Under the pieces are notes generated by a model. It was not told the DNA's origin, did not search any database, and saw only the letters and a list, made by a program, of their open reading frames with translations. DNA of 64,000 nucleotides. It comes from Flavobacterium sp. N2820 (GTDB taxonomy: Bacteria; Bacteroidota; Bacteroidia; Flavobacteriales; Flavobacteriaceae). Shown one piece after another: positions 1-64,000 of the stretch; positions within the stretch are counted from its first letter, which is position 1; each line of letters starts with the position of its first letter. The stretch lies in NCBI RefSeq assembly GCF_025947285.1, contig NZ_CP110008.1, forward strand, positions 1,503,001-1,567,000, in the 5' to 3' direction. The position numbers and the translations under genes were made by a program.

Positions 1-465
1 TAAATAACGTAAAGATTTCAATTGTTTATACTCGTCTTGTGCATTTGCACCAGTTTCGATATTAGCAACATCACGAACTGGCAATCTTAATGCTTCACGT
101 CCGTTTTGTGAAATAACTAATACCGCATTTTGAAGTGCTGCTGGTGGTTTTGTACCATACTCCAAACTACCTTCTAATCCTGAAGCGGCATTTGTTGCGT
201 AGTTCAATGCGATTTGGTCAAAAATGAATGCTCTACCTTGTTTCAAACGATCCTTATCGAATGAATTGATACCTGTTACACGGTCAGACGTACCGTCGAT
301 TAAATCGATAATAGAACCTCCAGAAATTTCTTTCTTGATTTCCATTGTTTGATCATCAAGAACAACTTTAGAATTACCTAAGTCATTTCTTAATTGGGTT
401 GAAAGTCGTCCGCTGATATCTCCTAAGAAAGCTAAAACGATACTAAAAAAAGCTAAATTTCTCAT
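1..465 (-). CDS. Putative virion protein, possibly major capsid protein (C-terminus outside window)
   Basis: An open frame starts at ATG 465 and runs leftward off the window edge, so only the first 155 residues are visible. There is no convincing signal peptide. The segment around residues 85-145, with KPPAALQNAVLVISQNG followed by a lone REALRLPVRDV, looks like a capsid beta-barrel strand pattern rather than an enzyme. The gene lies downstream of three membrane or virion-like genes on the same strand, where a structural gene would be expected. The start is supported by the element-wide leader motif ACCATTTAACCAC, 8 bases upstream. The capsid assignment is an inference from context and strand pattern, not from a catalytic motif; another structural protein is equally possible. 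Confidence 0.4.
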   Translation of the reverse strand, partial: MRNLAFFSIVLAFLGDISGRLSTQLRNDLGNSKVVLDDQTMEIKKEISGGSIIDLIDGTSDRVTGINSFDKDRLKQGRAFIFDQIALNYATNAASGLEGSLEYGTKPPAALQNAVLVISQNGREALRLPVRDVANIETGANAQDEYKQLKSLRYL

Positions 466-473
466 GTTTAATG

Positions 474-486
474 TGGTTAAATGGTT
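474..486 (-). promoter_or_regulatory. Leader motif AACCATTTAACCA before the gene starting at 465
   Basis: One of the near-identical 13-nt leader motifs found in front of start codons throughout the element. It lies 8 bases before ATG 465. No TAnnTTTG box precedes this copy, so it more likely acts at RNA or translation level than as a promoter. Confidence 0.6.
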
Positions 487-530
487 TTTTTTTACTGTGG
501 TTTTTTTTAAATACTAATTTTTTTGTTAGA

Positions 531-974
531 TTAAACTAACTGTGCTGGTGCTACTCTTACCTCTCTTGCAGGTTCCCAGTCTACTGGATTTCTCAAGCTA
601 CGTCCTAAACGTGCTGTTGCTGTTGGGTTTGACACCTCTGTTGTGTGGCCAATTACAGCATTAAGAAATTTACCTGTAGTTGTTGCATTGTCTTGTACTG
701 GTACACTGTCTTTCAACATATCAGTTACATAATCAGTTCCTTGTTTAACAGCCATTCCTACGAATGCTGCTTGTACTGCTTCGCCAGCAGTAGTTTTTGG
801 GTTTACCGAAGCAGCTGCAATTAACGCAACGCCAGTTACTAATAATTTTTTATAATTATTTGTACTTTCAGGCATTACATTAACAACTCCATCTGATAAT
901 TTTGCCCCTGCTACTCCTGCTCCTATTTTTACAACAGAAGACATAGCGCTTTTTTGTGATGGTTTTTGAAACAT
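531..974 (-). CDS. Small hydrophobic protein, probable virion/membrane-associated protein
   Basis: 147 residues, not recognised. Residues about 14-30 (Gly/Ala/Val-rich) and 42-58 (LLVTGVALIAAASV) are hydrophobic enough to be helical membrane segments. The C-terminal third is polar and ends in a basic-acidic stretch. It lies between the putative capsid gene and another membrane-anchored protein, all read leftward, which suggests a structural protein of a membrane-containing particle or a minor virion component. The start at 974 is supported by the leader motif at 984-996. Function is inferred from position only. Confidence 0.6.
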   Translation of the reverse strand: MFQKPSQKSAMSSVVKIGAGVAGAKLSDGVVNVMPESTNNYKKLLVTGVALIAAASVNPKTTAGEAVQAAFVGMAVKQGTDYVTDMLKDSVPVQDNATTTGKFLNAVIGHTTEVSNPTATARLGRSLRNPVDWEPAREVRVAPAQLV

Positions 975-983
975 GGTTTAAAA

Positions 984-996
984 TGGTTAAATGGTT
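984..996 (-). promoter_or_regulatory. Leader motif AACCATTTAACCA before the gene starting at 974
   Basis: Exact copy of the element's leader motif, 9 bases before ATG 974. No -7 box is visible upstream. Confidence 0.6.
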
Positions 997-1006
997 TTAT
1001 TTTATT

Positions 1007-1807
1007 TTAATTACTCACTAATTTACCTATGACAACACCCGCCAAAAGAAAACCGCCTAGTTTTAATAGGCTGTTACTGCTTTGTGGATTTTTTGGTGCT
1101 TCATTGGTTGGTTTTGGTTGGTTTTCTCCCGACATATCAACTGGTGCTGAATCTGTTGGTACTATCGTATTTCCTAATGTATAATTTGTAGCGGTTGCTT
1201 GAAATTTTACAAATGAAACAATTGGGAAAAGTAAATCTGCTGTACTTTCGATTGCTTTGTTTTCGGCAATATATTCTACTGGCGAAGCTTCAATAGCTTT
1301 GAAAATTATATGCTCTAAATGACCTATTAATTCTGTAACAAGTTCATTTCTTTGTTTTTGTGCTTCTTGTGATAACTTAGGATTGTCCCAGTTAAGATAT
1401 TCTTTCACAATAGCCAATTCGTTGTTAATTTCATTGATTAACTTCAATTGCAATTGAGCATTAGTAGTTTGCATTAAAACGGTTGCTTTTTCAACCATTG
1501 CCTTATATTTAGGCGCAAAACTTCTTGTAATCCAATTTTCAATAGCTATGTTTTCAACATCAGAAATCAATGCTGTGCCGTCTTCCGCAACATAAATACT
1601 ACCTCTACTAATTTCATCAATAGAAGTTCCAAATGCTTCTAAAAGTGCTTCAGCTAATTCACCTGGAATAGCTTGAATTGCAACTCTTACAGCTCCACGC
1701 CAAAGTCTACCAAAAAAACTTCTTTTTGGTTTGGTTGCTCCTTGAACCAATCCATTCACTCCTGTTGATACGGCTCTACCTAATGCTTTATTTGAATACT
1801 GTATCAT
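1007..1807 (-). CDS. Tail-anchored membrane protein, unknown function
   Basis: 266 residues, family not recognised. The N-terminal 60 residues are basic with an amphipathic stretch (RLWRGAVRVAIQAIPGELAEALLEAF). The middle is mostly helical and charged. A Pro/Ser-rich linker (about 220-243) leads to one C-terminal hydrophobic segment (about 247-264, LLKLGGFLLAGVVIGKLV), so it looks tail-anchored. The start lies 4 bases from the stop of the upstream transglutaminase-like gene, implying co-translation, and it is the one gene of this block without the ACCATTTAACCAC leader. Context suggests a minor virion protein; this is inference. Confidence 0.65.
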   Translation of the reverse strand: MIQYSNKALGRAVSTGVNGLVQGATKPKRSFFGRLWRGAVRVAIQAIPGELAEALLEAFGTSIDEISRGSIYVAEDGTALISDVENIAIENWITRSFAPKYKAMVEKATVLMQTTNAQLQLKLINEINNELAIVKEYLNWDNPKLSQEAQKQRNELVTELIGHLEHIIFKAIEASPVEYIAENKAIESTADLLFPIVSFVKFQATATNYTLGNTIVPTDSAPVDMSGENQPKPTNEAPKNPQSSNSLLKLGGFLLAGVVIGKLVSN

Positions 1808-1811
1808 GCTC

Positions 1812-3401
1812 TTATTTTTTTACTTGTTTAGATCCAGGACCATTGTCTTTCATTTTTGAAAATCCCCAAGCTAAAGCGCCAATAACTAAACCGCCAATGA
1901 TAATTACGCCACCGCCTGATTCAGTTGTTTTTTTAACTACAGCCGAACCACTACCCGGATTAGTGTTATTATTTCCGGTTGAACTTTCTCCTGGAAATGT
2001 ATCTAAAGGCGTATCAAAATATTCTAAAACATTATTTAACGATTGTAAATAAGTTGAAGAATCAAATGTGTTAGCTTTGTCCGCTTGAATTGTGTAATTT
2101 GTTAATTCAAATACTGGAATTGTAGAAACATCAGCTTTGATTGTATATTTATACTCTGGTTCGTTTATTGTTACCGTTTCTGCACCTCCAGCGCTTGTAC
2201 CCCAATAACCTGTGCCACTTGAATAACCTGTAGTTAATGATTTGTAATTTTTAAAAGTCAATGTTGATAACACACTACCTTTTGTGAAAAATTTATTTAA
2301 CCAAGCGTCTAATGCTTGAATTGCAGTAATTGAAAAGAATTCAGTTACTCTAATTGTAGCATCAAAATTGTCTTTTGAACAGGAATTCCAGCCTTGTGCT
2401 TGTTTTCCTTTTTTATACGCTGCATCGAGCATTTTTGCAAAACCTTTGAAGCTTGCAGTGTGAAAACCTAATAAACCAATATCGTTTAATGCCGCATTGT
2501 TGATTTGTAGCGCATAGTCTGCAAATGTTTTCGTCATTAATTTGGTATTGTTACGCAAATAATCTTTATCGTAAGCCGAACCGCCTATACAGTCAATACC
2601 ACTAAATAATGACATGATTGAATTAAAGTCCAGTTGATTAACAATTGAAGAAATAGAACCTGCATCAATTCCGTTTAATCCTACTGCAAATGGCGTTGTA
2701 GGTTGCGCTGTTAAAAATGGATATGTATATGGATTTGACAAACCAGAACTACAATCGCACGCTTGACCAGGACATGACAAAGCCGCACTATCTAAATTTA
2801 GATAAGGCGTGTTTAAATAAGGACTGGCTAAACCGATATGTTTTAAATTTTTCATGTTAAATTCGTGTTTTTCATGGAAATTCACTTCTTTATTGTCATG
2901 TGTTGTAGCGTCAATTATTAAATAAGAACCTTGATACGGAATTTGAACATAAACATGGCCCCAATCATTAGAGCCTTGCAATTTTACTTTTACAAACGAA
3001 TGATCAATATCTTGACACAATAATAATGCGGATGCCAAACTTGAAAATGTTTTACAATCAAAACCTACTTTTCTAAAATGCCATGCAGCACTTGGAGCAT
3101 AAATTTGTTGTAAACTTTCGTCGATTTTATACTGAAAATGTTTGTATAAAAAAGTGTAATTGTTTTTTACTGTTTCAAGAACGTTTTTACCTTTTAGCAC
3201 ATTGGCCACTTTTTGAAATTGGTTAGCATACTTATTGGTCCAATAGGCCATGTATTCTAACGTATCATAAGTATCTGAAAACTCTTGTGGCAATTCAAAA
3301 CTATGTTTTACGTGTTTATAGTTAGGAATTAGGCCGCTATATTGCGAACCCGATTCTAACTTTCTGTAGAGCATAGTATTAATTAATTGCGCTTCACTCA
3401 T
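1812..3401 (-). CDS. Transglutaminase-like cysteine protein with C-terminal membrane anchor
   Basis: 529 residues. Residues about 80-170 carry a transglutaminase-like (papain-fold) triad: Cys116 in GFDCKTFSSLA, His149 in WGHVYV and Asp164 in IIDATT, in the right order and spacing. A long region without a recognised domain follows, including a short Cys-rich stretch (CPGQACDC) near 210-217. One transmembrane helix (about 497-516, VIIIGGLVIGALAWGF) is close to the C-terminus. In this superfamily the triad serves proteolysis, crosslinking or amide hydrolysis. In a phage it could process virion proteins or attack peptidoglycan crosslinks during entry. It is the first gene of the leftward late block, behind a long structured 5' leader. 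The fold call is solid by motif; the substrate is unknown. Confidence 0.7.
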   Translation of the reverse strand: MSEAQLINTMLYRKLESGSQYSGLIPNYKHVKHSFELPQEFSDTYDTLEYMAYWTNKYANQFQKVANVLKGKNVLETVKNNYTFLYKHFQYKIDESLQQIYAPSAAWHFRKVGFDCKTFSSLASALLLCQDIDHSFVKVKLQGSNDWGHVYVQIPYQGSYLIIDATTHDNKEVNFHEKHEFNMKNLKHIGLASPYLNTPYLNLDSAALSCPGQACDCSSGLSNPYTYPFLTAQPTTPFAVGLNGIDAGSISSIVNQLDFNSIMSLFSGIDCIGGSAYDKDYLRNNTKLMTKTFADYALQINNAALNDIGLLGFHTASFKGFAKMLDAAYKKGKQAQGWNSCSKDNFDATIRVTEFFSITAIQALDAWLNKFFTKGSVLSTLTFKNYKSLTTGYSSGTGYWGTSAGGAETVTINEPEYKYTIKADVSTIPVFELTNYTIQADKANTFDSSTYLQSLNNVLEYFDTPLDTFPGESSTGNNNTNPGSGSAVVKKTTESGGGVIIIGGLVIGALAWGFSKMKDNGPGSKQVKK

Positions 3402-3412
3402 ATACTTTTTTT

Positions 3413-3471
3413 AGAAACTGGCGTTTAGGAACGTATGTTTGATGTGCTACGTGTAAACGCCGTATGTTTCT
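3413..3471 (-). promoter_or_regulatory. Long imperfect hairpin in the 5' leader of the transglutaminase-like gene
   Basis: Three nested complementary blocks are visible: 3413-3418 with 3466-3471 (AGAAAC/GTTTCT), 3420-3427 with 3454-3461 (GGCGTTTA/TAAACGCC) and 3431-3435 with 3448-3452 (ACGTA/TACGT). That gives 19 base pairs with two small internal bulges. It lies between the presumed transcription start near 3490 and ATG 3401, so it would form in the mRNA leader. It could also be a replication structure, since it adjoins the 10-bp repeat array. Confidence 0.55.
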
Positions 3472-3481
3472 GTGGTGGGTG

Positions 3482-3504
3482 TGGTTAAATGTGACCCAAA
3501 TATA
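3482..3504 (-). promoter_or_regulatory. Probable leftward late promoter with leader motif at its start site
   Basis: On the - strand TATATTTG (3497-3504) matches the Bacteroidota -7 consensus TAnnTTTG exactly. CATTTAACCA, a partial copy of the element leader motif (3482-3491), lies where the transcript should begin. No TTTG is seen at the -33 position, as would suit an activator-dependent promoter. The 10-bp repeat array begins 20 bases upstream. Confidence 0.5.
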
Positions 3505-3523
3505 CTTCCGTTAAATAATTGAC

Positions 3524-3613
3524 TTGTAGGATTTTGTATGATTTGGTAGTATTCTGTAGGATTTTGTAACATTATGTAACATTATGTAGGATTATGTATG
3601 ATTTTGTAATGTT
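3524..3613. repeat. Nine tandem 10-bp repeats, consensus NTGTANNATT
   Basis: Nine consecutive units of exactly 10 bp, for example TTGTAGGATT, TTGTATGATT, CTGTAGGATT, TTGTAACATT, ATGTAACATT, ATGTAGGATT and ATGTATGATT. Units 3 (TGGTAGTATT) and 9 (TTGTAATGTT) are the most degenerate. One unit per helical turn puts every TGTA on the same face of the DNA. The array lies between the leftward -7 box (3497-3504) and the rightward one (3632-3639). It is probably a cooperative protein-binding array: an operator or activator site, a partition site, or origin iterons. Confidence 0.75.
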
Positions 3614-3631
3614 TTTAATTGAAATTTTTTA

Positions 3632-3655
3632 TATTTTTGACCTACCATTTAACCA
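3632..3655 (+). promoter_or_regulatory. Rightward promoter -7 box followed by leader motif
   Basis: TATTTTTG (3632-3639) matches TAnnTTTG. ACCATTTAACCAA (3643-3655) follows at the expected transcript start, mirroring the leftward promoter across the repeat array. The nearest TTTG upstream (3603-3606) is 25 bases away, longer than the usual 19-21 spacing. Confidence 0.5.
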
Positions 3656-3663
3656 ATTTAGCT

Positions 3664-3864
3664 ATGAGTGATACTACCGAATTTAAACCGATGAGAAAAG
3701 GTGAAGTATTGGCAAAATTTGCCACTTTTTTTGGGCGTGAAAATGTTCGTCAGAAAATATGGGAAATAGTAAAGAATAATAGACAAATACCTCTGTGTGA
3801 AGCAAAACACGTTAAAGGTTTAAGAAAATCTGAAGTAAAGATGATACATGAAGAATACGCATAA
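3664..3864 (+). CDS. Small basic protein, candidate DNA-binding regulator
   Basis: 66 residues from ATG 3664. An upstream in-frame TTG at 3619 would put the -7 box and leader motif inside the coding region, so it is rejected. The protein is helical and basic (GEVLAKFATFFGRENVRQKIWEIV, then GLRKSEVKMIHEEYA), a composition that suits a small DNA-binding protein, but no classical helix-turn-helix can be claimed. It is the only rightward gene in the left part of the element and sits beside the 10-bp repeat array, making it the obvious candidate to bind that array. It converges on the terminator at 3867-3888. Function is inference from position. Confidence 0.6.
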   Translation: MSDTTEFKPMRKGEVLAKFATFFGRENVRQKIWEIVKNNRQIPLCEAKHVKGLRKSEVKMIHEEYA

Positions 3865-3866
3865 AA

Positions 3867-3888
3867 AAACCCGAAATTAATCGGGTTT
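3867..3888 (-). terminator. Rho-independent terminator of the long leftward operon
   Basis: Stem AAACCCGA / TCGGGTTT (3867-3874 with 3881-3888) with a 6-nt loop. Read leftward it is followed by a run of T, so it best terminates transcription arriving from the gene ending at 3877, whose stop codon is inside the hairpin. Rightward the T tract is poor. Confidence 0.7.
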
Positions 3889-4245
3889 GTTAGATTGTGA
3901 TTTTTTTACATTATAATTTTTATAATTTTTTAATAACCATATATTGTAATCATCTAATTCATCTTCTGTAAACTGGTGTAATTGTTCGTTGTAAAAAACA
4001 AGATCCTTTTTTAAAAATTCAGTAAGTGAAATGTAATAATTATTGTTATGACGTGGTTTTGGCTGTTCCTTTTTATTATCGCTAAACGCTAAGATAATTA
4101 CTATTACAGGAACCGATACAAATGCTAATGTTAATTGAAAAAAAGATATTTTATTTTCGAGAATCATATCTATAAACGTGAAAAATGTAATTAAAATACT
4201 TGATATTATTACATATTTCCATTCGATTTTTTTAAATTTTCCCAT
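3877..4245 (-). CDS. Membrane protein with two transmembrane helices, unknown
   Basis: 122 residues. Two hydrophobic segments, about 11-28 (YVIISSILITFFTFIDMI) and 34-54 (FFQLTLAFVSVPVIVIILAF), form a hairpin. A polar, Asn/Tyr-rich C-terminal tail of about 65 residues follows and is probably cytoplasmic. No family is recognised. It is the last gene of the leftward early operon, starting 8 bases after the stop of the 58-residue gene at 4254-4430. It could be a superinfection-exclusion or membrane-modifying protein, but nothing in the sequence shows this. Confidence 0.6.
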   Translation of the reverse strand: MGKFKKIEWKYVIISSILITFFTFIDMILENKISFFQLTLAFVSVPVIVIILAFSDNKKEQPKPRHNNNYYISLTEFLKKDLVFYNEQLHQFTEDELDDYNIWLLKNYKNYNVKKSQSNKPD

Positions 4246-4253
4246 ATTCTAAA

Positions 4254-4430
4254 TTATTTTAAATTAGTGTTGATATAGTCTAATTCTAACTCCGTAAGTT
4301 CTTTGTTAGATTTTATTTTATCGCCTGATAAAATAATTTTTACCTCTATGCCATTGGCTCTAAAAATGTAAAAAGTATCTTCATCATGGATAGATTTTAC
4401 ACATACTACATACAAATCCTTTATTTTCAT
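4254..4430 (-). CDS. Small protein (58 aa), unknown, translationally coupled
   Basis: 58 residues starting at ATG 4430. The start overlaps the stop of the preceding gene as TAATG, a clear sign of translational coupling, so the reading frame is real despite its size. The sequence runs MKIKDLYVVCVKSI then acidic and hydrophobic residues, ending DYINTNLK. It reads like one small alpha/beta domain. No signal peptide, transmembrane segment or known motif is visible. Confidence 0.6.
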   Translation of the reverse strand: MKIKDLYVVCVKSIHDEDTFYIFRANGIEVKIILSGDKIKSNKELTELELDYINTNLK

Positions 4431-4675
4431 TAGTCGAAAATTGAAAGTTGAACGTTGTTTTTTGGTTCCTGAATTTCCATTGTTTCACAAAGTTTTGGGT
4501 TCATTGCAATATACTTTTCCATGTACTGCAAATGTGCTAACGTGCAACGTTGTAAGTCTGGAAACGTTTGCTTAAACTTTATTATTGGAATGGTTTCTCC
4601 TGTGGGTTTAACCGCCAGTAAAACGTTATTTAAACGTTGGTAACTGGCAGCACCTTTAATGATTGGAATAGTCAT
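4430..4675 (-). CDS. Small hypothetical phage protein
   Basis: 81 residues, no recognised domain. Soluble composition with a central helix (FKQTFPDLQRCTLAHLQYMEKYIAMNPKLCETM). Its start overlaps the stop of the upstream gene by ATGA (4672-4675), and its own stop overlaps the next start by TAATG, so it is the middle of a coupled four-gene set (5153 to 4254). The coupling supports the frame; function is unknown. Confidence 0.6.
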   Translation of the reverse strand: MTIPIIKGAASYQRLNNVLLAVKPTGETIPIIKFKQTFPDLQRCTLAHLQYMEKYIAMNPKLCETMEIQEPKNNVQLSIFD

Positions 4676-4887
4676 CTTTCGTTTAATTGATTAAAAAATA
4701 GTTGGTTAAATGCTTCGTTGTGTAGTTTTTCTTCGTGAATTTCTTCGGGTGTTTTCTGTCGTATTTTATTGATTAATAGCAATAATGAAACGCATAAAAT
4801 AAAGATGAAAAATGTTGTAATACTGGGTTTACAATTATTGTTTAGAAAATGTGCTGCTTTTGTAAAAAAGGTTTCTATTTTTTTCAT
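4672..4887 (-). CDS. Small single-pass membrane protein
   Basis: 71 residues with one transmembrane helix (about 21-42, ITTFFIFILCVSLLLLINKI) followed by a charged tail (RQKTPEEIHEEKLHNEAF). It is coupled by 4-base ATGA overlaps to both neighbours. The size and single helix would fit a holin-like or membrane-anchoring role, but there is no lysis gene beside it in the window, so no function is assigned. Confidence 0.6.
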   Translation of the reverse strand: MKKIETFFTKAAHFLNNNCKPSITTFFIFILCVSLLLLINKIRQKTPEEIHEEKLHNEAFNQLFFNQLNER

Positions 4888-5153
4888 AGTCTTGGATTAT
4901 TTAAAAGGTTTTGAATATTATCTAATTTCCGTTGTAAATCATCTAATCGTTCCTGAAGGTTTAATTGCTTTTTGTGTTTCATTTCAATAATGCGGTTTAG
5001 CCTGGCAACGTCTTTTACAAGTTCTAAGTAATTTTCTAACGAAAAGAAAAGTATATCAGGAACGGTTTTCAAGTTTTGCGCAGCGGCAACTTCTTCCAGT
5101 TGCTTTTTTTGTTTGGCTGTAAACTTGCGTATGTAGGTGGAATCTTTAATCAT
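4884..5153 (-). CDS. Small coiled-coil protein, unknown
   Basis: 89 residues. The N-terminal half (IRKFTAKQKKQLEEVAAAQ then a hydrophobic helix) resembles small DNA-binding or mobilisation-type proteins. The C-terminal half (about 55-86) is a leucine-rich heptad coiled coil (LNRIIEMKHKKQLNLQERL then further heptads). It could be a dimeric accessory protein. It is first of the set of overlapping genes 5153 to 4254 and starts 30 bases after the stop of the 106-residue gene. No family is assigned. Confidence 0.6.
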   Translation of the reverse strand: MIKDSTYIRKFTAKQKKQLEEVAAAQNLKTVPDILFFSLENYLELVKDVARLNRIIEMKHKKQLNLQERLDDLQRKLDNIQNLLNNPRL

Positions 5154-5183
5154 GTTATTAAAATGTAGATTTATTTAACTTTT

Positions 5184-5504
5184 TTACTCGCTTTGCCCAG
5201 CTGTCGGACTTTCTTTTGTACCTTGATTTGTAGATTTTTTACAATCACATAATTCACAACTTCCGTTGCATTTTGTTTTAGGAATAACAATTTCTAATCC
5301 TAAACTTCTACAAATGCTTCCTAACATAAATTGTCGAATATTATCGTTTTCCATTATTGCTTTTACTTTTTCATCTTTTATGTCTGTTGTTGCTATTGTT
5401 TTTACTAATGGAAAAGCTTCTTCTAGTTTTTTACCATAATCTAAATTGTTAGCTACTTCCGCTATTTTTAATGCAAGTAGCGGTGTTACTTTTGGTTTTT
5501 CCAT
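5184..5504 (-). CDS. Small protein with Cys cluster, possible metal-binding
   Basis: 106 residues. The first 70 are helical and charged. Residues about 79-90 read KCNGSCELCDCKK, four cysteines that could bind zinc or an Fe-S cluster, and a disordered Ser/Thr/Gly-rich tail follows. It starts 2 bases after the stop of the cytosine methyltransferase, so it is co-expressed with it. No family recognised. Confidence 0.6.
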   Translation of the reverse strand: MEKPKVTPLLALKIAEVANNLDYGKKLEEAFPLVKTIATTDIKDEKVKAIMENDNIRQFMLGSICRSLGLEIVIPKTKCNGSCELCDCKKSTNQGTKESPTAGQSE

Positions 5505-5506
5505 GA

Positions 5507-7111
5507 TTAAGCTGATTTTAAAAGTTTATAATTTAGTAATGCGTTGTAGTTTGCTTGAATTAATGCTTTTGCCTGATTTACTTCGACTGCGTTTCCAATG
5601 AATTTTTTTTGCTCCGTTTGTGTACCGATTAACTTGTAATCTTTTGGAAATCCTTGTATTTGTTTTAGTTCTGGAATGTTTAGCATTCTCATTTTTATGT
5701 CAATAACTCCGTTTAAAACCATGAATTCCTTAATTTTTATCATGGTTTCTGAATCGCTTTCGTAAACTGGAATCGTAATTTGTCCTAATTCTGTAGAAAC
5801 TAAATACAAAGGTGCTTTGTCCTGACGTGCTACAACTGTGCAACATGGTGCATCAATACTGCCATTGTTGCCGCCCCAAGCAGGATTAAAAATGTATTGC
5901 TGTGCTTTTACTAAATTAAACTTTGGAACAGTTGTAAGTGTGCCTATTGGCTTTTCAATTGAAGCCGCTACACCTGTGCCGTATTGTTGATCAATAAAAT
6001 TCACATCCACTTTTGTAATTCTGTCTTTTGTGGTAATGGTTGGTGCTGGCGCATCGATTGAGTGTAAACCAAAATTGCCGTAATAAGTAGAAAGATGCGA
6101 AGCGGTTACGATTGCTTGACCTCCTACGGTTGTAACAGTTCCTGCTGGTTCATCAACCGAAATTACTTTCCCCTCTGGACGGCCTGAATAGTATTTTTTA
6201 ATAAAAACCGATTTCACAAGTGCATGAGTGCCATTTGTACAAATAGTTCCCATTGGTTTCTCAATAGAGTTTACTTTTTGTTCGGGTTTTATTTTTCCAC
6301 CGTTGTAACGTTTGGTAAAAACTGGCTCTCCATTTGCAACAAATTTTAAAAGTCCGGCATGAATGCGTTTTAATGTATTTTCCGAAAGTGGTTTTTTACG
6401 TTCAAAAATACTAACGCCCTCATCTTGTAAGTCTAAAACTTCGCGAACTGGTTTCCATTTTTCCATTGGAAACAACGGACTTTCAATTTTATCTTTTGTA
6501 TGTGTTTGTTCTGGAAACGCAATTGGTAAACCGTGCTTTGCAAACTGGATAAATAAACGCTCACGACTTTGGTAGGCTCCATAGTTTGCCGAATTTAATA
6601 GTTTAGCATCGTATTTAAAACCGAAAGATTTAACTTTTTCAATCCATTTTACGTAATCTTTACCCTCAGTTCTTGAAAGTGGTTTGCCGTTTTCGCACAA
6701 AGGCCCCCAACACATAAACTCACGAACATTCTCTACAAAAAAGTAATCAGGTTCTAATTGTTCTAAATACATGAACATATGTTCGGCTAACGTTCGGCTG
6801 TCGGCATCTCTTGCTTGACCGCCTTTTGCTTTTGAAAAATTAGTACATTCTAAACTCGCCCAAATATTGATCATACAATCAGGTTCATTTTTGCGGATTT
6901 CCTGAACTAATTTTTTAAGTTTTAGTACTACTTCAAAATCTCGGATATCTTCGGTAAAATGGTATGCTTTTGGGTGGTTTTCAAAGTGCGATTTTATGGC
7001 ATTTGCATCATGATTAACACAAGCTAAAACTTTTGTGTTTTCACTGGCTAAATGTATGCCCGAAGAAGTGCCGCCTGCACCGCAAAATAAATCGATATAG
7101 TAAATATTCAT
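5507..7111 (-). CDS. DNA (cytosine-5-)-methyltransferase
   Basis: 534 residues. It transfers a methyl group from SAM to C5 of cytosine in DNA. Visible C5-MTase motifs: motif I DLFCGAGGTSSG (residues 7-18); motif IV SLECTNFSKAKGG with catalytic Cys89; motif VI FFVENV (124-129); motif VIII YQSRERLFI (about 178-186); and a C-terminal GFPKDY / QKKFIGNAVEVNQA segment matching motifs IX-X. The Pro normally before the catalytic Cys is Glu here. Residues about 270-440 hold about five degenerate repeats of the form S-I/V-D/E-x-P-x-G/P-T-x-T-T, probably the target-recognition region. No restriction gene is adjacent, so it is an orphan phage methyltransferase, likely anti-restriction or regulatory. The start is supported by the leader motif at 7113-7125. 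Confidence 0.88.
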   Translation of the reverse strand: MNIYYIDLFCGAGGTSSGIHLASENTKVLACVNHDANAIKSHFENHPKAYHFTEDIRDFEVVLKLKKLVQEIRKNEPDCMINIWASLECTNFSKAKGGQARDADSRTLAEHMFMYLEQLEPDYFFVENVREFMCWGPLCENGKPLSRTEGKDYVKWIEKVKSFGFKYDAKLLNSANYGAYQSRERLFIQFAKHGLPIAFPEQTHTKDKIESPLFPMEKWKPVREVLDLQDEGVSIFERKKPLSENTLKRIHAGLLKFVANGEPVFTKRYNGGKIKPEQKVNSIEKPMGTICTNGTHALVKSVFIKKYYSGRPEGKVISVDEPAGTVTTVGGQAIVTASHLSTYYGNFGLHSIDAPAPTITTKDRITKVDVNFIDQQYGTGVAASIEKPIGTLTTVPKFNLVKAQQYIFNPAWGGNNGSIDAPCCTVVARQDKAPLYLVSTELGQITIPVYESDSETMIKIKEFMVLNGVIDIKMRMLNIPELKQIQGFPKDYKLIGTQTEQKKFIGNAVEVNQAKALIQANYNALLNYKLLKSA

Positions 7112-7112
7112 G

Positions 7113-7125
7113 TGGTTAAATGGTT
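7113..7125 (-). promoter_or_regulatory. Leader motif AACCATTTAACCA before the cytosine methyltransferase
   Basis: Exact copy of the element leader motif, one base before ATG 7111, the closest spacing in the element. No TAnnTTTG box precedes it. Confidence 0.6.
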
Positions 7126-7129
7126 TAAA

Positions 7130-7843
7130 TTAAAAAAATCTTTTTTGACTTATTTCTATCTGAAATCTTTTTTCTTGAGCATCAAATTTTTCTTTATCAA
7201 TTTCAAATGAATGGAATTCATTCCCAAACCAATAATTTGAAATTCTATTGCTTCCAGAACCTAAATGTGTATCTATGACTTTTGAACCTGGTTCAACATA
7301 TTCATTCAAAATCCAATCATAAATTTTTATTGGCTTTTGTGTTTCATGTATTCGTTTTTCATTTAGTTGTTTATTTCCTTGTTGTATTAATGCTTTTCTA
7401 ACATCTTTACCGCAATAAATACCTTGCATCATTCCAGACCATAAATAATAAACAATATCAGTCCTTTTTGTAAATGATAACCATGCTAATTCACAACCAA
7501 ATTGATCAGTTGCACCATTCAATTTGTCCCAAACCAAATAACCGCCCTCAAGTCCATAATAGTTTCCTCCGAAAATAATTTGGTTTTTACTTATTCTGAA
7601 AAGTTCTTTAAAATACTCTTCAGATGATTTTTTAAAATCCCAATCGGAATGTTTGTAATTGTTTTGCTTAATTGAAATTTTTGAACCATTACTTTGTCTA
7701 ACAAATTTTGGTTTAAGTGTTGGTTTTGATGCTCCAATACAATACTCAATATCTACTATAGCATAATCAAAATATAAATCAGGATATTGTTTCATTCCTA
7801 TAATACAATCTAAATTATACGCCAATGATATAGGTTCAATCAT
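7130..7843 (-). CDS. Adenine/N4-cytosine-type DNA methyltransferase with altered DPPY motif
   Basis: 237 residues of the beta-class amino-methyltransferase family (D12/N6-N4 MTase). The N-terminus (LAYNLDCIIGMKQYPDLYFDYAIVD) runs into motif IV, which reads DIEY at about residues 31-34 instead of the catalytic DPPY. Later segments are intact: WDKLNGATDQFGCELAWLSF, HETQKPIKIYDWIL and the SAM-binding motif I DTHLGSGSNRI near 190-200, then EIDKEKFD. Losing both prolines of DPPY would be expected to weaken or abolish methyl transfer, so it may be inactive or of changed function. It overlaps the upstream gene by ATGA. No restriction enzyme is nearby. Confidence 0.8.
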   Translation of the reverse strand: MIEPISLAYNLDCIIGMKQYPDLYFDYAIVDIEYCIGASKPTLKPKFVRQSNGSKISIKQNNYKHSDWDFKKSSEEYFKELFRISKNQIIFGGNYYGLEGGYLVWDKLNGATDQFGCELAWLSFTKRTDIVYYLWSGMMQGIYCGKDVRKALIQQGNKQLNEKRIHETQKPIKIYDWILNEYVEPGSKVIDTHLGSGSNRISNYWFGNEFHSFEIDKEKFDAQEKRFQIEISQKRFF

Positions 7844-8187
7844 AACAACGCTCCTTTTAATTGTTGGTCCAGGAATAACTTATATTTTTCTTTTACATTT
7901 TTTTCAAATACTCCAGAATTAGGATTATCAAAATAGCATACTTTTAGAAGTACTGCAGCTTCGGAAGTTTTGAAAGTAATTTGATACCCTTTTTTTGCTT
8001 CGGGTTTCTCAATTTTAGTGCGGAAAGTGAACCATAATCTAAAAGAAATATCTAACGTTATGATTGCATCTAAGAAATTTTCAGTAGTTTTTAATGATTT
8101 TTCGGCTTGCTGCTGAAAATCATATATTTCGTTTTGTAACGTTCGTACTTCTTGGTGTGAAACGTTGTGTAGCTTTACTTGTTTCAT
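7840..8187 (-). CDS. Hypothetical phage protein (115 aa)
   Basis: 115 residues, no recognised domain. An N-terminal helical region with coiled-coil tendency (QNEIYDFQQQAEKSLKTTENF) precedes a probable beta-rich middle (GYQITFKTSEAAVLLKVCYF). It is coupled on both sides: TAATG with the upstream 73-residue gene and ATGA with the methyltransferase downstream, which suggests stoichiometric expression with the methyltransferase. Function unknown. Confidence 0.6.
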   Translation of the reverse strand: MKQVKLHNVSHQEVRTLQNEIYDFQQQAEKSLKTTENFLDAIITLDISFRLWFTFRTKIEKPEAKKGYQITFKTSEAAVLLKVCYFDNPNSGVFEKNVKEKYKLFLDQQLKGALL

Positions 8188-8408
8188 TATTCAATTACGT
8201 AAATTAATGTATCAGTTTGGTTGTCGTAGCATTGGATTTTATGAAATCCTGCTATTTTTAGCTTTAACCTATTGAGCATCGATTGAATGATTGCTTCGTT
8301 AGGTAAATAATTGTGTTTAATGGGAGAATACCAGTACTGGTTTTTAGTTTCTCCCTTAAACAACACAACTATTTTTATTTTGCTTTCGGTGGTAGTCCAG
8401 AAAGGCAT
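8187..8408 (-). CDS. Small hypothetical protein, paralogue of the N-terminus of the 10044-10523 protein
   Basis: 73 residues. It aligns over nearly its full length with the first 70 residues of the 159-residue protein at 10044-10523: both begin with M, two residues and a Trp, then K-I/V-K/E-V-V/L-L, a Y-W/Y-S-P/Y motif, a Met-Leu-Ser/Asn-Arg-Leu motif, GF-(H/S)-(K/E)-I and a YDN motif. The two are duplicated genes within the element. TAATG couples it to the next gene. Function unknown. Confidence 0.6.
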   Translation of the reverse strand: MPFWTTTESKIKIVVLFKGETKNQYWYSPIKHNYLPNEAIIQSMLNRLKLKIAGFHKIQCYDNQTDTLIYVIE

Positions 8409-8414
8409 ACGAAT

Positions 8415-8684
8415 CTAATTTTTAGATGCTTTTTTTTGTGCCTTGAAGTTTTTTTTCAACTCTTTGTATTGAAAAATTGCACCTTGCTGGGTTTTAGCAT
8501 AAATGGTAACGGCACCATTTTCAAAAAGAAAGGGTTTTAATCCGTTTTTTTCTAAGTTTTTTTTATGCTGCTTTTGAAACTGATACTCACGCCATGCAGG
8601 AATAAAAATTGCTCTAATGAATAATGAAAGTAAATAGCCTGCACTCAATAGTAAAATGGCTAAAAAAATAAGATTTGTTTTCAT
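8415..8684 (-). CDS. Small single-pass membrane protein
   Basis: 89 residues. An N-terminal hydrophobic helix (about 3-27, LIFLAILLLSAGYLLSLFIRAI) acts as signal anchor. It is followed by a basic, Lys/Gln-rich region predicted to lie on the cytoplasmic side. The start is confirmed by the leader motif at 8686-8698. No family recognised. Confidence 0.65.
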   Translation of the reverse strand: MKTNLIFLAILLLSAGYLLSLFIRAIFIPAWREYQFQKQHKKNLEKNGLKPFLFENGAVTIYAKTQQGAIFQYKELKKNFKAQKKASKN

Positions 8685-8685
8685 G

Positions 8686-8698
8686 TGGTTAAATGGTT
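8686..8698 (-). promoter_or_regulatory. Leader motif AACCATTTAACCA before the gene starting at 8684
   Basis: Exact copy of the element leader motif, one base from ATG 8684, with the same spacing as in front of the cytosine methyltransferase. Confidence 0.6.
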
Positions 8699-8702
8699 TT
8701 TG

Positions 8703-9188
8703 TTATTTTTTATGGTTTTTATAAGATATACTTTTATTATCTGTTAAACACTCAATAGCTTCAAATTGTGTATGAAAATCGCTGACTTTAAATGAAATAT
8801 CTATATGACTAATTGAATGATATGCTTTTGAAATAACGAAAAAACAAATTTCATTATTTATTAAAAATTTTAATACTTCTTTTCCAAATTCAGTATCAGA
8901 AGAAAAACATCTAGGAGAAATACAATCATATAAATTTAAAGACTTAGCAAAATTGTAATCAAATTTTATCAGAGCAGTACTTAAAAAATCTATTAAATCA
9001 AAATTTTTATTTTTAAACTTTGATAGAAGTAAAGGATATTGGAAATGTTTTTTTTTATCTTCAACTAATTTAAAAAATTCATAAGCCTCAATAAATTTTT
9101 GTTTAAAAAAATCTTCTGTATCTTTATAGATATTATCATCATTAAAAGCTAATTCACTCATTATAAAAATTGATGTTGTTTTTTTCAT
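8703..9188 (-). CDS. Hypothetical protein (161 aa)
   Basis: 161 residues, soluble and rich in Phe, Lys and Asp. No known motif is visible. An internal Met at residue 10 could also be a start, but ATG 9188 is preceded by TTTAAACACTAACAAA, a leader shared with the gene starting at 9669, so the longer form is preferred. Very low GC content, like its neighbours. Function unknown. Confidence 0.55.
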   Translation of the reverse strand: MKKTTSIFIMSELAFNDDNIYKDTEDFFKQKFIEAYEFFKLVEDKKKHFQYPLLLSKFKNKNFDLIDFLSTALIKFDYNFAKSLNLYDCISPRCFSSDTEFGKEVLKFLINNEICFFVISKAYHSISHIDISFKVSDFHTQFEAIECLTDNKSISYKNHKK

Positions 9189-9213
9189 TTTGTTAGTGTT
9201 TAAATTGTTGATA

Positions 9214-9459
9214 TTATTTTTTAAAGTTCTTTTTAGGTTTGGTAAAAAATTTACTTGGTTTTTGTTCGTAATACGTTGTCATTTCTACTAAATTACCTCT
9301 GTAGTTTTTTATTGGAAATGGTTCGGGTTCAAATGCTATATTTTTTGTCTGTTGATCTTCAATAATTACTACCTTTTCAAGATTTTGTAAACTGGCTACT
9401 TTTTGAATTGCTAAAACAATTTCATGACTACAGCTACCAATGATTGCAATTTTTGTCAT
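9214..9459 (-). CDS. Hypothetical protein (81 aa)
   Basis: 81 residues. It begins with an alternating hydrophobic strand and a Gly-Ser turn (KIAIIGSCSHEIVLAIQKV), followed by LEKVVIIEDQ, which looks like a small alpha/beta fold. A basic tail (KFFTKPKKNFKK) follows. It lies between two small genes of the same strand with short gaps. No enzyme motif can be claimed. Confidence 0.55.
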   Translation of the reverse strand: MTKIAIIGSCSHEIVLAIQKVASLQNLEKVVIIEDQQTKNIAFEPEPFPIKNYRGNLVEMTTYYEQKPSKFFTKPKKNFKK

Positions 9460-9474
9460 TTTTTTTTGAATTCG

Positions 9475-9669
9475 TTAAAAGAAAAAACCGATAATTATTA
9501 ATCCAAAAAAACCGATCAGAAAACAAACTATACCTAAAATCAAAAATCCAGTTAATATGTTAGATACAGTTTCACTTTCTTTCGCTTCTATTGAATTAGC
9601 AGCCGATAATCCAAAAGCAATGAATAAGAAAGCGCCAATTATTGCCAATGGCATTAAAATTTGTTCCAT
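9475..9669 (-). CDS. Small membrane protein, two transmembrane helices
   Basis: 64 residues, almost entirely hydrophobic: one helix about 4-24 (ILMPLAIIGAFLFIAFGLSAA), a short acidic loop (NSIEAKESETVSN), then a second helix about 38-63. The hairpin topology and size would fit a holin, but no endolysin is adjacent, so this stays a possibility only. The start is supported by the leader TTAAACACTAACAAA shared with the gene at 9188. Confidence 0.6.
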   Translation of the reverse strand: MEQILMPLAIIGAFLFIAFGLSAANSIEAKESETVSNILTGFLILGIVCFLIGFFGLIIIGFFF

Positions 9670-9680
9670 TTTGTTAGTGT

Positions 9681-10016
9681 TTAATAATTATAACTTAATT
9701 GTTTTGCTATATGTCTTATCGATTTTTGTAATTTTTCCAAATCCAACCATTCTTTTAATGATCTAATTTTAGTTTCTTTACCGTAATCAATATCTCTAAT
9801 TTGAAGTTTTAATTCTTGATTAATAATTGAAAAATCAACTTGAACAGCTTCATCAATTTTTTCGTTTTTTACAAATACGGAAAGTGGATTAGGTCCATAA
9901 CTTTCATTTATTATTTCAATACTGATATGAAAACCGTTATAATCAAATCTAACTTCGCTATAATTACAACCATCATTATGATCAAATACTTCAATATCTT
10001 CTTTTTTTAAGTTCAT
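9681..10016 (-). CDS. Hypothetical protein (111 aa)
   Basis: 111 residues from ATG 10016. An in-frame ATG at 10037 exists but lies inside a segment copied from the 3' end of the replication gene (10031-10078), so it probably arose by that duplication and is not preferred. The protein is acidic (MNLKKEDIEVFDHNDGCNYSEVRF at the N-terminus) with alternating beta strands and a C-terminal helix. No family recognised. Its stop falls within the TTAAACACTAAC leader of the next gene. Confidence 0.55.
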   Translation of the reverse strand: MNLKKEDIEVFDHNDGCNYSEVRFDYNGFHISIEIINESYGPNPLSVFVKNEKIDEAVQVDFSIINQELKLQIRDIDYGKETKIRSLKEWLDLEKLQKSIRHIAKQLSYNY

Positions 10017-10030
10017 AACTCTATTTTTTT

Positions 10031-10078
10031 GTTGCATACTCTCTTAAACGTTCGGTAAATTATAATTTGATAATTGCC
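10031..10078 (-). repeat. Partial copy of the 3' end of the replication gene
   Basis: About 42 of 48 bases match 10540-10587, the tail of the replication gene encoding NYQMKFTERLREYSTKK, allowing one indel. The two copies are 509 bp apart and directly oriented, bracketing the 10044-10523 gene. The indel shifts the frame, so the copy now forms the last codons of that gene. Confidence 0.75.
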
Positions 10079-10523
10079 ACCCACCAATTTTTCTTATATG
10101 ATTTTCATTAATATTATTGGTTTTACAAATTGTTGATATTATATTATTATACTCATCTTGTTTTAATTTATTTATATAATGAATATCAAACTCATTTGTA
10201 CTTTGCATTTCTTTAATAGATAAATCAAAAATTTTTAATGCTTTATTTATTTCAATTATTGTTTTTTCAACAATTTTTGATAATTCTTTAAGTGGTCTTT
10301 TATTTACTTTGAAAATTTCTTCGTTTAAAAAGTTATCGTAAACTGTAATTTCTGAAAACCCTTTAATAATTGTATTAAAGTGAATAAGTCTTGATAACAT
10401 CCTTGAAGTTATTTCTTCAACTGGTTTATCATTTTCTTTTATATAAGAATAATATATAAGTGTTTTTTTATTTAATAAAACTTCTACTTTTATTCTACTT
10501 TTTTCTTCGCTCCAAATTGCCAT
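10044..10523 (-). CDS. Hypothetical protein, paralogue of the 73-aa protein with C-terminal extension
   Basis: 159 residues. Residues 1-72 resemble the 73-residue protein at 8187-8408 (W, K-V/I-E-V, YYS, MLSRL, GFSEITVYDN). A Lys/Ile-rich helical extension of about 85 residues follows. The final residues (about NYNLPNV) come from an out-of-frame copy of the replication-gene tail (10031-10078), so the 3' end was shaped by a recombination event. It starts 6 bases after the stop of the replication gene. Function unknown. Confidence 0.6.
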   Translation of the reverse strand: MAIWSEEKSRIKVEVLLNKKTLIYYSYIKENDKPVEEITSRMLSRLIHFNTIIKGFSEITVYDNFLNEEIFKVNKRPLKELSKIVEKTIIEINKALKIFDLSIKEMQSTNEFDIHYINKLKQDEYNNIISTICKTNNINENHIRKIGGWQLSNYNLPNV

Positions 10524-10529
10524 ATTATA

Positions 10530-12287
10530 TTATTTTTTAGTTGAATACTCTCTTAAACGTTCGGTAAATTTCATTTGATAATTAGCAGGAAGATTGTTTT
10601 TAACGTAATCCAACGTATCGTTTAATGAAATTCTATTGTTTTTGAAGCGGTTGAATACCAAATCAAATTTTTTCGCATAATTGATACGTTCTTTACGTTC
10701 TTTTGCCGCTTTTAATGCTTGTTTTTCTTCTGTAATTCGGTTTTCGAGTGCTTTTTTATTGGATAAAAATGCTTTTTTAGTGTACTCAAAGCCAATTTCT
10801 TTAGGCGATTGACGTGTAAAATCAAAATATTGGTTCGGATAAAGTGGTGTAACGTTCTTTGACGTGAACCATTTGTGTGCGTGGTTTAATCTCCAACGGT
10901 ATTCTTGCAGTTTTTCTACCATTAATTCCTTGTTATACAAATTTCCGTTCACTAAAAACTTCTTATTGGTCCAGGTGTCCAATGCTTTTTTCCATGAACC
11001 GAAGAAAGGTGTTGAATTTCTGTATAATCGGGCAGCTTCTTTAAAAAATTCCTGAATGATCAATTCTTTAAAACGTTCACGGCTCATAGTTCCGCTTACT
11101 GATTCATGATATAATTCTCTAATATCAAGCGGTTTGTAGTAATTGAATTGGCCAGATGCTAACTTATTGCACAATTCAAACTCATTTTCAATAAAATTTT
11201 CCAATTTTTCCGAAATTTTAACACTTTTTTCGCCGCCCCCCAGTTTGCCTTTTTCAACTTGCGCAATGGTGTTACTGTCAATGTTATTGTTAAAATTAAA
11301 ATCAGGCGAAGCCGTTCCTTTTATAAGAGAAATGTTTTGAACATTCTCTTTTATTTTACTTTTATTTAATTCTGTTACAGTAACCTCTTTATTATTACCA
11401 AAACTTTTAGCGGTTCGGGGCGTAAAGCGCTGATTTTCAGACGTAGCCAAATCTCCAGAATGTTGGTCGAAAACAACCAAAATTTCACGGTTTATATGTG
11501 CTTTTACGCCTCTTTTATGACCGCAAAAGGTGTAATCGAATAAAATGCCTGCTTCGACTAAATTACGTCTGTGATTCTTGATCGTTTCTTTACAAACGTC
11601 TATCGAAGCAATTCCGTTTCTTTGAAGCATTACAATTTTTAGCGAATTAATTTCAAGCATTTTAATAGGGCGATTTTCAACTATTCCCATGTCTTTGAAT
11701 ACTTTTGTGTTTTGTGCTAATTGTTGGCTGTATTCGTATAAGAATTGCTGAAAAACCAATTCTGACTGGTATTTGATAATGTGCAGCTTCTTCTTTTTCA
11801 AGATAACGCCTTTGTCTTCAAAAATCTCGTCTACTTTTTCATTGTATGCAACTGGAAGAAGTGAATTATATTTCTTTACAAACAAATTAGCGAACGTTTG
11901 TTTTACGTCGTCATCTTGTTTTGCAGGAACGTTTAAATTGTGTTTTTCAATGGCAATGTTCTCCAGTTTGCGCATTTCGTTTAGTTTAGAAACGTAAATA
12001 CGGTACTTATCCATCGTTAAAGCAAATGCTTCTCCATTAATTTCAGGAAAAACGGCTTTTAACGGCTGTTGATTTTTAGTGTTATTGGTAAAATCAACGT
12101 GTAATCGACGTGTTTTTTCGGTACGTTCAACGTCTAATGAACGTATATCTGTTTCACGTTTAACGTCTAATGAACGTGTTTCAATTTCACGTTCAACGTG
12201 TAATGAATTTACGTTAACTGGGAGTAGTTGTCCAAATATAGTATTGTGAAATATCTCTCCAGCTTGTTTAGAGTTTCCTATTCGCAT
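10530..12287 (-). CDS. Probable replication initiator protein containing iterons
   Basis: 585 residues, the largest gene of the early operon. The N-terminus (28-71) contains four 11-residue repeats of form S/R-L-H/D-V-x-R-E/T-x-x-x-R/K, encoded by four 33-bp DNA repeats. Residues about 210-270 look like a winged helix (LEINSLKIVMLQRNG, then a recognition helix KETIKNHRRNLVEAGILF and a wing GHKRGVKAH). The C-terminus is Lys/Arg-rich and helical. Repeats inside an initiator gene recall lambda O, whose gene carries the origin iterons. No Walker or endonuclease motif is seen, so it would be an origin-binding rather than a nicking or helicase protein. The role is inferred from the winged helix plus iterons. 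The start is supported by the leader motif at 12298-12310. Confidence 0.55.
   Translation of the reverse strand: MRIGNSKQAGEIFHNTIFGQLLPVNVNSLHVEREIETRSLDVKRETDIRSLDVERTEKTRRLHVDFTNNTKNQQPLKAVFPEINGEAFALTMDKYRIYVSKLNEMRKLENIAIEKHNLNVPAKQDDDVKQTFANLFVKKYNSLLPVAYNEKVDEIFEDKGVILKKKKLHIIKYQSELVFQQFLYEYSQQLAQNTKVFKDMGIVENRPIKMLEINSLKIVMLQRNGIASIDVCKETIKNHRRNLVEAGILFDYTFCGHKRGVKAHINREILVVFDQHSGDLATSENQRFTPRTAKSFGNNKEVTVTELNKSKIKENVQNISLIKGTASPDFNFNNNIDSNTIAQVEKGKLGGGEKSVKISEKLENFIENEFELCNKLASGQFNYYKPLDIRELYHESVSGTMSRERFKELIIQEFFKEAARLYRNSTPFFGSWKKALDTWTNKKFLVNGNLYNKELMVEKLQEYRWRLNHAHKWFTSKNVTPLYPNQYFDFTRQSPKEIGFEYTKKAFLSNKKALENRITEEKQALKAAKERKERINYAKKFDLVFNRFKNNRISLNDTLDYVKNNLPANYQMKFTERLREYSTKK
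12095..12211. repeat. Four 33-bp iteron-like direct repeats inside the replication gene
   Basis: Cores begin at 12095, 12128, 12161 and 12194, exactly 33 bp apart. They read CAACGTGTAATCGACGTG, CAACGTCTAATGAACGTA, TAACGTCTAATGAACGTG and CAACGTGTAATGAATTTA. TTCACGTT or TACGTT lies before the last three. The spacing is three helical turns and eleven codons, so the array is in phase both as DNA and as protein. It is a candidate replication origin. Confidence 0.7.
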
Positions 12288-12297
12288 GGTGTGGTCG

Positions 12298-12310
12298 TGG
12301 TTAAATGGTT
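12298..12310 (-). promoter_or_regulatory. Leader motif AACCATTTAACCA before the replication gene
   Basis: Exact copy of the leader motif, 10 bases before ATG 12287. The stop codon of the preceding gene (TAA at 12301-12303) is embedded in it. Confidence 0.6.
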
Positions 12311-12747
12311 GGTTTTATCTTTGTATATTTCAACTGAAATTGTTCTTCTGATATTGTATCATTTTCTATTAAAATAGAATGTTCATCAGGAATATTTATA
12401 TTCAAAAAACTAGCTATTATTTCTTTTTCGATTTTGTTTTCAAAAAAAATAAATTTTTCAACTCTATATTGTATTTGGATTAATTCAATATATTTTTTGT
12501 TTTCTGAAAATTTAATTGTGTTAGTAGCGCATCTAATAGAATCATCTTTACTTTTAATTCTACCTCTTTTTGTGATTATAATTATTTTTGACTTATAATC
12601 ATATATACTCTTTTTATCAAAAATTATCAAATCACCTACACTAGCTTCTGGACAATTTATTTTACATATTTCTAAATTTTCATAAGTAACTTTTCCAGTT
12701 ATAGGTAATGTAAATTTGAAAAATCTTTTGCAATTTCCTTTAATCAT
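12301..12747 (-). CDS. Hypothetical protein (148 aa)
   Basis: 148 residues from ATG 12747; a TTG two codons further upstream is less likely. It is rich in Lys, Ile and Asn with alternating strands. Segments such as GDLIIFDKKSIYDYKSKIIIITKRG look like a small beta-barrel, possibly an SH3- or OB-like fold, but no family can be named. It ends in the leader motif of the replication gene and starts 11 bases after the preceding stop. Confidence 0.55.
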   Translation of the reverse strand: MIKGNCKRFFKFTLPITGKVTYENLEICKINCPEASVGDLIIFDKKSIYDYKSKIIIITKRGRIKSKDDSIRCATNTIKFSENKKYIELIQIQYRVEKFIFFENKIEKEIIASFLNINIPDEHSILIENDTISEEQFQLKYTKIKPTI

Positions 12748-12758
12748 AACCAAAATAA

Positions 12759-13076
12759 TTAATTCAAAATTGCTTTTGATTGTGAAACGATAAGAATAAG
12801 TATCTTTTTAGTTGGGTTGTAGTTGAAGTATCTAACTTTAAAACCAAATTGACTAAGTACGGCCAATATTTGCTTTGAATTTGGCTGTAAATCGGCATCA
12901 AAGAAAATTTTTATTGTGTCAACTGGTTTGGAATTTAAAGTTATTCTTGAATGCTCTACGTAGTGGATACATAATAAATTAAGAATATGATCCATAGGCT
13001 GCATAATGGTAACAGGAAGCGTATTAACCGCTTGTGTAGTGTTTCCCTCGTTGAATATTGTAGTGACATTTTGCAT
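12759..13076 (-). CDS. Hypothetical protein (105 aa)
   Basis: 105 residues. The second half (DTIKIFFDADLQPNSKQILAVLSQFGF, then VRYFNYNPTKKILILIV) predicts a beta-alpha-beta arrangement. No motif is recognised. The leader motif at 13084-13096 supports its start. Function unknown. Confidence 0.6.
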   Translation of the reverse strand: MQNVTTIFNEGNTTQAVNTLPVTIMQPMDHILNLLCIHYVEHSRITLNSKPVDTIKIFFDADLQPNSKQILAVLSQFGFKVRYFNYNPTKKILILIVSQSKAILN

Positions 13077-13083
13077 GATGTGG

Positions 13084-13096
13084 TGGTTAAATGGTT
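13084..13096 (-). promoter_or_regulatory. Leader motif AACCATTTAACCA before the gene starting at 13076
   Basis: Exact copy of the motif, 7 bases before ATG 13076. It overlaps the stop codon of the preceding gene (13095-13097). Confidence 0.6.
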
Positions 13097-13379
13097 ATTC
13101 AGTTATAACTTGTTCCATTTTTGAAAATTTAACCTTGTAAATCATCATTTTTGGAAAAGCTGTTGAAGATTTTGTTTCTAAAATTTCTTCTATTTTGTAT
13201 AAAACTTTTGTAGTTGCGTTTTTATACTTTTTTGAAGAAATTTCAACGACATCACCAACCACTACGGTTGCATCTTTTTTAATTCTAAATTGGAATATTG
13301 GTTCTTTTAAATATTCCTTTTCACTTGTTGGCCATGTAATAACGGCACAATTTTTAAAATCGTTTTCAAATGTTTGCAT
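13095..13379 (-). CDS. Hypothetical protein (94 aa)
   Basis: 94 residues with strong beta-strand alternation (FRIKKDATVVVGDVVEISSKK, TKVLYKIEEIL, MIYKVKFSKMEQV), consistent with one small beta-barrel domain. No cysteine motif or membrane segment. It is part of the early leftward operon. The start ATG 13379 has no copy of the leader motif; an A-rich stretch precedes it. Confidence 0.55.
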   Translation of the reverse strand: MQTFENDFKNCAVITWPTSEKEYLKEPIFQFRIKKDATVVVGDVVEISSKKYKNATTKVLYKIEEILETKSSTAFPKMMIYKVKFSKMEQVITE

Positions 13380-13396
13380 GATTTTTTACGTTTTAA

Positions 13397-13618
13397 TTAA
13401 TTATCTGAAGTAATAAATTCGGGTGAATCAACTTGCATCATTAAAATGCTTGTTGCATCTAATAATGTTTCGGCAATAACTTTTCGTTGTTGCTTTAAAT
13501 ACACAATTGTTGGGTTTAATTGTGGTGCTTCATTGTCTTTTTCAGACAATTCGCTCAATACTTCTACTGCCATTTGGTAGCGGTTGTATTTTTCTTGAAT
13601 TTCTTTTGGTTTTTGCAT
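13397..13618 (-). CDS. Small helical protein, first gene of the early leftward operon
   Basis: 73 residues, helical, with KEIQEKYNRYQMAVEVLSEL and a second helix KQQRKVIAETLLDATSILMM. No domain recognised. It is the first gene of 60 or more codons downstream of the operator and -7 box at 13728-13751, and the leader motif at 13627-13639 supports its start, so it is probably among the earliest expressed proteins. Confidence 0.6.
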   Translation of the reverse strand: MQKPKEIQEKYNRYQMAVEVLSELSEKDNEAPQLNPTIVYLKQQRKVIAETLLDATSILMMQVDSPEFITSDN

Positions 13619-13626
13619 GATATTAA

Positions 13627-13639
13627 TGGTTAAATGGTT
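13627..13639 (-). promoter_or_regulatory. Leader motif AACCATTTAACCA before the gene starting at 13618
   Basis: Exact copy of the motif, 8 bases before ATG 13618, between the leader hairpin at 13666-13711 and the first operon gene. Confidence 0.6.
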
Positions 13640-13665
13640 TTTTTAATAATGATAACCTTTCAGGA

Positions 13666-13711
13666 GAGGACAATTTTTACATATCTTCAAATAGTAATTC
13701 ACATTGTCCTC
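13666..13711 (-). promoter_or_regulatory. Leader hairpin, 9-bp inverted repeat
   Basis: GAGGACAAT (13666-13674) and ATTGTCCTC (13703-13711) are perfect complements with a 28-nt loop. The hairpin lies between the presumed early start near 13738 and the first operon gene. It has no adjacent T tract, so it could be an mRNA stabiliser, an antitermination site or a protein site. Confidence 0.45.
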
Positions 13712-13727
13712 AACTTCCAGGAATCAT

Positions 13728-13751
13728 GCAAGTTTAACTTGCGCAAAGGTA
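13728..13751 (-). promoter_or_regulatory. Early leftward promoter with palindromic operator
   Basis: Read leftward, TACCTTTG (13744-13751) matches TAnnTTTG. The perfect palindrome GCAAGTTTAACTTGC (13728-13742, 7-bp arms) covers the expected transcription start. A palindrome over a start site, with an XRE repressor gene 640 bp away on the other strand, is the arrangement of a phage switch. No TTTG is evident at -33. Confidence 0.5.
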
Positions 13752-13790
13752 TTGTTGAAAAAAGTGTTTCATTTTTGGCATTAATTTTGT

Positions 13791-13835
13791 TTATTTGTAG
13801 CTGTAAGGGTGGTTCCTTACAAATCTGCACCGCAT
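13791..13835 (-). CDS. Tiny ORF (14 aa) behind a full leader motif
   Basis: ATG 13835 opens a 14-codon frame (MRCRFVRNHPYSYK) with the leader motif at 13840-13851 placed as for the larger genes. Length alone gives no support; only the leader does. It may be a leader peptide, the remnant of a lost gene, or chance. Confidence 0.25.
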   Translation of the reverse strand: MRCRFVRNHPYSYK

Positions 13836-13839
13836 GGTG

Positions 13840-13851
13840 TGGTTAAATGGT
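13840..13851 (-). promoter_or_regulatory. Leader motif ACCATTTAACCA before the 14-codon ORF
   Basis: A 12-base copy of the motif, 4 bases before ATG 13835. It contains the stop codon of the gene ending at 13843. Confidence 0.5.
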
Positions 13852-14049
13852 GGGAGTGGCGTGGTTGCCGCTCCCTTTTTTTTTCATTAAACTTGCTGCA
13901 ATATTTAAACAATTTTCTTTTGAAAAAGGATTGTTTTGAATTGCTTTTTGCTTTGGCTTTTTAGTGTTAACCTGGACCATACGCATAAATCTTTTTTGTT
14001 CGCTTTCGGGCAAACTCAAAAATATAGTATGTACAGTTTCGGCAAACAT
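13843..14049 (-). CDS. Hypothetical protein (68 aa)
   Basis: 68 residues. An N-terminal helix (TVHTIFLSLPESEQKRFMRMV) is followed by a basic linker (NTKKPKQKAIQ) and a second helix. It resembles small phage-associated proteins of Bacteroidota in layout, but no function is assigned. It starts 5 bases after the stop of the preceding gene, and its last codons ACC ATT TAA form part of the leader motif. Confidence 0.55.
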   Translation of the reverse strand: MFAETVHTIFLSLPESEQKRFMRMVQVNTKKPKQKAIQNNPFSKENCLNIAASLMKKKGSGNHATPTI

Positions 14050-14054
14050 TATAA

Positions 14055-14246
14055 TTAAGATGCTTTTGGCACGGTTTTAGATTTTTTACGAGGGTATACA
14101 ATAAAATCAATTGAAGAATAGCTTAAACCAAATTCAAGAGAAACAGTAGTTATTGCTTCATCTCTTTTTTGGGTTTTCTTTACTTCTTTGAATCGTGCAA
14201 CAATTTTTTTGTTGCGTTCGATTAAAAAATCAGATACTTTATTCAT
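14055..14246 (-). CDS. Small helix-turn-helix-like protein
   Basis: 63 residues from ATG 14246; an in-frame TTG at 14270 would extend it but lacks support. RNKKIVARFKEV is followed by KRDEAITTVSLEFGLSYSSIDFIVYPRKK, which reads as a helix-turn-helix with a basic C-terminal tail. It is divergent from the XRE repressor gene with only 137 bp between the two starts, the layout of a Cro-like partner. The DNA-binding role is inferred from the helix pattern. Confidence 0.5.
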   Translation of the reverse strand: MNKVSDFLIERNKKIVARFKEVKKTQKRDEAITTVSLEFGLSYSSIDFIVYPRKKSKTVPKAS

Positions 14247-14279
14247 TTTTTTTGTATTTTGATTGAGCAATATTACAAA

Positions 14280-14295
14280 CGTTATTCGATTAACG
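14280..14295. promoter_or_regulatory. Candidate operator, inverted repeat CGTTA-N6-TAACG
   Basis: 5-bp arms (14280-14284 and 14291-14295) in the intergenic region between the divergent small helix-turn-helix gene and the repressor gene. Short arms, so modest support. Confidence 0.3.
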
Positions 14296-14332
14296 CAAAT
14301 ATTTTTCGATTTATTTTCAAAGATTTTACGAA

Positions 14333-14340
14333 TATATTTG
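14333..14340 (+). promoter_or_regulatory. -7 box TATATTTG of the repressor gene
   Basis: Exact TAnnTTTG match, 43 bases before ATG 14384. No good -33 TTTG is seen at the standard distance. Confidence 0.45.
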
Positions 14341-14383
14341 TATTTTATTGATTTTCAACGTTTTAAAAAATGTTAAAATACAC

Positions 14384-14770
14384 ATGAAAAATTATATTTC
14401 TGAAAATATTTCTTATTTAGTAAACAAAATGCGCTGTTCACAAGATGAATTCGGTGCAATTTTTGATTTAAAAAGAAGTGTCGTTTCACAATATATAAAA
14501 GAAAAATCACAACCTAGAATAGAAACCATTCAAAGAATTTGCGCACACTTTCAAATAACAATTGATGATTTTATTAATAAATCGCTGGAAGAATTAAAAA
14601 ACAATGTTGTAAATGAACCCCCAGCTGCTTATCAAATAACCAAGCATGATGAAAATAAAATAATTGTTTTATTAGAAAATACTATTAAAGATAAAGACAA
14701 AATTATAGCTACTTTGGAAGAACAAGTAATGTATTATCGTTATCCAAACGAAAAAAGTTCTGGAGCCTAA
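14384..14770 (+). CDS. XRE-family transcriptional regulator, probable prophage repressor
   Basis: 128 residues from ATG 14384. An upstream in-frame ATG at 14348 follows the -7 box too closely. Residues 6-58 form an XRE/Cro helix-turn-helix: ISYLVNKMRCSQDEFGAIF, then SVVSQYIKEKSQPRIETIQRIC as recognition and stabilising helices. Residues about 85-115 (ENKIIVLLENTIKDKDKIIATLEEQ) form a coiled coil for dimerisation. This is the common Bacteroidota prophage repressor architecture without a protease domain. It is divergent from the leftward operon and presumably binds the palindrome at 13728-13742 or the inverted repeat at 14280-14295. Confidence 0.8.
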   Translation: MKNYISENISYLVNKMRCSQDEFGAIFDLKRSVVSQYIKEKSQPRIETIQRICAHFQITIDDFINKSLEELKNNVVNEPPAAYQITKHDENKIIVLLENTIKDKDKIIATLEEQVMYYRYPNEKSSGA

Positions 14771-14790
14771 ATTTTTTGGCTTGAAAATTG

Positions 14791-14798
14791 TACATTTG
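14791..14798 (+). promoter_or_regulatory. -7 box TACATTTG of the exported cargo gene
   Basis: Exact TAnnTTTG match. The expected transcript start (about 14804) falls on the upstream ATG, which favours ATG 14825 as the translational start of the next gene. Confidence 0.45.
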
Positions 14799-14824
14799 AA
14801 AAAATGAACTTAAAATTTTATAAC

Positions 14825-15334
14825 ATGAAAAAATTATTTTACTTATTATTGTTTGTTTCTTTTAATTTATTTGCGCAACCAGATAGCACTGCCGTAGAAG
14901 GCACTACTATTGAAGAGTACAATTATTTAACGAAAGGGTATAAAATCCAAATTGAAAGCGGTTTGGATATGAAAAAAGGCTATGTTTTAAAAAATGTACC
15001 TGGATATTTTTCTGATAAAATGAGCTATACAAATGATAACTTATTTAAAAGGGAATCAAATTACAAATTACTTTACAAAGAAGGAAGCACAAAACCTTGT
15101 GCGATTTTAATGATTTTAACTGTTTATCATAAAAGTAAGTTAACCGGAACACATTATTTTTGTATTCCTACATACAACAGTAATTTATGGTTAAACTTTA
15201 AAGAGGATTTATATAAGGTTTACATGAAAAATTATGAAACAAACACACAATTAAATAGAGTTGATCTGTTTCAACATTATATCAATAGTTTAAAGATGAT
15301 TTCATACTGTTTGACAGCTGAAAACATAAAATAA
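14825..15334 (+). CDS. Exported protein of unknown function, probable prophage cargo
   Basis: 169 residues from ATG 14825, chosen because it gives a clean signal peptide (MKKLFYLLLFVSFNLFA, cleavage before QPD) and because a -7 box ends only 5 bases before the alternative ATG at 14804. The mature protein has mixed alpha/beta composition with no recognised domain. It lies next to the repressor on the same strand, apparently with its own promoter and a terminator behind it, the classic position of a gene expressed from the lysogen. It could alter the host surface or exclude superinfecting phages; this is inference. Confidence 0.65.
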   Translation: MKKLFYLLLFVSFNLFAQPDSTAVEGTTIEEYNYLTKGYKIQIESGLDMKKGYVLKNVPGYFSDKMSYTNDNLFKRESNYKLLYKEGSTKPCAILMILTVYHKSKLTGTHYFCIPTYNSNLWLNFKEDLYKVYMKNYETNTQLNRVDLFQHYINSLKMISYCLTAENIK

Positions 15335-15391
15335 TAGAATACTAAAACGCATACGATTTATGTTTTTTATTATTGCAAAACCTATGTAATT

Positions 15392-15415
15392 AAGCCTTTT
15401 TAAAGGCTTTTTTTA
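15392..15415 (+). terminator. Rho-independent terminator after the cargo gene
   Basis: AAGCCTTT / AAAGGCTT arms with a very short loop followed by a run of T, 57 bases downstream of the cargo gene stop and just before the attachment site. Confidence 0.75.
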
Positions 15416-15427
15416 TATCAATTGTAA

Positions 15428-15469
15428 TTCATAACCCTGAGGTCACGGGTTCAACTCCCGTCCTCGCTA
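15428..15469 (+). other. Right attachment site: 3' half of a CAT-anticodon tRNA
   Basis: The 42 bases read as a tRNA from the anticodon loop to the discriminator: loop TTCATAA (anticodon CAT), stem CCCTG, variable AGGTC, T arm ACGGG-TTCAACT-CCCGT, acceptor CCTCGCT and A73. The 5' half is absent: the bases before it do not pair with CCCTG, so it is not a functional tRNA. It is best read as the crossover copy left when an element integrates into a tRNA-Met or tRNA-Ile2 (CAT) gene. The intact tRNA should be at the far left end of the element. Confidence 0.8.
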
Positions 15470-15493
15470 CGAAAAGGAAGCTTTTAAAAATCA

Positions 15494-15524
15494 ACGGATT
15501 AGTGTTTACTAATCCGTTTTTTTT
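15494..15524 (+). terminator. Rho-independent terminator downstream of the tRNA fragment
   Basis: ACGGATTAGT-GTTT-ACTAATCCGT is a perfect 10-bp stem followed by T8. It is probably the original terminator of the chromosomal tRNA gene, now separated from the intact tRNA by the element. Confidence 0.75.
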
Positions 15525-15614
15525 ATGTCTAACTATTTCTTAGTTTTACAAACAGTAAACGAAACAGTAAACGATTTTGCGTTCAACTCTTAAAAAACTT
15601 CTTGTTGCCATTAA

Positions 15615-15645
15615 TAAAAAAAGGATGCAGAAGCACCCTTTTTTA
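15615..15645 (-). terminator. Terminator of the lipoprotein gene
   Basis: AAAAAAGG-A-TGC / GCA-C-CCTTTTTT arms with one mismatch and a 4-nt loop, 26 bases past the stop of the lipoprotein gene on its strand. It is symmetrical enough to work in both directions. Confidence 0.6.
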
Positions 15646-15671
15646 TAGTATAAATTCTATCAATTTATAAA

Positions 15672-16136
15672 TTACTCCATACTATACGCTTTGAACTCCC
15701 CATTATTAATGGTAATAGTAGTATTATCAGCATTGGTAACCGTTGCTGTAAAAGTTCCTTTGATATAATCTCCTGTGGTTTGAGTAAGTGTTATTGAACC
15801 ACTTTCAGCAAAATCAAAGTCAAAATTTAATGCTTCTGAAGTAAATGATACTAAGTATTCTGAATCAAATCCGTCATTGACAGCAAATGTTCCGTTTTCT
15901 AATACTGTTGGTATCCATAATTCAAGTTGAGTATCACCAGGATTAGTTAACCCTGCTCCATTATTTCCATTAATTGTAATTAGTCCTGATTCAGCTGTGA
16001 TAATATCGTTAAATTCATAATTAGTTCCGTTTATCGAAAATCTAATGTACGTTTCTTGGCTACTTGATTTGCTGTCATCAGAGCTACAAGATAATAATGT
16101 GAATAATACTACTGCAATTGAGAGAATTTTTTTCAT
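15672..16136 (-). CDS. Lipoprotein, unknown function
   Basis: 154 residues. The signal peptide MKKILSIAVVLFTLLSCSS ends in a lipobox (LLSC, lipidated Cys17) followed by SSDDSKSS, the acidic/serine linker typical of Bacteroidota surface lipoproteins. The rest is beta-rich and ends TTITINNGEFKAYS, a pattern seen in Flavobacteria beta-sandwich lipoproteins (GTFTATV then NGEFKA). It has its own promoter and terminator, so it is monocistronic. It is the first chromosomal gene right of the element. Function unknown. Confidence 0.75.
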   Translation of the reverse strand: MKKILSIAVVLFTLLSCSSDDSKSSSQETYIRFSINGTNYEFNDIITAESGLITINGNNGAGLTNPGDTQLELWIPTVLENGTFAVNDGFDSEYLVSFTSEALNFDFDFAESGSITLTQTTGDYIKGTFTATVTNADNTTITINNGEFKAYSME

Positions 16137-16160
16137 GTTTAATTTATTTTATGTTTTGCG

Positions 16161-16194
16161 CAAATATAAACCTAACCTATTAATTTTGAGCAAA
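16161..16194 (-). promoter_or_regulatory. Promoter of the lipoprotein gene
   Basis: Leftward, TATATTTG (16161-16168) matches TAnnTTTG. TTTG (16191-16194) lies 22 bases upstream, one longer than the usual spacing. The start codon is 24 bases downstream. Confidence 0.55.
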
Positions 16195-16267
16195 TATGTA
16201 TACTAATTTTACAAAAAAATAATTTAATTGAATTAAAATAACAGCACTCTAAGTAGCGAGACGATTT

Positions 16268-17023
16268 TCAATTAATTCTTTTTTTCTTAAGTATTTCTAA
16301 ATTTCTATATGCTTCAGGTGTTATGCCTGTAATTCTTTTAAAAGCATTACAAAAATTACTATAACTTAAAAACCCAATTTCAAAAGCGATTGAATTGATT
16401 GAAACTTGTTCATCTGCAAGTAATGCTTTTGACTTTTCTATTTTTCTATTGAGTATGTATTGATAAGGGGTAAGACTCATGTGTTTTGTAAAAACTCTTA
16501 TATAATGATGCACTTTCCACTTCGTTATATCTGCCAACACTGAAATTTCAATTTTTTCACAAATATGATCATTTATATAATTTATGGTTTCTTTGATCCG
16601 AAAAGGTACATCACTTAAAATTTCATCTTCGGCTCTCAAACAATCAATTTTTCTATGAATGAATGAGTTCATCGCCAAATATACCGTAGTTTGCAAATCG
16701 GAGGATTTGAAAGGTTTTACAATAAATCCGTATGGTCTAGTGTTTTTGACTTTATCTAAGGTCGTTTTATCGGAATATGATGTAATGTATATAAAAGGGA
16801 TCGTATCTTTTTTTAGCAAATACTCCCCTAACACAGTACCCTCTTTTTCTGCTTTTAAATTTATATCTAACAAGACTAAGTCAAAATGTTCTTGCTCAAT
16901 GATTGAAATTGCCTCTTCAACTGTTTTAATATTAATAATCACATCATAATCATCGTTTAAAATTCCTTTTATATCATGCGCTATGATAATTTCATCTTCA
17001 ACTACTAAAATTTTTGGTCTCAT
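16268..17023 (-). CDS. Response regulator with AraC-type DNA-binding domain
   Basis: 251 residues. The receiver domain (1-120) has the acidic pair Asp10/Glu11, phosphoacceptor Asp53 in LVLLDINL, Thr81 in YITSYS and Lys103 in VKPF, all intact. Residues about 150-245 form an AraC/XylS double helix-turn-helix (SVLADITKWKVHHYIRVFTKHM, then INSIAFEIGFLSYSNFCNAFKRITGITPEAYR). It follows the histidine kinase by 10 bp on the same strand, so it is the cognate regulator of that two-component system. Targets are unknown; the divergent fibre gene at 19509 is an obvious candidate. Confidence 0.9.
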   Translation of the reverse strand: MRPKILVVEDEIIIAHDIKGILNDDYDVIINIKTVEEAISIIEQEHFDLVLLDINLKAEKEGTVLGEYLLKKDTIPFIYITSYSDKTTLDKVKNTRPYGFIVKPFKSSDLQTTVYLAMNSFIHRKIDCLRAEDEILSDVPFRIKETINYINDHICEKIEISVLADITKWKVHHYIRVFTKHMSLTPYQYILNRKIEKSKALLADEQVSINSIAFEIGFLSYSNFCNAFKRITGITPEAYRNLEILKKKRIN

Positions 17024-17033
17024 AGGGGTATTG

Positions 17034-19103
17034 TTAGTTAACTATTTCTTTAAAATCAATAATATATTTTGTTCCTTGGTCTTTAAGCAACGTAATTTTT
17101 CCACAAAGTTGATCAACCAACAAATAAACAAGCTCTAACCCTAATGTTTTTTTGTCACTTGCATTATCACTCAATCCAACACCATTATCCGATACCGTTA
17201 ATTGAAAATTATCATGATCTTTATGATTTAGTTCGATTACGATTTTTCCTTGTTTTTGTTCTGGAAAAGCATGCTTTAAAATATTACAATATAATTCATT
17301 GATAATAAGCCCTAATGGAATTGATGTTTGTATATCAAAATTTGCATCAACGGCTTTAATTTCTGTTAAAATATTATCGTTTTGATGGTTAAATGTGTTT
17401 TTTATATTGTGAACTAAATTTTCAATATACTCTTGAAAATTTACATTATCTAATTGATCTGTTTGGTATAGATTTTCGTGGATTAAAGCCATGGATATAA
17501 TTCTAGACTGTCCTTTTTCTAAAAAATCATCTAAGTCTCTTGAATCACTTTCTCGGGCTTGAATATTTAACAAGCTCATCACTAATTGCAAATTATTTTT
17601 TACGCGATGGTGGATTTCTTTTAAAAGAATTTCTTTTTCGTGAAGCGATTTTTGCAAAAGTAATTGTGATTTTGAAAGTGCAAGATTTGAATTTTCAATA
17701 ATACGATTTCGCTTTTTAATTGATTTTGTTATTCTAAAAAAAACAATAATTGAAATTAATGCCATTAGAATCAAAAAGGAAGAAATGATTAAATATTTTT
17801 TTTGCTTTTCAATATTTAAAGTATACTGGAGTTCTTTTATTTCTAGCTTTTTAATTTCATTCTCCTTTTCTGCCACTTCAAAATCAACTTGTAAATGCTG
17901 TATTCTGTTTTGATTGATTTTTGAATTACGATCCGTAGTTAATAAATTATATTTATTACTGTAATCTAATGCAATTTTGTAATTGCCAAGTGCTGCTTCC
18001 AATTCCGATTTTATTTTATAAACATCCTCTTTGCCAAAATCGTTAACCTTATTAACAAGAGTTAACGATTCATCAATGTAGTATTTTGATTTTTCTAAAT
18101 TATTTAATTTTAAGTAACTATGACCAATTATATTTAGAGTGGACATTTTGGTATCGTCATCAACGCCATAGGCCAAGATAGCGTTACAGTTTTTTATAGC
18201 CGTACTATATTTTTTCAATCCAAAATTACTTATCGCTAAACAAAGTTTGTTAATCCAATAGACATCACTAGAGTTTTGTTGGTTTTTAGAAAGTGCTTTT
18301 TCATTTTTAAGAGCTAGTGAATTAGCTTCTTTATAGCGTCCCATTTTATTGTAAACTCTTGCTTTTTCAAACTGTAAGATGTTATAATTGTAGTCGTCGG
18401 GTTTTTGATCAAGCGCAAGATTTAAATACTTTAAGGCTTCTTCGTGCAAGTATATATTTTTATAAATATAAGCAATTCTTTGATAAAGGGATACTTTCCC
18501 CACAACATCGTTTGTTTTATTGTAATAATAAAGCGCTTTTTTATAATTCTTGAGTTCTTCAACTGAAGCTGTTTCGTCTTCATAAGTTTCCCCTAAAAAA
18601 AGATACAGCCTTCCCAATATTTTTGGATCATTATATTTGTGTGCAAGTGATAAATTTTCAAGCAAAATCTTTCTTGCTTTGTCATAGTTTGAATTATCTA
18701 AATACGCATAAGCTAAATAAGATGCCGCGTTTAAATGATTTTTTACATCCTTAGTTTTGGACAAAATTTCATACGCCTTTTCTCCATGAACAATAGCTTG
18801 CTCAAAATCACTGTTTAAGTAATCAATATCTGTAAGATTCAAATAATAAAACCCATACCCTATTTTATAATTTGTCTTTTTAGACAATTCATATATCTTT
18901 TTGTTAAAGTACATCATTTTTGATGGTTCTTCGGGGTAGTATTTTTTGCAAATTTGATGGTATAAGCTTATTTTTTCTTTATCCTCTTTTGATTGGTCTA
19001 CTAATTTCATTAGACTATCGATAGCCTTCTTATGTTCAGTAGTTTGAAAATATGCTTTTTGTGTATTCAACAGAAAAACAAGCAATACAAGTAATTTATT
19101 CAT
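17034..19103 (-). CDS. TPR-containing sensor histidine kinase (HisKA_2 type)
   Basis: 689 residues. Signal peptide (about 1-19), then TPR-like helical repeats to about 400, with typical Tyr/Ala/Gly helices such as KKALYYYNKTNDVVGKVSLYQRIAYIY. One transmembrane helix follows (about 436-456, YLIISSFLILMALISIIVFF), then a coiled coil. The HisKA_2 dimerisation domain has LLKEIHHRVKNNLQL with phosphoacceptor His498. A HATPase domain follows with an N-box-like NELYCNILKHAF and a G-box DNGVGLSD. The TPR region would be periplasmic, sensing a ligand or protein there. The response regulator lies 10 bp downstream. Confidence 0.9.
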   Translation of the reverse strand: MNKLLVLLVFLLNTQKAYFQTTEHKKAIDSLMKLVDQSKEDKEKISLYHQICKKYYPEEPSKMMYFNKKIYELSKKTNYKIGYGFYYLNLTDIDYLNSDFEQAIVHGEKAYEILSKTKDVKNHLNAASYLAYAYLDNSNYDKARKILLENLSLAHKYNDPKILGRLYLFLGETYEDETASVEELKNYKKALYYYNKTNDVVGKVSLYQRIAYIYKNIYLHEEALKYLNLALDQKPDDYNYNILQFEKARVYNKMGRYKEANSLALKNEKALSKNQQNSSDVYWINKLCLAISNFGLKKYSTAIKNCNAILAYGVDDDTKMSTLNIIGHSYLKLNNLEKSKYYIDESLTLVNKVNDFGKEDVYKIKSELEAALGNYKIALDYSNKYNLLTTDRNSKINQNRIQHLQVDFEVAEKENEIKKLEIKELQYTLNIEKQKKYLIISSFLILMALISIIVFFRITKSIKKRNRIIENSNLALSKSQLLLQKSLHEKEILLKEIHHRVKNNLQLVMSLLNIQARESDSRDLDDFLEKGQSRIISMALIHENLYQTDQLDNVNFQEYIENLVHNIKNTFNHQNDNILTEIKAVDANFDIQTSIPLGLIINELYCNILKHAFPEQKQGKIVIELNHKDHDNFQLTVSDNGVGLSDNASDKKTLGLELVYLLVDQLCGKITLLKDQGTKYIIDFKEIVN

Positions 19104-19153
19104 CGTTAAAATTGTATCGATTTATAAGTATTTTAATACGTTAATTGTAATAT

Positions 19154-19161
19154 CAAAAGTA
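19154..19161 (-). promoter_or_regulatory. -7 box TACTTTTG of the kinase-regulator operon
   Basis: TAnnTTTG match on the - strand, 50 bases before ATG 19103. No -33 TTTG at standard distance. Confidence 0.4.
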
Positions 19162-19343
19162 TTTAATAAAAAAATATATTAAATATCTAAAATTGCTATA
19201 AGATATCATAAATGTACTTTTTAATATTAATTATTGTTCTAATCTATCAATAATTAACTTTTGTTTATACTGTTTTTAGATGTATTGCCTAAATAAGGCA
19301 ATCCCACCACCTCATATACTAAACAAAAAAGGGGGTAAATAAT

Positions 19344-19413
19344 ATCAATTATCAATATCACACATCAATTATCAATATCTATTTGTTCTTATTAACTGAT
19401 AATTTTGATGTGT
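19344..19413. promoter_or_regulatory. Direct and inverted repeats upstream of the fibre gene
   Basis: ATCAATTATCAATATC occurs twice 20 bp apart (19344-19359, 19364-19379). ACACATCAATTATCA (19360-19374) is also the complement of TGATAATTTTGATGTGT (19397-19413) apart from a 2-nt bulge. It could be a binding site for the neighbouring response regulator or a leader hairpin. The rest of the 19104-19508 gap shows nothing further except GCAATA-AAAA-TATTGC at 19476-19491, 17 bases before the start codon. Confidence 0.4.
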
Positions 19414-19508
19414 TTTATTTATATCGCTCAAAAACAATTATTTATAGATTAATTTTTAGTATCAATACCCTTCACGCAATAAAAATATTGCAATAAAATT
19501 TTAAAAAA

Positions 19509-21584
19509 ATGAAACAAATTTTAAACCTCTTGTTTTTTTTGGGTTGCACCTCCGTTTTTTCCCAAGTTGGCGTAAACACTACAACACCCAATGCTGCTTT
19601 TGATGTAAACTCTGCTAATCAAGGTGTATTAGTTTCCCGTGTAGCCTTAACTTCCAAAACAGTTGCTGCTCCAGTTGTAAATCCGCAAGGAGGTGCTTTA
19701 GCTAATGGAACATTAGTTTTTAATACTGCAACCGCAGGAACATCTCCTAATAATGTGGTGCCTGGATTTTATTATTGGGACACGCCAACATTAAGATGGA
19801 TAGCAATCGCATCAGATGCCAATACGCGCGGTTGGTCAGTGAATGGGAATGCTTCTACTAACCCTGCCACTGATTTTGTTGGAACTACAGATGCAAGAGA
19901 TTTTACAGTTCGTACAAATAATCTTGAAAGAATGCGCGTTATGTCTACCGGAAATGTAGGTATTGGAACACCAACACCAGCGTACAAATTAGACTTAGCC
20001 AACGGAACATTTGGGTTTGGAAATTCCAATTCCAGAACCGAAACTAGAGACAACGCGGGCTTGCAAGGCAATGCAGGTGCACAATCTGGTTTTTATGAGA
20101 CTGTTGCACCAATAAATTTTCCAGCTGGAGCTAGTTCGTGGTGGCATTTAATTGACAGCCGACATAATAATCCTGCTAATAATTATGCATTACAAATTGC
20201 AGGAAGCTTTGCTGACCAAGACTTATACTTCAGAAAAACCAACAACTCACCCACTACAGCGTGGTCTAAATTGTTAACCTCAAACTCTGGTTGGGGAACC
20301 ACTGGAAACGCAGGAACAAATCCAGCAGCTAACTTTATTGGAACAACTGACGCTAGAGATTTTGTGGTTCGCACAGCCAATACGGAAAGGATGCGCATTA
20401 CAGCATCAGGTAATGTAGGTATAGCAACCTCAACACCTTGGGCGCCATTACAATTTGATAACAGTATTCAAAACAGAAAAATAGTCATGTGGCAAAACTT
20501 TAATAACGACCATAATTTCTATGGATTCGGAGTTAACAGTTATGGTTTACGGTATCAAGTCGAAGTTCCAACTTCCAATCATATATTCTATGCTGGAACA
20601 AGCACCACAACAAGTAATGAATTAATGCGAATAACTGGAACTGGTAATGTTGGAATTGGAGTTGCAGCGCCAGCACAACGTCTAGACGTCCAAGGTGGCA
20701 ATGCAAGAATTAATAACGCCTTTATTGGAGATGTTGGTCATGGTGGTAGTTGGACTGGTTTTGCACATTACAGCCAAGCCAATCCATCGGGTTATGGATT
20801 ATTACAAGCTAGCGATGGTAACTATACATTTATTAACAAACAAAACACTGGAGGTGGTTATTTAGGTTTTAGGATAGGCAATGCGGATCAAGCCGTAATT
20901 CTAAATAACGGAAATATGGGCGTAGGAACCACAAACCCAAGCAAAAAATTTACAGTAGTAAACGGTTCCATCCGACCTCACGTTGGAAACTCTAGCGATG
21001 CAGGAATTTCGTTCCCAACTGATCCAGGTGGCGGTGGCGGAGACGAAGCTTTTATAAGATACTATGTTGATGGCGGAGGCGAAAACACTAAGCTCTTAAT
21101 TGGAAACAATAATGATGCCGATGATGACATCTCTTTTTTTCAGGGGGGTGCAGAGCGCATGAATATATATGCTGGTAACGTAGGAATTGGTATTACAACA
21201 CCTTGGGCAGCACTAACAATGGGTGGTGGTGCCTATTGCAATAGTTTTACTTGGGTAAATGCGTCCGATGCTCGATTGAAAGAGAATATTAAACCTATGA
21301 ATCAATATGGATTGACACAAGTACTGCAGTTGAAACCCGTAACCTATTATTATAAAAAAGACGAAACTAAGCATCAGGAAGTTGGTTTTATTGCACAAGA
21401 CGTGAAAAAAGTAATACCTGAAGTAGTGACTGGTAGTGAAGGTGATCTTGAAAAAGGAGAAACCTTGGGCTTGTCTTACGGCAATTTGGTGCCAGTATTA
21501 ACCAAAGCCATTCAAGAACAACAAGCTATGATTGAAGAATTAAAGAAGAAAGTTGAAATTTTAGAAGCTAAAACAAATAAATAA
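19509..21584 (+). CDS. Exported tail-fibre-like protein with S74 autochaperone domain
   Basis: 691 residues. Signal peptide (1-18, FFLGCTSVFS before QVGVNTTTP). The shaft contains several copies of a motif GTTDARDF-x-VRT-x-N-x-ERMR then GNVGIGT-x-TP, the repeat seen in many Flavobacteria fibre proteins. Residues about 584-665 are a peptidase S74 intramolecular chaperone (NASDARLKENIKP, GFIAQDVKKVIPEVV, LSYGNLVPVLTKAI). Ser586 and Lys591 have the five-residue spacing of the known catalytic dyad. A C-terminal coiled coil follows. S74 domains fold phage fibres as trimers and cut themselves off. It has no T9SS sorting domain. It has no phage genes around it, so it is a host surface fibre. Confidence 0.85.
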   Translation: MKQILNLLFFLGCTSVFSQVGVNTTTPNAAFDVNSANQGVLVSRVALTSKTVAAPVVNPQGGALANGTLVFNTATAGTSPNNVVPGFYYWDTPTLRWIAIASDANTRGWSVNGNASTNPATDFVGTTDARDFTVRTNNLERMRVMSTGNVGIGTPTPAYKLDLANGTFGFGNSNSRTETRDNAGLQGNAGAQSGFYETVAPINFPAGASSWWHLIDSRHNNPANNYALQIAGSFADQDLYFRKTNNSPTTAWSKLLTSNSGWGTTGNAGTNPAANFIGTTDARDFVVRTANTERMRITASGNVGIATSTPWAPLQFDNSIQNRKIVMWQNFNNDHNFYGFGVNSYGLRYQVEVPTSNHIFYAGTSTTTSNELMRITGTGNVGIGVAAPAQRLDVQGGNARINNAFIGDVGHGGSWTGFAHYSQANPSGYGLLQASDGNYTFINKQNTGGGYLGFRIGNADQAVILNNGNMGVGTTNPSKKFTVVNGSIRPHVGNSSDAGISFPTDPGGGGGDEAFIRYYVDGGGENTKLLIGNNNDADDDISFFQGGAERMNIYAGNVGIGITTPWAALTMGGGAYCNSFTWVNASDARLKENIKPMNQYGLTQVLQLKPVTYYYKKDETKHQEVGFIAQDVKKVIPEVVTGSEGDLEKGETLGLSYGNLVPVLTKAIQEQQAMIEELKKKVEILEAKTNK

Positions 21585-21703
21585 GTTTATACAGCATCAC
21601 GAAAAAAAGATAGTATTACTTTACACAAATTGGCTTTCTTTTGGTTATTAAAAATAATTTTATTGGGAGCCTTCACATTGATTTAGTTATTTCAGTTGTC
21701 ATT

Positions 21704-21744
21704 CAATCTGTCTTTATTATGTAATAAAGACAGATTGTTTTTTT
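21704..21744 (+). terminator. Strong rho-independent terminator after the fibre gene
   Basis: A perfect 16-bp stem (CAATCTGTCTTTATTA and its complement) with a TG loop followed by T7. Confidence 0.85.
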
Positions 21745-21893
21745 ATAATGAAGTAAATTATGAAATTACATACACTAAATCCGCATTCTAAAAAGCAACG
21801 TATCCATATCTATACATAATATAGATTTTTCAATATTTAACCTTGAGCTAAGCCAATAGAGTCCTATCTACCTTCCAATACCTTTAAACTTCC

Positions 21894-21942
21894 CACTCAT
21901 AACTCACAACCCACAACTCACAACTCATAACTTATAACTCCC
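21894..21942. repeat. Degenerate short tandem repeat (ACTCACAAC / ACTCATAAC type)
   Basis: About five units of 7-10 bp resembling AACTCACAAC or ACTCATAAC, in an otherwise featureless stretch between the terminator at 21744 and the gene at 22112. No gene is seen in 21585-22111. Confidence 0.5.
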
Positions 21943-22111
21943 AATCGAACTTATTCTACAAATAAATCTTAAAATAAAATCAATAATCAATACACTACAG
22001 CAATAATTGAAAGAGTTAACAAATTGTTGCTTAATACTTTTGTCAAGATTTAGGTTGAGCAATTGCAAATTGTTACCACTAGATTATATCATTAACTAAA
22101 ACTTACCCCGT

Positions 22112-23017
22112 ATGATTGACTTTACTTTATTCAAAACCCGAAGCAAAAGCAAACTTTTTTTATTTCTTCTGATGCTATCTGTACTTTATAGTACTGCAAG
22201 TTCTTATGAAAGTGAAGTAAAAAGGAATGTCATTTTAAAACTGGAAAACTCACTACAAAACCTTTCCAATCCATCAGAAAAAAAAATCATTGGTAGACGG
22301 ATCAAATTTCTTCATAGGAAAGTTGTCAGTAAATCAGAAACTTATACTGCAACAAGGGCCTTAAATGATAATGCCAATACCACTAATTTTCAAACGGTCA
22401 AACAGCAAACAAATGACAATGGTACTGAAATCATCCTGTCATTAGAAATTACTTTCGGTCAAAAAATAAAAGCACCACAACTTGGTAATTCAGTTAATTG
22501 GACTATTTCTGGACCTAGCGGAACTAAATCAGGATTAGGTAATGCGTTGAACGAATATGTGTTTGACAAACCAGGCAAATACGAAATTAGTTTGATTGAC
22601 AACAGTGCAGCTGCAAAAGCACACAGTAAAGAAGAATCATGTGCGCATGAAAAAGTTCCTTCTAAAATTAATGTAACCGTTTTTCCAATAAGAATGACTT
22701 TTCTAGGAGATGAATTAAAAGTTTCTAGTGACTTACATAAAGGAGTAGAAACTACAGGAATTTCAGTCAGCATACCAGTAGTAATTGAAACGTATGGAAA
22801 TCAAAGTCTTGATTTGAAATACACCAATGCAACTACTGCTGGTGTTGGTTCAAATATAATCGCAAAGCTTAAATCAGGTACTACCCTAAAACAAGGGAAA
22901 CAAGTTTTAGAATATGAGTTGAGTGGTATTGCAGAAGTAGAAGCTTACATACAGTTCAATTTTATTGATATAAATGGACGAACTCAAACAGCAGCTCTTA
23001 AAAAGCCAATACAATAA
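22112..23017 (+). CDS. Exported protein of unknown function, upstream of the giant adhesin
   Basis: 301 residues. The N-terminal hydrophobic segment after a basic start (KLFLFLLMLSVLYSTASS) is a signal peptide. A basic linker follows, then beta-rich domains. Residues about 110-165 (TEIILSLEITFGQ, NWTISGPSG, YVFDKPGKYEISLID) resemble a PKD/Ig-like fold, and a second beta domain covers about 200-295. It ends 43 bp before the giant adhesin on the same strand and may be co-transcribed, suggesting a role in adhesin secretion or presentation. No family can be named. Confidence 0.65.
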   Translation: MIDFTLFKTRSKSKLFLFLLMLSVLYSTASSYESEVKRNVILKLENSLQNLSNPSEKKIIGRRIKFLHRKVVSKSETYTATRALNDNANTTNFQTVKQQTNDNGTEIILSLEITFGQKIKAPQLGNSVNWTISGPSGTKSGLGNALNEYVFDKPGKYEISLIDNSAAAKAHSKEESCAHEKVPSKINVTVFPIRMTFLGDELKVSSDLHKGVETTGISVSIPVVIETYGNQSLDLKYTNATTAGVGSNIIAKLKSGTTLKQGKQVLEYELSGIAEVEAYIQFNFIDINGRTQTAALKKPIQ

Positions 23018-23060
23018 TCACACAACATTGCATACTTAGTAAAAACAAAATACCACTATT

Positions 23061-26000
23061 ATGAATATATTTTTAAAACATAAAACTAAACTTGGGCTGT
23101 TCTTAGCATTTTTCTTGTCCTTTATGGCAAGTGAGAATGTTGTGGCACAATGTGGAACACCAGCCGTGGGTTGTAGTACAACAGACAGAACCAATTATGG
23201 TTTTAATGCCAATAATAATCCCAACACGATAGAGTACGATAACTTTATTTCTGCGTATCACGGTACCATAGCACTAACTTCAAACGGTACGTTTCAGGTT
23301 TGGGGTGAAAGCATGGGAAATAGCGGGGTTGTTTCTGGAACTTACGGAACAGGAACCCATCTTTTAACTCCGGTAACTTTAGATAATGTAACCTATCCAG
23401 CCTTAACAGGTACGCCGTTAAAAGTCGCCACAGGAGGTAACGCAATAAGCCAACAAGTGGTCTTAACTACTACAGGGCTTTTTGCATGGGGACACTCAGG
23501 TGCTTTAATCGATCCGAGTATTACACCAACCACCACGTTCCAAAAAATTACAGTAAATGGAAAAGCAGATGGTTTACCTCCAGGGGTGACACCTGCCGAT
23601 GTTAAAATGTTATACGGTACGTTTCAAACATTAGTAATCACTACCTGTAGTGGAAACGTATGGGTGCTCGCAGCCAATGCAAGTGCTCGAGGAAATGGAG
23701 GAGTAGGTTCAGCGACAGTTTGGTCACAGGTAACAACAGCTGCAGCTGGAAATCCAGCATTAACCAATGTTGTGGCAGCTAGAGGAACCTATCAAGGTTT
23801 AATGGCTTTAAAATCAGACGGTACACTATGGACTTGGGGTTCACAATCGTTGGATGCAGCGGGAACTCCCTTTACAGATAGAAACAGAGCCGTTCAAATG
23901 GCAGTACCAGCTGGAATAACTCCTAAAATGATTGGTGCCACGTGTTCATCTACAGCGCAAATAAATCTTAATCCGACAACTTTTACATCAAGCTCTAGTT
24001 ATTATATCTTAGCTACCAATGGAAATGTATATTCCATCGGGTCAAATGCTGTAGGACAATTAGGCGATTGGACCACCACCGACAAACTAGTTTGGACACA
24101 ACCGCGCTACGCGAGTGCTGCAGGTCCAGTGATGAGCAATGTGAAATGGTTAAGTCCAAATGAGCATGATTGCTTTTTTCCCGCAGTGAATGTAATTAAT
24201 ACTTCAGCTGGAATTACGGGTTGGTGTCCCTCAAATCCTATGGTTGGGACCGCAGCTGCTAACAATCCTGGTACGCCACAGGGCATAGGTGCAAGCGATG
24301 TAATACTTGCAGTAGAAACTGGAGGTCATACTTCTATGGTGGTGAACGAATGTTATGCTAATTTCGGTTATGTTGGTCACCGTATAAATGGTAGTATGGG
24401 TGATGGTACGGCAACAAATACATTCGAACTCTTATACACTTACAACACCGCACCCGTTCAAATTTGTGGTGCAGAAACGATATCTGTTCCACTTTCACCA
24501 AGTCCTACAGGTCCTTCAGGTAAATATTGTGTAGGAACTACAATAACTGTTAACGCACTGCCAACTGGAGGAGTTTTAACTTTAGTTTCTGGACCAGGGA
24601 CTTTATCGGGCAATGTTATTACGGTTACAGGTGTTGGTAGTATAACTATAAAGTACGAGATTACTACATCATGTGGTACCGTTTTGTCTAAAAATTTAGT
24701 TTTAGAAACAGAAAATTGTAATGTTGCCCCAGTGGCTAATAATGACATACAACTTATACCTTTAACTGAGGACGGTTTAAACGGTTCAATAAATATAATC
24801 GGAAACGACACCGACGGTAATGGAAACCCAACCGCACCATTAAATGGTGTAGGGCAGTTTACCGTAGATTTAGATTCAACTACACCAGGAGTTCAAACCT
24901 CTATAACCACACCACAAGGTATTTGGGCATTAGACAATACAACAGGTATTGTAACCTTCGATCCAGCAGATAACTTCAACGGAACAGCTACCCTACCCTA
25001 TACATTATGTGATCCAACGGCACTTTGCGCTAATGCAAACATATCGTTTACGGTAAATCCAGTTAATGATGCACCAACAATAACAAATGATACAGCTACA
25101 GGTACAGAAGACAATCCTATAACAGGAACTATTCTAACCCCATCTGATTTTGACCCAGACGGAACAATGTTGGTAGTTACTACTACACCAGTAACACCGC
25201 CAGCTAATGGAACCATCATAATCAATACTGATGGAACCTACACCTATACACCCAACCCTGGTTTTAATGGGACAGACGTCGTTACTATACAAGTATGTGA
25301 TTCAGGCACACCTGGAGCAAGCTGTGCAAATCAAACTTTAACTATTACAGTTACACCTGTTAATGATTCACCAGTAATAGTAGATGACACCAATATAACC
25401 AATGAAGACACACCAGTTTCAGGGGACATTACTAACGCATCAGATTCAGATCCAGACGGTACAACGCTTGTTGTAAATACTACACCAATCGTTCCTCCAG
25501 TTAACGGAACAATTGTAGTACAACCTGATGGAACATACATCTATACGCCAAATCCAGACTTCACAGGAACAGAAATTATTACAATCGAAGTTTGTGATTC
25601 AGGTTTACCATTACCAGGTATTTGTGATAATCAAACCTTAACTATTACGGTTAACCCTGTTAATGATGCACCAGTTGCCAATAATGATACAGCACCAACT
25701 ACGGAAGATACACCAGTTGTAATCGCCGTTTTAGGTAACGATTCTGATTTAGAATCACCTCTAGACCCTGCAACGGTTGTAGTGACTGTACCGCCAACCA
25801 ATGGAACAACAACAGTTAACCCTGCAACAGGCGAAGTAACTTATACTCCAAACCCAGGATACAGCGGAACGGATACATTCACATATCAAGTATGTGATAG
25901 TGGTTTACCTTTACCTGCGGCTTGCGACACAGCTACAGTAACTGTAACAACTACAGCGGTAAACGACGCACCAATAATAAGCGATGATACCAATGTGACG

Positions 26001-29000
26001 AATGAAGACACACCTGTTTCAGGTGACATTACTAACGCTGCAGATTCAGATCCAGACGGTACAACACTTGTTGTAAATACTACACCAATCGTTCCTCCAG
26101 TTAACGGAACAATTGTAGTACAACCTGATGGAACATACATCTATACGCCAAATCCAGACTTCACAGGAACAGAAATTATTACAATCGAAGTTTGTGATTC
26201 AGGTTTACCATTACCTGGTATTTGTGATAATCAAACCTTAACTATTACGGTTAACCCTGTTAATGATGCACCAAATGCTAATAACGATTTGGTTTCTACG
26301 CCAGAAGATACTGCGGTAGTTATACCAGTATTAATTAATGATACTGATTTGGATGGTACAATCAATCCAACTACAGTAACAATTGTAACTATTCCTTCTA
26401 ACGGTACAACAACTGTTGACCCAATAACAGGAGAAGTAACTTACACACCTAATCCAGGCTTTAATGGTACAGATACCTTTACGTACCAAGTATGTGATAG
26501 TGGTTTGCCTTTACCAGCAGCTTGTGATACAGCAACAGTAACTGTTTTAGTTCCTGCTGATAATGATGTACCTGTTGTTTTGCCAGATACTAACGTAACA
26601 AATGAAGATACACCTGTATCGGGTGATATTACTAACGCAGCAGATTCAGATCCAGACGGAACAACACTTGTTGTAAACACTACACCTTTAAGTGGTCCTA
26701 CAAATGGAACAATTGTGTTACAACCTGATGGAACATACGTGTATACGCCAAATCCAAACTTTAATGGTACAGATGTAATTCTTATCACAGTTTGTGACTC
26801 AGGCACACCTCTTCCAGCAAATTGTGTGGATCAATTATTAACAATTACTGTTAATGCAGTCAATGATCCACCGGTTGCCAATAATGATACAGCACCAACT
26901 ACGGAAGATACACCAGTTGTAATCGCCGTTTTAGGTAACGATTCTGATTTAGAATCACCTTTAAATCCTGCAACGGTTGTAGTAACAGTACCGCCAACAA
27001 ACGGAACAACAACAGTTGATCCTGCAACAGGCGAAGTAACTTATACTCCAAACCCAGGATACAGCGGAACGGATACATTCACATATCAAGTATGTGATAG
27101 TGGTTTACCTTTACCTGCGGCTTGCGACACAGCTACAGTAACTGTAACAACTACAGCAGTAAACGACGCACCAATAATAAGTGATGATACCAATGTGACG
27201 AATGAAGACACACCTGTTTCAGGTGACATTACTAACGCTGCAGATTCAGATCCAGACGGTACAACACTTGTTGTAAATACTACACCAATCGTTCCTCCAG
27301 TTAACGGAACAATTGTAGTACAACCTGATGGAACATACATCTATACGCCAAATCCAGACTTCACAGGAACAGAGATTATTACAATCGAAGTTTGTGATTC
27401 AGGTTTACCATTACCAGGTATTTGTGATAATCAAACCTTAACTATTACGGTTAACCCTATTAATGATATGCCTATTGTTAATGATGACACAGCTACAACT
27501 AATGAGGATACTCCTGTCGTAATTGATGTAACAGCTAATGATACAGACTTAGAAGGTCCAATTGACCCAACAAGTGTAACTATTACTGATGCGCCAAATA
27601 ATGGAACTGTAACCGTTGATCCTACAACAGGAGAAGTGACTTATACACCAGATCCAAACTTTAATGGAACGGATACATTTACGTACCAAGTTTGTGATAG
27701 TGGTTTACCTTTACCTCCGGCTTGCGACACAGCTACAGTAACTGTAACAACTACAGCGGTAAACGACGCACCAATAATAAGCGATGATACTAACGTAACA
27801 AATGAAGACACACCTGTTTCAGGTGACATTACTAACGCGGCAGATTCAGATCCAGACGGTACAACGCTTGTTGTAAATACTACACCAATCGTTCCTCCAG
27901 TTAACGGAACAATTGTAGTACAACCTGATGGAACATACATCTATACGCCAAATCCAGACTTCACAGGAACAGAAATTATTACAATCGAAGTTTGTGATTC
28001 AGGTTTACCATTACCTGGTATTTGTGATAATCAAACCTTAACTATTACGGTTAACCCTGTTAATGATGCACCAGTTGCCAATAATGATACAGCACCAACC
28101 ACGGAAGATACACCAGTTGTAATCGCAGTTTTAGGTAACGATTCTGATTTAGAATCACCTTTAAATCCTGCAACGGTTGTAGTAACAGTACCGCCAACAA
28201 ACGGAACAACAACAGTTAACCCTGCAACAGGCGAAGTAAGTTATACTCCAAACCCAGGATACAGCGGAACGGATACATTCACATATCAAGTATGTGATAG
28301 TGGTTTACCTTTACCTGCGGCTTGCGACACAGCTACAGTAACTGTAACAACTACAGCAGTAAACGACGCACCAATAATAAGTGATGATACCAATGTGACG
28401 AATGAAGACACACCTGTTTCAGGTGACATTACTAACGCTGCAGATTCAGATCCAGACGGTACAACACTTGTTGTAAATACTACACCAATCGTTCCTCCAG
28501 TTAACGGAACAATTGTAGTACAACCTGATGGAACATACATCTATACGCCAAATCCAGACTTCACAGGAACAGAAATTATTACAATCGAAGTTTGTGATTC
28601 AGGTTTACCATTACCAGGTATTTGTGATAATCAAACCTTAACTATTACGGTTAACCCTGTTAATGATGCACCAGTTGCCAATAATGATACAGCACCAACT
28701 ACGGAAGATACACCAGTTGTAATCGCCGTTTTAGGTAACGATTCTGATTTAGAATCACCTCTAGACCCTGCAACGGTTGTAGTGACTGTACCGCCAACCA
28801 ATGGAACAACAACAGTTAACCCTGCAACAGGCGAAGTAACTTATACTCCAAACCCAGGATACAGCGGAACGGATACATTCACATATCAAGTATGTGATAG
28901 TGGTTTACCTTTACCTGCGGCTTGCGACACAGCTACAGTAACTGTAACAACTACAGCGGTAAACGACGCACCAATAATAAGCGATGATACCAATGTGACG

Positions 29001-32000
29001 AATGAAGACACACCTGTTTCAGGTGACATTACTAACGCTGCAGATTCAGATCCAGACGGTACAACACTTGTTGTAAATACTACACCAATCGTTCCTCCAG
29101 TTAACGGAACAATTGTAGTACAACCTGATGGAACATACATCTATACGCCAAATCCAGACTTCACAGGAACAGAGATTATTACAATCGAAGTTTGTGATTC
29201 AGGTTTACCATTACCTGGTATTTGTGATAATCAAACCTTAACTATTACGGTTAACCCTGTTAATGATGCACCAAATGCTAATAACGATTTGGTTTCTACG
29301 CCAGAAGATACTGCGGTAGTTATACCAGTATTAATTAATGATACTGATTTGGATGGTACAATCAATCCAACTACAGTAACAATTGTAACTATTCCTTCTA
29401 ACGGTACAACAACTGTTGACCCAATAACAGGAGAAGTAACTTACACACCTAATCCAGGCTTTAATGGTACAGATACCTTTACGTACCAAGTATGTGATAG
29501 TGGTTTGCCTTTACCAGCAGCTTGTGATACAGCAACAGTAACTGTTTTAGTTCCTGCTGATAATGATGTACCTGTTGTTTTGCCAGATACTAACGTAACA
29601 AATGAAGATACACCTGTATCGGGTGATATTACTAACGCAGCAGATTTTGACCCAGACGGAACAACACTTGTTGTAAACACTACACCTTTAAGTGGTCCTA
29701 CAAATGGAACAATTGTGTTACAACCTGATGGAACATACGTGTATACGCCAAATCCAAACTTTAATGGTACAGATGTAATTCTTATCACAGTTTGTGACTC
29801 AGGCACACCTCTTCCAGCAAATTGTGTGGATCAATTATTAACAATTACTGTTAATGCAGTCAATGATCCACCGGTTGCCAATAATGATACAGCACCAACT
29901 ACGGAAGATACACCAGTTGTAATCGCCGTTTTAGGTAACGATTCTGATTTAGAATCACCTTTAAATCCTGCAACGGTTGTAGTAACAGTACCGCCAACAA
30001 ACGGAGCAACAACAGTTGATCCTGCAACAGGCGAAGTAACTTATACTCCAAACCCAGGATACAGCGGAACGGATACATTCACATATCAAGTATGTGATAG
30101 TGGTTTACCTTTACCTGCGGCTTGCGACACAGCTACAGTAACTGTAACAACTACAGCGGTAAACGACGCACCAATAATAAGTGATGATACCAATGTGACG
30201 AATGAAGACACACCTGTTTCAGGTGACATTACTAACGCTGCAGATTCAGATCCAGACGGTACAACACTTGTTGTAAATACTACACCAATCGTTCCTCCAG
30301 TTAACGGAACAATTGTAGTACAACCTGATGGAACATACATCTATACGCCAAATCCAGACTTCACAGGAACAGAAATTATTACAATCGAAGTTTGTGATTC
30401 AGGTTTACCATTACCAGGTATTTGTGATAATCAAACCTTAACTATTACGGTTAACCCTATTAATGATATGCCTATTGTTAATGATGACACAGCTACAACT
30501 AATGAGGATACTCCTGTCGTAATTGATGTAACAGCTAATGATACAGACTTAGAAGGTCCAATTGACCCAACAAGTGTAACTATTACTGATGCGCCAAATA
30601 ATGGAACTGTAACAGTTGACCCTACAACAGGGGAAGTGACTTATACACCAGATCCAAACTTTAATGGAACGGATACATTTACGTACCAAGTTTGTGATTC
30701 AGGTATTCCATTGCCAGCTTCTTGTGATACCGCTACAGTAACTGTAACAGTAACTCCAGTAAACGATGCACCAATTGCTAATGATGATGTAGTTGCTTTA
30801 GCACTAACAGAAGACGGAGCTAACGGAACCGTGAACATCTTAACGAATGATACGGATGTAGATGGTAATCCTTCTCCAACTTCAGGTCATACCGTTGATT
30901 TAGATCCTAGTGCAGCAGGTAATCAAAACTCAATCACTACACCAGAAGGAACTTGGACTTACGATGCTACAACAGGAGTTGTAACTTTCGATCCAGCTGT
31001 TAACTTCAACGGAGTAGCGACATTACCATACACTTTATGTGATGCTGGCACTCCAGTATTATGTGATAACGCTGACATTACTTTCACAGTAACGGCTGTT
31101 AATGATGCACCAGTGGCTAATAATGACACAGCTACAACTAATGAAGATACTCCAGTTGTAATTGATGTAACAGCTAATGATACAGACTTAGAAGGTCCAA
31201 TTGACCCAACAAGTGTAACTATTACTGATGCGCCAGATAATGGAACTGTAACCGTTGATCCTACAACAGGAGAAGTAACTTATACACCAGATCCAAACTT
31301 TAATGGAACGGATACTTTTACGTACCAAGTTTGTGATTCAGGTATTCCATTGCCAGCTTCTTGTGATACCGCTACAGTAACTGTAACAGTAACTCCAGTA
31401 AACGATGCGCCAATTGCTAATGATGATGTAGTTGCTTTAGCACTAACAGAAGACGGAGCTAACGGAACCGTGAACATCTTAACGAATGATACGGATGTAG
31501 ATGGTAATCCTTCTCCAACTTCAGGTCATACCGTTGATTTAGATCCTAGTACAGCAGGTAATCAAAACTCAATCACTACACCAGAAGGAACTTGGACTTA
31601 CGATGCTACAACAGGAGTTGTAACATTCGACCCAGCGTTAAACTTCAACGGAGTAGCAACATTACCATACACTTTATGTGATGCTAGCACTCCAGTATTA
31701 TGTGATAACGCTGACATTACTTTCACAGTAACGGCTATAAATGATGTACCAGTGGCTAATAATGACACAGCTACAACTAATGAAGATACTCCAGTTGTAA
31801 TTGATGTAACAGCTAATGATACAGACTTAGAAGGTCCAATTGACCCAACAAGTGTAACTATTACTGATGCGCCAGATAATGGAACTGTAACCGTTGATCC
31901 TACAACAGGAGAAGTGACTTATACACCAGATCCAAACTTTAATGGAACGGATACATTTACGTACCAAGTTTGTGATTCAGGTATTCCATTGCCAGCTTCT

Positions 32001-33998
32001 TGTGATACCGCTACAGTAACTGTAACAGTAACTCCAGTAAACGATGCACCAATTGCTAATGATGATGTAGTTGCTTTAGCACTAACAGAAGACGGAGCTA
32101 ACGGAACCGTGAATATCTTAACGAATGATACAGATGTAGATGGTAATCCTTCTCCAACTTCAGGTCATACCGTTGATTTAGATCCTAGTACAGCAGGTAA
32201 TCAAAACTCAATCACTACACCAGAAGGAACTTGGACTTACGATGCTACAACAGGAGTTGTAACTTTCGACCCAGCTGTTAACTTCAACGGAGTAGCGACG
32301 TTACCATACACATTATGTGATGCTGGTACTCCAGTATTATGTGATAACGCTGACATTACTTTCACAGTAACGGCTGTAAATGATGTACCAGTGGCTAATA
32401 ATGACACAGCTACAACTAATGAAGATACTCCAGTTGTAATTGATGTAACAGCTAATGATACAGACTTAGAAGGTCCAATTGACCCAACAAGTGTAACTAT
32501 TACTGATGCGCCAAATAATGGAACTGTAACCGTTGATCCTACAACAGGAGAAGTAACTTATACACCAGATCCAAACTTTAATGGAACGGATACTTTTACG
32601 TACCAAGTTTGTGATTCAGGTATTCCATTGCCAGCTTCTTGTGATACCGCTACAGTAACTGTAACAGTAACTCCAGTAAACGATGCACCAATTGCTAATG
32701 ATGATGTAGTTGCTTTAGCACTAACAGAAGACGGAGCTAACGGAACCGTGAATATCTTAACGAATGATACAGATGTAGATGGTAATCCTTCTCCAACTTC
32801 AGATCATACCGTTGATTTAGATCCTAGTACAGCAGGTAATCAAAACTCAATCACTACACCAGAAGGAACTTGGACTTACGATGCTACAACAGGAGTTGTA
32901 ACTTTCGATCCAGCTGTTAACTTCAACGGAGTAGCGACATTAACATACACTTTATGTGATGCTGGTACTCCAGTATTATGTGATAACGCTGACATTACTT
33001 TCACAGTAACGGCTGTAAATGATGCACCAGTGGCTAATAATGATTCAGATATAACAATGAGTGAAACACCAATTACCATTGCTGTTATCAACAATCCAGT
33101 GGTCTCAGGTCAAGATACAGACATAGAAGGAAATAACACTATTGATTTAACTTCAATTGATTTAGATCCTACTACTCCTGGTCAGCAAACAACTTTAGTT
33201 GTTCCAGGTGAAGGTACTTATACCGCAAACCCAAATGGAACTGTAACATTTATTCCTGTTCCATCTGCAACTGGTTTTACATCAATTATTACATACACAA
33301 TATTAGACAATGAAGGTGCCGTTTCAAATACTGCCAGTATTACAGTTGTAGTTGGTGCTTGTGTGGGTAATCCTAATTTAGATTGTGATAATGACGGTCT
33401 TACAAACGCTGAAGAGGATACAATAGGTACAGATCCAACAAATCCTGATACAGATGGAGATGGTGTAATTGATGGAACAGAAGTTACTGACGGTACAAAT
33501 CCTTTGAATCCATGCGAATCAATAGAAGAGCATGTTACTTTAGAACAATCATTAGAATTTTTAAGTGGTGATTGTGATAGTGATGGATTACCAAATGGAG
33601 ACGAGATTGGTCCTGACCCAACAAATCCATTAGATTCAGACGGAGATGGTGTACCAGATTATTTAGAGTTTAATAATCATGAACCTTCTGCAGATGATTT
33701 AGAGATTTTCAATTTGGTTACTCCTAACGGAGATGGAGATAATGATGTGTTTGTAATCAGAAACATTGAATTATATCCTGATAATACGGTTGAGATTTAT
33801 AACAGATGGGGTCTTTTAGTTTATGAAACCGAAGGTTATGGACAAAATGGAGAATACTTTAGAGGAATTTCCGAAGGAAGAGTAACCATTAGCCAATCAT
33901 CTGAATTACCAGTAGGAGTATACTTCTATGTAGTGAAATACAGAAACAGTGCCGGAAACAGCAAAGAACGTTCAGGACATTTATATATTAATAGATAA
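23061..33998 (+). CDS. Giant SprB-like gliding-motility adhesin with type B T9SS sorting domain
   Basis: 3,645 residues, about 370 kDa. Signal peptide 1-30. Residues about 45-470 contain RCC1-like propeller blades (DGTLWTWGS, NGNVYSIGSNAVGQLGD). Residues about 555-3330 are tandem cadherin-like repeats of the NDAPVANNDTA / EDTPVVIAVLGNDSD / GEVTYTPNPGYSGTDTFTY kind: 19 units of exactly 100 residues, then alternating 113- and 100-residue units. Residues about 3437-3545 have calcium-binding thrombospondin type 3 repeats (DNDGL, DTDGDGVIDG, DSDGDGVPD). The last about 95 residues (LVTPNGDGDNDVF, EIYNRWGLLVYE, LPVGVYFYVVKYR, SGHLYINR) are the gliding-motility type B C-terminal domain recognised by T9SS with PorP/SprF. 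It is probably a surface adhesin for gliding or attachment. Confidence 0.92.
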   Translation: MNIFLKHKTKLGLFLAFFLSFMASENVVAQCGTPAVGCSTTDRTNYGFNANNNPNTIEYDNFISAYHGTIALTSNGTFQVWGESMGNSGVVSGTYGTGTHLLTPVTLDNVTYPALTGTPLKVATGGNAISQQVVLTTTGLFAWGHSGALIDPSITPTTTFQKITVNGKADGLPPGVTPADVKMLYGTFQTLVITTCSGNVWVLAANASARGNGGVGSATVWSQVTTAAAGNPALTNVVAARGTYQGLMALKSDGTLWTWGSQSLDAAGTPFTDRNRAVQMAVPAGITPKMIGATCSSTAQINLNPTTFTSSSSYYILATNGNVYSIGSNAVGQLGDWTTTDKLVWTQPRYASAAGPVMSNVKWLSPNEHDCFFPAVNVINTSAGITGWCPSNPMVGTAAANNPGTPQGIGASDVILAVETGGHTSMVVNECYANFGYVGHRINGSMGDGTATNTFELLYTYNTAPVQICGAETISVPLSPSPTGPSGKYCVGTTITVNALPTGGVLTLVSGPGTLSGNVITVTGVGSITIKYEITTSCGTVLSKNLVLETENCNVAPVANNDIQLIPLTEDGLNGSINIIGNDTDGNGNPTAPLNGVGQFTVDLDSTTPGVQTSITTPQGIWALDNTTGIVTFDPADNFNGTATLPYTLCDPTALCANANISFTVNPVNDAPTITNDTATGTEDNPITGTILTPSDFDPDGTMLVVTTTPVTPPANGTIIINTDGTYTYTPNPGFNGTDVVTIQVCDSGTPGASCANQTLTITVTPVNDSPVIVDDTNITNEDTPVSGDITNASDSDPDGTTLVVNTTPIVPPVNGTIVVQPDGTYIYTPNPDFTGTEIITIEVCDSGLPLPGICDNQTLTITVNPVNDAPVANNDTAPTTEDTPVVIAVLGNDSDLESPLDPATVVVTVPPTNGTTTVNPATGEVTYTPNPGYSGTDTFTYQVCDSGLPLPAACDTATVTVTTTAVNDAPIISDDTNVTNEDTPVSGDITNAADSDPDGTTLVVNTTPIVPPVNGTIVVQPDGTYIYTPNPDFTGTEIITIEVCDSGLPLPGICDNQTLTITVNPVNDAPNANNDLVSTPEDTAVVIPVLINDTDLDGTINPTTVTIVTIPSNGTTTVDPITGEVTYTPNPGFNGTDTFTYQVCDSGLPLPAACDTATVTVLVPADNDVPVVLPDTNVTNEDTPVSGDITNAADSDPDGTTLVVNTTPLSGPTNGTIVLQPDGTYVYTPNPNFNGTDVILITVCDSGTPLPANCVDQLLTITVNAVNDPPVANNDTAPTTEDTPVVIAVLGNDSDLESPLNPATVVVTVPPTNGTTTVDPATGEVTYTPNPGYSGTDTFTYQVCDSGLPLPAACDTATVTVTTTAVNDAPIISDDTNVTNEDTPVSGDITNAADSDPDGTTLVVNTTPIVPPVNGTIVVQPDGTYIYTPNPDFTGTEIITIEVCDSGLPLPGICDNQTLTITVNPINDMPIVNDDTATTNEDTPVVIDVTANDTDLEGPIDPTSVTITDAPNNGTVTVDPTTGEVTYTPDPNFNGTDTFTYQVCDSGLPLPPACDTATVTVTTTAVNDAPIISDDTNVTNEDTPVSGDITNAADSDPDGTTLVVNTTPIVPPVNGTIVVQPDGTYIYTPNPDFTGTEIITIEVCDSGLPLPGICDNQTLTITVNPVNDAPVANNDTAPTTEDTPVVIAVLGNDSDLESPLNPATVVVTVPPTNGTTTVNPATGEVSYTPNPGYSGTDTFTYQVCDSGLPLPAACDTATVTVTTTAVNDAPIISDDTNVTNEDTPVSGDITNAADSDPDGTTLVVNTTPIVPPVNGTIVVQPDGTYIYTPNPDFTGTEIITIEVCDSGLPLPGICDNQTLTITVNPVNDAPVANNDTAPTTEDTPVVIAVLGNDSDLESPLDPATVVVTVPPTNGTTTVNPATGEVTYTPNPGYSGTDTFTYQVCDSGLPLPAACDTATVTVTTTAVNDAPIISDDTNVTNEDTPVSGDITNAADSDPDGTTLVVNTTPIVPPVNGTIVVQPDGTYIYTPNPDFTGTEIITIEVCDSGLPLPGICDNQTLTITVNPVNDAPNANNDLVSTPEDTAVVIPVLINDTDLDGTINPTTVTIVTIPSNGTTTVDPITGEVTYTPNPGFNGTDTFTYQVCDSGLPLPAACDTATVTVLVPADNDVPVVLPDTNVTNEDTPVSGDITNAADFDPDGTTLVVNTTPLSGPTNGTIVLQPDGTYVYTPNPNFNGTDVILITVCDSGTPLPANCVDQLLTITVNAVNDPPVANNDTAPTTEDTPVVIAVLGNDSDLESPLNPATVVVTVPPTNGATTVDPATGEVTYTPNPGYSGTDTFTYQVCDSGLPLPAACDTATVTVTTTAVNDAPIISDDTNVTNEDTPVSGDITNAADSDPDGTTLVVNTTPIVPPVNGTIVVQPDGTYIYTPNPDFTGTEIITIEVCDSGLPLPGICDNQTLTITVNPINDMPIVNDDTATTNEDTPVVIDVTANDTDLEGPIDPTSVTITDAPNNGTVTVDPTTGEVTYTPDPNFNGTDTFTYQVCDSGIPLPASCDTATVTVTVTPVNDAPIANDDVVALALTEDGANGTVNILTNDTDVDGNPSPTSGHTVDLDPSAAGNQNSITTPEGTWTYDATTGVVTFDPAVNFNGVATLPYTLCDAGTPVLCDNADITFTVTAVNDAPVANNDTATTNEDTPVVIDVTANDTDLEGPIDPTSVTITDAPDNGTVTVDPTTGEVTYTPDPNFNGTDTFTYQVCDSGIPLPASCDTATVTVTVTPVNDAPIANDDVVALALTEDGANGTVNILTNDTDVDGNPSPTSGHTVDLDPSTAGNQNSITTPEGTWTYDATTGVVTFDPALNFNGVATLPYTLCDASTPVLCDNADITFTVTAINDVPVANNDTATTNEDTPVVIDVTANDTDLEGPIDPTSVTITDAPDNGTVTVDPTTGEVTYTPDPNFNGTDTFTYQVCDSGIPLPASCDTATVTVTVTPVNDAPIANDDVVALALTEDGANGTVNILTNDTDVDGNPSPTSGHTVDLDPSTAGNQNSITTPEGTWTYDATTGVVTFDPAVNFNGVATLPYTLCDAGTPVLCDNADITFTVTAVNDVPVANNDTATTNEDTPVVIDVTANDTDLEGPIDPTSVTITDAPNNGTVTVDPTTGEVTYTPDPNFNGTDTFTYQVCDSGIPLPASCDTATVTVTVTPVNDAPIANDDVVALALTEDGANGTVNILTNDTDVDGNPSPTSDHTVDLDPSTAGNQNSITTPEGTWTYDATTGVVTFDPAVNFNGVATLTYTLCDAGTPVLCDNADITFTVTAVNDAPVANNDSDITMSETPITIAVINNPVVSGQDTDIEGNNTIDLTSIDLDPTTPGQQTTLVVPGEGTYTANPNGTVTFIPVPSATGFTSIITYTILDNEGAVSNTASITVVVGACVGNPNLDCDNDGLTNAEEDTIGTDPTNPDTDGDGVIDGTEVTDGTNPLNPCESIEEHVTLEQSLEFLSGDCDSDGLPNGDEIGPDPTNPLDSDGDGVPDYLEFNNHEPSADDLEIFNLVTPNGDGDNDVFVIRNIELYPDNTVEIYNRWGLLVYETEGYGQNGEYFRGISEGRVTISQSSELPVGVYFYVVKYRNSAGNSKERSGHLYINR
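25062..30761 (+). repeat. Nineteen tandem 300-bp repeats encoding cadherin-like units
   Basis: Units start every 300 bp with a codon string for (V/I)ND-x-P. The order shows a higher-order duplication: the seven units 25662-27700 recur at 28662-30700 with about ten differences over roughly 2 kb, counted by eye. Individual units such as the APIISDD type recur seven times almost unchanged. Confidence 0.9.
30762..33017 (+). repeat. Alternating 339- and 300-bp repeats (639-bp period)
   Basis: Four 339-bp units (coding NDDVVALALTEDGANG onward) alternate with 300-bp units (NNDTATTNEDTPVV onward), starting at 30762, 31101, 31401, 31740, 32040, 32379 and 32679. Copies differ at only a few positions. 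Confidence 0.88.
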
Positions 33999-34006
33999 TA
34001 AAAGCT

Positions 34007-34030
34007 TCAAGGGGAAGCAATTCCCCTTGA
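34007..34030 (+). promoter_or_regulatory. Intercistronic hairpin between adhesin and PorP/SprF genes
   Basis: TCAAGGGGAA-GCAA-TTCCCCTTGA is a perfect 10-bp stem with no T tract. It more likely limits read-through or protects the upstream mRNA end than terminates fully, allowing different expression of adhesin and PorP/SprF. Confidence 0.6.
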
Positions 34031-34053
34031 GCTATTATAAAAAGTGAAAAAAA

Positions 34054-34983
34054 ATGAAAAAAAGATTTTTAATATTTATTGTAACACTTGTAGCGGCATC
34101 ATCTCATGCACAACAAGATTCGCAATTCACAAATTATATGTACAACACTATTAATATTAACCCTGCTTATGCTGGTTCTCGTGGTGTTTTAAGTATTTTT
34201 GGATTGCATAGAAATCAATGGGTTGGATTAGATGGAGCGCCTGTAACAAATACGTTCTCTTTAAATACTCCAATCAATAATTCTAATTTCGGAATTGGTT
34301 TTTCTATTGTAAATGATAGAATTGGTCCTTCAGATGAAAATTCATTTTCATTAGACATTTCTTATTCGGTTAAAACGTCAGAAACGTATAAATTATCTTT
34401 TGGTGCTAAAGCTACGGCTAACCTTTTAAATGTAGATTTTACAAAATTGAATATTTACAATCCTGGTGATGTTTTAGCACAATATAATGTAGACAATAAG
34501 TTTTCACCAAATGTTGGAGCCGGAGTTTACTTACATTCCAACAAAACATATGTAGGCTTATCGGTTCCTAATTTCTTAGAAACAAGTCATTTTGACAAAG
34601 GTGAATCTGCTTTTACAGCCAATTCAGTTGCTTCAGAAAGAATGCATTTTTATTTAATTGGAGGCCATGTTTTTGATTTGTCTGAAAATGTAAAATTAAA
34701 ACCAGCATTTTTAACTAAAATGGTTCAGGGTGCCCCTTTACAGGTTGATTTATCTGCTAATTTCTTATTCAACGATAAATTCACTCTTGGAGCTGCTTAT
34801 CGTTGGGATGCTGCAGCAAGTTTATTAGCCGGATTTCAAGTTTCAGATTCTTGGTTTATTGGTTATGGATATGATATGGAAGTTACAAAATTAGCGAATT
34901 ACAATTCGGGCTCACATGAATTTTTCTTGCGCTATGAATTGTTTAAAAATTATGACAAAGTAGTTTCTCCAAGATTCTTCTAA
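34054..34983 (+). CDS. PorP/SprF family type IX secretion outer-membrane protein
   Basis: 309 residues. Signal peptide 1-19 (VAASSHA before QQDSQFTNYMYNT). The segment DSQFTNYMYNTININPAYAGSRG is the family hallmark, followed by alternating beta strands ending in an aromatic C-terminal strand (EFFLRYELF). Family members form an outer-membrane barrel that works with T9SS to bring type B domain proteins to the surface; SprF of F. johnsoniae serves SprB. It lies directly after the giant type B adhesin, so it is most likely its dedicated partner. Confidence 0.9.
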   Translation: MKKRFLIFIVTLVAASSHAQQDSQFTNYMYNTININPAYAGSRGVLSIFGLHRNQWVGLDGAPVTNTFSLNTPINNSNFGIGFSIVNDRIGPSDENSFSLDISYSVKTSETYKLSFGAKATANLLNVDFTKLNIYNPGDVLAQYNVDNKFSPNVGAGVYLHSNKTYVGLSVPNFLETSHFDKGESAFTANSVASERMHFYLIGGHVFDLSENVKLKPAFLTKMVQGAPLQVDLSANFLFNDKFTLGAAYRWDAAASLLAGFQVSDSWFIGYGYDMEVTKLANYNSGSHEFFLRYELFKNYDKVVSPRFF

Positions 34984-34994
34984 AAAGACACATT

Positions 34995-36950
34995 ATGAAA
35001 ATAAAAGTAATATTATTATTGTTCGTATTGAGTATTTCCTCAGGTTTTGCTCAAAAAATTAAGTTATCGTCAGCTGATAAAAAGTATGATAATTTGGCTT
35101 ATATAGATGCTATTGAAATTTATGAAGGAGTCGCTGAAAAAGGGTACAAATCTGTTGATTTATTTCAAAAATTAGGAAACTCATATTATTTCAACGCAAA
35201 TTTGTTAGAAGCAAATAGATGGTATAGTGAATTATTCGCACTAGGTCAAGATGTAGCACCAGAATACTATTTTAGATATTCTCAAACATTGAAGTCTATT
35301 GGAGATTATACAAAAGCAAATGAATATCTTACAAAGTTTTCTCAAAAAACAGCTGCTGATAATCGTGCAAAAATCTTCGAATCTAATAAAGACTATTTAG
35401 CTGAAATAAAACGAAATTCAGGAAGACAAAAAATCGAAGATGCAGGAATCAATACAGAATATTCTGACTTCGGAGGCTCTTTTTACAAAGAAAACTTTGT
35501 ATTCACTTCAGCAAGAGATTCAAGTGGTATTTCCAATGTAAAACACACATGGACTAATGCTTCTTTCTATAATTTATACAGTGCTACTGTTAGTTCTGAA
35601 GGTTATTTAGTAGATGCAGCACCATTATCTAAAAAAATAAATTCTAAGTTTAATGAATCTTCTGCTGTGTTTACTAAAGATAGTACTACAATGTATTTTA
35701 CTCGTAATAATTATACCAACGGGAAACAAAAAACAGATGCAGAAAAAACTACTTTATTAAAGTTGTATAAATCAACAAAGGACGACCAAGGCAAATGGGA
35801 TAATGTTGAAGAATTACCGTTTAATAGTGACGAATACAGTTGTGCACATCCAGCATTGAGTCCAGATGATAAAATATTATATTTTGCATCAAACATGCCT
35901 GGAACTGTTGGTGAATCCGATATTTTTAAAGTTGCAATTAATGCAGATGGTTCTTTTGGAACACCAGAAAGCTTAGGTGGTGGAATTAATACCGAAGCAC
36001 GTGAAACATTCCCATTTGTAACTGATGAAAACGAAATTTTCTTTGCTTCTGACGGACAATTAGGTTTAGGAGGTTTAGATATTTTCTCAGTGAAAATCAA
36101 CGAAGATGGAAGTATGTCAAAAGTATTCAATGTAGGTGCGCCAGTAAATAGTCCACAAGATGATTTTGCTTATTTGATGGATTCAAAAACTAGATTCGGG
36201 TTTTTCTCATCCAATAGAGAAGGCGGAAAAGGAAACGATGACATTTATAAATTCGTAGAGCAAATTCCGCTTTCATACACTTGTAAACAAGTCGTTTCGG
36301 GAGTAATTACTGATGAGGAAACAAAGGAAGTTTTAGCCAATGCTAAGGTAACACTGTTTGACGAAAAAATGAATTCGATTAGCGAGATGATTGCTAATGA
36401 AAATGGTGAATATCGATTTGAAGGATTAGAATGCGAAAAAACATATTTTGTAAGAGCGGAAAAAAAAGATTACGAAACAGTTGAAACTTCTGTAGTAACT
36501 GGAAGCGTTACAGGGGAAACGAAATCAAAATTGCCAATTACAAAACGAGTAAAACAAGTTGGTGTTGGTTCAGATTTAGCAAAATCATTTGATATCAAAA
36601 TCATCTATTTCAATTTGGACAAGTCTAATATCAGACCTGATGCAGCATTACAATTAGAAAAAATTCTTCAAGTAATGAAAAAAAATCCTACCATGAAAAT
36701 AGATGTTCGTTCACACACCGATTGTCGTCAAACCGCAAAATACAATCAAGCGTTATCAGATAGAAGAGCTAAATCTACTATTGCTTGGCTAGTTGAAAGT
36801 GGAATTTCAGCAGAGCGATTAACCGGAAGGGGTTATGGTGAATTACAATTAATAAATGATTGTGGTTGCGAGCCTGCTAACGAGTCGAAATGTTCTGAAG
36901 AAGAGCATGAGGCAAATAGACGAAGTGAATTTATAGTTATATCAATGTAA
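34995..36950 (+). CDS. OmpA-family protein with TPR, PD40 propeller and carboxypeptidase-like domains
   Basis: 651 residues. Signal peptide 1-19. TPR-like helices cover about 20-135. WD40/PD40 beta-propeller blades cover about 150-425 (YFTRNNYTNGK, LSPDDKILYFASNMPG, ETFPFVTDENEIFFASDG, GFFSSNREGGKGNDDIY). A carboxypeptidase regulatory-like beta-sandwich covers about 433-500 (SGVITDEETKEVLANAKVTLFD). An OmpA peptidoglycan-binding domain covers about 530-651 (IIYFNLDKSNIRPDAA, VRSHTD, NQALSDRRAKSTIAWLV, GRGYGE). Proteins of this layout commonly follow PorP/SprF genes. It probably anchors the secretion or adhesin complex to the cell wall. Eleven bases separate it from the PorP/SprF gene. Confidence 0.9.
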   Translation: MKIKVILLLFVLSISSGFAQKIKLSSADKKYDNLAYIDAIEIYEGVAEKGYKSVDLFQKLGNSYYFNANLLEANRWYSELFALGQDVAPEYYFRYSQTLKSIGDYTKANEYLTKFSQKTAADNRAKIFESNKDYLAEIKRNSGRQKIEDAGINTEYSDFGGSFYKENFVFTSARDSSGISNVKHTWTNASFYNLYSATVSSEGYLVDAAPLSKKINSKFNESSAVFTKDSTTMYFTRNNYTNGKQKTDAEKTTLLKLYKSTKDDQGKWDNVEELPFNSDEYSCAHPALSPDDKILYFASNMPGTVGESDIFKVAINADGSFGTPESLGGGINTEARETFPFVTDENEIFFASDGQLGLGGLDIFSVKINEDGSMSKVFNVGAPVNSPQDDFAYLMDSKTRFGFFSSNREGGKGNDDIYKFVEQIPLSYTCKQVVSGVITDEETKEVLANAKVTLFDEKMNSISEMIANENGEYRFEGLECEKTYFVRAEKKDYETVETSVVTGSVTGETKSKLPITKRVKQVGVGSDLAKSFDIKIIYFNLDKSNIRPDAALQLEKILQVMKKNPTMKIDVRSHTDCRQTAKYNQALSDRRAKSTIAWLVESGISAERLTGRGYGELQLINDCGCEPANESKCSEEEHEANRRSEFIVISM

Positions 36951-37156
36951 TAAATACAATTTTGTCCATGTTTTAAAAAACTTATCTAAAAAATTGTAAT
37001 TGATAAAAAAATAAAAAAATTCACTGAAGTTGTGATTTGTAAAAAACATACGATTTTATTTTAAAAAGAATTGTTAAAGATATAGTTAATCCTATTTAGT
37101 AAAAATAGTTATGGAGAAGTAATTAGTTTACCAAAAACTAAAAAAAATAATTTATC

Positions 37157-37209
37157 TGAGGGGGTGAAATTATTTTAAATGAAGAAAATGAAATTAGATT
37201 TGAGGGGGT
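37157..37209. repeat. Two direct repeats TGAGGGGGT, 44 bp apart
   Basis: Copies at 37157-37165 and 37201-37209 are G-rich islands in a very AT-rich 318-bp intergenic stretch (36951-37268) upstream of the LuxR-type gene. They are possible regulator sites. Nothing else is seen in this gap. Confidence 0.35.
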
Positions 37210-37268
37210 TTATTATCATTTCTTTAACTTCTCCATTAACTATTTAATTTAAAACATAAATTTAAACG

Positions 37269-37859
37269 ATGTGTTACAATATACTAATCTATAGTAGTTA
37301 TCCAATTGTGAGAGTTGCACTTTCTATTTTTGTGAAAAAAAATTACATAAATTCAAATGTTACGCTATTAGATTCTTTTGAACAAATATTTGGTGCGGAA
37401 TTTAAAAAAAATTTTGATTTATTAATAATTGATACAAAAAATCATTCTGAATTAGAATTGATTCAAGATAAATCTAACTTATTTAAAAAGGAATTAAAAG
37501 TAATTTTTTTAACAGAAGACAGTAATTTAAAAAGAAACTACAGTTCTCATAATTTTTTTTATTTAGATAAAGTAAGTGATGAAGGGAAAATCATTAATTG
37601 TTTAAATTCAATTTTTAAGAAAAAAAATAACTATAAAACCGTTACAAACACTATCAGAAGCAAAAATTTCTTATCAAAACGAGAAATTGAATGCGCTACA
37701 TTGTTAATGAAAGGATACTCAATAAATCAAATATCAAAAAAGCTTTCTCTTGCATTGAGTACTGTTAGTACATATAAAATGAGAATATTGAAAAAAACAA
37801 AAACTAACAACTTAGTTGAATTAACAAAATCATTATACAACCTAGAAAATTTAGATTAA
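37269..37859 (+). CDS. LuxR-family regulator with degenerate receiver domain
   Basis: 196 residues. The N-terminal 120 residues follow the receiver fold (YNILIYSSYPIVRVALSIFV, DLLIIDTKN with a candidate Asp, LKVIFLTED, FYLDKVSDEGKI with a Lys). The acidic pair at the end of the first strand is replaced by Ser-Ser, so phosphorylation is doubtful. Residues about 133-190 are a LuxR/GerE helix-turn-helix (LSKREIECATLLMKGYSINQISKKL, STVSTYKMRILKKT). No kinase is adjacent. Alternatively it could be an atypical regulator controlled by another ligand. Target unknown. Confidence 0.82.
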   Translation: MCYNILIYSSYPIVRVALSIFVKKNYINSNVTLLDSFEQIFGAEFKKNFDLLIIDTKNHSELELIQDKSNLFKKELKVIFLTEDSNLKRNYSSHNFFYLDKVSDEGKIINCLNSIFKKKNNYKTVTNTIRSKNFLSKREIECATLLMKGYSINQISKKLSLALSTVSTYKMRILKKTKTNNLVELTKSLYNLENLD

Positions 37860-37912
37860 ATTTTCTAACAATATATTTGATAATATATTACTCCATTATA
37901 AAAATTATACTC

Positions 37913-38029
37913 ATGAAAATTATAATTGATAAACTAAAAAGAAATTTTACGCTTACATTAACTTTTAAGGAGTTAGCTTTTTATTTTATTATAATTTTTG
38001 TTGGTTTATTAATTTTATCATTAGAATGA
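37913..38029 (+). CDS. Tiny membrane protein (38 aa)
   Basis: 38 residues: a basic N-terminus (MKIIIDKLKRNFTLTLTFKE) and one hydrophobic helix (about 21-36, LAFYFIIIFVGLLILS). Its stop overlaps the next start as ATGA (38026-38029), which argues that both frames are translated. No family known. Confidence 0.5.
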   Translation: MKIIIDKLKRNFTLTLTFKELAFYFIIIFVGLLILSLE

Positions 38030-38253
38030 GTTTAATTAATCTCCCTGAATATGAACTTTTAATTGGGCAAAGCAAGAAGGCTATTTTAGAACAATTTGGA
38101 TTTTGCTTTAACGATTACATATGCAATATATGGATGTTTAGAATTGATACAAAAAATTGCTTTTTTTGTAAAAAATATTTATACTTATTTTTCGAAAATG
38201 ATAAAGTTGTAAAAATTGAACTGAAAAGATATAAAGTAAATTACCTAATGTAA
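38026..38253 (+). CDS. Small protein (75 aa), possible BamE/SmpA-like fold
   Basis: 75 residues without signal peptide. The pattern LLIGQSKKAILEQFG, then W-x-F-R and YLYLFFENDKVVKIEL, resembles the small SmpA/BamE-type alpha-beta fold (G-x-S helix, then strands with F-x-N-x-K-V), but similarity is weak and the lipoprotein signal is missing. It is coupled by ATGA to the 38-residue membrane protein, which could anchor it. Unknown function. Confidence 0.5.
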   Translation: MSLINLPEYELLIGQSKKAILEQFGFCFNDYICNIWMFRIDTKNCFFCKKYLYLFFENDKVVKIELKRYKVNYLM

Positions 38254-38370
38254 TTTTTATCATAATTCATGAATGTAAAATACAAATTTCTTGATCCTAT
38301 TAATTTTACTTTGAAATGACTTTTTAAGATTGCTTAAAACATTATTTTATTACAAATCAACACTTTAAAT

Positions 38371-38406
38371 AAAAAAAAGACGAATAATTAATTCGCCTTT
38401 TTTTAT
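38371..38406. terminator. Bidirectional terminator between convergent genes
   Basis: A-run, GACGAAT / ATTCGCC stem with one mismatch, then T-run. It serves the small + operon (ends 38253) and the large - operon (ends 38422). Confidence 0.6.
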
Positions 38407-38421
38407 TTTATATACAAAAAT

Positions 38422-41400
38422 TTATTCTACAATAATTTTTTTAGAGTACTTCCCTACTTTAGTTATTACATTTACAATATAAATTCCTTTTGCAAAGTGA
38501 TTTGTTGGTAAACTAACATTAGATAAGTCTAAATCTTCACCTCTCCAAGTTTTGATATGTTGACCTAAAACATTAAAAACGTTAACCTCTTTAATTTCTT
38601 CTTCAACAAGTTGACTTAAAACAATAATTTCATTATTGTAATGGTAGAATAAATTATTATTTAATTCAAAATCATTATTTCCAAGCGTTTCATTTTTGAA
38701 TCGAATGGTAAATCGATTTGAATTTTCACCAGCGGTAACTGGTACAATAACTTCACCCATTTTTAAATCATGATAAATACCCGTTTGATTATCGTGTAAA
38801 TAAATTTCTTGATTTTGATCAAAATTTACCAATTCTTCAATTACAAATTTACCATTTGTACCAGTAGTAGCCTTAATATTCACTGGAAAAATTCCGTTCT
38901 CATTAAAACTTCCTTCAGCTTGAATAACCAAACTTTTATCTGCTAATGGAAAATAAGCATCATTGGTTTGCAAATCAAACAAAATTCCATCAAATCCATT
39001 ATCAATTGCTGCCGTAGCTTCATTATTAGGTGTAAATCCTAACAATAATTGCCTGTGCATATTTGTGTTTAAGGCGGTATATCCTAAACGAATTAACTTG
39101 AACAGATTTATATCATAAGTATCTTCTTGATTACTTTCTTGAAATACGATTGATGAACTAAACGAATTCCTAAACATGCTATTCGAATCAACATTATCTT
39201 CTTTTATAAACAATCTTTGATTATTGTTATATGTTACCGTCCCTCCAGTTGCACTTCCTTTAACAAAGAAAGCTTGTCCAACAGGGATAAATCTACCTGG
39301 AATTCTTGTACTTGAACCAGAACCACTAATTAAAGCTGGCGCAACTGGAGCTACACCTCCTAATATTGTTCTAACAGCATAACCTCCTTGGTAACCTGAT
39401 AAAATATGGGTGTTATTAGTAGCATAATGCTCCCAGAAATACAACGTTCCATCTATATTTGCAAGGTTATCATTTATAAATGTTGTAGCATCTAAAGCAG
39501 ATGGATAAGGATTACCTAATAAATTGATACTTCCTGGTCCTATATTCAATCCTGATGAAGTAATTAAGCCATTATTTGGTTTTCCAACGAAAACATAATT
39601 TTGAGAAGAAATTGCTGGAGGAGCTGCTACCCCACTTCCTTTCATCGTATAACCCTGCCCCGTAGCTAAAACAGAATTTTCATTCAATTGTTGCCAATTT
39701 GCATAATCTGGGGTTAAGTTGGTAAACTTGTACAACCAATATCTAGCAATGTTAAAAGGAGTAGTACTTCCATTGTAACCTCCAACCCAATTTATATTTG
39801 AAGGTGTTGCAGGATTTGTACCATTTTTCATTGCGTTATTAATCGTATATCCAGTATTATTAGCCACTGCACTTACTACCGTACTGACTGGTGAGGACCA
39901 ATAATTATAGTTAAATAAATTTCCTGTTCCTTGTTGATCTCTTTCAATGGTTCCTATACTTGCAACATCTAAATCACTATTTAACGTTTGGATTAGTTGT
40001 GAGCGTACTTCTAAATCGATTTTTCCATCCAATAACAAGTAATGCGAAATTTGCATTTTAGTGTCGTTTTGAACTAATAAATTTCGAGTAGTATTTACAA
40101 ACAAACCTAATACAGTTTTGTTACCCGTTGAAATAACATCATTATTTATTCTCACAATATTCCAATCAATTGGTGTTGTTGCATCAATTATTGAATTAGA
40201 ATTTGGAATATAGTTCATTGCGTTATTTGCCCATGTCGCTGCTGCAGTCCAGTTTCCATTGGTTAGAGATTCATATGGTAATGGAGCCGTTTGTCTATCT
40301 ACAGTAGTTAAATTTTTTAGTGCACCCGTAATATTATTGTCGGATCTATCTTTTACATTAGTGTAAGTGTAAGTTGACATTGGATAATACAACAGCAAAT
40401 TACTCCATGATAAAGTAGCCACTTCATTTGATGTAATATTTTGTGGAATAATCATCCCTTTCGTGTAACCATCGGTATGTTTATCCATCTCTTGGTTCAT
40501 TATAAATCGCAATTGATTCACCGATAAAGAAATATTCCATATTCTAACTTCGTCAATAGTACCATTAAAATATCTTGTTAATGAAGAAGCATTTGATGCC
40601 GCTACTAAGAAATCAAAGGTATTGGTTTGAGGTGCTAATAAAGTTGCTGTATTATTTAATACTCCATCAATATACATACTTGCTGTTGTACCATCATAAG
40701 TTACAGCTACATTATGCCATCTTGAATCCGGAATTACAATAGTAGAAGTGATCGATTGAGTTGCTGCACCATTTGTCCATGTCATTTGAGCATTTCCAGC
40801 GGCATTTATAAAAAACTCGTAACCTGTAGTAGCGTTTTTCTTACTTAAAATACTACCATTAGCAGCATCTCTTTTTATCCAAGCCGAAACTGTAAAAGCG
40901 CCATTTAAGTTAACATTATTTCCCGAATTGATATAATCGGTAGTTCCATTAAAATCGATTGAACGCACAAATGTTCTTTCTGGAGCAAATCCAAAAGTGA
41001 TGTATTTAGTTCCGTTAAAATCATAAGAAGTTTCTAAGTTTGCTCCATTAACAGTCATAACTCTATATTCTGCAGTAGGTGTAAAAACCGGCGTATCAGA
41101 AATAAACATATAAAAATCACCTGGAGGCGATAAAGTGGCTGTTAACATAACAGAAGGAAGTGAAATTCTAACAGTTCCAACATCTCCCCCAGTTTCTACT
41201 ACTCTCCAAATTCTTTGAACAGCTGTAAAATCGACATTAGTTGTTAATGCTGGTGCAATTCCAGAACTAATATTAACCGTCAAAGGAGCAGCTGCAGCTA
41301 AACTTGCATTATTATTTCCCCAAACTAAAAATCTTCTATCACCTGCAAATGTATTTGTGTTTAAATTATTTGTTGCAAAAATAGTATCTAATCCTAATGT

Positions 41401-44103
41401 AATATCATCTGCTTTATTAACTGTTTTTGATTGTTTTTGATTGAGTTGTGCTACATCGTCTCTTCCAATCCCAGCGATATCATAATTATATCCCGCAGAA
41501 GCATTATAAATTGTTGTTCCATTAGAATCTACATAATCTAAGCTAGTTCCGTTTGTACCTAATGTAATTCCGTATTTGATAGCCAAATATGATTCAATTC
41601 TTCTTCGGTTACCATCATTATTTCTAGCATCATAAGTAATAACTTCTAAAATATCTCCGTTATAACTTGCATCAAAAAACTCGCTTCTTCCTAACCAATA
41701 TCTAGAATTTAATATGTTTTTATAAGTTCCTGTTGCAATATTTGTTGTTCCTAATTGTAGTCCATTATTAAACAAGTGCATTAAACTGGATGCCGAATTA
41801 TCTCTTTTTCTTGGATTAAAAATTTGTGGCCCTACATATGATTTTGTAATACTTATCTCAGCTTCTCCATATTCGGTATTGGCTGCTTGGTTATAAGCGA
41901 CGATTTCGTTAGAGTAGCGAGAAGATGAATTTCCCATGTAAAACCCAGTAACATCTTGACTTCCTTGATTGGTATTTACATCATCACCGCAAAAAATATC
42001 TTGTGCACTAGTAATTCTATTAACAGGGTTTGTTGGTTTAACAACTATAAATATATCGTGATTATTAAAACCTTGTCCAGCATACATTGCACTACCTCCA
42101 GTAAAATGAACTACTGGATTAAAATTAACATTATTTGTTGCATTATTATAAAAAATTGGATTTCTTGACAGCTTTGCTGTAGCGCTTCTAGTATTGCCAA
42201 ACACATTATCTTGCCACGTACTCACAGCTCCACCATCTGCATATGTTCCTAAGTTACCGTCTGCTTTTAACCAAAGTCTTAAGTTGTTTGTTACACCTCC
42301 TGGAGCATTTGAAATTGCAGGCATTGCGACAACTGTTGCTCTTACTGTAAATCTATACACTGTTTTTCCTGCAGTTACATTACTATCATTATTAACCGTG
42401 ACAGTAGCAGTAAACGTTCCAGTAGCAGTTGGAGTAAATGTAACCACAAAGGATGCAACTCCTCCAGAATTAATATTTGTATTTAAATTTGTTGTTGTAA
42501 ATCCTGTTCCTCCTGTAATTGTTACAGAACTAACATCAAGCGTGTTAGTTCCAAGTGAATACACCTGAAATGGAATTGAAATTGGTAATCCAACATACGT
42601 TGTTCCAAAATCAGTTAAATCAATTGTTGAAGGAGTTATATCTTCATCCGGAATAGAAGTATCATTTCCTTGAACGTCAATTTCTCTTCCGGTTACAATA
42701 CAATTTCCTTGAATTACAAAGTCATAAATACTTTCATCCGAATCATTATTTAAAATAGTTACGATAGCTAAGTAACTTCCAACAACGGTTGGATTAAAAG
42801 TTATAGTAAACGTAACTGATCCACCTGCTGGGATGGGTGAAGTTGGAAAACCAGTAACAGTAAATGCGCCACTACCTGTCAATTCCACATAAGGAACACC
42901 CGTTAATGTTAAAGGTGTTGTCCCTGTATTTTGAATCGTAAAAGTTCTTATTGATGAACCTCCTGGAGCGACTGTTGGAAATAAAGTACCATTTCCAGCA
43001 GCTCCAGATGAAGCACCATCAACGATATTATTCCCTAATCCTGTTAAATTAATTTCTGGTTCGCCACCAGTTCCTCTAATTGAAAAATTAAAGGGGTTTT
43101 CATTAGAATCATTGTTAACAAATGAAATGGTTGCATTTCTAACACCTACTGCTCCAGGTGAAAAACTAACCGTAAATGTTGTTGTAGCTCCAATGGCAAG
43201 TGTTGCCGCTGGAGGGGTTAACAATGTAAAATCGCCTGAATTAGCACCCCCAAAAGTAAAAGTTCCGATGGTTAAAGGCAATAAACCAGTATTTGAAATT
43301 TGAAAGGTTCTTGTTATGGGAGTTCCAACAGTTGTTGCTCCAAAATCAGTAAAATCAGCTAGAGTTGTAACTGCTGTTCCATCCACAATATTATTTCCAT
43401 TTCCAGAAACTGCAATTTCTGGCGCAGCAAAACCAGATAATCTAAAATTATCAAAAGCCACACCGACATCACGACCATTTCCATTAGATGCAAAAACAAT
43501 TCTAAATTGAACAGAATCATTCCCATTAAAATTAATATCTTCTGAAGAAATATTAATACTTCTAGTTTGCCATACTGAATTAGGTGTACCTCCAAACCAT
43601 CCATTTGAACCTAAAGAACCAACATTACCATCATACCAACCAGCACCATTTCCTAAATTTTGCCAAGCTCCTCCATTTAAACGATACTGTACTTTCATAC
43701 CATCATTGTTTTGAGTATCTGTTCTCGTATCTATTGACAAAGTAATATTTTCATATCCTGAAAAATCAATAACCGGTGAAGTGGATTGAATTTCTGTATC
43801 ATTTTGATACTGTCCAGTATGTCTTCTAGAATAGTAACTATTAGTTGTGTTTCCAATGTTAATTGGATCAACGACTAAAATAAATGGTCGATTGTGACCT
43901 AAACTAGTTGTATTATCAACACCTCTAATCCAGTTACTTGCACTACCTCCAGAAGTTGAAGAAGTCCACGCGTTTACACCTGTACCATTTTCAAAATCTG
44001 CATTAAAAAAAGTGGTTTGTGCATTTGCAAAATTTAAAAACAAGACCAACATTAAAGTTAGCATTATTTTTACTTTCGGGGATTTTAGTAGAATTGCTAC
44101 CAT
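38422..44103 (-). CDS. Very large T9SS cargo protein: choice-of-anchor D modules, LamG, type A sorting domain
   Basis: 1,893 residues. Signal peptide ends about residue 28 (FLNFANA before QTTFF). An N-terminal adhesion-like beta domain covers about 30-228. Three immunoglobulin-like HYDIN/choice-of-anchor D modules follow (about 229-590; each with FGTT-x-V-G then a FTVTF or FTITF strand). About 600-1040 is the region LWLKADGNLGTY onward ending in KYGITLG and GIGRDDVAQLNQKQSKTV, found in several of these proteins. A LamG/concanavalin-like domain covers about 1045-1205 (FTVSAWIKRD, DEVRIWN). A conserved module follows (about 1240-1690, LERDQQGTGNLFNYNYWSSPV), then a type A sorting domain (about 1835-1893, NVFNVLGQ, GIYIVNV, KKIIVE). 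A surface or released adhesin. It follows the metalloprotease gene by 13 bp. Confidence 0.88.
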   Translation of the reverse strand: MVAILLKSPKVKIMLTLMLVLFLNFANAQTTFFNADFENGTGVNAWTSSTSGGSASNWIRGVDNTTSLGHNRPFILVVDPINIGNTTNSYYSRRHTGQYQNDTEIQSTSPVIDFSGYENITLSIDTRTDTQNNDGMKVQYRLNGGAWQNLGNGAGWYDGNVGSLGSNGWFGGTPNSVWQTRSINISSEDINFNGNDSVQFRIVFASNGNGRDVGVAFDNFRLSGFAAPEIAVSGNGNNIVDGTAVTTLADFTDFGATTVGTPITRTFQISNTGLLPLTIGTFTFGGANSGDFTLLTPPAATLAIGATTTFTVSFSPGAVGVRNATISFVNNDSNENPFNFSIRGTGGEPEINLTGLGNNIVDGASSGAAGNGTLFPTVAPGGSSIRTFTIQNTGTTPLTLTGVPYVELTGSGAFTVTGFPTSPIPAGGSVTFTITFNPTVVGSYLAIVTILNNDSDESIYDFVIQGNCIVTGREIDVQGNDTSIPDEDITPSTIDLTDFGTTYVGLPISIPFQVYSLGTNTLDVSSVTITGGTGFTTTNLNTNINSGGVASFVVTFTPTATGTFTATVTVNNDSNVTAGKTVYRFTVRATVVAMPAISNAPGGVTNNLRLWLKADGNLGTYADGGAVSTWQDNVFGNTRSATAKLSRNPIFYNNATNNVNFNPVVHFTGGSAMYAGQGFNNHDIFIVVKPTNPVNRITSAQDIFCGDDVNTNQGSQDVTGFYMGNSSSRYSNEIVAYNQAANTEYGEAEISITKSYVGPQIFNPRKRDNSASSLMHLFNNGLQLGTTNIATGTYKNILNSRYWLGRSEFFDASYNGDILEVITYDARNNDGNRRRIESYLAIKYGITLGTNGTSLDYVDSNGTTIYNASAGYNYDIAGIGRDDVAQLNQKQSKTVNKADDITLGLDTIFATNNLNTNTFAGDRRFLVWGNNNASLAAAAPLTVNISSGIAPALTTNVDFTAVQRIWRVVETGGDVGTVRISLPSVMLTATLSPPGDFYMFISDTPVFTPTAEYRVMTVNGANLETSYDFNGTKYITFGFAPERTFVRSIDFNGTTDYINSGNNVNLNGAFTVSAWIKRDAANGSILSKKNATTGYEFFINAAGNAQMTWTNGAATQSITSTIVIPDSRWHNVAVTYDGTTASMYIDGVLNNTATLLAPQTNTFDFLVAASNASSLTRYFNGTIDEVRIWNISLSVNQLRFIMNQEMDKHTDGYTKGMIIPQNITSNEVATLSWSNLLLYYPMSTYTYTNVKDRSDNNITGALKNLTTVDRQTAPLPYESLTNGNWTAAATWANNAMNYIPNSNSIIDATTPIDWNIVRINNDVISTGNKTVLGLFVNTTRNLLVQNDTKMQISHYLLLDGKIDLEVRSQLIQTLNSDLDVASIGTIERDQQGTGNLFNYNYWSSPVSTVVSAVANNTGYTINNAMKNGTNPATPSNINWVGGYNGSTTPFNIARYWLYKFTNLTPDYANWQQLNENSVLATGQGYTMKGSGVAAPPAISSQNYVFVGKPNNGLITSSGLNIGPGSINLLGNPYPSALDATTFINDNLANIDGTLYFWEHYATNNTHILSGYQGGYAVRTILGGVAPVAPALISGSGSSTRIPGRFIPVGQAFFVKGSATGGTVTYNNNQRLFIKEDNVDSNSMFRNSFSSSIVFQESNQEDTYDINLFKLIRLGYTALNTNMHRQLLLGFTPNNEATAAIDNGFDGILFDLQTNDAYFPLADKSLVIQAEGSFNENGIFPVNIKATTGTNGKFVIEELVNFDQNQEIYLHDNQTGIYHDLKMGEVIVPVTAGENSNRFTIRFKNETLGNNDFELNNNLFYHYNNEIIVLSQLVEEEIKEVNVFNVLGQHIKTWRGEDLDLSNVSLPTNHFAKGIYIVNVITKVGKYSKKIIVE

Positions 44104-44116
44104 AGATAGAAAAGAT

Positions 44117-47100
44117 TTAATTCGTAATTATTTTTGTTGCAATCATCCCTTGATTTAGGGTGATTACCTTAACAACTAACATTTGATTTTTAAAACCTTG
44201 TACTGAAAAACTATATTCTGTTTGGTATACTTTTGATTTATGAAACACACGTCTTCCTAATAAATCATACACTTCAATTTGTTGAATTTCATCATTTACC
44301 GAGTTAAGATGAACCAAATCACCCGATTGATAAACTATCAAATCTGAAGTTTCAACTAAATCATTTGACAACAACTCATTTTTAAAAACAAGTTCAAATC
44401 TATCCTCGACAGTTCCAATTGTAGCACTGAAAGTGTATGCCGAATTTTTTAAATCATGCAACACATTTAGCATTTTATCCTTTAAATAAATGTTTTGACT
44501 TCCAAGAAATAAACCATCTAAAGTATCTATCTCAATTTGGTACGCGCTTGGCTCAACAATTGAAATACCTAACGGAATAACATCTTCATCTGTGAAAGGA
44601 AGTGTTCGACCTTGTACCGCATATTTATTAACATCCATAATTGAGTACAGATTACTCCCTTGGTTCCCAAAAGCAAGACCATCAATTCCAAAATCATACT
44701 CATTTGTTGCGTCATTCATATAACCAACTAAAACCTGACTGAATTGTCCAGAATTATTTTTAAGATTTAACCAAATTCTGTGCTTTTCTTCTGAATTAAG
44801 AGCAACTACAGAAGAATTGAATGCTTTGAAAAACTGATTTCCATTATTTGCCAATCGCATTTCATTTGAGAAAGAAATATAACTAGGCACAACTGCATTT
44901 ACAATAAAACCCTGCCCCACTTGAATAATTCCGTTTGGCGTTGCACCTCCTGCAGCAGATGCTGTTCCGCCTAATAATGTATAGGTTGCATAATTATTTA
45001 ATGGATAGACACCATTTACAGCTTGTTGCGTATGGGTCCAAAAATATAAAGTTCCATCAATGGTTTGATTTTCTGTCCCTCTATTAAAAGTGTTTTTTAA
45101 AATAAAATCATTGGCACTTATGGTCGAAGGATAAGGATTTCCTATTGCATTATATCCAGAAATTCCTTTTTTAACCACTGGTTTAAAATAAGAATTATTA
45201 AATGTTCCTGTAAAAACTCCTGAATAGTTAGAATAAACCGTACTTGACCAATTGTTTGGCGCTCTTACAAGATAACCCTTAGCTGGAATAAAATCATTTG
45301 AATTAGGGTCTATCGCATCATAAGCTCCATTGGTTGCTGTAAATGGGTTGTAAACATAAAATCTATTTGTAAGCGTTTGTGGTGAAAATGCTAATACATT
45401 TTGATTTGCAACTGGCGAAGACCAAAGCGTATAATCTAGACGAACAATTGGAGTACTATTTCTGTTTACAGTGGCAATTCCTGAATTATTTAAATGCTCA
45501 ACCTGAATCAAATTAGCGTTATTTTGAACAATAATATTTGCAGAAGAAGCAATTGAAACTCCTCTATTCACTGTAACATTTGTTCCGGAAACAATTGTTA
45601 GTACAGCTGTTCCATTTACTTGAATAGAACAAGCTTCTAAATTTGCAACCGTAGTAAAGTTGCCATTAAAAACAACATTTTTATTTTTATCAGGTGTGCC
45701 ATTACTCCAAGTTGAACCGTTCCAAGTTGTAGAAGTTGCGCAAGTTTGTGGTGTAACATTAATCGTAAAAGTTTGTCCACCTAGCAATGCTAAATTATTT
45801 CCTTTTATAGTTGCAACAAAATGGTCTGCGACAGAATTTAATGCATTGTGTTTGTAGGAAAGTTGCGCAGTGTTAATATCAGCTTGAGTAAACGAATCTC
45901 CAGCAAATAAACGTTGACCATTTAGTAATAAATAACCGTTTGTTGGCAATTTAGTTACTGTATATAATAGCTGTGCCGTTGTTGCACCCGATTGAGTGGC
46001 GTTTAAAAATGCCGAAGTTATATTTTGAGTTGCTCCCTGATTAACCGTTAAGGCATTATTAACCAAAGTCACATTATTTACTATTTGTAATTTCCCACAA
46101 ATTGTAATACTAAATTCATTAAATGTTCCACCTGAAGAATTTGAAACTCGGTCTGTTGCTAATAATACCCAAGTTCCTTGAGCGTTTGACCCTATGAATC
46201 TTGAAAAAGCTTGACCTGGTTGTTGAATTCCTTCTAATCCAGCAACCACATTTGGAACAACATTTCCACAGGTTAAAGGAATACCGTCATCATCAAAAGT
46301 GACATTAAAGTTGGATCCAGAACAATCTCTGTTATAAATTTCAGAAAAAACGCCATCTGGAGCTCTAAATTGCATTTTTATATCCGAAAGTAATGGATGC
46401 GTAGCTCTCATGTAGAAACTCACTTTACTCACAATTAAATTATCTGCAACATCAATTCTTGCACTTACAGCATTATTTGAATTGGTATTCCAAATATCGT
46501 CACCTCCTTCAAAATATTCATCTGTATAAGTATTACAGAAATCTCTAGAAATTTGAAAAGAATAAATTTCGGAATAAGAGCCATAGATACAAGAATTTTT
46601 TGGTCGAACTCGCCAAAAGTAAATTTTACCTTCTACCAATGAACTGGTTTGATATTCTAACTTTGAAGTTGTAATTGTTTCGGCAATTGTTGAAAAAAGT
46701 GGTGATTCTGAAATTTCTAAAATATACTCTTCAGCACTTGTTAAAGCATTCCACTGCAATAAAACAGAAGTTTCTAAATTGGTTGCACCATTTGCCGGAG
46801 CATTCAAAGTCAATTGATCAATAAAATCTTCATATACATTTAATGAAACTGGCAATGTTTCTGTAGCAGTTGTAGCAGTTCCTTTTAAAACAACAGGATA
46901 ACTTCCGGCAGAAACTAATGCAGCACCCGTAAGCGTTACTGTAACTTGCCCGCTAACCGAAAGAGAAGTTGGTGAAAAAGTTGCTGTGATTCCAACTGGT
47001 AAATTATCCATCGAAAAAGTAACAAGTTCAGAGAAATTTGGTGCTTTTGCATAATCAAAAATAAAAGAAGCTGTATTTGGTTTACAAACTGGAATATTTG

Positions 47101-49078
47101 TATCTGTTGCAACAAATTCGAACGTACCTGCTTTAATTTCAAAATCTTGATTAGAAATATCAAAAAAGATGTTGGTTGCAGCTTCTATTTTTATTCTTGC
47201 TCTTTTTGTTATATTATTTGGAACTGTAATTGCCTGACTTCCATCATTTGGTGTGCTTGAAACTAATGTTATTGGATAAGTGTAACCTCCATCAAGTGAT
47301 AATTTGATATTTACATTAGCAGATAATGTGTTTGTTGAATTCACCGCCCAAGTAACTGTTTTGGTTTCACCTGCATACCAAACTTCTGTTCCTAAATTAG
47401 GAGAATTTACAACAAATGGCCCAGTTGTATTAACAGTTATTAGAACATTATCACTATTGGTTTGTCCCACTTGCACATTATTATCTCTAACCGTTAATCT
47501 AAAATTTAAAGTTCTTCCTACAGATGGTAAAACTTCCCAAGTTGGGGTTTGATTGGCAATAATGGCATCCATATTTGGAAAAACTCTTGCAGGATCTGTA
47601 GTTGGAAAAAATGAACGAAAAACAGGCCCAGCAGTATTTGTGGAAAGTGGTGGTTGTGTGCCTCCGTCATTTGTATCATATTGTTCCCAACAATATGTCA
47701 AAATATCTCCAGCTGTTGGGTCAGATGATAAGTTACCATTCAATATAAAAGGTGTACTTCTTGGAATGGTATAATTCGAACCTGCATTTGCTGTAGGTTC
47801 AACATTTGAGTATGTGGTTTCTGTTTCACAGGTATGCGAAGTTACAGCCGTGGTCATTTGCTCAATACTTCTTGCGTGAAAATAACCATCACTATTGGCT
47901 TGAATATTTGGCGCACAAATTCCGGCATAACCTAAAATTGTTGAAGCACTTCCTGGTTCATAATCATCGGTTACTTTAGAGCCAAAACAAGGATTATAAT
48001 AGGTATGACCGGCACTAAACTGATGACCAATTTCGTGAGCTACATAATCAATATCAAAAGGATCAAATTCAGGCGTTACAATTCCAGTTACACCAGCACC
48101 TTTACTTGTTCCACATGGACCTGTACTAGCAACTCCACCACCACCAGTACTAAATACGTGGCCAATATCATAAGCTCCTGCTGTAATTAATCCAGAAATA
48201 TTGGCTGTATTTGCTCCTAACATTTGTGAACCACTATAATTATCGTACGGATCTGGGTCTGGTGTGCTATCTATATTGAATCCGTTAATATAAATAAGTC
48301 TATTGTTAGCTGGAACAATTTGAAACCTTAATCCCATATCTCTTTCAAAAACACTATTAACTCTTGTCATTGTAGTGTTCATAGCGGCTAAAACTCCTGC
48401 AACAGTATTACCATGATAAGCAGCATATTCTGAAGTACATGCAATCGCAATATCATAAGTTCTAAATCTTCCGTCTGTAATATTTCTTTGAAGTTGTTGT
48501 GTTCCAAATTGAACTATTTCATCGGCATTTTCTTCATCAACATAGGCACAACTGAAATCATCATCAGTTGCTTTATTGAAGTTTTTTCTATTGTAAACCA
48601 ATACAAAATCTGACTCACCTCTTTTATACGGATCTAAGTAAATTATCTTTTCGCCATTTATAACACCATAAAAATTATCTGCCGATAAGCTGATGTATAT
48701 TTTATGCAAAGGATTTTGTTTACTTACTCCTACATACGATTGTATTTCTGGATACAGCGCACTCAAATCTCTGTGCATGTAGTAAACTCTTTTCAGGTAA
48801 AAATCTTCAACATGACCATCTTCAAACGGAAAAGGAATTGACACTAACGAATTATTTTCGCCATCAATAATTTCATCTGGGACTTGCGCTAAACGATTTT
48901 TTAAATCTGAAAAACTAAAATTATATAAGTAATAAGAAGAAGGAAGCTGCTCTTTTGTTCCATTTCCAATTTTAGTCAGCACTTCATTAACCTCAACTTG
49001 TTTCCAAATTGACTGCGCTAATGAAAAATTTAAACACAGCAAAGCAATTGCTATGAATTGTAGGGGGTTTTTTTTCAT
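44117..49078 (-). CDS. Secreted metzincin metalloprotease with P-domain and T9SS type A sorting domain
   Basis: 1,653 residues. Signal peptide 1-21 and a propeptide to about 200. The reprolysin-like catalytic domain has HEIGHQFSAGH: zinc ligands His348, His352 and His358, catalytic Glu349. The Gly usual three residues after the second His is Ser355, with Gly at 357. A substrate- or surface-binding Fn3/Ig region follows. A proprotein convertase P-domain covers about 845-995 (ISDIKMQF-like LSDIKMQFRAPDG, GTWVLLATDRVSNSSGGTFNEF), then a cadherin-like stretch and a module resembling the Flavobacteria WSSPV/YNAIGNPYPS region. The C-terminus is a sorting domain (IEVYDLLGRRVF, VVKVITLNQGMIATKIITN). 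Probably an extracellular protease. First gene of a two-gene leftward unit. Confidence 0.9.
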   Translation of the reverse strand: MKKNPLQFIAIALLCLNFSLAQSIWKQVEVNEVLTKIGNGTKEQLPSSYYLYNFSFSDLKNRLAQVPDEIIDGENNSLVSIPFPFEDGHVEDFYLKRVYYMHRDLSALYPEIQSYVGVSKQNPLHKIYISLSADNFYGVINGEKIIYLDPYKRGESDFVLVYNRKNFNKATDDDFSCAYVDEENADEIVQFGTQQLQRNITDGRFRTYDIAIACTSEYAAYHGNTVAGVLAAMNTTMTRVNSVFERDMGLRFQIVPANNRLIYINGFNIDSTPDPDPYDNYSGSQMLGANTANISGLITAGAYDIGHVFSTGGGGVASTGPCGTSKGAGVTGIVTPEFDPFDIDYVAHEIGHQFSAGHTYYNPCFGSKVTDDYEPGSASTILGYAGICAPNIQANSDGYFHARSIEQMTTAVTSHTCETETTYSNVEPTANAGSNYTIPRSTPFILNGNLSSDPTAGDILTYCWEQYDTNDGGTQPPLSTNTAGPVFRSFFPTTDPARVFPNMDAIIANQTPTWEVLPSVGRTLNFRLTVRDNNVQVGQTNSDNVLITVNTTGPFVVNSPNLGTEVWYAGETKTVTWAVNSTNTLSANVNIKLSLDGGYTYPITLVSSTPNDGSQAITVPNNITKRARIKIEAATNIFFDISNQDFEIKAGTFEFVATDTNIPVCKPNTASFIFDYAKAPNFSELVTFSMDNLPVGITATFSPTSLSVSGQVTVTLTGAALVSAGSYPVVLKGTATTATETLPVSLNVYEDFIDQLTLNAPANGATNLETSVLLQWNALTSAEEYILEISESPLFSTIAETITTSKLEYQTSSLVEGKIYFWRVRPKNSCIYGSYSEIYSFQISRDFCNTYTDEYFEGGDDIWNTNSNNAVSARIDVADNLIVSKVSFYMRATHPLLSDIKMQFRAPDGVFSEIYNRDCSGSNFNVTFDDDGIPLTCGNVVPNVVAGLEGIQQPGQAFSRFIGSNAQGTWVLLATDRVSNSSGGTFNEFSITICGKLQIVNNVTLVNNALTVNQGATQNITSAFLNATQSGATTAQLLYTVTKLPTNGYLLLNGQRLFAGDSFTQADINTAQLSYKHNALNSVADHFVATIKGNNLALLGGQTFTINVTPQTCATSTTWNGSTWSNGTPDKNKNVVFNGNFTTVANLEACSIQVNGTAVLTIVSGTNVTVNRGVSIASSANIIVQNNANLIQVEHLNNSGIATVNRNSTPIVRLDYTLWSSPVANQNVLAFSPQTLTNRFYVYNPFTATNGAYDAIDPNSNDFIPAKGYLVRAPNNWSSTVYSNYSGVFTGTFNNSYFKPVVKKGISGYNAIGNPYPSTISANDFILKNTFNRGTENQTIDGTLYFWTHTQQAVNGVYPLNNYATYTLLGGTASAAGGATPNGIIQVGQGFIVNAVVPSYISFSNEMRLANNGNQFFKAFNSSVVALNSEEKHRIWLNLKNNSGQFSQVLVGYMNDATNEYDFGIDGLAFGNQGSNLYSIMDVNKYAVQGRTLPFTDEDVIPLGISIVEPSAYQIEIDTLDGLFLGSQNIYLKDKMLNVLHDLKNSAYTFSATIGTVEDRFELVFKNELLSNDLVETSDLIVYQSGDLVHLNSVNDEIQQIEVYDLLGRRVFHKSKVYQTEYSFSVQGFKNQMLVVKVITLNQGMIATKIITN

Positions 49079-49541
49079 AGTTCAAATAGGGGGTGATTTT
49101 TCTGTGACTGATCACAAAAATATCTTACTAAATTTATGCTAAATTAATGTATTTACCTACAAGTATTTCAGTCTTGATGAAACAATTTATAAATTTAACA
49201 AAAAAATAATATTCTGTGATTTTTTGTTGATTTCGACTTAATTATCAGCTAACATACATCCTTCCAACAAATACCATACTTTATGTAACTATTTACAAAT
49301 AAGACATTTAATGCTTTTTTTAGATAAAAACACTGCATTAACATTTACATTTCTTTTAAATTCACAACACTTATTACCAATTAGTTAACATTTATTAATT
49401 AACAATAGCTATTCATTTATTGTTTATTCATCTTTGTGTTGCAGTGAATTTCTTTAACAGTTTCAATTCCAAATTACACCTCCAAAAATTTCTTATTTCA
49501 CTGAGCTTTAAGTATCAATAACCCTCTAAATTGAAAAGAAG
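49079..49541. other. Intergenic region between two divergent T9SS cargo genes
   Basis: 463 bp, strongly AT-rich, carrying the promoters of both the leftward protease operon and the rightward LamG gene. No TAnnTTTG box with correct -33 spacing could be fixed by eye, and no small gene or RNA is seen. Confidence 0.5.
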
Positions 49542-52500
49542 ATGAATAAGAAAATTACACGCAAAACAAATAAACTTTTTTTTACTTTTCTAATTGCATT
49601 CACATTCCTAAATAGCGTTGCTCAATATCAAATTCAATACCAAGGATTTGACAGCACTGCATCAGACACTTGGAATTATTCAAATTCAATCAATACAGGA
49701 ACAATTGAAACAAATACTTCTACTTTTGTTTCCTCACCAAATTCATTGAGATTTGGTGGCTCAAATACTTCTACAGCTGGAATTACCTATAATGACCCAG
49801 AAATTTTATTCAATAATGTATCAATTAGCGCATATACAAATGTTAATTTAAAAATACATTTTTCTTGTAACGGTACTCCTGATGATAATGATGACTTTTA
49901 CTTAGATGTATCGTATAATAATGGCTTAACATTCACCTCAACCAAACTTATTGACGGAAAAAATGACACAAGTGATAATCTTGGCTTTTCGCATGCGTCA
50001 TCAGCAGGAAATACAGTTGGCTCCTCTTATACTTTTAATATCCCAAATGGAAATTCACAAGTTTTAGTGCGAATTAGATTTGACGAAAGAGATAATCAAG
50101 CCAATACAGGAGATTATTATTTTATTGATAATGTAAGCCTGTCTGGAACACTGATTGGAAGCTATATTAATGTAAGTGGCACCAATTCAATCGCTGTTCC
50201 ATACAATGGTGCTGCGATTATAAGTAATGGAACAGATTTTGGCACAACACAAGTAGCTGCAACTCCAATTGTTAAAACATTTACTATTGAAAATATCGGA
50301 TCGAATACCATAAACTTATCTGGTAGTCCTACAGTTCAGATAACTGGAAGTAGCGATTTTAGCGTCTCCAGTTTCCCGGCTAACACAATAAATACTGCAA
50401 CATCAACAACTTTTCAAATTACTTTTAACCCTTTAGTATTGGGAACAAAAACAGCTATTGTTTCAATACCAAGTAATGCTGACACAAACAACCCCTACCT
50501 ATTTGAAATCAAAGGAGAAGGCATACAAACTTTTTTTGATAGTGATAATGACGCCATTTACGATAATATTGATATTGATGATGACAATGATGGTATCGAA
50601 GATGCTACTGAAGAAAACAATTGTAATTTAATGAACGGTCCAAAAGTAAACTATAAATTTTTAAATGAAACTTTTGGCACAGGAGTTCGAACAACCATTA
50701 ATACAACTTATGATGCAATAACAACCTACTGTTACGAAGATGGAACCGCTGGTATTAATACCCCTGAATGTCCAAATTTAAGCACAGTAGATTTAAACGA
50801 TGGAAAATACACGGTGGGTTCATCGGCTCAAATAGCATCTTGGGCTGCTGATTATTGGCATTTAGGCGGAGACCATACTGGCGACACTAATGGTCGAATG
50901 GCTATATTTAATGCTTCCTACACGCCTGGTATTTTTTATACAGCAACTATTTCAGGTGCACTACCAAACATTCCTATAACCTATAGTTTTTGGGTGTTAA
51001 ACCTAGACAGAACCAACGCGCCGGGTATTGCTACTAGATTGAGACCAGATGTTAGGGTTGAATTTAGAGATATGAATGATGCTCTAATTACTTTTATCGA
51101 AACAGGAGACATTACACCTACCACAGCAGGAAACTTAGCAGGTGATTGGCAACATTTTACAGCCGACTTAGTACTAAATGTGAGTGCTTTTAAAGTAATT
51201 TTCATCAATAACGAAACAGGTGGCACAGGAAATGACTTAGCTTTAGACGACATTTTAATCTCACAAACTTTATGCGATTTAGATAATGATGGCGTGGCAG
51301 ACGTTTTTGACTTGGATTCAGATAACGACGGAATTCCAGACGTGGTTGAAGTAGGCTTAGGAAACCTGAGTGAAGGTAAAGCTTATGTCGTTAATTGGAT
51401 AGATGCTAACTTAAATGGAATGCATGATGCTGCAGAATTACATTTAGTTCCTGATCATGACGGCGATGGTGTTCCTAACTACTTAGATCTAGACAGTGAT
51501 AATGATAGTGTTTTTGACGTAGATGAATCTTGGGCAGGAAATCCAAATGCGTATGCAGGTTATGAAAATGGTGATGGCGACATTAATGGTGATGGAACGG
51601 GAGACGGACCAGAATCGGAAACATTTAGAAATAAAGACACAAATGCCGATGGTGTTTTAGAAGGATTTGGAGATGGAATATTAGACAAGTATGATTATAA
51701 TTTTGGTATTTATGGCAATTTAGATCAAGGAACTATTATTGCCCCTTTTTATTATTATGTTTTAGATTCAGATGGTGATGGAATTCCAAATTATCTTGAT
51801 ACAACTTCAGATGGAACTAATTTTGATATTGCTAAAACACTTTATGCGAATCTAGATGCCAATAATGATGGGATAATTGATGGAACAACAGACCTTGATA
51901 AAGATGGAATAATCGACAACTTTGACACAAATAATAACCAATTTGGTTCTCCAAGAGATTTAGAACGAAAACTTTTTTTGGCCTTTGATGGAAGAAACGA
52001 CTATGCCACAGATGCAACATTAATGAGCGGATGGCAAAATGCTTCGTTAATGGCTTGGATAAATATAAATAGTTCGTTTACAACAGAAGGAGTAGTTGTT
52101 GGCCAAGACAAATTCAAAATTGCAGTTGACAATTCAAAAAAAATAAAAATCATTGCTAACGGAACACTTCTTGAACACAACGTTTCAATGGCTGATTCAC
52201 AATGGATTCATGTTGCCGCAATTTTTGATGGTGCTAATGGCATGCTGAATTTATATATCAACGGGGAACATACAGATAGCATTTCAATTTCAGGAGCTAT
52301 AAATACAGACCCATCTTTGTTTACTATCGGAAAAAATCCAATTGCTGATACAGATTATTTCAAAGGAAAAATTGACGAAGTACGGCTTTTTGATGTTGCG
52401 CTTTCAGACGAGCAGTTACAAAAAATAGTCTATCAAGAAATCTATAATAATAACGGTCAAATTAGAGGTGAAATCATTCCAAAAGATGTTCCATCTCTGC

Positions 52501-54464
52501 CTTGGGTTAATCTAATTCGCTATTTTAGAATGGATAATTATAAAGATGATATTATCGACAATCATACTACCGTTTCAATTGACAATACTGTGGGTGCAAA
52601 AATCTACAATATTAAAACCATTAAAAATCAAGAAGCTCCAATGCCTTTTGTAACAGAACAAAATGGTGATTTTGCTACTGCAGTACATTCAGTTACAAAA
52701 GAAATTAGAGGCCTAGATGCTGATGATTATGATTGGTCTATACTTCATGTTAAACACAATATTACTTCAATAATTGACAATATTGATTTAGGGCTATTAA
52801 TTGATTCAATGGCTAATATCGTAATGGAAAACAACACTAAGTTACAAAATGATTGGTATTTGAAATTAGATGGAAAAATAGACTTACAAGGAATGTCTCA
52901 ACTCTTACAAACTTCTGAGAGTGATTTAGACCCATCAAGCAGTGGAATCCTAGAACGTGATCAACAAGGCAGCGGAAACAAATACAATTACAATTATTGG
53001 TCTTCACCGGTTAGTTCAGTAGCATCTTCAACTGAAAACAATACTGGATTTACGATTAATTCCATTTTAAAAGATGGCACAGATGCTAACAATCCACAAC
53101 CTATTACTTGGGTTTCTGGATATGATGGTTCTTCAAATCCATTGCAAATAGCTAGATATTGGCTGTATAAATTCACAAACCTAACACCTCTTTATGCCAA
53201 TTGGCAGCAAATAAATGAAAATTCAATCATACTTACTGGTCAAGGATATACCATGAAAGGATCAGCTATTGCAACAGCACCAGCAATAGTATTACAAAAC
53301 TATGTTTTTACAGGAAAGCCAAATAACGGAACAATTAATCATAGCGGAATTCAAATTGGTCCAGAAAATATTCTACTAACTGGAAACCCCTATCCATCAG
53401 CCCTAGATGCAAATGATTTTATTCAAGATAATTTGAGTGCCCTTTCTGGAACATTATATTTTTGGGAACATTACCCTTCAAATAATACTCACATTTTAGC
53501 TGGCTACCAAGGTGGATATGCTGCAAGAAATCTGGTTGGTGGAGTACCTCCAATCACACCTGCCTTAATAAGTGGTCTCGGCTCTAGTACAAGAATTCCT
53601 GAACGAAACATTCCTATTGGGCAAGGGTATATTGTAAAGGGTAATAATCTTGGTGGTCAAGTAACATTCCAAAACAGCCAAAGAGAATTTGTAAAAGAAG
53701 ATGATAGCAATTCGAATAACATGTTTAAAAGTAATTCCAAAGTTAGCACAATTGAAACTACAGCAACAAACTCTGGTTTTGCAACAATTAGGCTAGGATA
53801 CACTGGAAGTACAAACTTGCACAGACAACTTTTATTGGGCTTTATGAACCAGTACGCAGACAACAATTACAACCCAGGATATGATGGTGAAATAATGGAT
53901 CCACAAAGCAATGACGCATATTTTCAACTAGGAAACATAAGACTAATGATTCAAGGTGAAGGATACTTTAATGCATCAAATATTTATCCTTTAACAGTGG
54001 TTAGTAGCCAAACTGGAGTGGTAAAATTCATGCTAATTGAAATTGAAAACTTTGATAGCAATCAACCTGTTTATATTCACGATAATTTAACCGATACTTA
54101 TTTTGACATTCGAAATAATATATTTGAAGTTACGATTCCTGAAGGTACAATTACTTCTCGATTTAGTTTGCGTTTTACGAATCAAACGTTATCAGCAGAT
54201 AATCATAGTATAGAAAACACATTCAATATATATCATGTTGCTGAATCTAATGAAATAAAAATCGAGAATCTAATGACTAATGTAAGCATAGAAGAGGTTA
54301 CACTGTTTTCGATTTTAGGTCAAAAAATACAAAGCTGGAATGTAGCTAACCAAGAACAATCTAACATTTCTGTAAAAACAAAAACACTAAGTGATGGCAT
54401 TTACATTGTTCAAATAAAATCAAATGAAGGCAAATATTACAGTAAGAAAATAATCCTCAAATAA
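49542..54464 (+). CDS. Very large T9SS cargo protein: anchor-D, TSP3 repeats, LamG, type A sorting domain
   Basis: 1,640 residues. Signal peptide about 1-28. The N-terminal beta domain covers about 30-205 and an anchor-D module about 215-325. Three groups of calcium-binding thrombospondin type 3 motifs (DSDNDAIYDNIDIDDDNDGI near 333; DLDNDGVADVFDLDSDNDGI near 578; DSDGDGIPNYLD near 745) flank a beta domain. LamG covers about 810-960 (ASLMAWININ, DEVRLFD). The conserved YNYNYWSSPV module (about 1080-1500) matches the proteins at 38422 and 56503. The type A sorting domain is at about 1580-1640 (VTLFSILGQK, GIYIVQIKSNEGKYYSKKIILK). Probable surface adhesin. Confidence 0.88.
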   Translation: MNKKITRKTNKLFFTFLIAFTFLNSVAQYQIQYQGFDSTASDTWNYSNSINTGTIETNTSTFVSSPNSLRFGGSNTSTAGITYNDPEILFNNVSISAYTNVNLKIHFSCNGTPDDNDDFYLDVSYNNGLTFTSTKLIDGKNDTSDNLGFSHASSAGNTVGSSYTFNIPNGNSQVLVRIRFDERDNQANTGDYYFIDNVSLSGTLIGSYINVSGTNSIAVPYNGAAIISNGTDFGTTQVAATPIVKTFTIENIGSNTINLSGSPTVQITGSSDFSVSSFPANTINTATSTTFQITFNPLVLGTKTAIVSIPSNADTNNPYLFEIKGEGIQTFFDSDNDAIYDNIDIDDDNDGIEDATEENNCNLMNGPKVNYKFLNETFGTGVRTTINTTYDAITTYCYEDGTAGINTPECPNLSTVDLNDGKYTVGSSAQIASWAADYWHLGGDHTGDTNGRMAIFNASYTPGIFYTATISGALPNIPITYSFWVLNLDRTNAPGIATRLRPDVRVEFRDMNDALITFIETGDITPTTAGNLAGDWQHFTADLVLNVSAFKVIFINNETGGTGNDLALDDILISQTLCDLDNDGVADVFDLDSDNDGIPDVVEVGLGNLSEGKAYVVNWIDANLNGMHDAAELHLVPDHDGDGVPNYLDLDSDNDSVFDVDESWAGNPNAYAGYENGDGDINGDGTGDGPESETFRNKDTNADGVLEGFGDGILDKYDYNFGIYGNLDQGTIIAPFYYYVLDSDGDGIPNYLDTTSDGTNFDIAKTLYANLDANNDGIIDGTTDLDKDGIIDNFDTNNNQFGSPRDLERKLFLAFDGRNDYATDATLMSGWQNASLMAWININSSFTTEGVVVGQDKFKIAVDNSKKIKIIANGTLLEHNVSMADSQWIHVAAIFDGANGMLNLYINGEHTDSISISGAINTDPSLFTIGKNPIADTDYFKGKIDEVRLFDVALSDEQLQKIVYQEIYNNNGQIRGEIIPKDVPSLPWVNLIRYFRMDNYKDDIIDNHTTVSIDNTVGAKIYNIKTIKNQEAPMPFVTEQNGDFATAVHSVTKEIRGLDADDYDWSILHVKHNITSIIDNIDLGLLIDSMANIVMENNTKLQNDWYLKLDGKIDLQGMSQLLQTSESDLDPSSSGILERDQQGSGNKYNYNYWSSPVSSVASSTENNTGFTINSILKDGTDANNPQPITWVSGYDGSSNPLQIARYWLYKFTNLTPLYANWQQINENSIILTGQGYTMKGSAIATAPAIVLQNYVFTGKPNNGTINHSGIQIGPENILLTGNPYPSALDANDFIQDNLSALSGTLYFWEHYPSNNTHILAGYQGGYAARNLVGGVPPITPALISGLGSSTRIPERNIPIGQGYIVKGNNLGGQVTFQNSQREFVKEDDSNSNNMFKSNSKVSTIETTATNSGFATIRLGYTGSTNLHRQLLLGFMNQYADNNYNPGYDGEIMDPQSNDAYFQLGNIRLMIQGEGYFNASNIYPLTVVSSQTGVVKFMLIEIENFDSNQPVYIHDNLTDTYFDIRNNIFEVTIPEGTITSRFSLRFTNQTLSADNHSIENTFNIYHVAESNEIKIENLMTNVSIEEVTLFSILGQKIQSWNVANQEQSNISVKTKTLSDGIYIVQIKSNEGKYYSKKIILK

Positions 54465-54538
54465 ACGCCACAAATACCATAATTACTGGGATTTATTTTT
54501 TAGAAACATTTTAAATTTTTCGCTTAAAACAAATAGAT

Positions 54539-54546
54539 TACTTTTG
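54539..54546 (+). promoter_or_regulatory. -7 box TACTTTTG of the esterase gene
   Basis: TAnnTTTG match ending 20 bases before ATG 54567. No clear -33. Confidence 0.4.
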
Positions 54547-54566
54547 TAATTCATTATCTAAAATTT

Positions 54567-55244
54567 ATGAAAGTTTTTTATCTTATTTTATTTCTATTTG
54601 GGCTCAACTCTGGTTTTGCACAATTACAAACCATTACAAACCAAACCGAATACCCTTTTTGGATTAATGTTCCCGAAACTGAAAAAACCGAAAAACAACC
54701 CATTCTTATTTTTCTTCACGGAAAAAGTCTCTCTGGAACCGATTTAAATCGTGTTAGAAGATATGGCGTGCTTCGTGCAATGGATAAAGGTCGAAAAATA
54801 CCTGCAATTGTTGTAGCGCCTCAATTAGCAAAAGGCAGTTGGAATCCTGATAAAGTGTTGGAAGTTTTAGAATATGTAAAGAAAAATTATAACGTAGACG
54901 AATCCCGAATTTATGTTTGTGGTATGAGTCTTGGCGGTTATGGAACATTACACTTTGCTGGAAAACATGCCGATAAGATTACAGCAGCAGTTGCAATTTG
55001 TGGCGGCGGAAACACAAGCGATGGTTGTACATTATCCACAATTCCTATCTGGATTCAACATGGCGACAAAGATTATATAGTTCCTATTTCAGAATCACAA
55101 AAAGTAGTTAATGCAATACGAAAATGCAATGAAAAAGCAAAACTAATTTTTACCGTCATAAAAGGGGGAAATCACGGAAGCGTTGAAAATATTTTTCATC
55201 AAGATGCCATGTATAATTGGTTATTTGAACAAAAAAGAGAATAA
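54567..55244 (+). CDS. Secreted alpha/beta hydrolase (esterase/dienelactone-hydrolase type)
   Basis: 225 residues. Signal peptide 1-19 (LFGLNSGFA before QLQTI). Alpha/beta hydrolase features: HGKSLSG oxyanion region (51-57), nucleophile Ser121 in GMSLGGYG, acid Asp169 in HGDKDYIVP, and His203 in GGNHGSV. Length and motifs fit the small LpqC/poly(3-hydroxybutyrate) depolymerase-like or phospholipase/carboxylesterase group. Exported, so it acts on extracellular or periplasmic esters; the substrate cannot be told. Seventeen bases before the tRNA-dihydrouridine synthase gene, which has its own promoter-like box. Confidence 0.85.
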   Translation: MKVFYLILFLFGLNSGFAQLQTITNQTEYPFWINVPETEKTEKQPILIFLHGKSLSGTDLNRVRRYGVLRAMDKGRKIPAIVVAPQLAKGSWNPDKVLEVLEYVKKNYNVDESRIYVCGMSLGGYGTLHFAGKHADKITAAVAICGGGNTSDGCTLSTIPIWIQHGDKDYIVPISESQKVVNAIRKCNEKAKLIFTVIKGGNHGSVENIFHQDAMYNWLFEQKRE

Positions 55245-55257
55245 TCTATTACCTTTG
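55224..55257 (+). promoter_or_regulatory. Promoter of the tRNA-dihydrouridine synthase gene, possibly leaderless
   Basis: TTTG (55224-55227), 22 bases, TACCTTTG (55250-55257). The -7 box ends 4 bases before ATG 55262, so transcription would begin at or very near the start codon. Confidence 0.45.
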
Positions 55258-55261
55258 CCGC

Positions 55262-56206
55262 ATGAGCATTACCTTATTATCTTCGCCTTTACAGGGATTT
55301 ACCGATTTTAGATTCAGAAACGCCTTCCACAAACACTTTGGCGGAATCGATACATTTTATTCGCCATACATCAAATTAAATGGAAAATTAGCAGTTAAAG
55401 GTTCCTACGAAAGAGATATTTTACCCGAAAACAACACTACTTTAGAAGTAATTCCTCAAATAATTACTAATGATGCAGAAGAGTTTTTATTTGTTACCAA
55501 ATACGTGCAGCAATTTGGTTACAAAGAATTAAATTGGAATTTAGGTTGCCCCTATCCAATGGTTGCAAAATGCGGAATGGGTTCAGGATTAATTAGCAAT
55601 ACGTCGCAAATTGAACATATTTTAAAGCGTGTTCATAACGAAACGGATATTCTTGTATCTATGAAAATGCGAATGGGGTATGAAAACGCAACCGAAATTT
55701 TAGATGTATTCCCCATTTTAGACCAATATCCAATTAAAAACATCGCTATTCATGCGCGAATAGGAAAACAACTTTATAAAGGTGGTGTGGATTTAGATTC
55801 GTTTCAAAAGTGCTTAGATCATACAAAACATAAAATATATTACAACGGAGATATAACTTCCGTTTCTAAATTTAAAGAATTACAAGAACGTTTTCCATCA
55901 ATTGACCATTGGATGATTGGTCGTGGCTTAATTGCCGATCCATTTTTACCAAGCATGATTAAAAATGATACTACTGCATATCCAAAAAATAAATTAGAAA
56001 TTTTTGAAGCATTTCATGATGAAATTTACCAAGAATATGATGCTTATTTATCTGGTCCAACACCTATCCGAATGAAAATGTTAGGCTTTTGGGAATACTT
56101 TTCAGAATCCTTTTCAAATCCTCAAAAAACATTTAAAAAGATCAAAAAAGCAGGAAATAGTAAAAATTATGAAATTGCTGTAAAAGAAATTTTTAAAAAT
56201 GGGTAA
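55262..56206 (+). CDS. tRNA-dihydrouridine synthase
   Basis: 314 residues, full length for the Dus family. It reduces uridine to dihydrouridine in tRNA D loops using FMN and NADPH. The N-terminal barrel begins SSPLQGFTDFRFRNAF. The catalytic motif LNWNLGCPYPMVAKCGMGSGLI has Cys96. KMRMGYENATE, IHARIGKQLYKGGVD, YYNGDIT and WMIGRGLIADPF form the FMN- and phosphate-binding barrel strands. The small C-terminal helical domain ends at the family's normal length. Closest in pattern to DusC-type enzymes, but the subtype is not certain. Confidence 0.92.
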   Translation: MSITLLSSPLQGFTDFRFRNAFHKHFGGIDTFYSPYIKLNGKLAVKGSYERDILPENNTTLEVIPQIITNDAEEFLFVTKYVQQFGYKELNWNLGCPYPMVAKCGMGSGLISNTSQIEHILKRVHNETDILVSMKMRMGYENATEILDVFPILDQYPIKNIAIHARIGKQLYKGGVDLDSFQKCLDHTKHKIYYNGDITSVSKFKELQERFPSIDHWMIGRGLIADPFLPSMIKNDTTAYPKNKLEIFEAFHDEIYQEYDAYLSGPTPIRMKMLGFWEYFSESFSNPQKTFKKIKKAGNSKNYEIAVKEIFKNG

Positions 56207-56502
56207 TCCCAAGAAACTCAATCTATACACTTTTTTTAACTCAATCGATAAGTCTTAACGAATCAGTTATTAAAAAAACCATTACAGTTATTACTTCACA
56301 ATTACATATCCAAGGTAATTTTAATAACATTTGCTGTAACTATTTTAAGTTTAAAAGCCCTACAATCAATAATTTACTTTCAAAAACTATTGCTAGTTAC
56401 GGCTCAATAATAATTTATTGGTTGCTAATGGTACAAACAGTCAATCGCTTCAATAAAAAAGAAGATTGATCATAAAAATTTTTCTCTAAAACCCCCGGTA
56501 AT
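56207..56502. other. Intergenic region with no feature seen
   Basis: 296 bp, AT-rich. No ORF, tRNA, repeat or convincing terminator was found; it must hold the promoter of the large gene starting at 56503. Confidence 0.4.
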
Positions 56503-59500
56503 ATGAAAGTCAACAAAACTACTTTTAAAAATCTTTTGTTTTTAATTCTATTAACTGTTATAGAAACAAAAGCACAAACTACCATTTTTAATGCAGATTT
56601 TTCTTCAGGAACAGGCAATAATGCATTTACAATGGGAAGTTGGACTAGAGGAAACAACGCCAACTTTACTACTACTGGTGTTACAGCTCCTTATTTATAT
56701 CTTGCAGGTTATGCAAACAGTTTGAATACATCAGCAATTACACCTAAGATTAATCTTACTGGTTATGAAAGATTAACCCTATCCTTAAAATTTAATTACC
56801 AAACCGAATTAGATTACGATGGTTTTAAAATTTTATTTTCAACAGATGACGGAGCAACTTGGAATACTTTAGGAAAAGAAAGCGATCAAGCAGTCAATTG
56901 GTACACCAGAACAAATGTTGGTGCATTTGGAAGCAATCAAAGGGCATGGAGTGGTAATCCTGGAAATACTTGGTTTTCAGCGAGTATTGACTTACCGTCA
57001 CAAGGTTTTGACAACAAAGACAACATTAGATTCGCAATACAATTTAGATCGGATAGCAGTAATAATAGTTTTAGAGGCGTTGCCGTTGATGATTTCAAAA
57101 TTATAGGTTATCCAGTTACCGCCAAAACATATCCTAGCTGTAGTGCTTATGATAAATTAGAAATTTGGTATAAACCAGATAATTTATCAGCTTTAGCTAA
57201 TAATGCTGCAATTGATATATGGCCAAACGCAACAGGAATAAATCCAGATTGGACAAATGCAGTTGGAACCTCAACAACTAGACCGCTCTATAAAAACAAT
57301 GCAACTAGCAATGTAAACTTTAATCCAGTAGTAAATTTTGATGGTACAAAATCACTATTTTCACGACAAGGATTTTATAATCATGATATTTTTATTGTCA
57401 TAAATCCAGGTACACCAATTAGTGCTGCTATCGCTACACAAGATGTATTAATGGGTGATGATTATTTAGAAATTGCAGGGAATGAAGATATTACTGGACT
57501 ATCAGTAAATAACACTTCAACAAGATATGGTGCAGGCGTACCAAATATTGCTGCTTATAACCAAGGCCCTAATACTAAATATGGTAGAGCCATTATTTCC
57601 AACACGATAACTTATGATCGTCCAGTTATCTTTAACGCCCGACTAAATGCGGCTGGAACGGGTATGGATTTATTTTTAGACGGAGTTGATTTAGGAGTAA
57701 CCCTAAACCCTGCGTTAATGTCAGAAGTAAATGTTGGAACGTTCAAACTAATATTAAATTCTCGTTTTTGGATTGGCCGAAGTGAGTATTTTGGACCAAG
57801 TTTTAATGGAGATATATTAGAAATCATGATGTTTTCGGCACGTAAATCAGATACTGATAGAAAAAAAATAGAAACCTACCTTGGAATTAAATATGGTATC
57901 AACCCAGGTTTATTTCCTGTAACAGCAATTAGTTTGCCACACGTTCCTGGAGAATTTATTGCTTCAGATGGAACTGCATTATGGAACAACACACTTCACA
58001 GTGGCTTTACTTATAATGTAGCTGGAATTGGCCGTGATGATTGTACGGGATTAAACCAAAAACAAAGTAAAAGTATTGATCCTGAGAGTCATCTAACTAT
58101 TGGACTTTCTGACATTTATGCAACAAATGCATTAAATACAAATACTTTTGCAAATGATGGCGATTACTTAATTTGGGGAAGCACCATAGATCCTTTAACC
58201 ACAATGGCTTCTCCTATTGAAATAAACTTAGGCAGCACTATTGTTACTACTGTAACAAACGCTACTAACCGAACTTGGAAAATCGTTGAAAAAACAATTA
58301 CAGATATTGGAAATGTAAAAATTTCAATTCCAGCCGCCTCTTTGGCCTCTCTTCCTGCATTATCAGGAAATAGTGACTATGTCCTAATAATAGCAGACGA
58401 TGCTAATTTTACAACTAATATAGAAACCGTTTTTCTAAATGCAGTAAGTACAAACCTAGAAGCTGTATACAATTTCAACGGAACTAAATACATGAAAATT
58501 GGTGTTGCAGAAGAAATAATTGCTTCTAGACACATCAAATTTGATGGAACTGACGATTATGTGCGATTTAATGACATTCCAGTTGTAAACAGTGCTTTTT
58601 CAATTTCTGCATGGGTAAACGGTGAAGGATCAAATTCTTCTAATAATGACAAAACTATTGTCTCTAAAAAAGGAAGTACACAAACCAGTTATCACTTTTT
58701 AATTGACAATACCAATAAAGTAGTAATGCGTTTTAATAATGGAACCACTACTTCAGAAATTGTTAGTAATACTGCATTAAATTCAAATCAGTGGCGCAAC
58801 GTAACCTTTACGCTTGATGGATCAAATGTAGGAAGACTATACATCGACGGTGTTCTTGATGTGCAAACCAATATGAATGCACGCACAGACATTAGTAACG
58901 TATTCGTAATTGGAGCTAGATATGTAAACGAAAGTAGTACAGTTGACTTTTTTAAAGGCAAATTAGACGAAATCCGCATTTGGAATAGCGCACTTACAGC
59001 AAGTGAAATTCGTTTTGTAATGAATCAAGAAATTGAACAAGGAATTGGAAATACGGTAAGCGGTAAAATCATTCCTGCAACCATTACAAAAAATGATATC
59101 AGTTCAAAAACATGGACTTCAGATATTTTTGCCTATTTCAACTTGAACAACTACATAGGAACCAGTTTGAATGATGCATCAGGAAAAAAACTAAGAGGTA
59201 ATTTAAGTAATTATACCCGTTATACCATTGAAGAACAAACAGCCCCACTACCTTATGTTTCGGCAGCAAATGCAACTTGGGATTCATCGTCAGCATGGAC
59301 GAATGGTACAGAGATGTATTATCCAAACAGTAGTTTAACCATCAATAGCATTCCAACAAAAATTGATTGGAATATTATAAAAACTGCACATAATGTAACT
59401 TCTGTGGGCAATAAAACGCTTCTGGCGGTTATTGTTGATAACAATACTTTAGAAATTGACAACGACTCAAAATTGGAGGTTTCACATTACCTAAAAATTA

Positions 59501-61098
59501 ATGGAAAAATTGATTTAACAGGAAAATCACAATTAATACAAACAACTGATAGTGATTTAGATCCTAGTGGAACAGGAATCTTAGAAAGAGATCAACAAGG
59601 AAGTGGAAACCTTTACAACTACAACTATTGGTCGTCTCCAGTTAGTACAGTCGTTAGTGCAGTAAGTAACAATACAGGATTTACCATCGCCAATGCACTT
59701 AAAGATGGTACTAATCCAGCAACACCACAATCAATTACTTGGGTGGCCGGTTTTAATGGCTCGGCAAACCCAATGAATATAGCGCGATACTGGTTATTTA
59801 AGTTTACAAACTTAACATCAGAGTATGCAAATTGGGAACAAATTAATGAAAATACAGTTCTTCAAACCGCTCAAGCATATACCATGAAAGGAAGTGGAAT
59901 TGCAACACCTCCAGCTATTGCAACACAAAATTATGTATTCTCTGGAAAGCCAAACAATGGATTAATCAATCACAGTGGAATTCAAATTGGCATTAACAAC
60001 ATCAATTTAATTGGAAATCCATATCCATCAGCTCTTGATGCAAATGCATTTATTACAGATAATATAGGGGCAATTACTGGGACTTTATATTTTTGGGAAC
60101 ACTATCCATCAAACAATTCTCATGTACTAGCAGGATACCAAGGTGGCTACGCAGCACGCAATTTAGTTGGCGGAACACCTCCAGTTTCACCTCCTACAAT
60201 AAGTGGATTGGGCTCAAGTTTGAGAGTTCCTGGTAGATATATCCCTGTTGCTCTAGGGTTCTTTGTAAAAGGAAATTCGACGGGAGGTCAAATCATTTAT
60301 CAAAACAGTCAGCGCGGATTTATCAAAGAAGACGATGCCGATTCAAATGAAATGTTTAAAACACAAAGCAATTTACCAAACTCTAGCAATTCTAGTGATC
60401 AACAAACAACAACTGATACGTTTGCAAAAATAAGATTAGGATATTCTGGAACTACAAATTCACACCGCCAACTATTAATTGGTTTTATGAATGAAAATGC
60501 GGATGACTCGCATAATTTAGGTTATGATGGGGAAATTATAGACATTCAACCAGATGATATCTATTTTCGATGTGGTAATTACAATTTAGTAATTCAAGGA
60601 GTAGGCTATTTTAATGCTAATGCATCTTATCCGTTAACTTTAAAATCAAGTCAGGCAGGTTTAGTGAATATTATGATTGATAGTTTAGAAAATTTTGATT
60701 TAAACCAACCAATATACATTCACGACAACTCAAACAATAGCTATCATGATATTACGGCATCAAACCTAAGTCTTATGCTTCCTGCAGGTGAAACAGCAAA
60801 TAGATTTTCACTTCGCTTTACAAATCAAACATTATCTTCAAACGATATAGAAACCAATTCAACCCTAGCTTTTTATAATGCGGATGATGAAAAAATTGAA
60901 ATCATAAATACCAAAAATCAAACTATTGAAGCCGTTACATTGTTCTCCATCTTAGGTCAAAAAATAAATCATTGGGCAATAAACAGCTCAGAAACCAATA
61001 TAAAATTACCTGTTAAACGCGTTGAAACGGGAATTTATATAGTGAAAATAAAACTTGATGGAAACAACTATTTCAGTCATAAAATTATAATTGAATAA
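56503..61098 (+). CDS. Very large T9SS cargo protein with LamG and type A sorting domain
   Basis: 1,531 residues. Signal peptide about 1-24 (VIETKA before QTTIFN). An N-terminal beta domain (about 25-205) starts TTIFNADFSSGTGNNAF, as in the protein at 38422. The region about 215-660 (LEIWYKPDNLSAL, FYNHDIFIVINPG, KYGINPG, GIGRDDCTGLNQKQSKSI) also matches that protein. LamG covers about 676-832 (FSISAWVNGE, DEIRIWN). The conserved LERDQQGSGNLYNYNYWSSPV module covers about 1000-1400. The type A sorting domain covers about 1476-1531 (VTLFSILGQK, GIYIVKIKLDGNNYFSHKIIIE). It lacks the anchor-D modules of its two relatives. Probable surface adhesin. Confidence 0.88.
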   Translation: MKVNKTTFKNLLFLILLTVIETKAQTTIFNADFSSGTGNNAFTMGSWTRGNNANFTTTGVTAPYLYLAGYANSLNTSAITPKINLTGYERLTLSLKFNYQTELDYDGFKILFSTDDGATWNTLGKESDQAVNWYTRTNVGAFGSNQRAWSGNPGNTWFSASIDLPSQGFDNKDNIRFAIQFRSDSSNNSFRGVAVDDFKIIGYPVTAKTYPSCSAYDKLEIWYKPDNLSALANNAAIDIWPNATGINPDWTNAVGTSTTRPLYKNNATSNVNFNPVVNFDGTKSLFSRQGFYNHDIFIVINPGTPISAAIATQDVLMGDDYLEIAGNEDITGLSVNNTSTRYGAGVPNIAAYNQGPNTKYGRAIISNTITYDRPVIFNARLNAAGTGMDLFLDGVDLGVTLNPALMSEVNVGTFKLILNSRFWIGRSEYFGPSFNGDILEIMMFSARKSDTDRKKIETYLGIKYGINPGLFPVTAISLPHVPGEFIASDGTALWNNTLHSGFTYNVAGIGRDDCTGLNQKQSKSIDPESHLTIGLSDIYATNALNTNTFANDGDYLIWGSTIDPLTTMASPIEINLGSTIVTTVTNATNRTWKIVEKTITDIGNVKISIPAASLASLPALSGNSDYVLIIADDANFTTNIETVFLNAVSTNLEAVYNFNGTKYMKIGVAEEIIASRHIKFDGTDDYVRFNDIPVVNSAFSISAWVNGEGSNSSNNDKTIVSKKGSTQTSYHFLIDNTNKVVMRFNNGTTTSEIVSNTALNSNQWRNVTFTLDGSNVGRLYIDGVLDVQTNMNARTDISNVFVIGARYVNESSTVDFFKGKLDEIRIWNSALTASEIRFVMNQEIEQGIGNTVSGKIIPATITKNDISSKTWTSDIFAYFNLNNYIGTSLNDASGKKLRGNLSNYTRYTIEEQTAPLPYVSAANATWDSSSAWTNGTEMYYPNSSLTINSIPTKIDWNIIKTAHNVTSVGNKTLLAVIVDNNTLEIDNDSKLEVSHYLKINGKIDLTGKSQLIQTTDSDLDPSGTGILERDQQGSGNLYNYNYWSSPVSTVVSAVSNNTGFTIANALKDGTNPATPQSITWVAGFNGSANPMNIARYWLFKFTNLTSEYANWEQINENTVLQTAQAYTMKGSGIATPPAIATQNYVFSGKPNNGLINHSGIQIGINNINLIGNPYPSALDANAFITDNIGAITGTLYFWEHYPSNNSHVLAGYQGGYAARNLVGGTPPVSPPTISGLGSSLRVPGRYIPVALGFFVKGNSTGGQIIYQNSQRGFIKEDDADSNEMFKTQSNLPNSSNSSDQQTTTDTFAKIRLGYSGTTNSHRQLLIGFMNENADDSHNLGYDGEIIDIQPDDIYFRCGNYNLVIQGVGYFNANASYPLTLKSSQAGLVNIMIDSLENFDLNQPIYIHDNSNNSYHDITASNLSLMLPAGETANRFSLRFTNQTLSSNDIETNSTLAFYNADDEKIEIINTKNQTIEAVTLFSILGQKINHWAINSSETNIKLPVKRVETGIYIVKIKLDGNNYFSHKIIIE

Positions 61099-61135
61099 CC
61101 CCAAAAGAATAGGGTTAAACCATAAATAGAAATTA

Positions 61136-61180
61136 AAAACGGGTGCTTTTCTAAACCAAAAGTATCCGTTTTATTTTTTT
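61136..61180. terminator. Bidirectional terminator between convergent genes
   Basis: A 15-bp stem (61136-61150 with 61158-61172, two G-U pairs) followed by T8. It overlaps the last codons of the - strand MepB-like gene and serves the large + gene ending at 61098. Confidence 0.75.
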
Positions 61181-61663
61181 TAAGTCTTCTGAAAAGTCCT
61201 CTTTGATGGTTACAAAATAATGTTCTTGCCAAGCCTGTGTTTTTATAGCTTGTTTATTTTCGGGTTTATCCCAAGGTGCGTAAACTCTAATACCACGCTT
61301 TCCTCCCTTTTCATTCTGAGAAAAAATTCCTTTAGCAACTACAACCGATTTTGGAAAAACAAATTGACCGAAATTCTCCGAATCTCGCACAGAGATAATC
61401 AAAAAATCTAACGAATCAGCCACGTCAAAAGGAGCTGTTATACCGCTGTTATTTCGTTTCCAAATAGCTACAAACTGACCGATTTTTGTAGGCGTGATAT
61501 TGGCAACACGGTATTGAATTTTATAGTTGTTCAATTCAAAAGAACAAGCGCCATAATTTGCGCTTTCAGAATTCCAAACAAGATGTTGAAGTTGAAAACC
61601 ACATTCGCTATAAAGTAATTTTTCAGCAAGTTGCAAATCATTTTGAAAACGTTCTGTCGCCAT
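61151..61663 (-). CDS. MepB-family protein
   Basis: 170 residues, the family's usual length. Pattern of the MepB family: Y-x-A-C-S-F-E-L, then YRVANITPTKIGQFVAIWKRN, a D-x-x-DFLII segment, GQFVFPKSVVVAKGIFS, KGGKRGIRVYAPWD and the ending AWQ-x-x-YF. MepB was named from the Staphylococcus aureus mepRAB operon and its biochemical role is not known; the fold resembles nucleotide- or DNA-binding proteins. No efflux genes are adjacent here. It lies downstream of a small membrane-protein gene on the same strand. Confidence 0.8.
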   Translation of the reverse strand: MATERFQNDLQLAEKLLYSECGFQLQHLVWNSESANYGACSFELNNYKIQYRVANITPTKIGQFVAIWKRNNSGITAPFDVADSLDFLIISVRDSENFGQFVFPKSVVVAKGIFSQNEKGGKRGIRVYAPWDKPENKQAIKTQAWQEHYFVTIKEDFSEDLKKIKRILLV

Positions 61664-61679
61664 AAATGGAATGGTTTAT

Positions 61680-62027
61680 CTAAATTTTGAATCGATCTCC
61701 TAACTTTTTTCCAATCCAATAAGCGATTCCAATTCCTAAAATTAAAATCCAAAGATTCATGAAAATATAAAACGTGAACGCCAATGGATTTTCAGTTGAA
61801 TTGAAGCAATAGCTTTCTATAAAAAAACAAAATTGAGTGGTTTCTTTTGAAAATTGCGACAAAGCAAAACTCATCAAAAAAGTAATTCCGATAGCTGATA
61901 AAACATAAACCACGTTTTTATTCATCGGTTTTTTACCTGTTGGTTCAAACGCACTTCGCTCTGCTTCAGTACGCTTATTGTGCTGAAGTGACCAAATTAC
62001 TTTTTTAGCTTCGTCGTCTACATTCAT
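61680..62027 (-). CDS. Small membrane protein, two transmembrane helices
   Basis: 115 residues from ATG 62027; an in-frame TTG four codons upstream is less likely. A charged cytoplasmic N-terminus (about 1-38) leads to helix 1 (about 41-59, VVYVLSAIGITFLMSFALS), a loop with two Cys, and helix 2 (about 85-107, FYIFMNLWILILGIGIAYWIG). The end is basic. It lies 16 bp upstream of the MepB-like gene, so they may be co-transcribed. No family recognised. Confidence 0.65.
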   Translation of the reverse strand: MNVDDEAKKVIWSLQHNKRTEAERSAFEPTGKKPMNKNVVYVLSAIGITFLMSFALSQFSKETTQFCFFIESYCFNSTENPLAFTFYIFMNLWILILGIGIAYWIGKKLGDRFKI

Positions 62028-62206
62028 TTCAAAAATCAATTACAAATTCAATTACAAGTTCAAGGGCAAAATCAAGCTCATATAAGTGAAACGCTCTGTG
62101 TATCTCTATTCAACACAATCAAAATAAAAAAACTCAGCGAATCTCTGTGTAAAAAGAGACGCTTTTCAGCGTGACAAGTTTGCGTTTAACAAAGCTAGGC
62201 TTTTAT

Positions 62207-63862
62207 TTATTGTAATAACGTAACTAATGTTGCAAAGTCTACTTTTTGCTGTTCACCAGTAGCTAAGTTTTTTAAACCAAACTCTTCACGCTCTATTTCC
62301 GATTCTCCTACAATTACTGCAAATGGAATACCTCTTCTATCGGCGTGTTTGAATTGTTTATCGATTTTTGATTGATCTGGATATAATTCGACTTTGATTC
62401 CTTTTTGACGTAATTTTCCGATAGCTTTCATCGAATACAGAGCTTCTTTGTCACCAAAGTTTAAGAATAAAGCTTTTGAGGTCGCTAAAACGGCTTCTGG
62501 GAATAAACCTACTTCTTCCATTACCAAAGCAATTCGGTCTAAACCAAATGAAATTCCAACGCCCGACATATTTTTCAATCCGAAAATCCCCGTCAAATCA
62601 TCATAACGACCACCGCCACCAATGGAACCCATAGCCACACCTTTTGGCGCAGCGACTTCAAAAATGGCACCTGTGTAATAATTTAAACCTCGCGCTAATG
62701 TAACATCTAAATCCAAGAAAGCGGTTTGCAAACCTAAAGTCGTAACGTTGTCACAAATAAATTGCAACTCGTTTACACCTTTCATTCCTTCTTCTGAATT
62801 AGCTAATAATTGCGCTAATTTTTCTATTTTTTCGTTTATAGTTCCTGTGAAATTGAACAACGGTTGTACTTTTTCAATCGCCGCTTCCGAAATGCCTTTT
62901 TCTAACATTTCTTTTTTCACGCCGTCGGCTCCTATTTTGTCTAATTTATCTAACGCAACCGTAAAATCAATCAATTTATCCGAAGCGCCAATTACCTCAG
63001 CAATTCCAGATAATATCTTACGATTGTTAATTTTAATCGTAACGCCACCTAAACCTAACTGACTAAAAACCGAGTCATACAATTGCACCAACTCTACTTC
63101 TTGCCAAAGCGAATTCGAACCCACCACATCAGCATCGCATTGATAAAACTCTCTAAAACGTCCTTTTTGAGGTCTATCGGCACGCCAAACCGGTTGAATT
63201 TGGTAACGCTTGAACGGAAACTCAATTTCGTTTTGGTGTTGCACCACATAACGCGCAAATGGAACCGTTAAATCGTAACGAAGCGCTTTTTCAGTAATAT
63301 TTGTACTTAAATGTCTAGATTGTGCACTTGAAATAAAAATTCCAAATACTGTCATCGAATAAAGACTTAATAAATCATTATTAGAATTTTTAAGTTCTTC
63401 CAATAAATCAGGTTTATATAGAAAATGATTTGAAATAATTAAATTTAATTCTTCCTTTAAATTTTTATAATCAATTTTTTCTACAACAGGATTGCGTAAA
63501 AATGCTTCTTGTACTGCTTTTGACGTTATCGCTTCAACAAATTCAGAATTCTTATTACTGTCTGGATTTGCCTTAATAAAATTCTGTAAATTGAATAATA
63601 TCGTTTTTATAATTTCCATCAAGGATTTATTGAAAACATCAAAAAAATCTCCCGAATTCAAAATCTTAAAAATCAAGCGATCCCCTTCTTCACCATATTT
63701 TCCCATTAAGGTTTCTGAGTTTTCAAACGAAGGCGTTTCAATCGGTTGAAAGCCAAATTTTTCAAAATTGGTTTTTATCGTACTGAAAATATAATTGCGT
63801 TTCGCCACTTCTGCTGGTGAAAAATCTCGGGTTCCTTTGGGTATACTTGGTTTTTGTGCCAT
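62207..63862 (-). CDS. hisS: Histidyl-tRNA synthetase with internal insertion
   Basis: 551 residues. Class II aminoacyl-tRNA synthetase charging tRNA-His with histidine. The N-terminus [20 protein letters not shown], motif 1 region [13 protein letters not shown], motif 2 [22 protein letters not shown], histidine motif [14 protein letters not shown], motif 3 [11 protein letters not shown] and a C-terminal anticodon-binding domain ([25 protein letters not shown]) are all present. Between NSGD (69-72) and [12 protein letters not shown] (191-202) about 115 residues occupy a place usually held by about 20. This gives a total near 551 instead of about 455. The insert is in frame, helical and AT-rich, so the enzyme should still fold. 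Confidence 0.95.
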
Positions 63863-63918
63863 TTTAAATTTAGAATTTAGAATTTAGAATTCTGAAAATG
63901 AGAAATCTAAAAAATAAT

Positions 63919-64000
63919 TTATTTATTGTTAATTCTGTTTTTTGTGTTTTTTAAAGTTGTTACAAAAATAGCAGTTAATTCATTTGCTTCATTTAGAAGT
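63919..64000 (-). CDS. C-terminus of a possible four-helix-bundle (S23-like) protein, truncated by window edge
   Basis: The last 26 codons of a - strand frame: LLNEANELTAIFVTTLKNTK and then NRINNK, stop at 63919. The end of a helix with E-x-x-E-L-x-A-I-F-V and a Lys-rich tail resembles the final helix of the S23/four-helix-bundle family common in Flavobacteria. Too little is visible to be sure. It is upstream of hisS on the same strand, 56 bp away. Confidence 0.4.
   Translation of the reverse strand, partial: LLNEANELTAIFVTTLKNTKNRINNK

Follow-up and report, generated by a model that had tools for sequence, protein, structure and literature searches.

The closest precedent for the leader described here is the Start-Associated Sequence (SAS), a 13-bp non-palindromic repeat known from mycobacteriophages of Cluster K and Microbacterium phages of Cluster EF, with 10–19 copies per genome lying a few nucleotides before the starts of a subset of genes (PMC3203893, PMC7302621). 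SAS was first described in mycobacteriophages in 2011, with its function unknown, and about half of its sites reportedly have an extended form, in which 17-bp inverted repeats lie upstream. A literature search of open-licence papers found no later explanation of SAS function and no description of the present motif in Bacteroidota phages. In the CsrA/CsrB system, a noncoding RNA exposes a short single-stranded core in its hairpin loops, and this core also occurs near the starts of targets. The sites of T4 RegA, which are loosely conserved, differ from the near-identical leader copies. A translational repressor like RegA (PMC3014915) would account for one site shared throughout the phage by the initiation regions of many messages, together with autoregulation. 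In Bacteroides, the RRM protein RbpB is reported to prefer single-stranded regions, including 5′ UTRs (PMC11697453).

In the prophage-like element of Flavobacterium sp. N2820, the leader precedes about one-fifth of the genes, with the same short sequence each time. Like SAS, it is an asymmetric site of about 13 nt that follows gene orientation and lies a few nucleotides before starts, with 11 exact copies in N2820 and 5–16 strict copies in each of 12 elements. Both may include the upstream stop codon, neither is explained by ribosome pairing alone, and the leader is nearly absent from its host, as is SAS in Cluster K. However, SAS has an AGGAG Shine-Dalgarno core, whereas the leader consensus lacks G and consists of two boxes, ACCA-spacer-ACCA, in a version that differs by element. 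The leader also occurs at places other than starts and, as a core, in the loops of a structured RNA, and it belongs to another phage group and phylum. The likeness to CsrA/CsrB, a core in RNA hairpin loops and at target start regions, holds as an analogy only; the core is ACCA here and GGA there, and the structured RNA (RNA1) lies inside the phage operon. No RegA homolog was found among the element proteins scanned, and no CsrA homolog among the same scanned part of the proteome. RbpB offers a Bacteroidota RNA-binding protein with single-strand preference, but it is described as a host protein whose ligands are AU-rich RNAs and sRNAs (PMC11697453), and would leave the phage-to-phage motif versions in one host genus unexplained.

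Leader copies in the N2820 element

The original prediction, made from the window (the whole 64,000-nt stretch analysed), was that a near-identical 13-mer repeatedly precedes start codons. The repeat is real: with up to 2 mismatches allowed, the window contains 13 matches against 2.97 expected, a count reached in 0 of 100 shuffles (maximum 7). In the 3.06-Mb genome, the exact 12-mer ACCATTTAACCA occurs 13 times, with 11 copies in the 33.7-kb element, 10 of which precede starts. The other 2 copies, in the remaining ~3.02 Mb, are both inside long host ORFs (407 and 346 aa). The nine window copies with 0–1 mismatch are as follows; each had first been placed about one position too high (474–486 for 473–485).

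473..485, minus strand: leader copy before the 195-aa, putatively capsid-like gene (start 465); orthologs led in 9/12 elements
983..995, minus strand: leader copy before the 147-aa gene (531–974); orthologs led in 8/12 by the loose pattern, G051 being doubtful
3644..3656, plus strand: leader copy at the predicted mRNA 5′ end of the small reverse gene
7112..7124, minus strand: leader copy before the DNA C5-methyltransferase gene (5507–7111)
8685..8697, minus strand: leader copy before the 89-aa gene (8415–8684; hydrophobic N-terminus); 9/10 orthologs led
12297..12309, minus strand: leader copy before the 585-aa gene (10530–12287); 7/12 orthologs led
13083..13095, minus strand: leader copy before the 105-aa gene (12759–13076); touches the upstream stop codon
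13626..13638, minus strand: leader copy before the 73-aa gene (13397–13618); 2/6 orthologs led
13839..13851, minus strand: leader copy within RNA1, predicted to be unpaired there; overlaps the upstream gene's stop codon

Matches with 2 mismatches lie at 3481–3493, 4702, 9196 and 58190. The first, proposed earlier as a partial leader (3482–3491), is ~80 nt upstream of a 529-aa gene and probably arose by chance, since in none of the 12 elements does a leader lie within 45 nt of this gene family. The match at 4702 is intragenic, and that at 9196, 7 nt upstream of a 161-aa gene, may be a degenerate leader and was left out of the leader count. The element continues leftward beyond the window, where two further exact copies (genome 1493638 and 1488834) each precede a gene, and one-mismatch copies are found after the 195-aa gene and before another ATG near the integrase end. 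Two further features lie toward its right end.

14384..14770, plus strand: Cro/CI-type HTH repressor-like gene; no leader (0/8 orthologs)
15427..15470, no strand: right attachment core, a 44-bp repeat of the tRNA-Met gene 3′ end (genome 1484692–1484735); element end

Versions of the leader in related elements

Twelve elements, including that of N2820 and 3 that were covered only in part, carry such a leader, with 120 strict copies in total. Each element mostly has one version of its own: ACCA-TTTA-ACCA (G000, 11 copies; G061, 8; G834, 8), ACCA-TTAA-ACCA (G066, 9; G051, 12; G113, 11/12; F. gillisiae, 13), ACCA-TTTAAA-ACCA (G009, 10 copies, 4 with GCCA at the start), ACCA-AATAAAT-ACCA (G452, 16 cores) or ACTA-TTTAAAATT-ACCA (G340, 7/10 copies). 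G1051 coincides by coordinates with F. gillisiae (L120), and the two were counted once. Since G061 and G834 have 4–5 additional copies with different spacers and F. suncheonense and F. sp. J27 show mixed spacer versions, the spacer is not strictly recognised in all elements.

The leader was absent from 20 more distant elements inspected in the same host genus, a sister set in 19 genomes that covers 20 of 30 more distant places. The pattern ACCA-W3-7-ACCA was found 131 times in 341 kb of leader-bearing elements, as compared with 19 times in 701 kb of the sisters. When the word was permuted, the counts in the 12 elements were 131 for ACCA, 71 for AACC and 34 for CCAA, the latter two partly overlapping the motif itself, and 6, 6 and 5 for ACAC, CAAC and CACA. 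In IMG/VR, the 16-mer ACCATTTAACCAYATG gave a chance-like result of 28 contigs with a single match each, and protein searches found no relatives there or among INPHARED phages. Genome scans for relatives returned none with the 292-aa protein as query and 8 named Flavobacterium contigs with alignment A1.

Placement at starts and conserved target genes

The proposed enrichment at start codons was borne out across the related elements: 85 of the 120 strict copies are within −4 to 25 nt of the start of an ORF on the same strand, compared with 4.3% under random placement, and only 13 of 120 are within ORFs, compared with 90% at random. On both strands, the orientation of the leader matches that of the gene, and the distance to the ATG ranges from overlap to 20 nt. 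The same orthologs are often led across the 12 elements, namely the 797-aa (10/11), 89-aa (9/10), small reverse (10/12), 195-aa (9/12), 147-aa (8/12, one doubtful) and 585-aa (7/12) families, and others are consistently unled (repressor, 0/8; 529-aa, 62-aa and 177-aa, 0/12 each). Copies that do not precede a start lie between the 195-aa gene and a terminator, in 10 of 12 elements (3 of them with mismatches), and in a structured RNA. The predicted single-strandedness was 0.753 for leaders (n = 69) and 0.615 at the equivalent place of unled starts (n = 355; p = 1e-8), a set in which some weak leaders may remain. This openness may be a consequence of the lack of G alone.

Structured RNAs near the operon start

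The copy at 13839 had been listed among those that precede a start. It is not the leader of a conserved gene and overlaps the upstream stop codon between two hairpins of RNA1. This RNA is on the operon strand, close to the operon start, and is followed by a second conserved stretch.

13797..13875, minus strand: RNA1, conserved structured RNA with a leader copy between two hairpins
13852..13875, minus strand: RNA1 hairpin 1, loop AACCAC
13828..13839, minus strand: RNA1 hairpin 2, CACCATGCGGTG
13803..13820, minus strand: RNA1 hairpin 3, loop AACCAC
13651..13743, minus strand: RNA2, second conserved, apparently structured noncoding stretch; leader region, terminates in CTGAAAGGTTA

The RNA1 hairpins display (A/U)ACCAC in loops on covarying stems. 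ACCA is present in the loop of 16 of 16 hairpins, and their stems are 87.5% paired, in a set selected by eye, which biases toward pairing; the set leaves out the G834 hairpins (H1 is identical to that of G061), further G452 hairpins, H3 of G061 and G834, whose loop has 7 nt, and H1 of G340, where ACCA is missing, and J27 is not part of the RNA1 comparison. Cells changed on both sides numbered 63, against 19.8 in shuffles, and the covariation score was 0.970, against 0.215 in shuffles and at most 0.306 when slid; 0 of 500 shuffles were as high in either measure. Pairs changed on both sides (9 against 7.4; 22/500 shuffles as high) and further pair types (23 against 21.5; 169/500) do not stand out. 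In an unselected scan of 2701 hairpins with six-base loops, AACCAC and TACCAC loops occurred 10 times where 1.8 were expected, with 9 of them in the RNA1 region, and none was found among 2946 such hairpins of ten leaderless relatives. Two hairpins of this type were also predicted to flank a leader copy of F. suncheonense, the one element in which the prediction was tried, and were found in this region, which was unseen when the prediction was made. Rfam gave no match at gathering level for six loci, the five matches listed falling under their gathering scores, nor for RNA2. The conserved copies before the terminator and the ACCA loops on covarying stems of a structured RNA point to RNA as the recognised form of the motif.

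Nature of the recognised site

Phage repressor-operator pairs typically come in versions private to one element, and the leader versions resemble these, as would be expected of a promoter element or an operator for an element-encoded transcription factor, with one site per transcription unit. At the small reverse gene, the leader also covers the predicted transcription start, where an operator would block.

3632..3639, plus strand: TATTTTTG, a Bacteroidota −7 promoter box, 4 nt upstream of the leader at 3644
3664..3864, plus strand: the small reverse gene, encoding a 66-aa protein that is helical by prediction and belongs to no known family; candidate for the trans-acting factor

In F. johnsoniae, 4–5 nt are described between this box and the transcription start of probable promoters (PMC6847099). 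We nevertheless consider a DNA site unlikely. A TAnnTTTG box 3–5 nt upstream is found at 10 of the 120 strict copies, all at the small reverse gene, and is missing from the other 110; in the N2820 element only the copy at 3644 has it, which confirms that most copies lack a promoter box, and leader copies in general show no −7 motif at fixed spacing. Some copies abut or overlap the ATG, and RNA1 keeps only the ACCA core, in loops on covarying stems, which recognition of double-stranded DNA leaves unexplained.

Bacteroidota are described as not relying on Shine-Dalgarno pairing, and initiation in F. johnsoniae as aided by upstream adenines and low structure (PMC6847099). Such initiation and the unusually single-stranded leaders would suit a cis-acting translation enhancer for the host ribosome, a Kozak-like or bS1-like unstructured leader homogenised within the element by recombination. 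This explanation seems to us rather improbable, as the 20 sister elements of the same genus manage without a leader, the versions differ among elements of one genus, conserved copies lie at untranslated places (before the terminator and in RNA1), and the distance to the ATG varies. Since the sisters are unled, the ATG distance is variable and conserved copies stand in untranslated places, the strong form of the original prediction, an alternative initiation signal replacing the Shine-Dalgarno site, is unsupported; the unled elements of the same genus show that the leader is no general substitute for that site. Its broader form, a coordinating signal, fared better: the motif is element-specific, start-placed and gene-oriented, and a site in RNA, or for a protein on RNA, is most likely. 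Shine-Dalgarno pairing with the 16S 3′ end was rejected because the consensus versions, by inspection, have no G. Least probable is an mRNA-processing or transcript-boundary site (endonuclease or antitermination) that cuts the long operon message before genes and the terminator: copies do lie at intergenic borders, beside the RNA1 hairpins and immediately upstream of the terminator that follows the 195-aa gene, but one coincides with a predicted primary 5′ end, which requires no cut, and no candidate nuclease was recognised among the scanned part of the element's proteins, most of them without an assigned family.

A putative element-encoded regulator

Since the relatives have their own versions and the core is displayed in conserved RNA loops, we interpret the leader as an RNA binding site for the phage's own regulator. 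With moderate confidence, we consider it a cis-acting RNA site. Its reader would act in trans, would probably be encoded by the element and would regulate translation or the fate of the mRNA, and RNA1 would serve as a decoy or sensor. The site would be the ACCA core, normally ACCA-(A/T)4-9-ACCA, single-stranded in the gap preceding the start codon, and the leaders would mark a fixed set of element genes. The leader would be bound by a factor acting in trans, most likely one of the element's own proteins with affinity for RNA, and this factor would set the translation or stability of the led messages as a group. Judged by position, the simplest effect would be a RegA-like ribosome block, and activation is also possible. 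RNA1, with ACCA in two loops and between them, would probably act as a decoy or sensor, in the way that CsrB titrates CsrA.

The 66-aa reverse gene, whose message is predicted to start at the leader, would be the likeliest factor or a co-regulator; with its own promoter and leader, it is the leading candidate. No recognisable RNA-binding fold was found in the 66-aa protein, and a profile comparison did not clearly support its assignment to the ribosomal protein L7/L12 C-terminal domain. The gene is not distinguished by its presence, as the 585-aa, 73-aa and several structural families also occur in 12/12 elements. Its homologs are found in leaderless elements as well, mostly co-oriented with the operon (19/20 same-genus sisters) and reversed in G325 and G568; the gene was reversed in 0 of the 20 sister elements, contrary to the expectation of more genus-level cases.

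More tentatively, the system may be a private RNA code, in which a small element-encoded RNA-binding regulator reads ACCA-spacer-ACCA and is titrated by a loop RNA of the same operon. Since leader and reader would co-evolve, each phage would have its own dialect, controlling its own messages and leaving those of the host and of rival phages untouched. Natural variation gives leverage here, with 12 elements, several versions, unled sisters in the same genus and a covarying RNA. If the interpretation is right, it would reveal a phage-owned post-transcriptional layer in Bacteroidota, a phylum whose initiation proceeds without Shine-Dalgarno pairing, and an orthogonal leader/reader pair might be usable as a genetic tool.

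The 195-aa protein has weak capsid-like matches (best SPV1, E = 5e-3) and a model of moderate confidence (pLDDT 69.7), so that "capsid-like" is to be taken as a lead. A complementary guide RNA of the element was rejected as reader of the leader: the operon-strand complement occurs only as antisense of minus-strand leader copies. Such complements are the leaders of the small reverse gene, two in G061, one in G340 (at another reverse gene) and one with 1 mismatch in G066, and antisense transcription may occur at leader copies.

Distribution and versions of the leader

The leader, a motif of about 13 nt in which two ACCA blocks flank an A/T-rich spacer, is enriched in the window: at up to two mismatches the 13-mer has 13 matches against 2.97 expected, and none of 100 shuffles gave as many. 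A whole-genome search found 13 exact copies of its 12-base core, 11 of which lie inside one 33.7-kb element bounded on one side by a tRNA-Met gene and on the other by a 44-bp repeat of that gene's 3' end (element region, genome positions 1484661‒1518470). The other two fall within ORFs of the host, 407 and 346 aa long. In the element, ten copies stand roughly 1‒10 nt 5' of a start codon, and the eleventh (13839) falls in a noncoding stretch. The coordinates listed in the original prediction were one too high. The 12-mer is present in 90 of 199 same-genus genomes, with 0‒5 copies each except in the source genome (13) and G061 (9).

At one end the element has an integrase-like gene, assigned by its position and by family relatives, and close to the opposite end it has a Cro/CI-type regulator. 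A PHROGs scan of about 20 element proteins matched the 399-aa protein to an entry annotated as a tail protein (E 5e-42) and recognized no portal, no terminase and none of the known major capsid families. The model of the 195-aa protein weakly resembles viral capsid proteins, and at least 157 homologs without a Pfam domain are among its matches listed. The element and its relatives may form an undescribed phage group. Counting the source genome, the 195-aa protein has matches in 35 of 398 same-genus genomes, in 14 of 397 from the family and in 10 of 395 from the class, as well as in 8 named Flavobacterium contigs, and the 292-aa protein as query led to five further elements in the 199 same-genus genomes.

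Twelve elements, including the source element, carry a leader of the ACCA type, mostly in one version per element that differs between element groups.

Leader versions (G handles denote related elements in other genomes)
ACCATTTAACCA: source element, G061 (F. sp. NRK F7), G834 (F. profundi)
ACCATTAAACCA: G066 (F. fluviatile), G051, G113 (F. degerlachei), F. gillisiae
ACCATTTAAAACC: G009 (F. limnosediminis)
ACCAAATAAATACCA: G452 (another genus)
ACTATTTAAAATTACCA: G340 (another genus)

Some copies in G061 and G834 have other spacers, and F. suncheonense and F. sp. J27 have mixed versions. Leader-bearing elements (341 kb) contain 131 matches to the pattern ACCA-W3‒7-ACCA, compared with 19 in ten leaderless relatives (344 kb), 19 in 20 sister elements of the same genus (701 kb) and 3 in flanking host DNA (62 kb). 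In an unguided 8-mer count, one 8-mer precedes 6‒12 ORF starts in 11 of the 12 leader-bearing elements (only 3 in the mixed F. suncheonense), and no other element listed exceeds 5 starts per 8-mer, except G952 with 7.

Placement of the leader copies

Among 120 strict copies, 85 are placed between −4 and 25 nt from an ORF start on their own strand, where 4.3% would fall at random, and 13 are within ORFs, against 90% at random. The gap among the 85 is −1 in 6, 1‒5 in 16, 6‒10 in 53 and 11‒20 nt in 10. Several of the remaining 35 are artefacts of simple ORF calling, for example four reverse-gene leaders. The leader recurs before the same orthologs, and other orthologs are unled.

Genuine copies away from starts are of two kinds. 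One follows the 195-aa gene, where a hairpin with a T run is found in all 12 elements; a leader copy precedes this hairpin in ten of them, being exact in seven and having one or two mismatches in the source element, G061 and J27, and none precedes it in G340 and G452. The other kind, in one to four copies, occupies a noncoding stretch near the operon start.

The reverse gene and the predicted 5' end of its message

3664‒3864, + strand: reverse gene (66 aa), opposite to the operon

A small gene of this family (63‒79 aa) runs opposite to the operon in all 12 leader-bearing elements. A perfect TAnnTTTG box lies 3‒5 nt 5' of its strict leader copy in ten of them, and at that spacing before none of the remaining strict copies. 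The J27 gene has the box and a leader with one mismatch; in G452 both are imperfect. Probable F. johnsoniae promoters have 4‒5 nt between this box and the transcription start (PMC6847099), which predicts that the reverse-gene message begins at the leader or directly beside it.

In 19 of the 20 leaderless same-genus sisters the homolog is co-oriented with the operon, and in one it was not found; outside the genus, the homologs in G325 and G568 are reversed, and these two elements lack the leader. The 66-aa protein, with 52 relatives among the matches listed (the window's own included), is predicted to be helical (pLDDT 79), and structure and profile comparisons gave no credible fold match. It is the leading candidate for a reader of the leader, and no more than a candidate.

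Structured RNAs and the recognized form

13797‒13875, − strand: RNA1, with a leader copy between two hairpins
13651‒13743, − strand: RNA2, 3' of RNA1

The RNA1 stretch was read in ten elements, and most fold alike into a hairpin, the leader, a small hairpin and a hairpin. The outer stems differ, while their six-base loop is mostly the same, (A/U)ACCAC. In an alignment of 16 hairpins from nine elements, picked by eye and hence biased toward pairing, the loop core ACCA is invariant, 87.5% of stem cells are paired, and covariation scores 0.970, compared with 0.215 for shuffles and a maximum of 0.306 for slid versions; two further measures on these hairpins were not clearly above background. An unselected scan of all six-base-loop hairpins with at least four unbroken pairs returned 10 (A/U)ACCAC loops versus 1.8 expected, nine of them at the RNA1 stretch, and none in ten leaderless relatives. 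RNA1-type hairpins, predicted beforehand for a further element, are present in F. suncheonense, the only case that could be tried. Given the invariant loop core, the covarying stems, the scan and this prediction, the recognized form is most likely RNA with the core ACCA, and recognition as single-stranded DNA is less likely. Single-strandedness is also higher in leaders than at the equivalent place before unled genes.

RNA2, also at the equivalent place in seven relatives, consists of a hairpin, a ATNATTCC-like stretch, a hairpin and CTGAAAGGTTA. It is apparently a second conserved structured RNA and could be a riboswitch, a ribozyme or origin-related; Rfam searches of the source element and of six loci gave no match that reached gathering level.

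A putative RNA-binding factor

The best explanation for a single-stranded, gene-oriented RNA site that occurs at the start regions of a fixed set of genes, at one 5' end, before a terminator and in noncoding-RNA loops is an RNA-binding factor that acts in trans and would recognize the leader. Since the versions differ within one host genus and the examined sisters lack the leader, this factor is more likely encoded by the element than by the host. At start codons, the simplest effect would be to block or aid ribosome access, and RNA1 may titrate or sense the factor; the direction of the effect and the identity of the factor are what we infer.

The leader resembles the Start-Associated Sequences (SAS) of actinophages in position, copy number and absence from the host, but SAS has a Shine-Dalgarno core and the leader described here does not. 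It therefore works like SAS, yet is not classed as SAS. No comparable motif in Bacteroidota phages was found in the literature searched.

Other repeats in related elements

G952, from another family of the class, has its own start-associated repeat, (A/T)TAACCCC, before about nine start codons, and the start-associated habit may thus be wider than the ACCA motif; no clear 66-aa gene homolog was found there (best E 0.96). In G498, from another genus, the perfect palindrome CCGTTGCAACGG is present thirteen times over about 21 kb, both within and between genes, and resembles a repressor operator or a comparable site in DNA. The 40-kb stretch around the G113 element holds a repeat of 10‒11 copies (TTGCATTACC..., AATAGTAACAT...), apparently without relation to the leader.
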